Of a stretch of 64,000 nucleotides of DNA, positions 1-64,000 are shown piece after piece. The notes below the pieces were generated by a model, which did not search any database, was not told where the DNA came from, and saw only the letters and a program-made list of their open reading frames with translations. Every line of letters begins with the position of its first letter. Position 1 is the stretch's first letter. The position numbers were made by a program, and so were the translations under genes. Source of the DNA: Hypomyces perniciosus (taxonomy: Eukaryota > Ascomycota > Sordariomycetes > Hypocreales > Hypocreaceae); assembly GCA_008477525.1 (NCBI GenBank), contig SPDT01000007.1:6820001-6884000 (forward strand), in the 5' to 3' direction.

Positions 1-431
1 AATGATTGATGAAACTAAGCGTACGGCGGTAAATGTCCTCAGACCCGCTGCTGTTGGCAAGGAACTCCAGCACGAGGTAAAGATCTTGGAATGAGTTATC
101 GAGGGGTGCGGAATGTAGCCAAGGGACAAGAGGATCGTCATGCCACTCATCGTAGATGGTGGCTTTGAGTGGCAGGCTAATGGACCGCAGGAAACCACGG
201 AGTCACACGTCGAAGGAGTTGCTGTCGGTGTTAGGAGGAAATATGTCGTGATGCTGCTATTTTGGTTTCGAAGAACTCATTGAGGAGCTCAAACCCCTTG
301 GGCTACCAGTTGCGGATAAATGCCGTGTCAGCAAATGCTCTTACCCTGGTGCCCAGCTGCCTGTCCTTCTTCCGCTGCTGGCGGTCGGTGATTCTCCCCA
401 CCGGAATATAACTCCTTCTGTTCAAGTGCAT
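1..431 (-). pseudogene. Unidentified partial gene remnant running off the left edge
   Basis: On the minus strand an ATG at 431 opens a basic, charged reading stretch (ITDRQQRKKDRQ and onward) that meets an in-frame TAG after about 43 codons. A second stretch with coding-like codon use, including EWHDDPLVPWLHSAPLDN, is read in another frame from about 196 to the window edge. A 42-nt GTAAGA...TAG interval between the first parts could be read as an intron but is shorter than usual for fungi. I cannot name a family. It may be a real gene whose exons I failed to join, or a decayed neighbour of the bZIP gene. Only the coding-like composition is directly seen. Confidence 0.3.
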
Positions 432-468
432 AGCTTCAGTGATAAGGATCTCGTTATCCATGAGGAGC

Positions 469-1929
469 TTAGACTAGTGTATCAAACTCGCCAACTACGG
501 CACCTCTAATGGCCTCATCGATATCGTCCCGCCGAATTCCTGGGCAAGGTCCTAAGCAGACTGCCTTATCTGCTAATCCCTGAATTAATTTACTCAGGTC
601 AATGGTTATTCGAATGCCATGTTGTTCCTGTAGCGTCTGCTCAAACGGCCTTGGGCTATCCTGGTTCAGAAACCATTCGGGGGGTGTGAAATCTGCAAGT
701 CCAGAGGGGACCTGCTGAGCTTCCCCGCGTCGTTGTCCAAATATTGTAAAATCGAGTTTTGATGTTACCCATGATTGGGGTACCTGATTTGCCCACTTGC
801 TATGGCTGTAGCCACTAAGATGGTGCTTTTCCAACGCTGAAAGGGTGTTGAATGATGGCGATCTCTCATCACGGACAGTGATATCCTCCAGCGATTCCAA
901 CGCTGTAAGGCTATCGTGAGTGCCAGGGAGTAGGTCCAGGTCGTTTGCATGGGAAGACAGACCGGTGGCAATTGACGCTGACAGACTCAGCATATGGGTT
1001 GGTGAGTTGCCTCTCACAAAAATCCCTCGCTGTTCAAGGTACTCTTCAACATCAACAGCCTCCAGCCACTCACCCCTGAGATCAGGAATGGCTGTTTCAA
1101 GTGCGGTTCTCGTCATTCCGAATTGAAGACGCTCCAGTTGTGGTGGTGAAGACCGGGGCACTGCACTGCTCGCACGTCCTTCAACCAGACGCACCATCCT
1201 TGGCATCACTTTGGTTGCAATGTCGGTGTATTGGGCATGCGACGATGGACTGTTTGTATTTACAGAGAGAAGGGCTACAGTTCGCGCCAACAGATTACTC
1301 ACTCCATCGAATTGAAGCGGCAATAACATGGCCGGAATCAGACACATGGCTGGCGCCTGTTCAAAGCGTAGCATTGATGCAGCCCGGTTGAGACAGGCAC
1401 GCAGAAACTGCTGGGCAACCGGAATATGTTCCGCGTGTGTGGAAGCTTCTCCATTCTGCCATAGGGGGGTTGAGCCTGTGTGCTCGCCAGGGTGGGAGCT
1501 CAAGTGGTTGCTAGGTTCAAAGAAGGGAGTACTAGGTTCTTCAGCTGCTCTGTCAGACGGCGATTCTATGCGGCTCAGAGATGGGGCCTGCTCCGTCCGA
1601 ACTTTCCTTGAAATAGCCATAATGCTCGTTGCTGTTTTATTTAATTGAAGCTTGATGTCTGCGGGTAGATCCTGGTCCCTGTCCGAGGCTAGCTCGTGAA
1701 ACTTCATGAATTCATCCAGGACGCTCTCTAGCGCTGTCTTGAGTGCTTCAGCCCGAGTCTTTGCGACAACAAGAGCATTCTCCTTCCGACTGCGATATGA
1801 ACGCTGAGCTAGTCGCATTCGTGTCCTTTTCTGCTAGCCTTGAGGTCAGAAGACGGCACCCAGTAGACAGGAAAGCAATTGGGAGCACACCGATTCGCCA
1901 TTCGACCCATGCGACATGTTGTCATTCAT
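469..1929 (-). CDS. bZIP-type transcription factor (two exons)
   Basis: Model: exon 1 is 1891-1929 (13 codons), intron 1834-1890 (57 nt, GTGTGC donor, CTGAC branch, TAG acceptor), exon 2 is 469-1833; 467 residues. The splice joins the N-terminus to KRTRMRLAQRSYRSRKEN, a fungal bZIP basic region at residues about 15-32, followed by a helical stretch with a weak leucine register (AEALKTALESVLDEF). The position normally held by the invariant Asn of the basic region is Met here, as in a recognised class of fungal bZIPs with RLAQRxYR cores. The remaining 400 residues are low in recognised domains, with Ser/Pro-rich parts, as is usual for these regulators. Expected to act in the nucleus; targets unknown. 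It is divergent from the aldo-keto reductase across 539 bp. An ATG at 1917 in the same frame is an alternative start. Confidence 0.8.
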
Positions 1930-2468
1930 GCGTGGACGGCCAGGGCGACGGCGCCCTGACGAGGGCTCGGCACCATGATGCCCGGCCGCTGTGTAATCCC
2001 CCATTTTGTGCTTCAAAACCCTAGAAGGGCGCGCGCATTAGAATTTGTCTTGATTTTGTATGCCAGGCCAGCATGTCAATGAACATGGTCGGGCACTGGC
2101 GATTTCATGATGACAAATAGAACAATTGTCATCTTCAGACAAATTATTAATTAGTGGGAACCTACGATTATGGTGTAGGCCTACGCTTTTGCTATAGCTA
2201 TCATTATAAATTGATCGTTTTGTAAGACTAACCCGATCCACCCAAGCTTGTGTGGTCCTTTGCTGTGGATGATCCCGAGTAGTAATGCGTACGGAGTATG
2301 TTGAGGAATAAAAGTGTATTAAAACATTTAAGAAGCAAAGGTTTCTTGCCACAAGTGAATATCTCTATTGATTCAGCAATCGAACTAACAATTCAACTGC
2401 CCTGAGAAGACCACTACGATTCAACAACCGTTGACTATCCATAGTCAGCATTAGAACCCAGCGCCAAA
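1930..2468. promoter_or_regulatory. Divergent intergenic region between bZIP gene and aldo-keto reductase
   Basis: The 539 bp separate two start codons in head-to-head orientation, so both promoters must lie here. A TACGGAGTA word occurs at 2290-2298. No clear TATA box or palindromic bZIP site was identified by eye. Short open frames here lack coding character and are not annotated. Confidence 0.5.
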
Positions 2469-3561
2469 ATGTCTGAACTTGTCACCCTTGCTGTCGGAAC
2501 CCATACATGGAGACCAGATAACCATGCAGAATTGGGAAAGATCCTGGACGTCATGCGCAAGCATAAAATCGAGATCATTGATACAGCCAGAAGCTATGTA
2601 CGTACTGGGCGTCTCACACGATTTGCCAAACTACTAAGTGAACGCTTATAGGGTCTTGGTGCATCGGAAACGACTTTGGGTCGGATGAAATTGCATTCAG
2701 AATTTAAAATCGACACCAAAGCAGCTGGTGGAGTGGTTCCTGGCTCGGGGGGATACATTCTGCAGTTTGCCAAAGAGAGCCAAGAAGCACTAGGTCCTAC
2801 CAAGGTGCCTGCGTCTCCAATTTATAAGCCATAAAGCTGCGAAATTCGACTGCTAACCGACATGAAATTAGATACGAACCTATTTCCTTCATGCGCCTGA
2901 TGAGACCACACCTGTCAATGTACAGATGGAGGCAATTCAGACATTGTATAAGCAGGGCATGTTCGAGAGATTTGGTATATCAAACTTTACCAAGGAGCAA
3001 GTACTCGAATATTACAATTACGCCAAGTCCAAGGGTTACGTGCTACCCACGGTCTATCAGTCCAGCTACTCAATTGCTGTACGGCTTAATGAGACTCGAT
3101 TATTTCCGACTCTTCGCGAGTTGGGACTCTCGATTCAAGCCTATTCGCCAATGGCTGGGGGGCTCCTTACGAAAACGCCCGAGTATATTGAGCAAGGCAA
3201 AGACAACTGGGATCCAAACGCACCAACTGGCAAGGTCTTTCGCGATCTTTACTACAAGCCTTCATATTTGAGAATGTTGGAGGAGTTTGGGAGACTATCT
3301 GAGAAGTCGGGCGTCAGTCGATGGGCCTTAGCCTACAGGTGGGTGAGGTATCACTCCGCTCTTAAGGCAGAACTTGGCGATGAGATGATTCTGGGCTCTA
3401 TTACTGCTGAGCAGTTGGACGAAGCGGTGTTGGAACTCAAGAAGGGCCCTCTCGATACATGGGTTGCACAGCGGATTGATGAACTCTGGCAACTTATTAA
3501 GGATGATGCTCCGGTTGACAACCTCGAAGCTGTCCGCAAAGTCTTTGGGGGGGTAGTGTAA
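2469..3561 (+). CDS. Aldo-keto reductase, AKR7 (aflatoxin-aldehyde-reductase)-like
   Basis: Three exons: 2469-2597, 2652-2804 and 2872-3561, giving 323 residues. Introns are 54 nt (GTACGT...TATAG) and 67 nt (GTGCCT...GCTAACC...TTAG); both keep frame. The AKR catalytic tetrad is visible: Asp38 and Tyr43 in IIDTARSY, Lys66 in KIDTK and His101 in YFLHAPDETT. Family landmarks follow: GMFERFGISNFTKEQV, YQSSYSIAVR, and SIQAYSPMAGGLLT, then the C-terminal NADPH-binding part with ILGSITAEQLDEA. Length fits the family (about 320-340). It should reduce aldehydes or ketones with NADPH in the cytosol; the substrate cannot be read from sequence. Reading the genomic DNA without removing introns would truncate it at residue 60, so it can look broken when it is not. 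The second donor (GTGCCT) is weak. Confidence 0.88.
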
Positions 3562-4795
3562 GGTTGGGCATACTTTGTGAATCCCGTGGATATCTATAGC
3601 CACGTTCGTAGAATGGTTGATGAGATGTCTTAGAATTGAGATCCTCTCAAATTATAAGGCCTATATGGTGGTCATCCTCATCTTCGCTCTCCATGGAAAG
3701 GCAGTGACAAAGATCATCCCCCTGATACTCAGTCTTCCTCTGCCAAAACACGAACTTTGAACAAACAACGCCTACCCTTCTCCCATGGCCCTCAAGACTT
3801 TCATTGGCGTCGTATCCAGCCCATTGCTCCCGCATTTCTTAACAAGAATCAACCTCTCCTGTGTAGGCATCTCCTACTGGCTGGTACAGACGCTTTCTGT
3901 CTGGTCCATGTGCTCCTTTATTATATTTGTGTTCACGATCCAGTCCTGACTTTGCTCTAGATTACTATTAACTCGTGTTTTTGTACAAAGGACCCCTAGG
4001 AGGACTGTATGTGAGGTCTGCATTCATGCACTCAGTCCTCACATTGAAGTGCTCTAAGCCATCGTGATTATGTTTAATATGGCTATATCCATAATTCCCG
4101 GCGCCGTATTCTTTCATGCAGCCCTTGGCGAGACAAGGCCAGCACTCTCTTATCTCAGGTGTAGAGACGAAGTAGTTATTCTAGAAATCCTTCTGCGAGC
4201 CCTTGACCGGACAGGAAAGCTTCGGCTTCTTCTTGGTTTGTTGCCTGTTGGGCCACTCCTCGCTTCCATCTTGGAGAATTTACAACGTGGCGGTGTAGTG
4301 ATGATCTTAGGTTGATCTCGGAAGCTGTATGCAACAAATGAATGGTATTGGGATACTAACCGTTATTGGTATGTCATAACGTTTTAGTGTTGAGTATGAC
4401 CCTTTGTTGGGCATTCTCGGTGTCGCCCGTGTTCCGTTGCCTTGATCTTCCTGGCACACGGTAAAATGCAGCTATATACGGCCTTGTAATGCTTTACCAT
4501 GTACCTTTCTATCTTGCTTTAGGTAGAAGGCTATAGAGGGCGCAGATGCTTGCGCGCATGTCTATACTTGACGAAGATAACTCGTTTATTTGCCTGTTGA
4601 GAGCTCCTTTCCGTCGTTCTAGTCCCAGAAATCATTCATTCTAAACAGCAAACGCCAACCATGTAGTACAGAACATCCCGTCTCAAACTCCTACATACAA
4701 AACAGATCAATCATAGATCTTGCGTGCCCCTGTGGCCACAAATCAATGCAGTGAGGCCTGTCTAACATTCTACAATCCATGGGCAATCTGTCGCC
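3562..4795. other. Convergent intergenic region, no gene supported
   Basis: Lies between the stop codons of the plus-strand reductase and the minus-strand CTP synthase gene. Several short open frames exist (for example a hydrophobic 54-codon frame at 3785-3949), but none has introns, motifs or a credible context. Both 3' UTRs should be here. Confidence 0.5.
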
Positions 4796-7755
<2,960 letters not shown>

Positions 7756-8651
7756 TTTGACGGTCGATGACTGGGAATTGAGGAAACGTGGGAAGCTGCC
7801 GGGGAAAATTGTTGGTGTTCAACGACGCGATAGCATATGCATCTTGGAGAGAAGAAAATTTTGACGCGCGCATGCACGCGATTTAAAGTGGAGATAGCAG
7901 TGCCTACCGATTGGCCAGGTTCACTCAGCATGGTCTCCACCTTTAGTTCTCGCTACGAGCCGTATCAAGCTGAGCCACAAACAGGCAGTTTGGCAGTTAG
8001 GTAACTAAAAAAAAAAAAAAAAAGTAATATATACGGAGTACCATGTGCTACTACTATTTAGGTCTGGTGCTACTAGTACTCCGTACTGTAAAAAGTGTCT
8101 CAGAATAGTTATACTGTATTAAAATATCCCACTTCAATAGTAGTACCTGATTCTTGTGACATAGGTACGAAGTACTCCATACAACATTGCGGTAATACTT
8201 CGTACAAAGTACACTCATTTTTATGGAAATCTCCGTGGGAAAACATGTATTACCCGATTCTTGCTTCAGGCTAGTGCATAGCAATAACGTTGATAACCAA
8301 ACATGCTTATCCTGCACCCAAGTTACCTATGCAAACAACAACTATGACATCAAGAGCTCTGTAAAGACATTACGGGACCCATGCCCTATATAAACTCACT
8401 GGCAAATGCTGAGCATAGATATCCCACGCGATGCGATTTTCTTTCCTGCCGTGATCGGTTTCACTTGACACGAACATATATACATCGGTCGTTTAGGGCC
8501 CCCCGTCCCCCGGACAGCTCCTCCATCCATCCATCCATCCAAAATCCAGACCTTCATCCGTATGTGATGTGTTGCAAGTTGTCTTGGGTCCCAAATTGAC
8601 CTGGGTCCGTAGTGTGGGCAGCCTGCCATTGGCGGTACCCAAGTAGCAAGT
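7756..8651. other. Intergenic region upstream of CTP synthase and downstream of small secreted protein A
   Basis: Contains a 17-nt A tract (8007-8023), a short (CCAT)n array (8523-8540) and four copies of the TACKYCGTA word family (8032, 8077, 8166, 8196). No coding exon was found. The CTP synthase promoter should lie in the left part. Confidence 0.5.
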
Positions 8652-8945
8652 TTATGGACACGAGTATAGTGATCCATCCCATCTGAAGTAGGCCGTCCGG
8701 GGGCATGACCGAAGGTCGTTCTCTCGCCTCTCGTACGCTGGGTTTTTGGGACAGCCCGGCGCTTGGCTCGTCGGTGCAGGGCAGACAGGATTTGCACAAT
8801 TGCATCCTCCGCCGACGGGGATGGAGGGCCTGACGGGAATGTATGGCCTGATAGGAATGAATAGAGGTCTTCTACAAAAGAAGAATGAGGCGGACGGGCC
8901 AGCAAGCATAGCTACTGCCGCCAGGTACACAAGGAGTAACTTCAT
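8652..8945 (-). CDS. Small secreted cysteine-containing protein A
   Basis: A 97-residue single-exon frame. The start at 8945 is chosen because it begins a classical signal peptide (MKLLLVYLAAVAMLAGPSAS, residues 1-20); an upstream in-frame ATG at 9047 would put 34 residues of non-signal sequence in front. Then come SFFFCRR, a Pro/Ile-rich stretch with repeated (I)P(I/V)RP units, a Gly patch, and clustered cysteines (GGCNCANPVCPAP, GCPK), with two further cysteines near the C-terminus, which ends SLYSCP. Secreted and probably disulphide-bonded. It is related to protein B at 10217-10525 by the shared signal-peptide end SASFFF, the central Cys-Pro cluster and the (S)LxxC C-terminus. No known domain; effector or antimicrobial roles would be speculation. 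TATA-like CTATATAAATAG lies about 100 bp upstream. Confidence 0.7.
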   Translation of the reverse strand: MKLLLVYLAAVAMLAGPSASFFFCRRPLFIPIRPYIPVRPSIPVGGGCNCANPVCPAPTSQAPGCPKNPAYERRENDLRSCPRTAYFRWDGSLYSCP

Positions 8946-9046
8946 GGCTATTTGATCTGAAAGCCTGAATATGCTGTTTGGGTTCAAGCAAATATGTAAA
9001 ATTCGCAAGTCCATAGCCAGATTCGGAGAGCTGAAGCAGCCCTCCA

Positions 9047-9058
9047 CTATTTATATAG
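9047..9058 (-). promoter_or_regulatory. TATA box of small secreted protein A
   Basis: CTATATAAATAG on the minus strand, 102-113 bp before the chosen ATG at 8945. This spacing supports the 8945 start and places the upstream ATG at 9047 at or before the TATA element. Confidence 0.55.
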
Positions 9059-10040
9059 AATGTGCGGTTAGATGTGGTGTTTATGGGCCGTTTCTTTGGG
9101 AATTGGGCTTCTAGAACCGACGTTGCTTTGGGCATTTGGTACGTACCTCATTCGAGAGGAATGTTAGATGCTACCGTAACCGAGCTGAGATATCAATGTG
9201 TCTCATGCACTCTGTCGTCTGACTCATAGTAATCTGTGCCGAGACATAAGTCAAGGTGTATTACTCCGTAGGCATAATCTAGATCAGTCTTGACAACTTT
9301 ATATCATGTCCTATCATATATCACATGCAGAAATACTGACAACACACCGTTAGTGGCTAGCTGAAGTTGACCCCACTCTTAATGGAAATCCTAGCACCCT
9401 ACTCCGTACTTCGTATACTACCCACAAAAGTTAAAAAGAGCTAGACGCAATCATCACATAGTCAACATGTATATCACAATAAAGGCTGGAAAACGATACA
9501 TTAAACTTTCCTCTCTGTTGACTTTCATCACCAAGTCTCCGTATTAAGCTTGGCATTATGACTACTTTCCCTGCCAGCCAATTCATGATGCATGAGAAAC
9601 AGAGCACTGTCGGAAGATGTCTGACCTAATACCACGTCAGACCAAAGCCTTCTCCTCCTATGTCTCGGCCAACCTTCAGCTGTCTTACGCAAAGCCAATG
9701 CAAAGTACAAGAGCTGTATTATCCGACAAGGTACTTCGTACGGCAGGTCCATGTTTATAGATCCGTAGAGATGCGGCTATGCTTTGAGATACAGGCCGTA
9801 CTTCGTACAGAGAGTTATGCCAATCTGGTGGTGATGAAGTTACTCGATTATTTAATGTCAAGATTGGTGTTCAACTACGTACTGACTGAGAGTCTGAGAC
9901 TGGGGAATAGCAGAACAAGTGTTTCGTGGCTCACTTTACTCCTTCACCGTATTCATTGCAATTCATCAACATCCAGGGAAGCCGAGGGAGAATCGAACAA
10001 GTCCATTGAAAAATACAGTTGCGTCCACATTCCCACTGTG

Positions 10041-10080
10041 CCCCCTTTCCCCCTCCCTCTCCCCCACCCCCGCCCCCGCC
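10041..10080 (-). repeat. G-quadruplex-type tract (G runs on minus strand)
   Basis: On the minus strand, runs of 3-5 G (GGGGGCGGGGGTGGGGG and then two further runs) are separated by 1-3 nt, fitting G3+N1-7 four times over. It lies downstream of protein B's stop codon, so it would be present in the non-template strand of that gene's 3' flank or 3' UTR. Confidence 0.6.
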
Positions 10081-10216
10081 AATATCTCCCACCTCCACTA
10101 CTATGAGCCGATGCCTGTAGTATTTCCGTTTGCCCATGCATTCTCGACTCTTAAAAACCAGGCCCAGATGATTTCCGAGTCTATGTTGTCGTGTGCTTTC
10201 CCGTGTCGGCCGGTTC

Positions 10217-10525
10217 CTAAACACAAACACTTAAGGTCCCGGCATTGTTGAATGCTACATCTGGGCGGCCGAAGTTGTTTAGGCAAAATTCAATGGCGTT
10301 GTGTATCTTGGTGTATTCGATAGGAGCAATGCAGTCTGGCGTGGGACAGTTTTGCTTCGGACAGACAGGCACAGGACAGGCTGGAGTGGGTGATGTGCCT
10401 CCACCACCACCACCTCCTCCTCCGCCGATAGCAATAGGGATGAAAATGCGATGCCTGAAAAAAAAGGATGCGGAATGGCCAGAAAAGGCGACGATAGCCA
10501 CGAGACAGGGTAACAAAGATCTCAT
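10217..10525 (-). CDS. Small secreted cysteine-containing protein B (poly-Gly)
   Basis: A 102-residue single-exon frame beginning with a signal peptide (MRSLLPCLVAIVAFSGHSAS). The mature part starts FFFRHRIFIPI, then ten consecutive Gly codons (10397-10426), then a Cys-Pro cluster (ACPVPVCPKQNCPTPDC), and ends with EFCLNNFG and GTLSVCV. The architecture parallels protein A: signal peptide ending SAS-FFF, short basic/Ile-Pro segment, Gly patch, Cys-Pro cluster and two C-terminal cysteines. The two genes are 1.27 kb apart in the same orientation, so a diverged tandem duplication is likely. The Gly run is encoded by mixed GGA/GGT/GGC codons, so it is not a fresh slippage product. No known family; secreted, function unknown. 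It is divergent from the Apple-module gene at 11398. Confidence 0.68.
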   Translation of the reverse strand: MRSLLPCLVAIVAFSGHSASFFFRHRIFIPIAIGGGGGGGGGGTSPTPACPVPVCPKQNCPTPDCIAPIEYTKIHNAIEFCLNNFGRPDVAFNNAGTLSVCV

Positions 10526-11397
10526 TGTAGAGGATTATTTGGGATGGAATTGTAAAGATAAGTGTGGTCACGTCGACGTAGCCTCACAAGAGGTGACTAG
10601 GAACTTTGAAATGCGTGGTGGACTACAATCATATATTAAGGTCGGATAGAGAGAACAGCCAGCTGCATGACCAGATTAGCTCAACATGCTCCACCCACCT
10701 CGAAGTATACGCGTAGTAGAAAAAAGAACAAGACTCGTACGAAGTACCTAAACAAGCTTCGGAACACGTCGCGGCTCAAGTCACTTGGGCTATATTAATA
10801 GGCACTGGCTGCATAACAGCACATATTACTATACTTATTACTCAGTGGAAATCAAAAGTAGTAAATCCTGCATATGTTGAGAAGCATACGACGCCACTGT
10901 GGATGCTGTCTAACACCTTGATAGGTCATTGCAGAGCCCCCATCTGACTCAGTTCGAAAATGATTTCTCTCCACCACCACCAAGGTAACACTGCAGCAGA
11001 GACGGGATAAAAGAAAAAAAACGTACGATGTCGTAGCGAAGCTGAGAAGACAGCCAAGAAAGGGTATTGCGAGACAGTCAGCCATGCAGTCATGCGTCTG
11101 AAATGGCAAGCTGAACTGATCTTGGCAATGTGATGTGTCAAAGACATTTGCCTCCGCAAATGCAGATGCCGCGCGGCCAACGAATCGTTCTGTTTGAAGC
11201 GACCACGTAGCTCTTCGTCTTTCTGATGAATGGGCTGAATAGGCGGCCAGATGCCCACTGGATTATGGAAAGCCGAGGTCACCATTATCCAAGTCTTTTG
11301 CTTTAAAATCCAGTGATCCTCCTTCACTTCCAAGATTCATATTCCATCGTGCAACAGATTCTTCCCACAAGCCCAAGTCTTCTTGCAACCTATCAAG
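10526..11397. promoter_or_regulatory. Divergent intergenic region between secreted protein B and the Apple-module gene
   Basis: Two genes for secreted cysteine-rich proteins read outward from these 872 bp. An AT-rich TATA-like stretch lies near 10628-10640 on the minus side. A TACGAAGTA word occurs at 10738-10746. No gene was seen inside. Confidence 0.45.
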
Positions 11398-13463
11398 ATG
11401 AAAGTTGCACTTCCTTCAATTTTATCCGTGCTGTTTGTGACTCAATTGACTGGCTATGTTGTCGCTCAACGCAAATACACATGCCCGGAAGATAATGGAC
11501 AGACGATCATTACGTATGTATACGCCCGTGTGATGACGCAGTTTTTTGCCGAACGTCTAGCTTACACTGATGACCTTAGGGGCAAAAAGAAATATGAGTT
11601 GAAGTGCGGCAAAGGCATCATAGGACCGCCAATTGGTGGAGAGGAGAAATCATGCGGCACTTTGGCGGAATGCGCAGAGATGTGCGCAGCGAGCGCGCAG
11701 TGTTTGCACAGCACGTTCGTGGAAAAAACCAAAAAATGTGCTTTGAAAGATCAGAATCCTGGCACTCTTTTCGATCGTGCCGAAGTATCAGCCTGGTTCT
11801 TTCTCGAGAATGTGTCTAATCCTCCTCCGCAACCTGAACCAACTCAACCTCCGCCGACTAAACCAACTCAACCAACACCAGGCGACAACTCTCAGAAGCC
11901 CATTGGTGGCGGCCACAATAACCAGGGCTCATATAATTGTCCAGTGGACGATAAGAAAAAATACACGACGTAAGGCTACTTGGATGGAGAAAGCTGCTGA
12001 TTGCTAACAGATAACTAGAAATGGCATCACCTATCAGTTACTGTGTAACACGGGGCATGCGAAAACACACTGGAGGTCTGAGCCCTGTCCAACATTAGAG
12101 GAATGCGCAGATCGTTGCTCTAAGGATAAAGAGGCGTTCAGTTGTGACTACAGGGTACAAGACAAGGTGTGCTACTTTAAGAAACGGCCTGCCGAGACGG
12201 TGCCCTGGGGGGATGGACATACCTGGTTTCCCAGCCCATGTCCCAGTGTGCGTGAGATGCATGCCAAGAAGGATCCTGAAATCGCTACGATTAAAGATCT
12301 TAGCTGTCCAAAGGGTACGTCTTAACAACAGTAACACCTTTTCCTCCTACTTTGCTAATAACTCCGCTAGATGATGGAAAAATCTTTGAGGGTTCCGATG
12401 GCACCTGGTTTTATTTCCAATGCTGCACTGATACTAACGCAGCAAGTGTCGTCGATCAGGGGACGGCATCGAGTCACGAAGACTGCGTTAACAAGTGTGT
12501 CGCGGATAAAAAGTGTAAAAGGTTAGGTGAAGTCCCTCTGTTGGGTTTATCGCTTGCTTACAAGTAGCTACAGTGTCGCTTATGACAGCACTGCCCTAGT
12601 GGATAACTGCAGAATGTATGGGAATGGCATGTTTTCTACCACCAAGGCCGAGGGAATACACCACGCTTTCGTCACCTACCCTCCCGCGAAGGAGCCGGAG
12701 TTGACAAAGTCGAAGCTATGTTCGACTGAGTGCCCTCATGCAGACGGCCAACTCTTCGTCAGCGCCTCTGGAGAGGTTAGTCATATCGCTAGTTCTAGAT
12801 ACTGTGGGCGGTTGCGAGAATGTTACTAACTCTAGATGTTTGCGCATTATTCAGAACTACTTGATGTCCTGCAACAAACGCCACGGCACAAAATACCTCA
12901 AGGTCGATCGTCGCGATTCCTTTGAGGCATGCATGACTGCTTGCGCGATCATGCCCGAGTGTCGTAGCATGGACTACGAACCTCGCACCCAACGTTGTTT
13001 CTACAGTAATAATGCCAACCAACCGTCCATCTCTGCCAATGCATTCCTCAGCGCGCATTCTCTCGGCTGTGCTGGTGCTTGCTCTTCTTGCAAGAAGGGT
13101 TGTGATCAGACCAGCAAAGAGGCGCTGCCAGCTGATGCGGTGAGTTGTCCCGATGACACTGGCCGCCTACTGGTAGCAGGCGGGGAAGAAATGCGTCTGC
13201 GTTGCAGCCACTGCTGGATTAGTTCGGCTGCCTCAATCAAGCTGAATTCCGCAGTCAAGAGCTTGGCTGAGTGCGCCAAGGTTTGTGGCGAAGATGAATC
13301 TTGCCATGGAGCAAATTGGATAGCATCCAAGGGGTGCAGCATGCATCCAAAGATAGACAGTAATGGGGCTGCACCGACTATGAAGCGAAGTGCAGAATGT
13401 GATTCGATCACTCCATTGACGAGAAGCCTGGCGGATTACAAGGAGGAAGACATTAAGGACTGA
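11398..13463 (+). CDS. Secreted protein with five PAN/Apple-like cysteine modules
   Basis: Six exons: 11398-11513, 11580-11969, 12019-12314, 12371-12521, 12574-12775 and 12855-13463; 587 residues. Signal peptide: residues 1-24 (cleavage near VVAQ). Five modules each open with a CPxDxG-like motif: Cys29 CPEDNG, Cys159 CPVDDK, Cys265 CPKDDG, Cys371 CPHADG and Cys483 CPDDTG. Each continues with G..Y.L.C, an xxxECaxxCaxxxxC block and usually a later Cys near an aromatic or Lys, as in fungal PAN_4/Apple-type domains that bind proteins or carbohydrates. A Pro/Thr-rich linker separates modules 1 and 2. The first two introns fall at the same place within modules 1 and 2 (phase 2, after CPxD...T), pointing to module duplication. 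There is no GPI or membrane segment, so extracellular or wall-associated. The exon-5 acceptor may instead be 6 nt earlier (TAG at 12567). Confidence 0.8.
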
Positions 13464-13896
13464 GTTGTCTCGGTAAGGAGGTGGTGAGGAGGGGATTATA
13501 CGATGGATAAGTTGTACAATTAGTATAGCAGAATACAACATATAGCTTCTCCCTAGGGTCATAACGCGACGACCCGTGCGGATCTCGCTACATTACCATT
13601 TTGGGATATCATGGGCTAGCACAACCCAACGCCTCTTAATCTGGTTAGCATATGTCTCGGATATTTTTGGTCATTTTTTAGTGGCTTGGTGTTGCATGGG
13701 ACGCCCATCCTATTGGAGGAGCAACAAATAATGATGTTTATAACAATATATTTATGTACATGTGCCTACCTATTCAGCTATATTCCGTTGGCCGCGAGGG
13801 TAGAAATTCAATTTCGGCTCCCTTTCCTTGGCCAGTTTACCACCCAATCATCAGAAGGTTTCCACCATGTTCTCATCCGCCCCTGGCCTTGGCTAA
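13464..13896. other. Intergenic, nothing recognised
   Basis: 433 bp between the Apple-module gene and the dehydrogenase remnant. No motif, no coding exon and no repeat was found by eye. Confidence 0.4.
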
Positions 13897-14393
13897 ACAG
13901 ACCAGCTCGCTGCTACCGCTGCCGTCAATGCTGCGTTAAAGGCTGGCTACGCGTGGCAGAGCGGACTGGTAACGGTTCATGGAGTAAGTAAGGAGGAACT
14001 CTTTCGCAGCAATCTGCATTCCGTGCTGAGTGCTCGCTCGCTCACTATCGTTAGTACCAAAGACCTAGAACAGATGAAGAGTTCCGCGATGCTAGTGAAT
14101 ATGTCTTGTGGTCTGCTGATTGACCAACCTGCGCTTCTCAACGCGCTGGAGCGTAGGGCAACACGCAATATTGCGTTAGACGTATATGACACTGAGCCGT
14201 TGCCGATAGCAGGTGTTCACGCCTAGTCACCACGCCGCCTATAGGATACATGGACAAAAATTTAATAAACACACAGTACGCTGAGATGGCCGAGAATATC
14301 GAGCGCTGGCTTAAGGGTAAAGAAGTTTTCGCATCACGTTACTTAATCCGTGGCGTAGCTGGATACGCCAACACTGTCACTCTTCTAATCTAA
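13897..14393 (+). pseudogene. D-isomer-specific 2-hydroxyacid dehydrogenase remnant
   Basis: One frame (13897-14225) gives GVSKEELFRS, LTIVSTKDLEQMKSSAMLVN, GLLIDQPALLNALER and IALDVYDTEPLP, the recognisable second half of the NAD-binding domain and the return to the catalytic domain of this family. The frame then stops at 14223-14226. The true C-terminus continues one frame over from 14223 (LVTTPPIGYMDKN, then QYAEMAENIERWLKG) to a TAA at 14391. So there is at least one frameshift, and the N-terminal catalytic half and the GxGxxG dinucleotide motif are missing; a TAA closes the frame just before 13897. The copy ends only 30-45 bp before the LINE insertion at 14,438. Not expected to make an enzyme. 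Confidence 0.75.
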
Positions 14394-14421
14394 TCTATCT
14401 ATAATACTTTTTTAGTTTCCG

Positions 14422-14437
14422 TGTATACGAAGTAGGT
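14422..14437 (+). repeat. Left 16-bp target duplication of the LINE
   Basis: TGTATACGAAGTAGGT, identical to 21520-21535. The bases outside (G/C at left, T/G at right) differ, which fixes the duplication at 16 bp. Confidence 0.85.
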
Positions 14438-16778
14438 TATTTTTTTTATTACTATTTACGACCACTCTGTATCTAGGTACAATAGCCTCGTTTAGGCAAT
14501 AGGTCGGTAGGAGCTAGGGGGCTAGACCCTGTTCGCTATGTTTCGCTGGACAAAGGAAAGTTTTAGTGTATTCTTAATCTCTGTCTTATAGAGGGGGGCT
14601 ATATAGGTTTACCTCCTCTACCAGCTTCTAAAAAGCCTCGCTCCCTTTAGGTCCTAATAGGTATATAACTAGTCTCTCGCCTTTTAGTATTTTAAAGAGG
14701 AAGCTCTTTATTATATAGCATTTAGTAAAGTGCCCTGGCTCTTTAAGGGAGCTGTATCTATAATGGGATTATATATTATAGCTAAAATACTTATAATAGC
14801 TTTAAAAGTCTCTATAACTAGACCTTTCTGCTAGTAGCCTGTAAAAGATAGATTAAGGGAGTTTTAGTTTTAGGGGATTTAGCAGTGCTTTTAAGTTTTA
14901 CAATTAATAGCTTTCTAGGGCATTTACCTTTTAGTATTTCTCTTAAAGGGTTCTTTTTTCTACTTTTACCTAGCGCTTAATATATACTAAAGTGCTCTAG
15001 CTTTATAGGGAAAGGTTAAAGGCTATCCTTTCTTTTATTAGTTTATTTGCTATTTTATTGCCTTATATATCTTTATAGCCTAGCACTTAAAAAATAAATA
15101 CTTTATAAAGGTATATCTCTTTTACTATATATTAAAACTATATAAACTCTTTTTATAATAAAGTTAACGCTTTGCCTAGCAGGCCTTTAACTATTAATAT
15201 ATTATTAAAAAAGATATATATTTTATTAATTCTAGGGTTATTCCTTGCGAGTCTGGCTGCTATTTTAATTGCTTTAATAGCTTTTACAGCTTTTGCGTTA
15301 TAGACCTTTATATTAGCGAGTAGCCTGCAATCCTTATAGACTTTAACTTTATAATATACTGCTGCTTTTTATTTAGTTTTCCTATTAAGTTAAAAGCTAT
15401 TTAAATAAGCTACTGCTATTAAGGCTAGTAATAAGTCTATTAGTTTAAAGTACTTCTATATAGCTACCTTTTTCTTAAATGTCTTAAAGTTTAGGCCGGC
15501 TTTAATAAAATAGGGTTTATAGGCGAAGAGAGTAGGTCGGATAGACCTGCTAATAAGTCTAGCTGTTTTCTATAGGCGAATTATAAAGAGCTGGACATTT
15601 AGTCTGTTAATCCTGTTAGTTAGCGGATAAAAATAGTTTAGGCCCGCAAATCAGGCAGCGTTTTTCAGTTTTACCTAGGCAAAAACTATAAATACAGGCA
15701 AAATACCAGACTCTCTATAAAGCATTAAGATAAGGGTAGTCTTTTAGACTAAAAGGATAGCGTAGGCTGCAGTTTTAAAGGCTTTATCTAGTTTTACTAT
15801 AAGGTTATTAACGCCTATATTTACTATCCTGCCTAGGTTATTCCTAGATTCTCTCTTTAAGCTAGGCTACTATACCTTTATATTATATAAAGCGACTAGT
15901 AGTATATAGGCTTTAGCTGCTATAGCTACTGCATTAAAAAGGGAGCCTTTTTAGGTTTTATTAATGCTTTTTAAAAACTTAACTGTTTTTAAAGCTTTGC
16001 CTGCCTAAGCCTTTATATATTTTTTAAATAATAATTTAAAGTTAAAAATAATATTAAGTTATTTTATATATTCTTTAAAGTTAATCTATTTTCCTTTTAA
16101 TATTATTAGGTATTAAAGATTAAGTCTATATCTTTTATAAAAGTAAAAGAGTTTAGCTTTATTTAAAGTAAAAAAGATTATATTTTCTTAACCTTACTAG
16201 ACTGCCTAGTTTAATTTATTTTATAGCGTTACTAAAGTATAGCCTATATAAGGGCCTATAGCTAGGAAAGCAATATTATCTATATAGTTACAATATTTAT
16301 TGCTAGCCTATTTTATTTTTAAAAGCAGGGCAATATATAGTATAAATAAAATTAATAAAAAGGGGGATCTTTAAGGAGTTTTGCATTTAAGTTTACTGTA
16401 AAGGAAAGTAATACTATCCCTTTTCTAGACAGAGACTATATAGTCGCTTAAGAAAGACTTTACCTATTTAGTAAACTAATCTAGCTATCCCTATTCTTTA
16501 AATTAAAAGGTTATATAGTTCTTTATTTTAATATTAAAAGCTTTTAAAATATTAAAAGTAAAGATTAATACCTTTTTTCCCTTAAAAAGTACTAGTTTTA
16601 TATTATAAATAAAGCAGGTAAAGAGATCTATAGTACTCCTCTTTAATAAAGCTTTAAAGTATTATTTTAAGAGTACTTTATACTTATATATATCTCTTAT
16701 AATCCTTTACGCTAATAGCCTCTTTAAGCCTTTACTTATATATAATAAAAGTAAAATCGGCCGCTAAACTTTATACTT

Positions 16779-17358
16779 TATTAAAAAGGAGGGCTAAAAA
16801 GCAAGGATTTCTGTGTAATTGGGTAACCTTCCTATTCTGGCTAGACCCGGAATTAGGCCCGACGCTAGGACCGAGTTCCGGAGGAACTTTGGTGTAAGTC
16901 AGGAAATTTCTGTTATCCTCAACGATAACAATTAAGCTAGGATCAGCTACCCCGCCTACCCTAGACTCAATACAATGGGCATAATGGCCATTGTGAAAAA
17001 TCTGACCAAAATGGTTTCCCGTTTATATGGCCGTGAGTCGATTTGACCGATTTTATATACAAATGAATTTTACGGAAAATAGGAATACGGCTACAAACCT
17101 AATTCTGCTACCGCACACCTATTATTAGGTCGGAGGACTATTGTAGAAGATAAAGCTATTATTGATACAATTACTTCTATACTAGCTGTACATCACTAGA
17201 TATTCTATAGCTTTCTAGCTATTAGTTCAGTTACAATTTAATTGTTTATCCATTATTAACCTAACTAGACTCTTAGTCGTTTCCTTATTGCTGCATTAGG
17301 TGCACCTTCCTAGAAGCTGCACTTAAATGAGGTTCAGTATAACCTTATTATTTTAATA
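16779..17358 (-). mobile_element. Solo LTR 1 (580 bp) with TACTT duplication
   Basis: Minus-oriented copy of an LTR family whose least mutated member is at 39483-40063 (ends TGTTGAAA...TTTTTAACA). Here the ends read TATTAAAA...TTTTAATA through C/G to T/A transitions. TACTT at 16774-16778 is repeated at 17359-17363, so the insertion is complete. No internal region or partner LTR is present, so it arose by LTR-LTR recombination. Confidence 0.9.
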
Positions 17359-17453
17359 TACTTAAAGTAGTCTACCTTATTTAGCTTAAGTATAAAGGTT
17401 ATTTTAGCGTTTTAGAAAGGGGTTAGGTAATATTTAATCTTTAAATATCCTTT

Positions 17454-18033
17454 TGTTTAAATAATAAGGTTATACTGAACCTTATTTAAGTGCAGCTTCT
17501 AGGAAGGTGCACCTAACGCAGTAATAAGGAAACGACTGAGAGTCTAGTTAGGTTAATAATAGATAAATAATTGAATTGTAACTGAACTAATAGCTAGAAA
17601 GCTATAGAATATCTAGTAATATACAGCTAGTGTAGAAGTAATTATATAAACAATAGCTTTGTCTTCTACAATAGTCCTCCGACTTAATAATAGGTGTGCG
17701 GTGGCAGAATTGGGTTTATGGCCGCATTCCTATTTTCCGCAAAATTCATTTGTATATAAAATCAGTCAAATCGACTCACAGCCATACAAACGGGAAACCA
17801 TTTTGGTCAGATTTTTCACAATAGCCATTATGCCCATTGTATTGAGTCTAGGGTAGGCGGGGTAGCCGATCCTAGCTCAATTGTTATCGTTAAGGATAAC
17901 AGAAATTTCCTGACTTACACCGAAGTTCCTCCGGAACTCGGTCCTAGCGTCGGGCCTAATTCCGGGTCTAGCCAGAATAGGAAGGTTACCCAATTACACA
18001 GAAATCCTTGCTTTTTAGCCCTCCTTTTTAACA
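17454..18033 (+). mobile_element. Solo LTR 2 (580 bp) with CCTTT duplication
   Basis: Plus-oriented copy of the same family as solo LTR 1, 95 bp away and inverted relative to it. CCTTT at 17449-17453 is repeated at 18034-18038. Separate target duplications show two independent insertions rather than one palindromic event. An open frame at 17659-17856 is inside the LTR and is not a gene. Confidence 0.9.
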
Positions 18034-21000
18034 CCTTTAAAGAGCTTATATATAAAGTCGCAGACTGCTAGCTAGGCTATTTTAAAAAGTTTTACTAAAA
18101 TCCTATCTGCTTTAAAGGCAGTATTCCTTGCTTTGGTAATAGCTTTTATTACTTTTTCTTTATTTAATTCCTTATTTTAAAGGATATTTTTAAAGGGGCA
18201 GACCAGGTAATCCCAAGGGGTATTAATATCTTTAAACGCTTCCCTGCATTTAAGGACTATCCTCTGCAAAAGGGTGGCTTTATCTGTTAGGTCTATAACC
18301 TAATAGTCCCTATCTATTAAAAGTAGTGGTTAAAACCAGTTAATGGCCTTCCTTTATTTAACTACTTAAAATATACCTTTACTTAATCCTGCCGCGGCTA
18401 TAATTAAGTCTTAATAGGCTGCTTTCTTTTATAAGACAGTTATATATAGGGTCTTTTCGGCAGCTTTTTTTTCCTTAAATATATTAGCAGTTACTGTTAT
18501 AGCCCTTTATGCCTCTCTGCAGTTATAGTCCTATTATAGTATACTGTAGCTGTTTTAATGCCTTTTTTTCCTAGCCTTTATTATAGCAGTAGTAAAGAGG
18601 TCTTATAAAGCCTAGGCCGCTCTATCTAAGTCCTTTTATATAATACTGTTAAGGTCTAGGTCTAGTAGGCAGGATTTATAGCTGTGCATTAATTAACTAA
18701 AGTCTAAAAGGGATTTAAATAGAATATAGAGCTTGCCTTTAATAGTTAGCGGGGCTATTAGGTCTAGTAAAGTAGTAATAAGTATAAAGTAGTCTAACCC
18801 TATATCCAGTTATCTGTCTACTACTATTTAAGTGGCTGTATTAGTAAAGACTAAGTTGATTATATTGCTGTAATGGTTAGTTAATGTATTGACGAGAGAG
18901 GGAGAGAGACCTGCTTTTTCTGCCTATTTTTCTATCTGGTTTCCCGCAGTATTAGTCCTGCCACCGGGTTGCCAGGTCTAGTATATTGCATTAAAGTCTC
19001 CGGCTATAATGGTTCTTGGAAGGGGGCGCCTTTATCCCTTAAAGATGTCTATTATAACGGTTTTAGTTGCCTTGTAATAGATATTAATAATAGTATAGTT
19101 ACAGACCTGTATTTAATATATATTACAGTCTTTAAGTCTAACTGGCTAAAGTTAGGTTACTAGTAGGTTAAGCGAGATCTTAATATATATAAAAACTAAG
19201 GGGGGGTCTTGTATTTAGTCCCTTAAAGGGTTAATAGTTCTATAACCCAGGTAGTTTTTTATTTATCTATATAGGGAAGTATAATCTTACTTTGCCTATA
19301 GTTCCTGTATTAAAATAATATTAAAGCTGCCCTTTTATATAAAGGAGAGTGCAGTATTATAATATTCCAGTCTTTATTTTATATTTATTTACAGGACTTA
19401 AAGGCTATATTTTCGGCAGTTTAATCGCTAGGGCATGCTATTTATTCGGTATTTATATCAATATTATTGTTAGCGACTTAAATAGCTGACTTTAATAGGG
19501 ATAGGGCGTCTAATAGGACGCAAATAGGGGACTCTATTAAGATTCCTGGTACTGGCTGCGATAAGGCAGGAGTCTAGCTTAAATAAAGGTTTGCAGGGCC
19601 TATAGGTCAGGGTATAAAGGAGCTCCTTGCTAGGGCGGAAAGGACTAACTTGCCTTTACCGTTATTTGCAGCAGGCCTTTTATCTTAGCCTTAAAGGGCT
19701 AAGGTAAGGGTACCCTTTATATATAGGTTTTATATTACTCCTACAGCTTTTATAGAGTAAATATAGGTGTAGGTATTTTTACTTTAAATTATCCTTTAAA
19801 GGATTACTTTAAGTCTATTTATATTAATGTTTAAGTATATTTTAATAAACTTAGTTATTTTAAATTTCTAGATAGCCTAGAGTTAATCTTTAATAGGCTA
19901 TTTAATCCTATTATCTTTATACTTTAAATATACTATATAGTTTAATACTATAAATAAATAAAGTTTATTACAGTTAATATATTACTTAAAGTTTATATAT
20001 TCTCTATATAATAGTTTACTATACTTTTTATAGTGTTTTATATAGTTATAAGCTTTAAGATTATAGAAACTTAGGCAGTAGTTATATTAAGTAATTTATA
20101 CCTTTAAGGTTAACTATTTCGCGGGGGTAAAGTATTTAAATAGTTTAAAGCTAGGTTTAATCCTTCCCTAGAAAAAGATAATCTAATTTTAAAAGTTAAT
20201 TATCTCGCTATATTAAAATAGTTTATATATAATAGGGCGGTTAGCGGATTTAGCCTAAAGTTAAGCCTTAATAGCGATTATAAAGTCTATAAAGTAGGTC
20301 CCTTTAATATTAGTATAGTAGTAGGGGACTCTTTATATTATAAAAGTTTATTAACTTTCTATTTCTTTTAATTTTATTCTTGTTTTAGTAAATATTAATT
20401 TAAAAAAAAGCAGCTTTATTTATGTATTATAGTTTTTAGTTTATAATATAAAACCAGAATATACCTTTTATATATAAGTAATATCTATATAGTTTATATT
20501 ATATATTTAAATAACTTTATTTTTAATATTAATAGCTAAGACTTTCCTTTAGCTATAATTTAAAGGGACTTAAAAGAATACTTTATTATTAGTATTAGTT
20601 ATATTATCTCTTTTTTTTTTATTTTTTTTAATATTTATTAGTTTATTAATAGGTTTATTCTTATTTTATTTCGCGCTATTAGGTTTAGAGGTAAAGGGGA
20701 GTTTTATAGGATAGGTCCTTTACTTAACTGCCTTAGCATAAAACGCTATAAGGCCCCTGCCTAACTTACTAACAGGTAAAAGCAGGCTATCCTTATCTAA
20801 TAGGGTAGGGCTTATAAGGTTAAGTAGGCTAATAGAAGTTTATTTCTTTATAGCCTTAGGATATTAAGCATTATTATTATTAGTGCCTGATTTTTTAAAG
20901 GTTAAGATGCCCTTTAGCTTATAGTGCTAGATAGCAGTAAAGTTAATAAAAGATTTCTAAAAGGCTTTGCAATGTATAGAGCAGTAGTTTTATAATATTT

Positions 21001-21519
21001 CCCTTTAAGTATAGTAAAGTAAATGTTAATAGCTTTAAAGGTGCTTAATAGTATTTCCCTATAGGCGTTTTTAATTTCCTCTTTTTTTATATATTACTCT
21101 ACTAAGCAGCTATAAAGAGATATATTAAAGGGTTTATATAGGCTGGCTATTCCTTTAAGGCTAGGTTTAGGGGTTTTATTGCTAAAGTCGATTTTTAAGG
21201 CTTTAGTGTTTTTAAAGCAGACTTCCTTGATTAGGCGCTTTTTAGGTGTAATAGGCAGCGCGAATAGGTTTATAATATCTAGGAGAGCTGGGGCGGCCTC
21301 TCTTTAGTCTTAGGGGTTTATTGCCAGCCTGGCGGCGGTAGTGATTTGGGTGGGTTAGGCGTCTAAGAGGATAGAGGCGGTTGCTATCTTGCTTAAAGGG
21401 CCTAGGAAAGGCGAGGGGGGGATTTAAAGGTATTTTCTTAGTAGCTAGTCAAGAGGTGGTGATTTTTATTATAAGTAGGCACCTAAAGGCAGGGGTACCT
21501 GTAGATGTAGGAGGGAAGC

Positions 21520-21535
21520 TGTATACGAAGTAGGT
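21520..21535 (+). repeat. Right 16-bp target duplication of the LINE
   Basis: Identical to 14422-14437. It contains the TACGAAGTA word that is frequent in the gene-bearing part of the window, so the LINE landed in one such word. Confidence 0.85.
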
Positions 21536-22602
21536 GGTCTGGCTCTATTGCTTCGTACTTCGTATTACTGAAGGCATTGATCAGCCAGTATCTGTGCGTT
21601 GGTGACAGAAAAAGTACGAGTACGAGTACAGACGGTCTCGAAACGCCAGGTTCGACCCAGCCCTAGCTTCTGCAATCATTAATATTCTTCCCATGCTCTC
21701 TTGACCCGCACACCCCAAGGGATTCCCACCTGCCTGATTGGGTGTTTATCTGCCCTATCAAGTATTGAGTATATGTTACCCCTTGATACGAGGCTAGAAC
21801 TAGAGAACCAGGTTGTGGTGGCCATGGGATGGGATGGGGCAAAGTGGGAAAAGCTGCGCCAAGCTTTTGTCCAAGGGCCAAAAGAATACATGGAAAATAA
21901 ATCAAAATTCTTCGACTAGTAAACCTTTGCATAAGTCATGAAAGTTTTGCACTGACGGGAGGTTCCAAATGTATGGAGAAAAGGGTGTCCCGTTAAGACG
22001 GCAACGTTTTGTAAGGGCCGCCCTCAGGAGCAGACCACGCTTTAACCAATAAATATAGCTGGCGGCCGGTTCGTACAGACTGCCGACATAGAGTCGCCTA
22101 CCCTGCTCGGATATTGCATCCGGCTGCCTACTATTGAACAGAAAGACCATTAGTTAGGCACCGATATAATCGGGTCACATACAGACTGCTACCAATTCCG
22201 TACTCGGATGCCGCATCCGGCTGCAAGTACACTGACAGGTTGCAATGTATGCAGTTCGTGAAAATCACCTGTAATCTGGTCAGCTTATGGTTGCAATCGT
22301 CTGTGAAGGATTACTATGTAGTATGCTGACGGGATAATCTTCGTTTGGCATTGATTGTCAAGGAAGGCGTGAAATTGCTTTGCTGCTCGTTATGCTGTCT
22401 AGGGTCACTGATGCCTCCATGGCATCCACATTGAGATATGGAGCTTGAGGAGGCTGCTAGCTAGGCGTTGCGGAATATTCTTGTCCCAACTATTGCAAGA
22501 CGTCCTCTATGTAACAGCATAAAAAGCTTACAAGCGAGGCAGACACTTCCAAGAAAAATCTCATCTCCTTTAGATTCCTGTAACCTATCTTTGCTCTACA
22601 CG
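21536..22602. other. Non-RIP island, left part, no gene supported
   Basis: Balanced base composition returns at the LINE boundary. Short open frames on both strands overlap and show no motif. A degenerate repeat of about 20 bp (CTCGGATxxxGCATCCGGCTGC) occurs near 22,106 and 22,203. A TACTTCGTA word is at 21556-21564. Confidence 0.4.
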
Positions 22603-23404
22603 ATGCTGTTAATCACCACACGCCCATCGTTGGCCGTCTCGGGTCGTCTAGCCTACACAGATGTAGCCAAAAGAAATAGCCAGGCCACTCTCGCGTCTGA
22701 GTAACCTCAAGCTATAGCTAACAATACTGCCCTGCAAGTATGGATCAGGAGCAAGTTCCTGGAGCATGCTCCATGGAAATCACCCAACAGGAATAAAGAA
22801 ACCATTCGTTTCCTCGGTCCGACTAAGGATGGCCAACCCACCTTTCTCAACTTCAAGAATGGCCAAGAACATAAGGCCAACGTCGAAGCCAGCATCGAGA
22901 AGGTGGTTGACATCACTGACCTGCTTCACTTTGAGCCGCAAACCACTCTTCGCGTTGAGGGTGTTGAGTGGTCTCACGCACACACGGAGCAGCCTGACGA
23001 CAGACTGCTCAGACTGCTCGCGTCCAACACCAGCGACATCGAGGCTTTTGTTCGTGGACCGTATTTTGATAGTGTGCGCAGTTGGTAAAGGAGAGGACCG
23101 GGGTAGCCAAGGCAATCCCGTACAACCTTCGCCGTCGCCTAATCAAGCAGGTAAATCTCTGTCTCCGTTGTCCCATACATTTTGGCCGAGTTTCGGTCTC
23201 ATAATGCTTACAGCAAACTAGCACACTAACCACCATGACCCTTGTAAATTCTTGAGTAAGCTGCTTTCTAACTTCTATATGGACAACGATGTCGAAACTG
23301 CCAAAGTCAACCTCCGCCGCGTCTTGGTGATGAATAAGCCTCCCGTTGGCTGGGGAAGCACTGGGCAATCGTCAATATTTGGCGGCCCATCGGAGATGCC
23401 GTGA
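22603..23404 (+). pseudogene. Pseudogene of an unidentified protein
   Basis: From ATG at 22603, MLLITTRPSLAVSGR... runs to an in-frame TAA at 22702-22704. The same frame continues for about 128 codons with good coding character (ALQVWIRSKFLEHAPW, ETIRFLGPTKDGQPTFLNF, IEAFVRGPYFDSVR) to a TAA near 23086. Reading goes on one frame over as LVKERTGVAKAIPYNLRRRL up to a GTAAAT donor near 23,149. A last coding-like segment, VNLRRVLVMNKPPVGWGSTG, ends at 23,404. A C-to-T nonsense change and a one-base frameshift in an otherwise readable protein explain this better than introns, since the gaps are too short. I do not recognise the family. It is not RIP-ridden, unlike its surroundings. Confidence 0.55.
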
Positions 23405-24061
23405 GGTAGTGGCCACTGGCGCATGTCGATCCGCATACCATACCGTATGGCCATGATACAGCACCAATCTTCACGCTCAAAAATTACAAAACAAACTTCA
23501 CAGCTCTGCGGCCGCTGTCACATTTCAACTTCTACTATGTGAGCAACTTGGCTCCTCTTGTTTGTCAACTACGACTCGGCACACGAGGGCAAGGATACCG
23601 TAGTAGGAATGGCGTATGGAATTTGAAGACCGTAATACCCCTAAAAGGTCCCCTGGAGTTAGTCCATTGAGGTGCGGTGTTCGGTATTGTACGGTGATTC
23701 AAATATTTAAAGGCTATGTACTGCTTGAAAACCGGTTAGGTTTGGATGTCCCAACTTGAGTTTCTAAGAAGAAAATCCCTTTAGGAAGATAAATATAGAT
23801 TGACCGATATGAAGATTATGTTTATGTATAAAATCACGTTCATGATCTGTTCTCATTATTTTTTGGCGGGACAAGAATGCCCATTATGCTGTGAGGTCAT
23901 GATACCGGCCTTATTCATTATTGAGTCAACGGTATGTAGCCTGTAGTAAAGAACAGGTAAAAGTAGTCTTACACCTGATTCGTGATCAAAACGGCGATTG
24001 AACTGGTAGTGATATTGTCCATTATATATCGGCAAATTAGTGGAGGGATAGGCGAAGGGAC
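23405..24061. other. Transition to AT-rich DNA, nothing recognised
   Basis: GC content declines over this stretch toward the LTR element starting at 24,067. No gene or repeat was identified. TGTAC at 24062-24066 is the left target duplication of element E. Confidence 0.4.
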
Positions 24062-24066
24062 TGTAC

Positions 24067-24467
24067 TGTGACGATCCGGGTTGATTCTCAAGGGATAAAC
24101 CGAGGTTCGTGGGTTTATATTAACAGAGTGGTCAGGGATAAATACTAAGTAGGGTAATGTAGTTATAATTCTGTAGAACAGGTAGTTCTAGTGAATGCAA
24201 TTTATTAATAACTGTCTAAATAACTATACTAAACGATTATAACTTATCCAGTCGTATATATAAAGGGAATATATAGTGAATGTATTTAAATTGTATATAG
24301 ATTACGGTTATATTAAATTACCTTAAGTTACACTTTATAATCTAAGTGATCTGTAGCTTACAGTAATCCAAATAATCCTTCCTGATTGGTCAGTTATTCT
24401 ATTATTCTTCTGGGGTATATATTGCCCTAGACCCTTTATACGGCTATACAAGGGTTAGGTTATAATA
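24067..24467 (-). repeat. Left (3') LTR of element E
   Basis: 401 bp, same length as 50226-50626. Differences seen are mainly C/T and G/A transitions. Left flank TGTAC. Confidence 0.88.
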
Positions 24468-27400
24468 TAATATCCACCTCCTGTTAGTTTTGTCTTTAAG
24501 ACTTTGCCTGCCTTATATAAATACTATACCTCCCTTTATAAGTATAATATTCTTTTTCCTTTTCCTTTTTATATGCGCGGTACTAATAATATAAGTTGTA
24601 TTAAAAAGACTTATTCTTTAAAAACCCTTTAGCATTTAGCCCTCGCGTCTTTTATCAAAGAATTAGGTTTTAAAATTATACCTTATTTATATTATCGTTC
24701 CTATAGGTATACTTACAAAATAATAGATAGGGTATTTTAATGCTAGGAGTGCGTTTAATAAAGTTATTTTTACAATAGTTTTAGGGTACTAGTAAATACT
24801 TATAAATGTTTTTATCTTTTTATATTTTATCTTTTTTTTTTAATTCTTTAATGTCTTGGATTACTTTAAAGTATAAGCGACTAAAGGCATAGGAATAAAA
24901 GGCGGAGCTTAAATTGGCCGAACTGTATTGCAAGTGTTTTAAGGCTTTAGCGCAGCTAATTTACCTTTATACCTAGTGCGAGGCATTAATAATAAAAAGA
25001 GCAAAAATAGTAAATCTTAGGGTAAGAAGTATAGATAAGTTGGATAAGGCTAAATGTTATAAAGTAGAAGCTGCTATTAATATATATTCTTTTAGGGCTG
25101 CCGATATAATTAACTAGACTGCCTTTAGGCCACTTAATCTATTATTAATAGGCTAAGATTCTGGTGGAATTATTACAGAGTTGTCTAGGAGTATTCAAGG
25201 TATTCTTTAAATTCCTAAGACTTATATTCCTCTTTATAATTTTTCTACTTTATTAAATATTAGCGTTTATTATCTTTTATTTTTATAGCTTTAATTTTTT
25301 TAACTTTATTGTTTTTTAATTGATAGGATTTTAATTAAATCTATAATTAGTCTATTTTCTAGTTTATTTTATAATAATTTTTTAAATAGTAAAATATAAA
25401 ATATCAAGTAAATCTAGATATTGTTGAATAATATAAATTTATAAATAACTTTTAAAATAAATTTTTTAACTAAATAAAGTTTAAGTTTCGTTAAATTTAA
25501 TTTATTGCTTAGTTATATTGTTTTAATATTTATAGTCTTTTTTTTAATAAACAATAGTATAGGTAGACTATATCTCCCTTTTTAAAAATTAATCCTTTTA
25601 ATCTATATTTATTAATATACCTTTTTATACTTTTTTATATAAAATAAAAGTATACTTACATTTCTTTATATAACTGCTTTATATTTTCGGCTTTAATTTA
25701 TACTTTATTAATATATAGGCCTTTCTTTAGCGCTTTATATATATCTGGTATAAAGCTGTAGTTAATATATATAAGGCTAAGTCTAGTAAACTTTAAAATA
25801 TTACTGTTATAGGATATTTATACAATTAATAGCTTCTTCATCTAATTATTTTAATTAAAGTTAATATAACTTCTTAAATAAGCTTTCATAATCTAATTAA
25901 TATATTCTATCTATTTATCTGTCTATAGGTAGTATATAGTATTAAGCTTGTAATTTATACTTAACTGATTTATAAATGCTTCTTAGAATTTAAACGCGAA
26001 AGTTAATCTTTAATTAAAAATAATTTTAGTTAAAATTATATAGTTAACTGTAATAAATTGTAAAAATATATAAGCTAGTGTCTCTGTATCTATTACTTCT
26101 TTATATAAAACGAAGTAAAAGTATTTAATAAATTAATCTATAATTATTAAAATACTATTATATTTAATCTTTATTTTTAATTTAATAGATAGTGGTAGTT
26201 TAATAATAAAGTTTAATAAAATCGATTCTTATAGTTATTTTAATATTAATAAAGGTTAAAGTTTACTGTATAGTTTATATCTTAAAGGTTTAACTGTTTT
26301 ATATATTATATAGTAAGAAATAATATTTTATATTACTTTTTTAAGCCTTTTAAACTTAAAATACCTTTATATTTATTTGCAGGTCTTGCAAATACCTTTA
26401 TATTTATATACTAGGTATTAATAAACTTTTATAACTATATTTTTTAAAGTTTATTTAAAATCTAAATCTTTTTATTTTATTATTAAATTCCTTTTTTATT
26501 AAACTTTAGATCTTTTAAAAATTTATTATTATCTTAGGTAATATAATATTCCTTAATATATTAAAGTATAGTATTATTACTAGATATTTTATATATAGCT
26601 TAAAGTGCTATTTATTAATAATATCCTTTAAAGGTTTATTTTAAGATTTGCCTAGTATATTTAATCTTTCTTTAACTATTATAGGTATAGGCTAGTCTTT
26701 TACTGCTTATACTTTTAATAAATCTATATAGATTTCTTTAAAGGTAATAATATACTTTAGGAAAATGACTTTCTATATATAGAATTTATATTTCTCTAGT
26801 TTTATAAGTAATTTAGTATTTTATAGTATCTGTAATACTTTATAGATATATACTTTATATTCTTTAAAGGTATTTAAAAAAATTAAAATATTATTTAAGT
26901 AAATAACTATAAAGATATTAAAGTATTTTTTAATATATTATTAATTATTTTTTAAAATATTGCGGGGGCGTTAATAAAATTAAAAGGTATAACTAGGTAT
27001 TTAAATAAGCTATACTTAATTTAAAATACAGTTATTTATTTATATCCCTCTTTAATTTAGATAAAGTTATAAGTGCCTTTAAAGTCTAGCGCTATAAACT
27101 ATTTTTTCTTATATAGTTTATCCTGCAATTCTATACTTAATAGTAGTAAAGTTTTATCTTTAATAGTAGCTTTATTAAATTATTACTAGTTTATAATTAA
27201 TTATAATTTACCCCTTTTTTTAGTATAAATATAACTAGATAGCCTACTGTTAATAAAAAGGGTTAGATATACCTTTTAGCTGGTATATTATTTAAATAAT
27301 TATATAGGCTTTTAACCTTTTCTTTACTTAGATTATAAATCTTATAAAAGGTAATGCTTATATTATCTTTAAGCTTAATTATATAGTTTTATTAACTGTA

Positions 27401-28458
27401 TTCTAATAGTTTAATATTAAATATTTCCTTAAACAGTTTATTATACTTTTAATATTCTTTAAAGATGTCCTATAATTATTTTAATAATACTGCTATTTTA
27501 AGGTTTTTTATTTTAAGTATTTTATTAATATTATTAAATACTTTTTATAAAAAGGCAATTATTTTTTAGGATTTATTTAATTTTTCCTTTTACTTTATTT
27601 AAGTTTCATTTTTAAGTAAATTATTTCTATTATTAAATTAAAGGTAACTTTTTTAATTTTTTTCTTTAATATACTTAAAGGTTTTATATAGGATTTACGC
27701 CCTATAGCTAAAGCCTTTTTAATAGTTTTAATTATTAAAGAAGCTTTACTATTACACTAATAAAGCTAGCCTTTCTTTTCATTAATATTAAGGTTACTGT
27801 ATTTTAATTAAAGATAACCAAGAATAATATTATATTTATTAAGATTCGCTATATTATAAAGAACTACTCTTTTATATTTAGCGATTTTAAGTTTAAAATA
27901 ATTAATCTTTTACTTAATCTATCTATTATTATATATAAAGGCTCCTCTTTTTATTTAATAAAATTAATATAATTTAGTTTTCTTTTTTTAAACTAACTAT
28001 AAGCGATTTATAGTTATAGGTGCAATAAAATTACCTATTACTCTACTATCTATTTATATATATAGCCAATATCCTTTAACTATTATCTTTAACTTAATAT
28101 AGTAAATCTTTATTATTACTTTTATTATCTAATATTTTAAAAGATATAATTTATTAATTATTACTTTATAGCCCTTTTATAAGTAATATTAATTATTTCT
28201 TAATTTTCTTTTTTTTACATAGATTTTATAGTTAATTAAAGTTCTTTAAAGTAAATGCTACCTTCTTTTATTATAAGCGGTCCCTTTATAGGTAATAAAG
28301 TTAAACTAGTTTTAATACAGCTCCTTTATAATCTAATTAATCTTTTTATCTTTTAAAGCAGGTTTATACCTTATATACTTCTGTATTTACTATTCTTAAA
28401 GTTTTTCCTATAGGTAAATAATATATTTATCTTTTTAATAGTATATATAATCTAGCAA

Positions 28459-28630
28459 TGTAACAGCACCAACCATAACGCAATATTAACGCCCTATTAT
28501 ATAAGCCCTGGTTATATAACTAGGCCCTAGCGCGTTCCTAGCTATAGCTTTCTATAAAGCTTTAAGGCTTTCTTGCTCTCTATAGTATAATAACGATATT
28601 TGCCTTAACCTACCTTTCTATACTGTAATA
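28459..28630 (+). repeat. 5' LTR of element AD (172 bp)
   Basis: Begins TGTAACAGCACC and ends CTGTAATA. Same length as the three other copies of this LTR (47703-47874, 29367-29538, 41912-42083). Left flank AGCAA. Confidence 0.9.
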
Positions 28631-29366
28631 GTTTATGCTGTCCTTTAATTTAGCTGCGCTATTATAAGGTATATATTTAATTAATTATAAATTCCCTTAA
28701 ATCCCCCTTTATTCCTAAACCTATAATAATACCTTTATAGTTTAGCCTTTATCTTTGAAACCCTATATTTATAGGAAATTAATTATAAGCGAGATTAATA
28801 TAAATACCTTAAACCTTACCCTGTAGCTTAATTTGGCCTAATAGACTATAGTTTTAACTATAAAGTTAACGCTTTTCCCTTTTCTCTTTAAAACCTTATA
28901 AAAATCCAGTATTAATAGTAACTATATATATTTAATAAATGTAATTATTAAAGATAATAACCTTTATTATTAATTTTATCTCTTTAGCTAAATAATAAAA
29001 AAAGGCTTAATTTAATAAAAACAATAAAAATAAACCTTTAAATAGGAAATCTTAAAGTAGGCAGTTAAAAATTAAAACTTTAAAGTATAAATTAAAGTTT
29101 AGATTAAAGTTTTAAATATAGCTTTACTACTAAGCCTTAGAAATAATAACCATTTTAGCTGCTACTAAATTAAAGACTTTAAGCAGTTTAATAGTAAATA
29201 AAAAAATATTATTAAATATTAATAAAAATATATTAACTAATATTTTTAAATTAATATTACTTTTATAAGTAATTAATTAATTTTCTCAATTAAATTTAAA
29301 AAGGTTTTATATATTACAGGCCTTTTAAAGGGAGATATATATTAATTATAATAAAGAAACTTTAAT

Positions 29367-29538
29367 TATTACGGCACAGAAAGGCAGGTTAAGGCAAATA
29401 TCGTTATTATACCGTAGAGAGCGAGAAAGCCCTAAGGCTCTATAGAAAGCTATAGCTAGGAACGCGTTGGGGCCTGGTTACGTGACCGGGGCTCACGTAA
29501 CAGGGCGTCAACATCGCGTCACGGTCAGTACTATGACA
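29367..29538 (-). repeat. 3' LTR of element CB (172 bp)
   Basis: The least mutated of the four 172-bp LTRs: retains GGCCTGGTTACGTGACCGGG and CATCGCGTCACGGTC. Left flank TTAAT. Confidence 0.9.
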
Positions 29539-29962
29539 GTACCCCCCCCCTTTATTACGCTATTCAGCCGCGAATAGCTATATTGCTCGCATAAATCGAA
29601 ATTCCGGGTAATCCATTTTAATACTTCTGATATAAAGGTAAATGGGGCGAATTATATAGTTTTTAGTGTTAGTAACGTATAGTTTAGTTGTAGGCTTTGG
29701 CGCAGTATAGTCTTCGGTTAACGCTCCGCAGGCATTGGTTTCTTTCTAGCTATTTCCTCCTTTTCCTCTTTTATAATTCCTTTCAGTGCTTATCGCAGTA
29801 GGCCCAGCTTTTCTAGGTTTCTCTTATAAAAGTCTTATATTACCCTCTCTTAGCTTTACAGGTCTTTAGCTAGTTGCTATATAGCGGCGTAGTATTTCTA
29901 TTTAACAAAGTAGTGGAATCTATTATTATTATAATAATCTAAAAGCGCTTTAAACTCCCATT

Positions 29963-30188
29963 TATTACAGGCTAGGCCATATCTCCCGGAATCACGACTA
30001 TACCGAATCCGGAAATACGACCAATACTAGACCGCTTGCCTAATTAGGAAACTACCTCGGCTACAACCCTATACGCACAACTATATAACGTATATATAGC
30101 TAGTATAGAGCTTCCTTCCTTTAGCTATAGATAGACAATACAGAGGTGCCTTAACTGCGTGCTTTCCAGTTAGGCTATACCTATTATA
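29963..30188 (+). repeat. 5' LTR of the innermost gypsy (226 bp)
   Basis: Starts TATTACAGGCTAGGCC (TG changed to TA) and ends CCTATTATA; the partner reads TGTTACAGG...CCCGTTACA. Confidence 0.92.
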
Positions 30189-32289
30189 TATCTATAGCTC
30201 AGCTACTACCTAGCCAGTAAGTAATGGAACTCTTACTGCAGAAGGAAAATAGCGAATTTCGGAGACTAAGCCTCTAAGGGCGATAATATACAGTCGCGGA
30301 TCAAGTAAGCTATTCTACCTTTACAGGAATCAATAGCTGTATTAATAAGAAAGCTAGACTCTATAGCACTAGCGACTCAGGGGCTAAATAGCCAGGAAAA
30401 TAAGATATTATTTCTTCTATAACCTAAATAAAAACCCGCGCAGGCTGCAATTATAAAGCCTATATTAACCTCTATAATAGAGTTTATATAAACTTCTAGG
30501 GTTAAAAGGAAGCTACTCTTTAATTTATTTAAATTCTTAAAAAAGTAAAAGGAGTATACTATATAGGCGCAAAATATATATAAAAAGCTTAAATTTAATA
30601 AAGAGTTTTATAATAGTAATAAAGAATAGTAGTACTTTATTAACTCCTGCTTAGACGCTATACTTAAGCAGGTAATCGCTACCTTTTATGCGTTAAAAGG
30701 AACTAACAGGAACTATAACCTAGTAGAATTTATGCAATACCTGGACTATACTTATAAAGATTAAAGACTCTAGAACCAAGCTGTATAAAAGCTGCGCACT
30801 CTTAAATAAAGAGATAAAACTTTACTTTTATCTTTCCTTCCCTGCTTTAAATAAAAGCTTTTTAAGGCAGGCAGCGATAACTAGGCTAACCAAGCTAAGA
30901 TTATCTTCCTTAAGGGAGCGTTATCTCTAGAACTATAATTCCGCTTAATAATAGTAGATCTGCCGCTTACTTATAGCGAATAGCTTATTAAAGTCTAGGA
31001 TATTGCTAGCTGCGTTAAACAATTAAATCTAAACTAATAGAATGCAGGAGCCGCCTTAATAGGCTACTCCTAGCAGAAAAAATATAATAAACTTTAACTA
31101 TATTATACTTTAAAGGACTATATATAAGTAGTTAATAAAAAGGGCGATATTTAGATAGGGGGCATAAACCGTATAAAGAACCAGCGCTGACGCAGCTCTT
31201 TAATAAGCGAGGCAGATATTGCCTGGGAGGCTATATATTACTATTGCAGGAAAGAGGGATATATTACCTAGTTTTGCAAGAAAGGCCACAAAGCCTAGGC
31301 GCATTAGGTCCAGATCGCTAACTGTAAGTCTAATAATAATAACCAGTATACTAACAGTAAAGAAAACAGTAACTTTAGCGATAAGTTAAAAGATTAGCTT
31401 TAACGTAAAGTTAGGCGTTAAAGCTTATAAAGGAAGAATTAAAGGGATAGAAGGAGTTTAAAGAGCAAATAACCAGTAAATTAATAACATTATAAGCCAG
31501 AATAAAAAATATACCTTTTACAGCACTATTTAATACTGGCTGTAACCTTTATACTATTATAAACTCCTCTTTTGCCTGGAAATTACACCTTTTATAAATT
31601 AAAATCACTAAAAGGAAGATTAAGACGTTTACCAAGATCTATAAGAAGGTAGAAACTAGCTATATCGCTATTATTTACCTAGATCTATATAGCTATATTA
31701 AATATTAATATGCCTATATAGTAGATAAACTAGATTATAACTTAATCTTTAGTAAGCCTTAGGCTAAGGCTAACTAAATAGTATATAATGCAGCTAAAAA
31801 GGAAGTTAACTATAGAAAAGCTAGCCTATAGCTATAATTTATAAATAAGGAGGAGCCTAGGAATATTAAAGCTATATAAAAAGCCTGGCTTATATTAGCC
31901 TTAATATTGCAAGCAGAATACTACTGCATTAAAAAGAATAGCGAAAAAGAAGTATACTTCCTTTAAGCTATTAGTTTATTTAATATTAAAAAAGCACTCT
32001 AGCCTAAGAAACCTATAGATCCCCAGGAATATATCCCCTTTAAACTATATAAAGAGTTTTATTTACTATTCTTTATAAAAGAAGCTATTAAGCTTTTACT
32101 ATACTGCTTTAAAGTTAATTTATAGATTCTTTTAAAAGCTAATAAATATAGTAAAGAACTAGAACTCCTTTAAGGCCCCTTTTATAGTATATTACGCAAA
32201 GAACTATTAATATTATAGAAGACCCTCCTTGATTTACTTGATAAGGGATTTATTTAAGCTAGCAGCTTAGCTGCCGCAGCCCCTATCCT

Positions 32290-32650
32290 CTTTATTTAGA
32301 AACTTAAAGGAGGAATTTGCTTTTATATAAACTACTGCGCCTTAAACGCAATAATACAGCAAAATTATTACCCCCTCCCCCTTTTTTCTAAAACCCTTAA
32401 TAGCTTAATAAAAGTAAAGTAGTTTACAAAGCTAGATATAGTAGCTGTATTCTATAAAATCAGGGTCGCGAAAGGAGAAGAATATAAAACTGTATTCTAT
32501 ATACGCTATAGCCTATATAAATAGCAGGTAATTCTATTTAAACTTACTAGCGCACGAGCAGCGTTCTAACAGTATATTAACCAGGTATTACGCCCCTTTT
32601 TAAATAACTTTGCGTCTATATATCTCGATAATATCTTAATCTATATCGAT
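32290..32650 (+). pseudogene. Ty3/gypsy reverse transcriptase relic of the innermost element
   Basis: In one frame: NYCALNAIIQQNYYPLPLF, then stop, FTKLDIVAVFYKIRVAKGEE, YKTVFYIRYSLYK, stop, QVILFKLTSARAAF, stop, and YLDNILIYID. The palm motif of gypsy enzymes is therefore present with one catalytic Asp changed to Asn (GAT to AAT). The three stops sit where homologues have Trp or Gln, as RIP predicts. Confidence 0.88.
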
Positions 32651-34909
32651 AGGTTATAAAAGGACTATATAAAGAAGGTCTGGCGAGTTTTACGCGCCTT
32701 CGCTAATACTGGGCTATACCTAGATCCTAGGAAATGTGCATTTATATAGAAAGAGATTAAATACTTTAGGTTTATTATATATACTAGTAAGGGAATTGCC
32801 TGTAACCCTGAAAAGCAGTAAGCTATTAGTAAGTAGCAGGCACCTATAACAGTAATAGGAGTCTGAAGCTTCTTTAACTTTACTAATTACTACCAGATAT
32901 TTATCCCTGGGTTCTCTCAGATAGCCTACCTGCTTATAAAGCTAATTAAAAAAACGGACCCCCTTCTAGTAAAAAGGTATAGAAAAAGCAGCCTTTTAGG
33001 AGCTTAAATGCCTTTTTATTAAAGCCCCTATACTATAAGCTTAAAATCCTATAAAATATACCTTTATTAAAGCAGACTATTTAAGATATACTTTAAGAGG
33101 AGTCCTCTTACAAAAGAATAAAAAAGGAAAACGTTATACTATAGTTTACTACTTATAAAAGCTAAGCCCTGCCAAATATAACTATTTTATTTATAATAAA
33201 GAAATACTGGCAATAATTCGCTATTTAAAAAAGTAAAAAGTAGAGCTATATAGCTGCAACCCCTTTATAGTTATTTTAGACTATAAGAATTTGCAGTTTT
33301 TTATAACGCGCAGGAAACTCTCTAAATAATAGACGCGCTAAGCAGAGTTCTTTTCCCAGTTTGATTTTATAATCCAATATAAGCTAGGCAGTAAAGCAGC
33401 TGCTTTTAATGCATTAAACCGCAGGGAATAAAACCTTTTACTTAATAAAGGCAATAAGCGTAAACTAAGCCGCTATATATAACTTATCTTAGCCGCACCA
33501 GCGATATAGAGATTTAAGGACAGCAATACTAATCTCCCTTTAATATATATATTCGACAGAAATAAGGAACTACAGGACCTATAGAACCTAACGATTTAAA
33601 AGGACTTAATATATTAATAGGTATATACTGCAGTTAAGAAGGAAAAGCGCTCCCTCCCCGCAAACCTTTAATTTAAGGTATAGATATTAGAATATATAAT
33701 CGATAAAAAATAGAGATTAATATTCTGAGACTGTATCTAGGTACTGGCTATAACTGAAAAAGAAGGCAAAACGCTGCGCACTTGTATTGTATAAACAGAA
33801 CACGATACCGCAGTCTTAGGCCACCTAGGTTATAATAGAACCTTAGCTATTATTTCCTGCAGGTTTTTTTAGCTAGGAATTAATAGTATAGTCCGATAAT
33901 TCCTCTGTAACTGCAGTATATATAGAAAAGGAAAAGTATAGAGAAGCTATAAGCGAGGACTCCTTAAACTACTACCTATTCTTTAGTGTATCCGCAGCGA
34001 CTTAGCTATAGACTTTATAGTTAACCTACTACCTATAAGATTAATATAGGTATAATACCTTTAGGTTATTATTAACTGGCTTACTAAAAATATTACCTTT
34101 AAAATAATGGAAAGTATAAAGGCAGAAGTATATATAAAGAGGTTCCTTTAATGCTACTATCAGTTCTATAGGATGCCCTAGTCTATAGTTAGCGACCAAG
34201 GATCTAATTGGACTAGCTGCTTTTAGAGAGCTTTTTATAAATTAGCAGGAACCCAGTAACACTTAAGCACAGTATATTACCTATAGACTAACAGCAGATT
34301 AGAGAGGAGTAACCAAAAGATTTAAATATACTTTAAAGTATATATAGACTACTCTTAGAGCAATTAAAGAGACTTCCTCCTAGCAGCGCAACTAGCTTTA
34401 AATAACTGCAAATACATGGCTATCTAAATAAGCCCCTTTTTCCTTAAGCACGGCTACTATATAGAACCCCTCTAGCTATATATAAAAGAAAACAAAGCTA
34501 TTGGATTAAAGGACCTAGAGGAGAAGGCTGTAAAAGAAATAGTTGAGAGACTAGAAGGAGTAACTGCCTTTGCCTAAGCAGCACTTGCCGCTACGCAACA
34601 ACGCTATAAAGACTCTGCGAACCAGCAGTAAAGCCCCTTTAAAAGATATAAGGTAGGAGATAAAGTCTAGCTATACCTCGGCAACTATAATACTCCCCAG
34701 CCTTCTAAAAAGCTTAATGCCTTATATTATAAATATATAGTAATAAAGGTTATTAGCCTTTATATAGTGGAACTGGGCGTATTAACTGGTATATACCTGC
34801 GATTTTACATTAACCTGCTAAAAAGAGTAGCCGATAACCCTTTTCCAGGCTAGATTTCAGATAACCCTTAACCACTACCGATATAAGTGGATGGCGAGGA
34901 TAAATAGGA

Positions 34910-35145
34910 AATTAAAGAGGTCCTTTGCGCGAGGATTAAGCGGCAAGGTCGCGGCTTTTTCCGCGAAGTATTAATATAGTAGAAAGGATATATAAAGCTA
35001 ACCTAGGAACCAATACACGTACTTGAAGACATAGCAGCCCTCGACAACTATATATCTAAATATAGCCTAATCGAATTTAACGATAGGCCACTTAACAGCT
35101 ATACGCCAGCAAAGCAACGGCGCCTAAGGAGAGAGCCACTATAAG
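34910..35145 (+). pseudogene. Chromodomain-like C-terminus relic
   Basis: After an integrase-tail motif (VGDKVWLYLGNYN-like, with Trp to stop, near 34.65 kb), one frame gives EVLCARIKRQGRGFFREVLI, two stops, KGYIKLT, stop, EP. The stops replace the Trp residues of the chromodomain signature VKWKGY...TWEP. This assigns the element to the chromovirus branch of Ty3/gypsy, which targets heterochromatin. Confidence 0.7.
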
Positions 35146-35157
35146 AAGGGGGGGTAA

Positions 35158-35383
35158 TGTTACAGGCTAGGCCATATCTCCTGGAATCACGACTATACCG
35201 AATCCGGAAATACAACCAATACTAGACCGCTTGCCTAATTAGGAAACCACCTCAGCCACAACCCTATACGCACAACTATATAACGCATACATAGCTAGTA
35301 TAGAGCTTCCTTCCTTCAGCTATAGATAGACAATACAGAGGTGCCCTAACTGCATGCTTTCCAGTTAAGCTATACCCGTTACA
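35158..35383 (+). repeat. 3' LTR of the innermost gypsy (226 bp)
   Basis: Intact TG...CA termini. Same length as the 5' LTR, with no indels in a hand alignment. Confidence 0.92.
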
Positions 35384-36130
35384 CTATTTCTCTTATACTT
35401 TATTTATATTATCTTCTCTTTCCAGTACTCTGCCTTAAATATTCCTTAATTTAGCTTTATTAATTATCTTTTGCCTAGGATACAGTAAAGTGGCTGTCTT
35501 AAGTTACAGGAGGGAATTATATAAGATTAGGAAAATCTTTATGCCTTCCAGCAGGCCAACAGCGCAGGCTTATAGGTATACCTTCGTTATTATATAGGGC
35601 CCTGCCTATTTATTGTCTAGCTTTTTTATTGGCCGGTTAGTCTTTATATTTCGCATATCGATAAAGACTTCCTGCCTAATAGTGTAGACTAGTGATACCT
35701 CTCTCCGCGCGTTCGCGTTTTCTTTATATCTTCTTCCTAAGGCCTCGGCAAGGGCTTTCAGCTATATAATAATACGTTTAAATCGCTCGGCAACAGTATT
35801 AGCGCAGAAAAACTCTCTTTTCTTTACTGTAGAGAGGTTTAGCAGGCAGGGCTATAAAGGCTCTATCCCTAAATAAAGGTTAAAACTATAATTAGCGAAA
35901 AACGGCAATACACTAGTAGTTTTAAATACTATATTATTTGCAGCAAATTCGGCTAATAAAAGCTAATAAGCCTAGTTATCCTAGTAAAAGTTAATAAAAG
36001 CTTACAGGTATTATTCTATACTTATATTAATCCTCTTAGTCTAGCTATTAGTTTTAAAGTAAAAGGCTAATAACTGTTTTAATATAACTTTTAATCGCTT
36101 TAAAAGTTATTTTTAAAATTTTAATATAAA

Positions 36131-36319
36131 CTATATACTGCAGTTTAATATAATATTATTAAGTATATTATAAAGGCAGTAAATCCTATTAATAAATATA
36201 TTAGCTAGCTCCTTTATTAATAGTAAAGTAATAGGTATAAAATAATATATTTTTATAAAGCAGTAGACTACTATTAGTAAATGCTTATAGGTAATATTAT
36301 ATCGGTATAATTTAGGCAA
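36131..36319 (-). pseudogene. Gypsy integrase core relic of element CB
   Basis: A stop-free 62-codon stretch reading YKHLLIVVYCFIKIYYFIPI, then ELANIFINRIYCLYNILNNI. This is the integrase core around the first and second catalytic Asp (EHLLVVVDRFTKxxHFIP...), with Asp-to-Tyr/Asn changes. Homologous to 46316-46537 of element AD. Confidence 0.75.
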
Positions 36320-39300
36320 TAGTATAATATAGTTGATAGAAATATTTAACTATATACAGAACAGGACTAGTAATAGTTAAAGGAAGCCTTATAGTAAAGA
36401 TTGCAAGGCCTTTATTCTAATATACAGTTTACAGGCTTATATAAATACTTTAATATCTCTTAAGATTTATAGCTATTAATATATCCAGCTAATAAAGTCT
36501 AGAGTTTTAAACCTATTTAGGTGTCTAGCTAGGCCACTTAAGTAATTTCTAAATAGGATTTATATTCAAAGTTTATTATTAGGGGGAACAAAAAGCCGCT
36601 CTTAGTAGTAAATTCTGCTATTTATCACTCGGCAGTTATTTATTGTAATCTAGAGTTCTCTATAAAGCTGTTTTAGCTATCGGCGGATATTAGGGTTTTA
36701 GAGCGCAGTTACCATTTCTCTCGCTATAGTATTTTATTTATACGCCGCTGCGATTAGGTCATCAATTAGTTTGTCTTCCACTAGTATCATTATAGCTATA
36801 AAGGCAGCCTTTACAGACAGTTTAATATCTAATAAGACTTCTTCTTAGAATGTCGCCTGAGCTTTAGGGCTAAAAGAACTCTGTGGGAGGATAATGCATT
36901 GCCTGTTTTTAATTCAGTTATTAAAGGGGTCTGATTTTATAGGCCTATCTTCCGCTTTTCTACTTAAGGCGTCAGGCTTTACAGCCTTAAAGCCGGGTCA
37001 GTAGATAATATAAAAGTTAAAGCCGGAAAGGAATTTAGACTAGTAGACTTGCCGCTAATTCAAGGCTTTTATCGAGGTAAAGTATTTAAAGTTCTTATAG
37101 TCTATAATAACATCAAACTCTTATAAGCTTTATAATTCTAAGCGCCACTCCTCTATTACCTTAATAATAGCTAAAAGTTCTTTATTATAAATTTTATAAT
37201 TATATTCTTAGGCGTTATACTTTACAGAGAAGAATACAATAAAGTATAGAATACCCTTTTTATTATACTGTAATAGGATACCGCCTAATGCCTAGTTAAA
37301 GGCATTAGTCTTAAAGACTATTTACTTATTATAGTTAAAGAGGGCCAGGACTAAGGCTGATTTAAAGGTATATTTAATTAGGTTAAAGGCTTCCTGCTAT
37401 TTCTCTCCTTAAGTATATAGTTAGTCCTTCTTTAAAAGCTTATTTAGTAGTGCAGCTATTTTAAAGTATCTTTAAATAAAACAGCAATAGAAATTTATAA
37501 AGCTGAGGAACTTTTATAGGTCCTTTACTCCTTTAAGTAATTGCTAGTTTAATATAGCCTTAATTTTCTTAAGATCTATTTCTAGTCTATTTAAAGTAAT
37601 AATTAGGCTAAAGTATTTTATCTTTATTATTTTAAACTTGTATTTAATAATATCGATTTAAAGGCTAGCGTTTTAAAGGCAGGCTACTACTTTATATATA
37701 TATTTTTAATACTTTTTTTAGTATAATAAATATATAAAGATATTATTAAAGTATATTATATAGATATAGTTAAAAAGGTTATAGAGAGTATGGTTAATAT
37801 AGTGTTAGAATATAGCAGGTGTATTATAAAGGCTAAAAGGTATAACCAATATCTTAAAAAGGCTAAACCTTATAATAAACACTATTTTCTATATATTCCC
37901 TTTAGCGATATAGAGGTTATTAAACGCAGCAATAATATTGAGTTTTATATATACCTTTACTCGGCTTAAAGCGTTAAGGGTTTCCTGGATTAATAGCAAT
38001 AAATACCAATTCTTAATAGTAATATTATTTAACCTTTAATAATCTTAACAGATATAGACACTGCCTTTTAGTTTTGCCGCTAAAAGGAGGGGAGCAGTGC
38101 ATTATACTTGCAATTTGCAGATAAATCCTTTCGCTAAATTATTATCTAACCATTTTTTTATTACCTGCAATTTATTAGGTAAAAATAGCCTATTCTTTTA
38201 ATATAGCGGGTCTTTTCCTGGCAGTATTTTAATCTTATAGTTCTAGGCCTATTATAAGGGAAGCTTATTTACTGTCTTTAGTAGGAAAGCGTTATATAAG
38301 TTATATAGCTAAGATGGCAGTTTTTTCAGGATATCTGGCTCACTAAGCTTAGGTTTCCCTGCTATAAATTTCTCGATATTGGCGGCTGTAATCTTTCTTA
38401 GTTATACTAAGGAGTAGTATTTATCGATAAAGTTGTATATTTCTTTAGGTAATGCTATTTTTACTTTAATACAGTCTCCCTATCCTATAAATATTTATTA
38501 GAAAAACTTATCTAAAAGCTTTAGTAAGGTAATAGGTATTAGCTCTTTAGTTTTAATAGCTTAATTAATCTCTTTTTAAATTACTTTTATTATATAAATA
38601 TATAGTTATTAATAAAAGGTAATAAAGTTTATAGCTACCACTATCTATATATCCGCTATATCTAAACGTACTTTTTAATTTTAGAGTTTAGTTTAGTTTT
38701 GCAGAAATAATATATTAAAAAGTAATAGTAATAGCTTTAATAAGGGTTTCTCTTTTTATTATTAACTATAGATTATAAAGGTAGGCAGTAGCTTTACGTA
38801 TATTTAGTTTAAGATTATTTATACCTGTATTTCCTTATTGTTAATTCCACTATACCTATAGGTTATATAGTAATCTCGGTTTAGCGTTAAGGTTTATAAA
38901 ATACATAGTTTAAAGGCCCCCTCTTTAATTAGGTTATAGTTTATTTCTTTTAAAGTATTCTCGACTAATAGTTACTGGTATAGCGTAATTCTTTATTTAG
39001 TTAGGTTAGGCTTTACTTTATTTAAGGCGTTTTCGACTATTAGTTGCTAGTAATATATACTCCCTATATTAGCTCTTGTAAAGTTATTTTTTATCTTAAC
39101 TGCTATTAAAACCTATATAAGGCCGGCTATACTTTTCAGGAAATAATAGTTATAATAGTAACAGGATTTAAAAGTAATAGTCAACTTCTCCCAATCAATA
39201 TCAAGATTATATTTTCTCAGCTATAAAAGGCCAAGGATTATAAATATATTATTAGGGATACTTATAATAAAAAAGAGGCAGAGTTCTTTATAAGAGCCAA

Positions 39301-39482
39301 TTACAGTTTATATAATAAAGAAGTCTGAAATTTTATTGGCTATACTCCTATTAGTAAATAAAAGATTCCTAGTAAATAGCAGTTATTAGGTAGTAATACT
39401 AAATCGCTTAATAAAAGCGCAGCTAGCAAAAGCCTAGGGCATATAGCCGCTATCTATTAAAGCTTTTACATTAATACAGACA

Positions 39483-40063
39483 TGTTGAAATAACAAGGTT
39501 ATACTGAACCTCATTTAAGTGCAGCTTCTAGGAAGGTGCACCCAACGCAGCAATAAGGAAACGACTAAGAGTCTAGTTGGGTTAACAATGGATAAACAAT
39601 TGAATTGTAAACGATCTAATAGCTAGAAGCTATAGAATATCTAGTGTATGTGCGGCTGGTGTAGAAGTGAATTGTATGAACAATAGCTTTGTCTTCTACA
39701 ATAGTCCTCCGACTAGATAATAGGAATGCGGCGGCAGAATTGGGTTCGTAGCCCTGTTCCTATTTTCCGCAAAATTTATTTGTATGGGAAATCGGCCAAA
39801 TCGACTCACGGCCATACAAACAGGAAACCATTTTGGTCAGATTTTTCACAATAGCCATTGCGGCCATTGTATTGAGTCTAGGGTAGGCGGGGTAGCTGGT
39901 CCTAGCTCAATTGTTATCGTTGAAGATAACAGAAATTTCCTGACTTACACCGAAGTTCCTCCGGAACTCGGTCCTAGCGTCGGGCCTAATTCCGGGTCTA
40001 GCCAGAATAGGAAGGTTACCCAAATACACTAAAATCTTTACTTTTTAGCCCTCCTTTTTAACA
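39483..40063 (+). mobile_element. Solo LTR 3 (581 bp) with AGACA duplication, inside element CB
   Basis: Starts TGTTGAAATAACAAGG and ends CTCCTTTTTAACA, with AGACA at 39478-39482 and 40064-40068. It is the least mutated of the three copies (keeps CCCAACGCAGCAATAAGG where copy 2 has CCTAACGCAGTAATAAGG), so it is the reference for family ends. It is much less AT-rich than the element around it. The open frame at 39784-40032 is within the LTR and is not a gene. Confidence 0.93.
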
Positions 40064-41911
40064 AGACATTATACGCAAAAAACAGTATAGTTTATACCAA
40101 AAAGGATTTACTGTCTATTAATTTAAATCTAAAAGGTTTTCAACTAAAAAGACAGCAGTAAATCTATTCCAGGATAATAATCCTATTTACAGTTAACCTC
40201 TATTTACAACTTTCAGCAAAAGTTAATCTTTTCCCTAGTTCGCGAGTTAAGTCTAGGTTCCCAATAGGTAAATCTAGCTAAACTAAGGTAAACTAAAAGT
40301 TAATAGGGCAGTACTACCATTATTATCCTTATTAATGCTCGGAAAGGGTATATCATTTAAGGCCTAGATTTATAAGTTACCTAAGCATTGCAGGTAATAT
40401 TAACGCGCTACTAGAGTTTAATTATTATACTTTACTAGGCTATTTTATTATTAGCCCCAGGGTATTGCTAGGTTAAGGTATAGCTGGTATAGCTAAACTT
40501 AACAGTTTTAATTTTATATCTAATATAGATTGCCTCAGCATATATTAAACTGCTTTTTCTTATTGCATTTATTAAGGCTATAGCCTGCTTTTTTACAGTA
40601 AAAGCAGAGTCCCTTAGCAATACATTCCTCGCGAAAGACTTAAAGGCAAGGTAGCAAGGCATATATAGTATCCAGTTATATTAGGTCGCCAGCCAGCGCT
40701 AAGGCAGCAGCTTAGTTATTCTGCTAGCGTTAGTAATATTACTATTAGTGCTAATACTGCTACTGTTAATAGCCTTATTAACGCCAGCCTATTCAGGCAG
40801 CGCAGAGGGCGTTATAGTAGGTAACCCTCCTAAAGCCTATTATAGATAGTCTAGTAAAGTTAGCACTACTCAGTAAAGTTAAACTTATCTAGCTTAATTA
40901 CTTAAATCTTTATAGCGTCAGCAAGCTCCTAAAAAACCTTTATCTTTAAGGCCTCTACTATCTACTTAGCAGTTTTGCTGCATTCGCTGCCTAATACAGA
41001 CAACTCTGCCATAAAATTTTAAAAAGGCTTATTCAATATATACAGGTTATTAAAAGACTGCAATACCTTTTAAAAAAGGTTAATCGTTTTATATTACTTA
41101 TTAAAATCAGCGAAAAATACTGCATTAATCTCTTAATACTACTAGGCAAGGTTATTAAAACTCTTAATAATAGTATTAAAGTTTCTTTATTGCAGTTAAT
41201 ATATATCTCCCTTTAAAAGACCTATAATATACAGGATCTTTTTAAGTTTAGTCAAAAAGATTAATTAATTGCCTGCAAAAGTAATATTAATCTAGGAACG
41301 CCAGTTAATATATTCTTGCTAACATTTAGTAATATCCTTTTATTTACTACTAAATTGCTTAGGGTCTTTAGTCTAGCAGCAGCCAGGTAGGTTATTATTT
41401 TTAAGGCTTAGTAGCAAGGCTGTATTTAAAGCTTTAACCTAAGCCTTAATTTATACTTTAAGGTTTTAATTTTTAGCTGCCTACTTTAAGATTTCCTATT
41501 TAAAGGTTTATTTTTATTCTTTTTATTAAGCTAGGCCTTTTTTAATTATTTAGCTAAAAAGATAAAATTAATAATAAAGGTTATTATCCCTAATAATTGC
41601 ATTTATTAGATATATATAGTCGCTATTAATGCTAGATTTTTACAGGATTTTAAAGAGAAAAGGGAAAGGCGTAAACTTTATAGCTAAAACTATAATCTAT
41701 TAGGCTAGGTTAAGTTATAGGGTAAGGTTTAAGGCATCTATATTTATCTCGCTTATAATTAATTTCCTATAAATATAAGGTTTAAGGGATAAAGGCTAGG
41801 CTATAAAGGTATTATTATAAGTTTAGGAATAAAGGGGGATTCTAAAGGAATTTATAATCGGTTAAATATATACCTCGCGACAGTATAGCTAAGTTAAAGG
41901 ACAGTATAAAC

Positions 41912-42083
41912 TATTATAGTATAGAAAGGCAGGTTAAGGCAAATATCGTTATTGTACTGTAAAGAGTAAGAAAGCCTTAAAGCTCTATAGAAAGCTATAG
42001 CTAGGAACGCGTTAAGGCCTGGTCATATAACTAGGGCTCACATAACAGGGCATCAATATCATGTCACGGTCGGTGCCATAACA
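41912..42083 (-). repeat. 5' LTR of element CB (172 bp)
   Basis: Partner of 29367-29538; CpA-to-TpA type changes are evident (CATATAACTAGGG against the partner's CACGTGACCGGGG pattern). Right flank TTAAT. Confidence 0.9.
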
Positions 42084-45000
42084 TTAATACTATTATTGAA
42101 AGTCTTAATAACCTTGCCTAATAATATTAAAAGATTAATATAGTATTTTTCATTAATTTTAATAAATAATATAAAATAATTAATTTATTTTAAAAGGTAT
42201 TATAGTCTTTTAATAATTTATATATATTAAATAAGCTTGTTTAAAACTTTATAGTAAAGTTATCTGCATTAAGCAGTAAATGCAGTAAAACCACTAAATA
42301 AATAGTAAAGGCCTTAAAGATAAAGGTCTTTAAGAGTTTATTAACGCTATAAAGATTTAAGTAATTAAGCTAAATAAGTTTAATTTTATTTAATAATATT
42401 AACTTTACTAGATTATTTATAATAAGCTTTAAAAAGGCGCCTATTATAATGCCCTTTATACTACCTAAATAAGCTAGCGTTAATAAAGCTATTAAGAGCA
42501 GCAGTATTAGTATTAATAGTAATATTATTAATGCTAATAAAATAATTAAGCTGCTGCCTTAACGCTAGCTAGCGATATAATATAGCTAAATACTATATAT
42601 ACCCTACTACTTTCTATTTAAGTCTTTTATAAAGAATATATTACTAGAGGACTTTACTTTTATTATAAAAAAGCAGGCTATAGCTTTAATAAATATAATA
42701 AATTTTTTTTTAATATATACTAAGGCAATTTATATTAAATATAAAATTAAAATCGCTAAATTTAGCTATACTAGCTACGCCTTAACCTAGCAGTACTTTA
42801 AAGCTAATAATAAAATAATTTAGTAAGGTATAATAACTAAACCCTAATAGCGCGCTAATATTACCTATAATACTTAAATAACTTATAAATCTAGGCTTTA
42901 AATAATACACCCTCTTTAAATATTAATAAAGATAATAATAATAGCGCTACCTTATTAATTTTTAATTTACCTTAGTTTAGCTAGCCTTACTTATTAAAAC
43001 TTAAACTTAATTTATAAATTAAAGAAAATATTAACTTTTACTAAAGGTCGCAAGTAAAGGTTAACTATAAATAAAACTATTATCTTAAAATAGATCTACT
43101 ACTATCTTTTTAATTAAAAACCTATTAAACTTAAATTAATAAATAGTAAATCCCTTTTAATATAAACTATATTTTTTTAATATATAATATCTATATTAAT
43201 ATAAAAGCTTTAATAAATAGCAGCTATATATATTAAGCTTTTATTAACTGCGCTTTTATTAAGTAATTTAATATCACTCTTTAATAACTACTATTTACTA
43301 AAAATCTTTTATTTACTAATAAAAGTATAGCTAATAAAATTTTAAACTTTTTTATTATATAAACTATAATTAGTTCTTATAAAAAACTCTGCCTCTTTTT
43401 TATTATAAATATCCCTAATAATATACCTATAATCTTTAGCCTTTTATAGCTAAAAAAATATAATTTTAATATAAACTAGGAAAAGTTAACGATTACTTTT
43501 AAATCCTATTACTGTTATAACTACTATCTTTTAAAAAGTATAGTTAACCCTATATAGGTTTTAATAGCAGTTAAAATAAAAAATAATGTTACTAGAGTTA
43601 ATATAGGGAGTATATATTACTAGCAATTAATAATTAAAGATATTTTAAATAAAGTAAAGCTTAATTTAATTAAATAAAGAATTATACTATATTAATAACT
43701 ATTAGTTAATAATACTTTAAAAGAAATAGACTATAATTTAATTTAAAAGGGGGCCTTTAAACTATATATTTTATAAACCTTAACATTAAATTAAAATTAT
43801 TATATAATTTATAGGTATAGTAAAATTAATAATAAAGAAATATAGGTATAAATGATCTTAAATTAAATATATATAAAACTACTACCTACCTTTATAATCT
43901 ATAGTTAATAATAATAAAGGAAACCTTTATTAAAGCTATTACTATTACTTTTTAATATATTACTTTTATAAAACTAAACTAAATTTTAAAATTAAAAAGT
44001 ATATTTAAATATAGTGGATATATAGATAGTGGCAGCCATAAACTTTATTACCTTTTATTAATAATTATATATCTATGCAATAAAAGTAACCTAAAAAGAG
44101 ATTAATTAAGCTATTAAAACTAAAGAATTAATACCTATTACTTTATTAAAGCTTTTAGATAAGTTTTTCTAATAAATACTTATAGGATAAAGAGACTATA
44201 TTAAAGTAAAAATAGTATTACTTAAAGAAATATATAACTTTATTAATAAATATTACTCTTTAATATAATTAAAAAGATTACAGCTATTAATATTAAGAAA
44301 TTTATAGCAGGGAAATTTAAGTTTATTAAACTAGATATCTTAAAAAAACTACTATCCTGGCTATATAATTTATATAATGCTTTCCTGCTAAAAATAGTAA
44401 ATAAGCTTCCTTTATAATAGGCTTAGGATTATAAAATTAAAATACTGCTAGGAAAAGACCTACTATATTAAAAGAATAGGCTATTTTTACTTAATAAACT
44501 ATAGGTAATAAACAAATAATTACATAATAATTTAGCGAAAAGATTTATTTATAAATTATAAATATAATAGACTACTTTTTTCCTTTTAGCTATAATACTA
44601 AAAGGCAGCGTTTATATTTATTAGAATTATTAAAGGTTAAATAATATTACTATTAAAAATTAATACCTATTACTATTAATCCAGGAAACCTTTAACGCTT
44701 TAAGCTATATAAAGGTATATATAAAATTTAATATTATCGCTGCATTTAATAACCTTTATATTATTAAAGGGGATATATAGAAAATAGTATTTATTATAAG
44801 GTTTAGCCTCTTTAAGATATTAATTATACCTTTTAGCCTTTATAATACACCTATTATATTTTACTATTATATTAATTATATTCTTTATAACCTTTTTAAC
44901 TGTATTTATATAATATATTTTAACGATATCTTTATATATTTATTATACTAAAAGGAGTACTGAAAATATATATGCAAAATAGTAGTTTGCCTTTAAAACA

Positions 45001-46315
45001 CTAGCTTTTAAATTAATATTATTAAATATAAGTTTAAGATAATAAAGATAAAATACTCTAGCTTAATTATTTCTTTAAAGGGATTAAAAATAGATATTAA
45101 AAAAGTTAAGGCTATATTAAATTAGCAATTATTTAAAAGAGTAAAGGACCTATAAAAGTTCTTTAACTTTATTAATTTCTATAATTATTTTATTTAAAGA
45201 TACTTTAAAATAACTGTATTATTAAATAAACTTTTAAAGAAAGATTAATTATATATTTAAAGAGAGAAATAGCAGGAAGCCTTTAATTTAATTAAATATG
45301 CCTTTAAATTAACCTTAGTTTCAGCCCTTTTTAACTATAATAAATAAATAGTCTTTAAAACTAATACCTTTAACTAGGCATTAAGTAGTATCTTATTACA
45401 GTATAATAAAAAGGGTATTTTATACCCTATTATATTCTTTTCCGCAAAGTATAACGCTTAAGAATATAACTATAAGATCTATAATAAAAAACTTTTAACT
45501 ATTATTAAAGTAATAAAAGAATAGCGCCTAGAATTATAAAGCTTATAAGCGTTTAATATTATTATAGACTATAAAAACCTTAAATACTTTACTTTAATAA
45601 AAGCCTGAAATTAACAGTAAATTTAAGAGTTTAAATTCCTTTCTAGCTTTAACTTTTATATTATTTACTAACCTAGCTTTAAAGCTAAAAAGCTTAACGC
45701 TTTAAATAAAAAAGTAGAAAATAGGCCTATAAAATTAAACCCTTTTAATAATTAAATTAAAAACAGGCAATACGCTATCCTTTTATAAAGTTTTTGTAGC
45801 CTTAAAGTTTAGGCGATGTTTTAAAAAAAAGTTTTATTAAATATTAAACTGTCTATAAAGGCTGCCTTTATAACTATAATAATACTAGCAGAAAATAGAC
45901 TAATTAATAACTTAATTGCAGCAGTATATAAATAAAATATTATAGCAAGAGAAATAGTAACTGCGCTTTAAGACTTTAATATCTACTAATAGCTAAAACA
46001 GCTTTATAGAAAACTCTAGATTATAATAAATAACTGCCAAGTAATAAATAATAGAATTTATTACTGAGAGCAGCTTTTTATTCCCTTTAATAATAAACTT
46101 TATATATAAATCCTATTTAAAAACTATTTAAGCAGCTTAGCTAAATACTTAGGCAGGTTTAAAACTTTAAACTTTATTAGCTGGATATATTAATAGCTAT
46201 AGATTTTAAAAGATATTAAAGTATTTATATAAGCCTGTAAACTATATATTAAAATAAAGGCCTCGCGATCTTTACTATAAAGCTTTTTTAACTATTATTA
46301 ATTTTATTTTATATA

Positions 46316-46537
46316 TTGTTAAATATTTCTATTAACTATATTATATTACTGCTTAAATCCTACTACTATAATATTATTTATAAATATTTATTAATAGTAA
46401 TCTATTGCTTTATAAAAATATATTATTTTATATTTATTACTTTATTATTAATAAAAAAGTTAGCTAATATATTTATTAGCAGGATTTACTGCCTTTATAG
46501 TATACCTAATAATATTATATTAAATTATAGTATATAA
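46316..46537 (+). pseudogene. Gypsy integrase core relic of element AD
   Basis: A stop-free 73-codon stretch (YKYLLIVIYCFIKIYYFIFI, then KKLANIFISRIYCLYSIPNN) clearly homologous to the minus-strand stretch at 36131-36319. It is a fossil of the integrase catalytic core with the acidic residues lost, not a gene. Confidence 0.75.
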
Positions 46538-47702
46538 TTTATATTAAAATTCTAGGAATAACTTTTAAAGCAATTAAAAGTTATATTAAAATTATTATTA
46601 GCTTTCTACTTTAAAACTAATAGCTAAACTAAAAGAATTAATATAAATATAAAATAATACTTATAAGCTTTTATTAACTTTTATTAGGATAACTAGGTAT
46701 ATTGGCTTTTATTAGTGAAATTCACTATAAATAATATAATATTTAAAACTACTAGTATATTGCTGTTTTTTATTAATTATAGTTTTAACCTTTATTTAAA
46801 GATAAAGCCTTTATAGCCCTGCCTGCTAAACCTTTTTGCAGTAAAGAAAAGAGATTTTTTTACATTAATGCTATTATTAAGTGATTTAAATATATTATTA
46901 TATAGCTAAAAGCCTTTAATAAGGCTTTAGGAAAAAGATATAAAGAAAACGCAAATACGCAGAGAAAAGTTTTACTAGTCTATACTATTATACAGGAAGT
47001 CTTTATTAATATATACAATATCAAAATTAACTAGCCAATAAAGAAACTAGATAATAAATAGGTAAAGCTTTATATAATAATAAAGGTATATTTATAAGCC
47101 TGCACTATTAACTTACTAGAAGGTATAAAGATTTTTTTAGTTTTATATAACTCCCTTTTATAACCTAAAACAGCTACTTTACTATATCCTAAATAAAAGA
47201 TAATTAATAAAGCCAAGTTAAAGAATATTTAAAGTAAAATATTAAAAAGAGAAAATAGTATAAATAAAATATAAAAGAAATAGGAGTTTAAAGTGCTTTT
47301 AGATTACTATAATAATAATAGATTTTACTACTTTATTAAATAGAAATATTATACTGCTATATAGCAATTAGCTGAAAACTTATAAGGCTAAAAGAGGGTA
47401 ATATAAGACTTTTATAAAAGAAACCTAAAGAAGCTAGGCCTATTGCAATAGGCATTAAAATAAATTATAAAGAAGGAAAAGGAGGAAATGGCTAGAAAGA
47501 AACTAATGCCCGCAAAGCGCTAACTAAAGACTATACTATATTAAAGCCTATAACTAAACTATATATTACTAATACTAAAAACTATACAATTTGCCCTATT
47601 TACCTTTATATCGGAAATATTAAGATAGATTACCTAGAATTTTAATTTATGTAAGTAATATAGCTATTTACAGTTAAATAGCGTAATAAAAAGGGGGGGT
47701 AC

Positions 47703-47874
47703 TATTACAGCACTGACTGTAATGCGATATTGATGCCCTGTTATATAAGCCCCGGTTATATAACCAGGCCCTAGCGCGTTCCTAGCTATAGCTTTCTATA
47801 AAGCCTTAAGGATTTCTCGCTCTCTATAGTATAACAATAATATTTGCCTTAACCTGCCTTTCCGTGTCATAATA
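47703..47874 (+). repeat. 3' LTR of element AD (172 bp)
   Basis: Begins TATTACAGCACTG directly after a GGGGGGGTAC purine tract and ends GTCATAATA, followed by AGCAA. Confidence 0.9.
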
Positions 47875-50225
47875 AGCAATAAATATAAGGTATTATTAGC
47901 TTATTATAAATACTAATCTTATAACTTATTTTACTTATATATAATATACTTTAAGCTATTACACTTTAAATAGTATTATTAATTATATTTAAACCTTTTA
48001 TTATAGCGGAAATACTATTTTATTAATTTCTCTTAGCAGTAAATATAATATCCTTTAAACTTATATCCTTTAAGTCTTTATAGCTAATAATATTCTTTTA
48101 AGGTTTTAGTATTTAATTTAATAATAATAATCTTAAAAGTCTTAATACTATATAGTTATAATTTATTCTTTAAAAGCATTATAATCCTATATTTATTTTA
48201 CAAAGTAAAATAGAATTTTAAACTAAAATACATTATACTTAACTTTCTTTTAAAGTATACTATACACCTATATATAATATAAGTAATCTAGGTTAAAGTA
48301 TAGTATTCTTTATAAATAAAGTTATTTGCGGCGTAGTCTTTTATATATAGAAATATAAAGGCTTTATTTATATAGTTAAAGCAGTTAAAATAGCTTTAAT
48401 AGCTATCTTATTATTAGCTTTATTTTATATATAAAGCTAGTTATATAGGTATAAATTTAATTTATTTTACTATATACTTATAGTAACTTTTTCAATTAAA
48501 TTTAGGTAATATTTATTTAATTTACCCTTAAAGTTATTATTTATAGGCAGTATATTTTCTAATTTTAAAAGTATAGCACTATATAGTAACAGTCTATATT
48601 ATAAAGGGTTATTCTTATCTTTATTATTAAAGTTACTGCTGCTAGTTTATCTTTTATTACCTATAGTAATTTAATTAAGATATTAATAGTCAATTATAGT
48701 AATTACTTATTTATCTAGGATACTATTATCCCTATGTAACTCTATATAATTAAAGTCTAAATTTTATTCTATTAAATTATCTAGGTATAGTAAATACTTA
48801 TTTGCTTTATTTCTTTTAAGAATATCTTTAAAAGTTAAAGATTTAAATTTTAACTAATATCCCTTTTAATTTATTATAAATATTTTTCTAGGTTATTTTA
48901 AGTATTATCTACTTTTATTTTTACTGGATTTATAACTAAAGCAGCTATTATTATAGTATATAGTCTAATTAAGCAATATATAATCAATAGCTTTTAAAAC
49001 TATATTAACTTTTTATTTAGGTTTTTGCGTAGGCTTTCAAGGTTTATTAGTTTTTAGTTTTTATAAAGCTTTACAGTCCTTTAAAAAGTATTTTAGTTTC
49101 TTATAGTTATAATAAATAACTTTTACTTTTCCATTTTAAATAGTATTTAAATTTATTTAATTAAGTCTTTTATTATTAAAGCTAGTAATATATTTTTATT
49201 GCTTTTTGCCTTAATTTATATATCCTTAATATTCATAAATATATCTAAATTACTATTATTCTTTTTTATATCTAAATATAATTTATAAAGTAAATCATCT
49301 ATATTTATATATTTTTTAATAAACTTGACAATATTTTTATTACAGGGGAACTTATAGGCTTCTTTTTAACTTTTAATTTAAGTTTATTATAAAAGCGTTT
49401 AATAAAAGTAAAGGTTTTTTATTTAACTTTAAAAGTATAGTTTTTAAAGTATATAATATAATTAAAGTATTTTCATTTTTAAATTAAATTTATAAATTTA
49501 TTTTCTATAGTATATTCTTTATTAATATTATTAAAAATATTCTTTAACTTTTCTTTAAACTAATTATAACTAATTAATATAGTTTATATATACTTATTAG
49601 TATTAGCTTTATTATTAAGAAAAACCCTTTATATAGGTTTAAACTTTTTTAAGGTATTCCCTTTAAATTATCTAGCAGTTAAAAAAACTTTACTAGTCTT
49701 TATATTAAAGCTAATAAAAAAATAGGTAAAATAGTTATATAATTAAATACAAAATAATTAAAATACTATACTATTTCTAGTAAAGTGCTTAAAGGGTTAT
49801 ATTTTAAGCGATTTTCTTAAATCCCTTAAAGGTTAATTCCTTTTAAGGTTTAGTATAAAGTTTAGTGTAAATATAGGTAGTATTTAATTCTATAAGTCTA
49901 TAATAGCTGCTTACTGTTAATAAATTCCTTATTAAAGTATAGCATTTTTAGCTATTAAATATTAATAATATTATTCCTATTCTATATAGTTAGCTTCTAT
50001 ATATTAAAAGGCTTCCTCTATATAAATATAAAGTTATTCCATTTTATTAACTTTATCTTTATTTTTATATTTACGTATATTATTATCTCTATTATAGTTT
50101 TGTCTTTAATAAAGAGGTAAAGTAAAGGGTAAAGTATTAGGGTTATTAGAAAAGGATACTGCAGTAGATATATTTGCAATATTATTTAGGATTTTTAATA
50201 GCCTTTTAAACAAGAATTATTAATA

Positions 50226-50626
50226 TATAATAATCTAGGTTAATTCTTAAAGGATAAACTAAGCTTTATAGGTTTATATTAATAGATAAGTTAAGGATAA
50301 ATATTCAATAGGGTAATATAATTATAATTTTATAAAATAGGTGGTTTTAGTTAATGCACTTTATTAATAACTATTTAAGTAACTATACTAAACAATTATA
50401 ACTTATCCAGTCTTATATATAAAGGGAATATATAGTAAATGTATTTGGATTATATATAGATTATAGTTATATTAAATTACCTTGGCTTACGCTCCATGAT
50501 CCAAGTGATCTGTAGCTTATAGTGATCCGAGTAATCCTTCCTGATTGGTCGGTCGTTCCGTTGTTTTTCCGGGGTATATATCGCCCTGGACCCTTTATGC
50601 AGCTATAAGAGGGTCGGGTCATAACA
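50226..50626 (-). repeat. Right (5') LTR of element E
   Basis: 401 bp, partner of 24067-24467. Its inner-left half is more AT-rich, while the last 150 bp keep GC (for example CCTTCCTGATTGGTCGGTCG), so the two halves carry unequal RIP load. Confidence 0.85.
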
Positions 50627-50631
50627 TATAC

Positions 50632-51724
50632 TGACCCGAAGTGTAAAAGTGAAACAATATCTGAAAGTTTCTTAAAGTACTTGAATTAGCTATAGGTAAA
50701 GGAAGCTAAATCTATACAGGTACCTAAAAAGACAATCAACTAGCTCTAAAGGTTAATATAGGAAATTAGTATATGCTAGATAAAAGAGAATATCAAGCTT
50801 CCCCCCTACACCTACAGGTACCCTACCTTTTAGGTGCCTACTTATTAAAATTCTATAACCTCTTAACTAGCTATTAAGAAAAATAAACTTAACAACACTC
50901 TCTTGCCCCTCCTAGGCACTTAAAGAAAGATAGCGAACGCTATTAAATTTTAAGTAAATTAAGGATAACTAAACCTCGCTGCCGCTAGGCAGGCAGCACT
51001 TTAGCGACTTGAGAAGGAGGGTACTCCTTTACTTTTAAGGTAAAGGGAGACTACAGTCTTTCCGCTTACGCCTAAAAAACACTGTATTAATAATAATTAT
51101 ATCGAAACTAATATCCCTAAACTTAATTTTAATTCCAATATAAAACTCAGCGTTTCTATTTTCTTAAAAGGGATTTAAAAAGGCTTTTTTTCCTCCCTTT
51201 AAAGTAGGCTGATAAAAGTACCTACCTTTAATAATAGTAAATAATTTACTATAGCTTATAAAATCTTTATACAGATTAAAGAAATTAATATTATTTAGAG
51301 AGCTAGACAGGAAATTTTATTGTTAATAGCTTAAACTATTAATAACTGCCTAGCTAAATATTAAAGAAAATATTTTTTTCTAGCTGCCCTATAAGTAAAT
51401 AAAGCGCTTATTAATTCTTTTAAAGGCCTCCTTTCTTTAAAGGCCTTTATAGACCTTAAAAAGTTAAGTAAAAACCCCCCTTTAACTTAATTAATAACTA
51501 TATAGCCAGTTAATAAAAAAACCTATTAAAACAATAAATAATAATAAACTAAACCTTACCCTTTAACTTAAATTAACCTAAGCGCCTTGCCAGTAATTAA
51601 AAGCTTAAAGTAAATAATATAAGCTATAATTGCAGTTAAAAGCGCAAATAAAAACCCTTTAATAGGAAAAAAAAGTAAACTTACTTTATAAAATAATAAA
51701 AGGCTAGCCTTTACTATAAAAAAT
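50632..51724 (+). mobile_element. 5' part of a second LINE, RIP-degraded
   Basis: 50,800-50,950 (CTACACCTACAGGTACC, then TTTTAGGTGCCTACTTAT and onward) matches the reverse complement of the first LINE's 5' end at about 21,350-21,510. So a related LINE begins here in plus orientation. Similarity fades after about 150-200 bp, and no endonuclease motif was found at the expected distance. It is interrupted by the LTR-like repeat at 51,725. Confidence 0.55.
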
Positions 51725-52001
51725 TATTGGGTTAAGTAGGCTGGGGCCTTACTGCCTATTAAGCGCTAGGGCTAGCACTAGGGAGCTCTTATTTGCTTAT
51801 AAAGCAGATACAAACTAATATATATATTGCGTAAGCGATATATTAGACTATACAGACGCTTACAGTATATATATACAGCTTCTTCTTTATATTAGCTATA
51901 TATATATATAGCGAAGCCACTATAATATATTCTTTTTTATAGAATTAAGCTTTATTTCCTATCTCTTTATACTCTATATAGCTATACTGCATTCTGTTAT
52001 A
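51725..52001 (+). repeat. Copia-type LTR, plus-oriented copy (277 bp)
   Basis: Starts TATTGGGTTAAGTAGGCTGG and ends CATTCTGTTATA. Inverted relative to 53175-53449. Flanking 5-mers (AAAAT, GTTAT) do not match, so it is not shown to be a clean solo insertion. Confidence 0.6.
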
Positions 52002-53174
52002 GTTATAAGCCTAAATAATAACTATTAAAATTACTACAAACTTTTACTTTAATATTATATCTCTCTTTATACCTTTTACCTTTACCTTTAAGCTATCAAA
52101 GCTATCTTTTATAATAAATAGTGTAAAGGATATTGCTTTTATAAAGCTAAAATTAATAGTTTAATAAATTAAATAAATTACGATTCTTATTAATTATATA
52201 ACTACTGTTAAAGTCTAGAATAAAATTAATTTAAATCTCCTTAATTAGCTAAATAATAGTTTCCCTGCTTTTAGACTATTTACTTTAATAAAAGTAAAAA
52301 AGACTGCAATTAAAGTATTTAATTTTAACCCCTCTTTAATAGATATTTTTATTTATTATAATAATATACTTTAAAAGTATTAATTTTTTATTATTAGTAA
52401 TAAAAAAAAAAGACAATTAAAGTTATTATTTTAAAGTAAATCTAAAAGATAGTTAACTTTAATACTTATACTTTAATCTTAACGGACTATTAAGCCGCAG
52501 CTTTAGCCTTTACTATTATTAAAGCAGCCTATAATAATAATAAAGATTTTAATATAAAGTTTACTATTTACTAAATTATTAAAAAGCTTAAAGATTAATT
52601 AACTTTTCGCGAAAATATAATATATAAAGAAATATATTTCTCCTATTAATATATATTATATAAAGTAAAGTGCAGGAATGTTAGGCTAAAAATATTATAT
52701 ATTTATTAAATGTATATTTATATAAATACAGTAAAGTATAAGCTTTTTAAAGTTATAAAAATAGCTTTTTAAATAGCTTTTCTTAAAGCTATTAGAGTAT
52801 ACTTTACCTTAAGCTTTACTATTTACTATTTATTTTATATAAATAGCCTAATCGAGAGCAGTAAAATAAAAGAGATTTTCTTATTTAATTAATTTAGCCG
52901 GCTATTTTTAAATAGTATAAAAAAATATAGAGAATTACACTTATAGCTTTTATATAATATTTAATAACCATTTAAATAATATATTAAGTAATAGTATTAT
53001 TTATTGAAAGCCTTTTATTAATAAAGAGTGCCTTTATAAACCTAAAAGGTATATATAGCCCTTAAATAACTGCGGCAAAGTATATACTGCGTTTACTGGA
53101 AAGCTTAATAAAAAAGGGAAATATACTTTTATGCCTAAATAGGCTATAGAGATATACGCGCACTTATAAGAAGA

Positions 53175-53449
53175 TGTAGCGGAGCGCAGTACAGCTATAT
53201 AGAGTATAGAGAGATAGGAAACGAAGCTTGATTTTATAAAAGAGAATATACTATAGTGGCCTTGCTATATATATATATAGCCAATATAAAGAAGAAGCTG
53301 TATACAGGCGCTGTAAGCGCCTGTATAGTCTAATATATCGCTTATGCAATATATATATTAGCTTATATCTGCTAACAGAGTAAATAAAAGCTCCCTAATA
53401 CCGGCTCTAGCGCTAATAAGCAGTAAGGCCCAGCCTACTTAACCCAATA
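53175..53449 (-). repeat. Copia-type LTR, minus-oriented copy, 3' LTR of a minus copia (275 bp)
   Basis: Reverse complement starts TATTGGGTTAAGTAGGCTGG and ends GCTCCGCTACA. On the minus strand it is directly preceded by AACTGGGGGGCA, a polypurine tract, so the element body lies to its right. Confidence 0.65.
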
Positions 53450-56400
53450 TGCCCCCCAGTTAATAAAGCTATTCCTAATGCCTTATTAACTACTACTTTA
53501 ATTTATCTATAGTATTATAACTGACTGGCTGCGCTTTTAGAGCCTTTTTTACTTAATTAGAAACTCCTTTATTATAAATATATATCGATATTCTGTTATA
53601 AAGGTAAAAGGAATATAAGCGCTATAGCTATTATTAATCTATAATAATAGGAAGTTAAACAATAAAGCTTTCTAAATAGGTAAATTAGTCCTAAATAGCT
53701 GAAAATAGGTATATTAACTGCCCCTAGCCTTATTCCTCGCTTTTCTTCTTTAGTTATTAATATTATTATTATTAATATTAATAGCAGTATAGCCCTTTTT
53801 ATAAGTATTACGCTTTTAATTAATTCCCTTTATACTGCCTATTTATTAGTTAACAGTAAAATCGCAGAAAAAGAATACTTTATCGGTAAAGTATAGTTAT
53901 AGTTGCCCCTGAAAGGTGGCTTATTGTAGCGTTAGTTATCTTTAGGCGGCTATACCTGCTGCTGCTCTTGCGCTGGCTTCTGGTTTAGCTCCTGCTCCTG
54001 CGCCGGCTAGTCTAGTCCAGTTAAGGGATTCTGCAGCTCTTACCGCTCTTAACGCACACTATACTGCTGCTATTACAGCTACTCGTAAAGTACACTTTAC
54101 TACTAAAGTAGCTATTACTTTTACTTTAGCCCTTGCCTTTATTACTGCTGCTACTACTTTAATAGCTACTCCTACAGCTATCTTTACTTTTACCTTTATT
54201 ATTGCTGCTATTCCTGCCTCTACTATTACTATATTATTATCTACTTTTTATAAAGGTTACTTAAAGTTAGCAATTATTAGTAAAAGAGACTTCTTTTAAT
54301 ATATTTTTATTGCCTGCTTTTAGCAGTATATTATTTACTTTAATAGTAATTATTAATATACCCTTTAATAAACTCTTTTTTAATTTAGCTATATTACTTT
54401 ATTTAATTATATACTTTAAAGTTATTAATATTTATATTACTTATATATTAGCTTTTTTAAGCTATGAATAAAAAGGATAATGAAATAAATATACTCTTTT
54501 TTTTTTTATATTTATAAGCTTCTATAATGAAATAGTAATTTAATATAAAGAGGTATTATACTTTTAATTTAATTTATTAAAAGAAGAGAATTTAATATAC
54601 TTTAAAAAAGCTACTGCTTGAAATAATAGTAATAATAATAATAATACTTTTCGCGCATAAATATATAAAAGCTAGAAAACTTTTAAAGAATAGTTATTGC
54701 AGTAATAGAATACGCCTTTATAGCTAGTAGCCTATAAGCTAAAATTAACTAGTTTTTTATATTTTTATATATTTCATTCCAGTAATTATATATCTATTAA
54801 ATTTAATAATACTTTAAAATACTTAAAGTACTACTATAATAAAGCTTTAATTAGCCTATTAGTAGGTATAAAATAAATAAAAAGATAATAAACTATAAAT
54901 AATCTTTTTTAATACTCCTATTAAAGCTATATATTTAGATATTGATATAATATAAGTAAGTATTAATTTATATACTCGCTTTAATTATAAAGTATATAGT
55001 TAATTAATTATTATAATTAATATTTGAATTAATACTAAGCTTAAATTTTATTTTTTAAAAAAAGTAATATAAACTTATAGCCTATTTTACTATTTAAATA
55101 AAGGTAAACAGCTTGGCTTTTATTATAAATATATTAATAATACTTTAATATATTATATTTTATAAGATAAAGTTTAAGAAAAGTATAATAAAATAACTTT
55201 AAAACAATCTTTAAATATCTATAATATTAGTAAAGGAAGTATCGCTTAAAGCAATTAAAACCTATATTTCTCCTTTCTTTTTATATTAAAAAGCTAGGAA
55301 ATATTATATATATAAATAATAAATTAGCTAGTTAACTGCTTTAAAGTACTCTTTACTAGGGTTAATTAGAAACTGTAATAAAGCTAAAACGTTATAAGCT
55401 ATATTAGGCTTTATTATAATAGTTATATAAAGTATTAATCTTATTTTCTTTTAATATATTTTAATAGTTACTTTTAAAGCTGACAATATACTTTTTTAAA
55501 GCTTTATAACAGGTATTAAAATTATAGGAAACTATATTCCTTTATTAAGCCTAAATTATTTTATAATTTTCTTAAAATAGGTTTTATAGGAAAAGTATAT
55601 TTTATACTTTATATAGTTTTAAGTAATTTTAATCGTTAAAAACTATTATATATCTCTTTTACTATAAAGCTTATACTTTACTTTTAAAGTATTTAATAAT
55701 TTAATATAAAGAGCTTTATTATTATAATAATATATAATTAAAATATTATTTATATAAAATATAATAAAGATTTTTTAAGTTTTATTATAAAAGAGATAAA
55801 GCTTTTTAGAGTTTAAAATTAACCTTTATTACTTTAAGGTTAAAAATAGTTTATTAAATTATAGCTTTAGTAAGTCTTTTAAGCTATATATAGCTTTTGC
55901 AAGCTTTAGATAGATATTTAACTACTTAAAACCTTTAAAGAGCTTATATATAACTAGTTTTAAGTTTTTATCCTTTAAAGTATTAAAAAAAGTATTTTTA
56001 ATATTATACTGCTTTAATTTAAAGTTAAATTTTACTATAAAAGTAATAAATATATAAAAATAACGCGTTACTAATATAGCTATATATATACTTTTTATAG
56101 TAAAGTGCTTTTATAAATCCCTGTAAACTATAAAATAAACTTTATAGTATTTTAGATTTTTATTTTAATTAAATTTATATATAAAAACTTAATATACTAA
56201 TAATAGCTTTATTATTACCTTTAAGTGTAATATCTTTTATTAAATTCCTTTTATATATAAAGAATTGATTTTATTATATACAGTTTACTTAAACCTATCT
56301 TTAAATAAGTATTTTATAAACCTTTTCTAGTCTTTTAGCAGTTTTACTGAATCCTTTTAGTAAACAATTAATTTATTAAAAGCTATACTTTTCTAAAAAA

Positions 56401-58000
56401 AAGGATTTATAGTTTACTATTATATTAAAAACAGTAAATACTATTTCTATACTCTTTAATTTATTATTATAGCTGCTGCCACTTTCTCTAGCAAAACTAT
56501 TAAAAGGAGTTTAATCTACTATTATTAATTAATTAGGGACTATAAATCTTTAATATTATTAGCTACTATATATCTTTTAAGTATAGTATTACAGAAAGCA
56601 GTAGCCTTTTTTTCTTAAAAAGTAAAGACTTAATCGCTAATCTATAATAGCAGTAGTTAAAAGACTAATAATAGCTTTACCCAGTAAACTATATACAAAA
56701 TATCTTTACTCTCTTTAGTAGTACTAATAATATCTTGCTACTATACCCGTTTAGCATTTTTAACTATTTTCTTAAAGGATTTCCTAGTATTATAAAGATA
56801 AATATTTAGTAGTATAACTATAGTTTTTTTAACAGCTAAAAAGGCTTAATAGCTCTCTTTATACTCAGCCCCCTATTATAATTAAAGAGGTAAATAACTT
56901 AATAGTCGGCTTATTATTTTAACTAATTTACAAAACAGTAATAGTAAAGCCTTAGCTGCTTAGTTTACAGCTATTATTATTAATTAAATAAAGGGGAAGA
57001 GCTCGGTCCTTTTTTAATTAATATTAAAAAGCAATCTCTATTATCATCTCCTTTGACCTTTAATCCTTGAAAAGGCATTAGGCAGTAAGCTAGGGCTAAA
57101 ATTATAATATTTAATATAATATAATTAAAGCTAATAAATAAATATTCTTTTAATATAGCTTTTATTAATAAGATATTTTAAAAAGCTAGGTTAATTATAT
57201 TGCTAAGTATATATATTAAAGTATTTAAAGGGTTAAAGAGAGAAAGGCGAACTTTAAAGGCTTAATTAACTGTTAATATACTTTGATTTCAATTATTAAC
57301 TGCCTACTATAAAAAGTATATTATATTAAAGTCTTTTACTATTAAATAGTTTCTAATAACTACTTATATAAATAAAGTTATAAAAGTATTATATATATTA
57401 TATTCTCTGTAAAGGTTAATAGTTATAATTCTATTAATATAAACCTATAATAGGTCCTAAGTAGTCTTAATAAATAGCTATTTAGCTAAAATCCCCGCTC
57501 TCCTCTTTATATATATAAAAATTTAAAGTTAAGTCTTGTAATTAATTTAGGTTATTATTAAAAAGAAAATTTCAAATTCTTTATATAGTACTATATTGCA
57601 GCAGCCTTTTAAAATAATATTAATATATAATTCTTATATTATAATAATATTATAGCCCTCTTTAGCTGCAAAAGTAAAAGTAGTATTATATACTAGCTTT
57701 ACTTTAATATTAACTTAAAATATCCTTTAAGTTTAATTATTTCTGCAGTTTAAGTTTAATCTCCTAATATTTATTTAAATTACTATAGGTTACTGTTTTT
57801 AAATATTGCCTTTTTCCTATTACTTAAAACTATAAGAGCCTTTTTACTGCAGCTATATATAGTAATAAAAGGGGGCCAGTAGCTATTATATTCTAAGCAG
57901 AGTTTAAGAGCTTAAAGGCTAAAGGGTAAATCGATTTAAAGATCTCTGCCCCTTATTGCTATACCTTTTATAGTTTTATATTTAAAAGGTATATTAGCTT
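53450..58000 (-). mobile_element. RIP-degraded Ty1/copia body (right boundary approximate)
   Basis: Minus-strand reverse-transcriptase relics: FKLKQYNIKNTFFNTLKDKN at about 55,975-56,060 (copia QxDVKxAFLNGxL motif) and LYLFYNKT, stop, KIFIIFYINNILII at about 55,735-55,803, where the copia YVDD box has become YINN. The 3' LTR is probably 53175-53449. The 5' LTR was not found and may be beyond 58 kb, deleted or too mutated. The plus strand at 53,955-54,235 reads as an Ala/Thr/Pro-rich run (AAALALASGLAPAPAPA), which is probably compositional. Confidence 0.7.
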
Positions 58001-59743
58001 TCTATAACTGCAGAAAAGTCTAGCTAAACACTATTAATATATAGCTTTATATAGTCTTAAACAGTTAATGCATTAAATATTTAATAGGTAAACCTATATT
58101 TTATAGTTAAAGCTACTGCAAAAATAGTATTTAAGTTTCCTTTTATATATTTATTAAAAGTAAAAGTCCTAGTAGTTTTTACACTATATTAAAAGGTTAA
58201 TCTTTTATATTAGTTTTATTGTCTCGCTAGCGCTAAAAAAAGTAAATCTTTTATTAAATATTTTAAAGAAAAAGAGTAGTATTATTGTCCTTTATTAATC
58301 TTTATATAGTTATTTTAAAAAGTAAATATTGACTAGGTTTTAACCAGTTTATATTTTTACCTTTAATTTAATAGCTTTAAAAAAGTCTACTTTTATATTA
58401 TTAAAAAAGCTTATAATTTTCTTTATGCAGCCTAAAACTATATATATAAACTATTATTAAGCCGCTTTAACCTTTATAGCGCCTAGACAAATACTAATTT
58501 TATTCTTTTTATTAAAGAGCTATTACTTAATCTTTTAATTAATTAAAGTTATTAACTATCCTGTTTTTATTAATAATATTTAAAAGACTACTTTAAGTCT
58601 TTATTTAATAATTCTAATAACTATTATATAAATATAATATACTTTATATTGCTATACTATTAATCCTAGGTTTAACCTAATAAAGATATATAGGTTTTCC
58701 CTAATACTAGCTAAAGGGATTCTTATTTAATATACCTTAAAAGCTGTAAAAGTATATATTTAAGGGTGCGTTTAATGTAATATATTAAGTGGGAGACTAA
58801 TATATAGTTTACTAGTATAGGAGTTTTAAATAACTTTAAGTTATAGTTTAGCAGTAATATTGTTATTAGTATAGTACTTAATAAAGCCCTAAGTTATTTA
58901 AGTAATAATATTATATCTTTTTCTTACTAGGAACTATATTATACTATTATTAAATACTTTATAGACTATATATAGAACAGCTATATAGTCTTTAAATAAA
59001 GCCTAGCTATTAGCTTTAATGCTTTTTAAGGCTTTAAAAGCATTAGTTTTAGTATTTAGTTATATAAAAGAGATTAAAGGGGAATTTAGCAGACTAGATA
59101 CTAAGGAATTGCAGTTGCTGTTAGTGTTAAGCTTTAAGTTTAAGTATATTTTAATATATTGGCCTTCCCTTAACTTAGTACTAGGCTTAGAAGTAATAGT
59201 ATTAATATAAAATTCTATTTCTGCTCCTATAAAGATAATATTCTTTACTTTCTACTATAGTTTCTTAAGTATCTATATTCCTAGGTTAAAAAAACTGCTG
59301 CTTGCAGGCTTTAAGGCTATTGCAAGTAAAGGTAGTAATATATTATTAGTGTATTAATAGTATTGCATGCAAAAACATTAATATAAAGTGCTAAGACCTA
59401 GTATTATAGCAAGGTTACGTTTTATAATAGCTATTATAACTATTATATTAAATTTAAGGTAAGTAAGGTAGCTAGTTTAAATTTAATTATTATTATTAAA
59501 GATAATGTAAACCTTAATACCCTTTTTATTAAATATATTACCTTAATGTTTTTATTAATTAAAGCTAGGTTAAAACTTATACTAGACTATTTAGCTGTAA
59601 TTTTAAAAATAGTAGAAGGGAAACTAATTATATAAAAAACCGCAATTTTAATATAAATTTTAAAAAATAAAAAGAAAACACTTTCTCAGGATTTAATAAA
59701 ATACAGAAAACTAAACTTTAAAATTGCCTTACTATACACTATT
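58001..59743. other. AT-rich, RIP-degraded transposon-derived DNA, not resolved
   Basis: Very high AT content with dense TAA/TAG in all frames. An open frame at 59019-59210 has no motif. Probably copia or gypsy debris. CTATT at 59739-59743 is the target duplication of the next element. Confidence 0.4.
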
Positions 59744-60166
59744 TGTCACATAGCATATAAGGTCACTTATCTATGCAGATTGTGTGGAGCTTCACTTTTA
59801 CTGGATTTGTGGTCTGACAGTTATGAGCCCGGTATCGTTTCGCGCGAAATTATCCGACATAGCTCTAGGTTGCAAGTTCGATTCTGTCCTGGAGGAATTA
59901 AAATACGCTAGGGTTCCTACTATTTATTCGGGGGAATTAAAATAAAGCCGAAGAAAGTCCTAGTTTAACCAGATCTAGGCACCGCAGCCACGGTTAAGGT
60001 TAGCAGGAAAAAGTCCTCTGCGCCCTGCCCTTTTATATAGGATTACAGGGAATACAGGCGCTCTATCTAGACTATCGCACCTAGGGGGTGTGTCACATAG
60101 TATATAAGGTCACTTATCTACGCAGATTGTATAGAGCTTCACTTTTGCTGGATTTATGGTCTGACA
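59744..60166 (+). mobile_element. Miniature LTR element (TRIM/SMART type), 423 bp
   Basis: 76-bp terminal direct repeats (59744-59819 and 60091-60166) begin TGTCACATAG and end GGTCTGACA, with TGTCA/TGACA inverted tips. A perfect CTATT duplication flanks the element (59739-59743 and 60167-60171). The internal 271 bp have no coding frame; a purine-rich tract (CTAGGGGGTG) abuts the right repeat as a second-strand primer site would. GTTCGATTC at about 59,875 resembles a tRNA B box. The two repeats differ by a few transitions only. It must be mobilised in trans; no autonomous relative is visible here. GC content is far above its surroundings, so it came late or is too short for RIP. Confidence 0.88.
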
Positions 60167-60171
60167 CTATT

Positions 60172-63100
60172 TATATAGTAGAGTATAATATTTAATAAAG
60201 CAGTAGTATTTTAATTTTTATAGGTATAGAAAAGAAAGTAGTTAACTTGCTATAAATATATAGTAAAAAAGGTCTTTTAAAGGAAAGCTATAGGCTATAT
60301 AGAAACCTGTTTTTTTAATATAAAAGAAAGACAGTAGCCTTTACTTTATTAACTTTGTTACATAAATAAATAAAGTAATTATTAAAAATACCTTTATCCC
60401 TTACACGCAGATTAATTCAGTAAAGACTTTATAGGTTATAAAATATTATTATTACTATACTTTTTCTTAAGCTATAATTAAATCCCTTTTAATAAGAAAA
60501 GCTAAGATATAATTATATTTATAAGTTTTATTAGCCTTTTAAAATACTGCACTTTTTTAATAAACGCTATAAACTTTATAGCGCAATTCTAGTATATTAT
60601 TTTTTAAATACTATTTAATTTTATACCTATAGTTTACTATTTTTAAATAATATTATAGTGTAAGGTTTAAAGTCTATATATAGTAGTAAAGAAATAATAC
60701 TTAAGGTTTAACGCTATATTTTAAAGTATCTATAAAACCTAAATAAAACCCTAATAAATATTAAACTATTAAGATATATAGTTTTAATAGTTAAATAAGT
60801 CTTTTATTAGAAATCTATTAAGTTAATAGGGTATTTATATAAAATAGAAAGGCGTTAACTGGCTATAAGTAAAATTATTAAAATTAAAAAATAAAAGAAC
60901 TATAAAACTATTAATAAAATATAGTTTCTTTTTAATTTAGTTAACTATTATAAATACTACATTAAATATTTTATATAAGTTATTAAGCCTTTAATAACCT
61001 TATTAAAAATGCCTTTTAAAAGTAAATTAAAGAATAATAGTAACTATAAATAAACTTAAAAAGCTTATTATTTCCGCTTTAATATTAGTGATATTAAATA
61101 TAAATAAAGGATATAAAGAGGTAATTTTTACAGTTAATGCTAGTATAATAGCCTAGGGGGCTATTTTAATATAGATTATAAAAAGGAAAAGGCAATTAAT
61201 TTAATATAAAAGTAAATATTAGCTTTTATTGGAAATAAAGTATAATGCTATAAAAAAGGAATATAAAGCTTTACTTTAAGCCTTTAAAAGGCTATAAATT
61301 TATATTTATAGACTTCTATTTATACTAGAAATAAATATTAAAGTAATTATTAATTCAATAAATAAAGGAATTAATACTATCTTTAGTGGATATATAACCT
61401 AATAAATTAATTGTATCCTTCTTTTTGACTTTACTGTTAAATATATCTTTAAAAAAGACAATATTATAGCAGTTACTACTTTATTTTATAAACTAGTAAC
61501 TGCTATAAATAAGGTTAAAGTTAAGAAAGAAAGGGATTGAAAAGGTTTTATAGATATATATTTAAGTATAATTTTATTTATACTATTAAAGGGAAAGTAA
61601 AATAAAGAGTTTTAATAAGTTATACAGTACCGTTAAATAATATAGAGACTATTTAATCTTTTAGCTATAGACTTTTAATAATTTAAGAATAAAGTAAAAA
61701 GGTTTATTATAAAAGATAGGAAATTATAAATAAAGTTAATAAAATACTGCCGCTAGCTTATATTTATTTTTAATAGCCTAGCTATAAAGAAAATAGCTGT
61801 TTAGCAGTATTATATTTAAGTAAGCTATAAAGGCTAAAAGGTAATTTTCTAGTTCTTAATAGAAAAATATTAGTGGCTGTAGATATAAAATAATATATGT
61901 AAAGCAGTTATATTACACCTTTAATATTAAGGCTTTAATTTATACTACTTTAAAAAGCTAGCTATTATAATAACATTAACTAGGCCTATAAAGAAGGTTT
62001 ATTTAAATATTTAATATATCTTAAATAATTATAGGTATATTTATTTATTTAAAGGAAAGTATAACTTTTATAAATAAACAAAAGTAAAATATATACCTAG
62101 TTTATCGTTAGCAGTAATAACAAGGTTTATATTTATATAAATATATTGATTTACTATAATAGTTGAGGCTATTATTGCTAAGGGATTGGAAATAAAAAAA
62201 ATACCTTTAAAAGTATTAATTAATCTAAGAGTTAAGATTATTTAGATAGTGGTATATAATTGTAAAGTTAATGCTGTAGTAAAGGTTAATTATTAAAGTT
62301 TAATATTAGTATTAATAAAGATAGCTGGGCTTAAAAAAAAGTCATTCTAGAATTTAAATACAGCAATTATAGTTAATAGGTATATAGTAAAAAGCTTAAT
62401 AAATTATTTTATGTTTTATTTATTATTTAGCTAAGAATTAATCTTTCCTTCAAAGGTAAAATTATTTACTTGGCAGCTAATTAATTAAAACAAAGTGTAT
62501 ATAATAAAAGATTAATTAATAGCCTATATCTATATACTAAAAAGAAAAGACGAAGATATAAAGATAATTTAAAAGAAAATTACGTTATTTTATTAAATAT
62601 TAGCTAAAAAGATAGATGCTAATAATTAGTATATACTATAAAAAGTAACTAAACTACTCCTCTTTAGCGACTTTATTTTACTTTATAATATAAAGTATGA
62701 AAGGGACCTTTTAAAAGATATAAAGCTAAAGATATATTAATTAAATTTATTTAAGATTAAGTTTTAAATATATATAATAAAAGTATATAAATTAAAGACA
62801 TTAAATAAAGTCCTACTTAATAAAATTTATTTAAATAAATATTTAAAGAAGTTTATAAAAGATAAATTTAACTAATAGGCAGTTAAAGATAATAAAAAGA
62901 CTTTTATAAATAAAGACTTAAAGGTAAATAAAGATTCATTTAAAGATAAAGCAGTTAATAGAGTGATAATCAAAGTTATTAATAACTAGAAGTTTAAAGA
63001 GCTTTATAGTAACTTTTAACTGTTAAAGGAATATATAGTTAATAAGATTAAATAGTTTAACTAAAAGTTAAAGCATATACCTATAAGTTAAAGGAAAAAG

Positions 63101-64000
63101 AGATATTTTAATTAAAATATAGTCCTTTATAATACCTTAAGGTAGCTATTTTTAAAATAAATAAAATAAATTAGGATAATTACTTTTATATAAAAGATAT
63201 ATAAATACAGATAAATGGTAAGATTTTTAAAAATAGCTATTAAGTATTATTTTCAAAGCGTAAAAGATAACTGTTAATTAAAGTTTACTGCTTTACTTAT
63301 AAAAAATATAATTTAAGTATACTATAAGGAAAAGAATTATAAAATTAAATGATTTATTAATTATATATCCTTATTAACTATTTATCTTTTAATAGTAAAA
63401 GTTAAGATAAATTTTTAAACCTATTAAATTGTTTAATTTTCTGCTTTTTTATTTTTTTTTAAATACAAAAAGTCTTTTATAAAATAAAGGGCTATTAAAG
63501 GATTAAAATAATTAAAGATTACTAGCCTAATAAAAGTAGGTATTTAATTTTTTTAAGGAAAGTAATAGCTATATTTTGATTATTTTATTAAGGCTAGTAA
63601 TTAAGAAGATATGACTAAGTATAAAAAGAGGCTTTAGATTAGAGGCAATTTAAATAGTTTCTTTATTAGAAATTTAGGATAGAGATATAGTTATAAAAAG
63701 GGAATAAAATATATTCTTTAATAGCTGTAATAGTAATAGATTAAATTTAAAGGCACTTTTAATAGAGTTAAAGATTATGCTATTTATAAAATAATATAAA
63801 TAAAGCTTTAATATAATTTATCTGCTTAAAAAAGTATAAAAAGTTTATTTATAAATATACGAAATCTCTATTAAAATATAGATAGGCTTAAGAAGCTTTT
63901 TTTTAATAGTATATATAATGTTTTAAAGATATAACTGAAAGCCTTTAAAAGTATAGCGCTAAAAGTATTCTTTTAAGGTATAACTTTTTATAAATAATAA
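60172..64000 (+). mobile_element. RIP-degraded gypsy retrotransposon relic, continues past the window
   Basis: Plus strand at about 61,395-61,500 reads ILLFDFTVKYI, then KKDNIIAV, the end of a gypsy RNase H (FDFxVKYxxGKxNxVADALSR). Integrase-tail-like sequence follows near 62,400-62,560 (ELIFPSKVKLFTWQ). No LTR of this element is visible. All frames carry many stops. Confidence 0.6.

What the first reader, a model, noticed from the sequence alone, without database searches (positions are those of the whole stretch)
24062..50631. Four-layer nest of LTR retrotransposons whose insertion order is fixed by target duplications
E (401-bp LTRs, TGTAC/TATAC) contains AD (172-bp LTRs, AGCAA/AGCAA), which contains CB (172-bp LTRs, TTAAT/TTAAT), which contains a chromodomain gypsy (226-bp LTRs, CCATT/CTATT) and a solo LTR (AGACA/AGACA). 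LTR partners have equal lengths, polypurine tracts lie where orientation predicts, and subtracting inner elements gives internal sizes of about 6.3 kb for E, AD and CB. Directions alternate: minus, plus, minus, plus. The structure converts 26.6 kb of apparent AT noise into a dated series of events.
Basis: seen in the sequence. Interest (0 to 1): 0.85.

Follow-up and report, generated by a model that had tools for sequence, protein, structure and literature searches.

The report
Nest of decayed fungal jumping genes
In a fungal genome, five retrotransposon insertions sit one inside another like Russian dolls, and most of the order in which they landed can be read from the sequence; it is a clean example of a well-known kind of structure, not a new one.

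Summary
Four equal-length LTR pairs (401, 172, 172, 226 bp) and a 580-bp solo LTR sit inside each other, each with a 5-bp target duplication; the two imperfect ones differ by one RIP-type transition. Without excision, other copies show the sites uninterrupted: 7 of 7 fetched E relatives across AD's site; AD and CB, one family in opposite orientation, across the other sites. Orientations -,+,-,+ hold. "Dated" is not supported: 133 of 144 LTR differences are transitions and do not follow nest order, so LTR divergence is no clock. LTR transversions do follow it: 9/401, 2/172, 0/172, 0/226; AD has 30-36 private transversions, CB 4-9. Between-copy distances do not separate E from AD. Corrections: E's 6.3 kb is coincidental, since it lacks about 586 bp that 7 of 7 relatives have; the solo LTR is Ty1/copia and hardly RIP-mutated. 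Host: a Hypocreales fungus. A published wheat-pathogen nest has equal depth and size (PMC4522978). New member of a known kind.

The parts
24062..24066 (.). left target duplication of E (TGTAC)
24067..24467 (-). E left LTR (3' LTR of a minus-strand Ty3/gypsy element)
   Evidence: RT on minus strand
24468..28453 (-). E internal part 1; RT remnant 26650-27221; about 586 bp present in 7 of 7 fetched relatives is missing at about 26668
28454..28458 (.). left target duplication of AD (AGCAA)
28459..28630 (+). AD 5' LTR
28631..29361 (+). AD internal part 1
29362..29366 (.). left target duplication of CB (TTAAT)
29367..29538 (-). CB left LTR (3' LTR of a minus-strand element), followed by C-run 29542-29550 (polypurine tract on the minus strand)
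29539..29957 (-). CB internal part 1
29958..29962 (.). left target duplication of gypsy (CCATT)
29963..30188 (+). gypsy 5' LTR
30189..35157 (+). gypsy internal: Ty3/gypsy relic, 62-70% aa identical to pieces of an unmutated family in the same genome; the region matching that family's weak chromodomain lies within 34287-35138; G-run 35148-35154
35158..35383 (+). gypsy 3' LTR
35384..35388 (.). right target duplication of gypsy (CTATT)
35389..39477 (-). CB internal part 2 (RT match 36938-38401, match to the relative's integrase C-terminal piece 35579-36055)
39478..39482 (.). left target duplication of solo LTR (AGACA)
39483..40062 (-). 580-bp solo LTR of a Ty1/copia family, hardly RIP-mutated
40063..40067 (.). 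right target duplication of solo LTR (AGACA)
40068..41911 (-). CB internal part 3
41912..42083 (-). CB right LTR (5' LTR)
42084..42088 (.). right target duplication of CB (TTAAT)
42089..47702 (+). AD internal part 2 (RT match 44604-45731), with G-run 47693-47699 near its end
47703..47874 (+). AD 3' LTR
47875..47879 (.). right target duplication of AD (AGCAA)
47880..50225 (-). E internal part 2
50226..50626 (-). E right LTR (5' LTR)
50627..50631 (.). right target duplication of E (TATAC)

Best explanation
Successive retrotranspositions into one place on a Hypocreales chromosome. A Ty3/gypsy element E landed first; AD, of another gypsy-like family, landed in E; CB, a second member of AD's own family in the opposite orientation, landed in AD; a gypsy with a probable chromodomain and a Ty1/copia element landed in CB, and the copia element later collapsed to a solo LTR by LTR-LTR recombination. 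Integrase made a 5-bp duplication each time. Repeat-induced point mutation (RIP: C-to-T, here preferring CpA and CpG) then decayed the copies. Shown: structure, order of E, AD and CB, orientation, the RIP-type spectrum, uninterrupted sites in relatives. Inferred: the collapse of the copia element, RIP rather than another deamination process, and that AD's heavier RIP load than CB's reflects age. No function of the nest itself was seen.
For: Equal-length LTR pairs and target duplications. AD and CB read uninterrupted across each other's insertion sites. 7 of 7 fetched E relatives, chosen by me from the list, read across AD's site; in 4 the two alignments overlap by exactly the 5-bp target, in 3 they stop 1-4 bases short and the coordinates agree. 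RT on alternate strands. Transversions between LTR partners: E 9/401, AD 2/172, CB 0/172, gypsy 0/226; E against CB plus gypsy, Fisher p=0.0037. Three-way comparison over 4,066-4,068 columns: AD-only 30, 36, 36 and CB-only 9, 4, 4 transversions with three relatives in turn, p=0.001, 2e-7, 2e-7 (the relatives are not independent tests). AD has T/A where CB has C/G at 822 sites, the reverse at 175. C-to-T from CB to AD by context: CpA 231/315, CpG 153/244, CpT 352/1012, CpC 86/437.
Against: LTR transition density does not fall inward (E 16.5, AD 14.0, CB 16.3, gypsy 6.6%). Transversions between window copies and relatives do not separate E (53-71 in about 4,130 sites, 6 relatives; 62 in a seventh over slightly fewer) from AD (72-114 in about 5,600, 3 relatives), though they set both apart from CB (14-53 in about 4,069, 3) and gypsy (5-14 in about 4,960, 7); such distances measure family age as much as insertion age. 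GC of one E piece in 11 relatives runs from 0.127 to 0.244, so GC is a poor guide to age. AD's excess of transversions could come from an older sublineage. E's polypurine tract is weak. LTR transversion counts are small.
Confidence: 0.96

Rival explanations
1. The arrangement arose by ectopic recombination or segmental duplication between dispersed copies rather than by successive insertions.
For: Many copies of each family exist in the genome, so substrates for recombination are plentiful; AD and CB are 84.5% identical over 4.1 kb in inverted orientation.
Against: Each of the five inserts has its own 5-bp target duplication, and relatives are uninterrupted at those sites. Recombination would not be expected to leave these.
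Confidence: 0.02
2. The 580-bp unit is a short non-autonomous element rather than a solo LTR of a long element.
For: It is abundant as a lone unit: 642 first-look candidates, of which 40 were scored and gave 40 rows over at least 577 of 580 bases at 96-100% (window copy included) and 2 partial rows at 91%. Of 10 same-strand neighbour pairs under 10 kb among the 100 listed matches (4.1-7.5 kb apart) hold no RVT_2 match.
Against: The other 6 of those 10 pairs lie 5,955-6,040 bp apart and 6 of 6 hold a Ty1/copia reverse transcriptase match, always on the strand opposite to the pattern. TG...CA ends and target duplications.
Confidence: 0.05
3. The solo LTR escaped RIP because it came after RIP had ceased, not because it is short.
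For: Its RIP index is 0.22 against 0.93-1.14 for the elements around it; a complete gypsy copy elsewhere (L045) is also hardly mutated (0.19), and 18 rows of its family share one RT score.
Against: Another 580-bp copy is RIP-mutated (L036, GC 0.344), and in Podospora solo/fragment LTRs are mostly spared, likely because of their size (PMC10787394, passages).
Confidence: 0.2
4. Assembly artefact joining repeat copies.
For: Repeat-rich region; no reads were available to me.
Against: Target duplications match across inserts of up to 26.6 kb; a chimeric join would not be expected to restore them.
Confidence: 0.02

Closest known systems
Nested element clusters of Mycosphaerella graminicola (Zymoseptoria tritici), PMC4522978 (section 8 read in full, other passages seen)
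   Same: 78 nested clusters of 7.5-63 kb, 33 above 20 kb; LTR element as base in 49, target duplication verified in 35; RIP-like decay and lower GC. One row, chromosome 9, 26,358 bp, TATGA, base 242 with (49 (263 (623))), has the same depth and nearly the same size.
   Different: Different fungus and families; here two successive layers are one family in opposite orientation, and the order was cross-checked with transversions.
crapaud LTR retrotransposon of Podospora, PMC10787394 (passages seen)
   Same: RIP-mutated full copies alongside solo or fragment LTRs of high GC; LTR subfamilies with a divergent part.
   Different: A different family; a nest of this kind was not the subject of the passages seen.
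Nested retrotransposons of maize (SanMiguel 1996; seen only as a reference-list entry, the rest recalled)
   Same: Insertion order read from nesting.
   Different: Recalled: no RIP in maize, so LTR divergence can serve as a clock there; here it cannot.

Membership tests
Nested LTR retrotransposon cluster | Inner element interrupts the outer one and carries its own target duplication | tested here: met
   5 of 5 insertions, 3 exact and 2 with one transition
Nested LTR retrotransposon cluster | Outer element is contiguous at that site in other copies | tested here: met
   AD site in 7 of 7 fetched E relatives; CB, gypsy and solo sites by comparison of AD with CB. E's own site was not tested: no strain without E is held.
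Ty3/gypsy (E, AD, CB, gypsy) | RVT_1 type reverse transcriptase in the expected orientation | tested here: met
   tblastn with pol pieces of two relatives, which carry RVT_1, RNase H and integrase domains
Chromodomain gypsy (chromovirus) | Chromodomain at the integrase C terminus | tested here: inconclusive
   The unmutated relative has PF00385 at 21.5 bits, below the 25.1 cut-off; the window copy aligns to residues 3-286 of that 287-residue piece at 70%; the one window piece from this region scanned alone gave no family
Ty1/copia (580-bp solo LTR) | Paired LTRs flank an RVT_2 reverse transcriptase | tested here: met
   6 of 6 pairs spaced 5,955-6,040 bp; 4 further same-strand neighbour pairs at other spacings have none
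RIP | C-to-T transitions in repeated DNA with a CpA preference | tested here: met
   CpG is hit almost as often as CpA
RIP | Occurs in the sexual cycle and needs a RID-type methyltransferase (recalled) | not tested
   no cross possible; the gene was not searched for

The most novel reading that the evidence does not exclude
Surviving fungal nests may be enriched for inverted same-family neighbours (as AD/CB here), because direct-orientation nests are lost by recombination; alternate orientation would then be a product of survival among nests, and inverted same-family nests would serve as internal controls for measuring RIP load against transversion time.
Probability: 0.1. Interest if true: 0.4.

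Novelty: new member of a known kind. Interest (0 to 1): 0.2.

Why it matters
It is a clean stratigraphic record: five insertions, most with a known order, in a genome marked by RIP. Because structure fixes the order, it shows that LTR divergence fails as a clock here while LTR transversions still agree with the order, and the AD/CB pair (same family, known order) lets RIP load be compared between an older and a younger copy at one locus.

Tried and rejected
Rfam and tRNA searches of the window found nothing. Pfam on two short stop-free pieces of the gypsy and on one host ORF found no family. The first comparison of gypsy and AD with relatives was wrong for relatives on the minus strand; those 7 of 10 rows (L022, L024, L026, L027, L028, L038, L039) were dropped and redone. 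That the 580-bp LTR belongs to the unmutated gypsy beside it in L045 was rejected: that element has 235-bp LTRs. That E lies inside a further LTR element was not borne out: no row except the window's own covers 21528-24066 (40 of 259 candidates scored), and no row covers 50632-51724 (29 of 1018 scored); both are capped searches. Because E lacks about 586 bp, near the 580-bp LTR plus 5, I considered that the relatives instead hold a copia LTR there: rejected, the copia LTR has no match at those places in L029-L036, and in the 3 relatives examined a pol match runs into or through the stretch.
Full report
What is there. The window is C4:6820001-6884000 of a 44.0-Mb, 23-contig genome. Its left 14 kb has GC of 0.45-0.52, the nest 0.17-0.37 in 2-kb steps.

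Check of the observation. Aligned end to end, the LTR partners have equal length and no gaps: E 401 bp, AD 172, CB 172, gypsy 226. Each insert carries a 5-bp target duplication; those of AD, CB and the solo LTR are exact, those of E (TGTAC/TATAC) and gypsy (CCATT/CTATT) differ by one transition in a TpG or CpA context.

Collinearity without excision. That step was left out and is listed as referred; other copies were used instead. AD and CB are one family in opposite orientation (84.5% identical over the longest block of 4.1 kb), and each is uninterrupted where the other is broken: CB's entry into AD corresponds to 41175-41183 in CB, the gypsy's entry into CB to 47275-47283 in AD, the solo's entry to about 43174-43192 in AD. 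For E, seven copies that I chose from the list were fetched (an eighth stretch, L035, was the window's own flank and was not used). In 7 of 7 the pieces 24067-28458 and 47875-50626 map side by side; in 4 the alignments overlap by exactly the 5-bp target, in 3 they end 1-4 bases short with agreeing coordinates.

Orientation. Reverse-transcriptase matches lie on minus (E, 26650-27221), plus (AD, 44604-45731), minus (CB, 36938-38401) and plus (gypsy, 31379-34280). The window's E lacks a net 586 bp (585 against one of the seven) that 7 of 7 relatives have at about 26668 (arithmetic); in the 3 relatives examined a pol match runs into or through that stretch. E's internal 6.3 kb, equal to AD's and CB's, is therefore a coincidence.

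The solo LTR. A search with the 580-bp unit gave 642 first-look candidates, of which 40 were scored: 40 rows at 96-100% over at least 577 bases, the window included, and 2 partial rows at 91%. A 26-base pattern from it matched 158 places with at most one mismatch; 100 are listed. Among these are 10 same-strand neighbour pairs less than 10 kb apart: six lie 5,955-6,040 bp apart and all six enclose a Ty1/copia reverse-transcriptase match on the opposite strand; the other four, 4.1-7.5 kb apart, enclose none. The window copy is thus best read as a solo LTR of a Ty1/copia family on the minus strand. Its composite RIP index is 0.22, against 0.93-1.14 for the elements around it.

RIP and the clock. 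Of 144 differences between LTR partners 133 are transitions. C-to-T change from CB to AD by context was CpA 231/315, CpG 153/244, CpT 352/1012, CpC 86/437, and from AD to CB CpA 51/157, CpG 23/94, CpT 86/848, CpC 15/262. This is RIP-like, with CpG hit nearly as hard as CpA. Transition density by layer is 16.5, 14.0, 16.3 and 6.6%, which does not follow nest order, so the LTR divergences cannot be turned into dates.

Transversions. Between LTR partners they follow the nest: 9/401, 2/172, 0/172, 0/226 (E against CB plus gypsy, Fisher p=0.0037). In three-way comparisons over 4,066-4,068 columns AD has 30, 36 and 36 private transversions and CB 9, 4 and 4, with L038, L039 and L040 as third sequence; these three are not independent tests. 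Against family relatives the gypsy differs by 5-14 transversions in about 4,960 sites (7 relatives), CB by 14-53 in about 4,069 (3), AD by 72-114 in about 5,600 (3), and E by 53-71 in about 4,130 (6; a seventh 62 over slightly fewer sites). That measure does not separate E from AD, and it reflects family age as well as insertion age. RIP load points the same way for the same-family pair: AD has T/A at 822 sites where CB has C/G, the reverse at 175. Against this, GC of one E piece in 11 relatives runs from 0.127 to 0.244, so GC alone is a poor guide to age.

What remains open. The nest does not order the gypsy against the copia insertion, since both lie in CB. The copia LTR is almost free of RIP and the gypsy is not, which suggests that it came later; but in Podospora most solo and fragment LTRs are spared, likely because of their size (PMC10787394, passages), so a late arrival is not needed. 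The chromodomain of the gypsy rests on a sub-threshold match in a relative (21.5 bits, cut-off 25.1) to which the window copy aligns.

Comparison. Nests of this kind are described for Mycosphaerella graminicola: 78 clusters, up to 63 kb, 33 above 20 kb; one is 26,358 bp long with the same depth (PMC4522978, section 8). That paper also mentions nests in L. maculans, Epichloe and others (passage). The finding is a well-preserved member of a known kind. What is worth keeping is the pair AD/CB: one family, known order, and so a within-locus measure of RIP.

Noticed in passing
window 16779-17358 and 17454-18033: Two more 580-bp copia LTRs in opposite orientation, each with its own target duplication (TACTT, CCTTT), next to an AT-rich repeat (18040-21525); some relatives of that repeat lie beside RVT_1 matches in long open frames, which I take for non-LTR elements.
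   Followed up: partly
window 21377-21525 and 50791-50940: The same roughly 150-bp end of the 18040-21525 repeat, inverted, on both sides of the nest (77.6%); I take them for separate copies.
   Followed up: partly
window 51725-51999, 53177-53449 and on to 64000: An inverted pair of 275-bp LTR-like repeats and further repeat families to the right of the nest; the window ends about 54 kb from the end of contig C4 (length).
   Followed up: partly
L002-L008, L045: A gypsy family related to the window's gypsy (62-70% aa over the pieces compared): 18 rows share one RT score, 17 of them with a 1254-aa open frame; the copy in L045 has GC 0.53 and is hardly RIP-mutated. It looks like a recent burst in a genome full of RIP relics.
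   Followed up: partly
window 24272-24453 and 24503-25031 (E): Most E relatives have no row over these two stretches; the laxer alignment runs through them at about 76%, so E belongs to a diverged LTR subfamily or is a recombinant.
   Followed up: partly
window 469-1833 (-) and 2872-3561 (+): bZIP and aldo-keto reductase genes side by side; locus numbers suggest the same neighbours in Trichoderma virens FT-333 (006377/006378) and T. gracile (001282/001281).
   Followed up: no
window 59744-59819 and 60091-60166: A 76-bp direct repeat, 92% identical, beginning TGTCA and ending TGACA.
   Followed up: no
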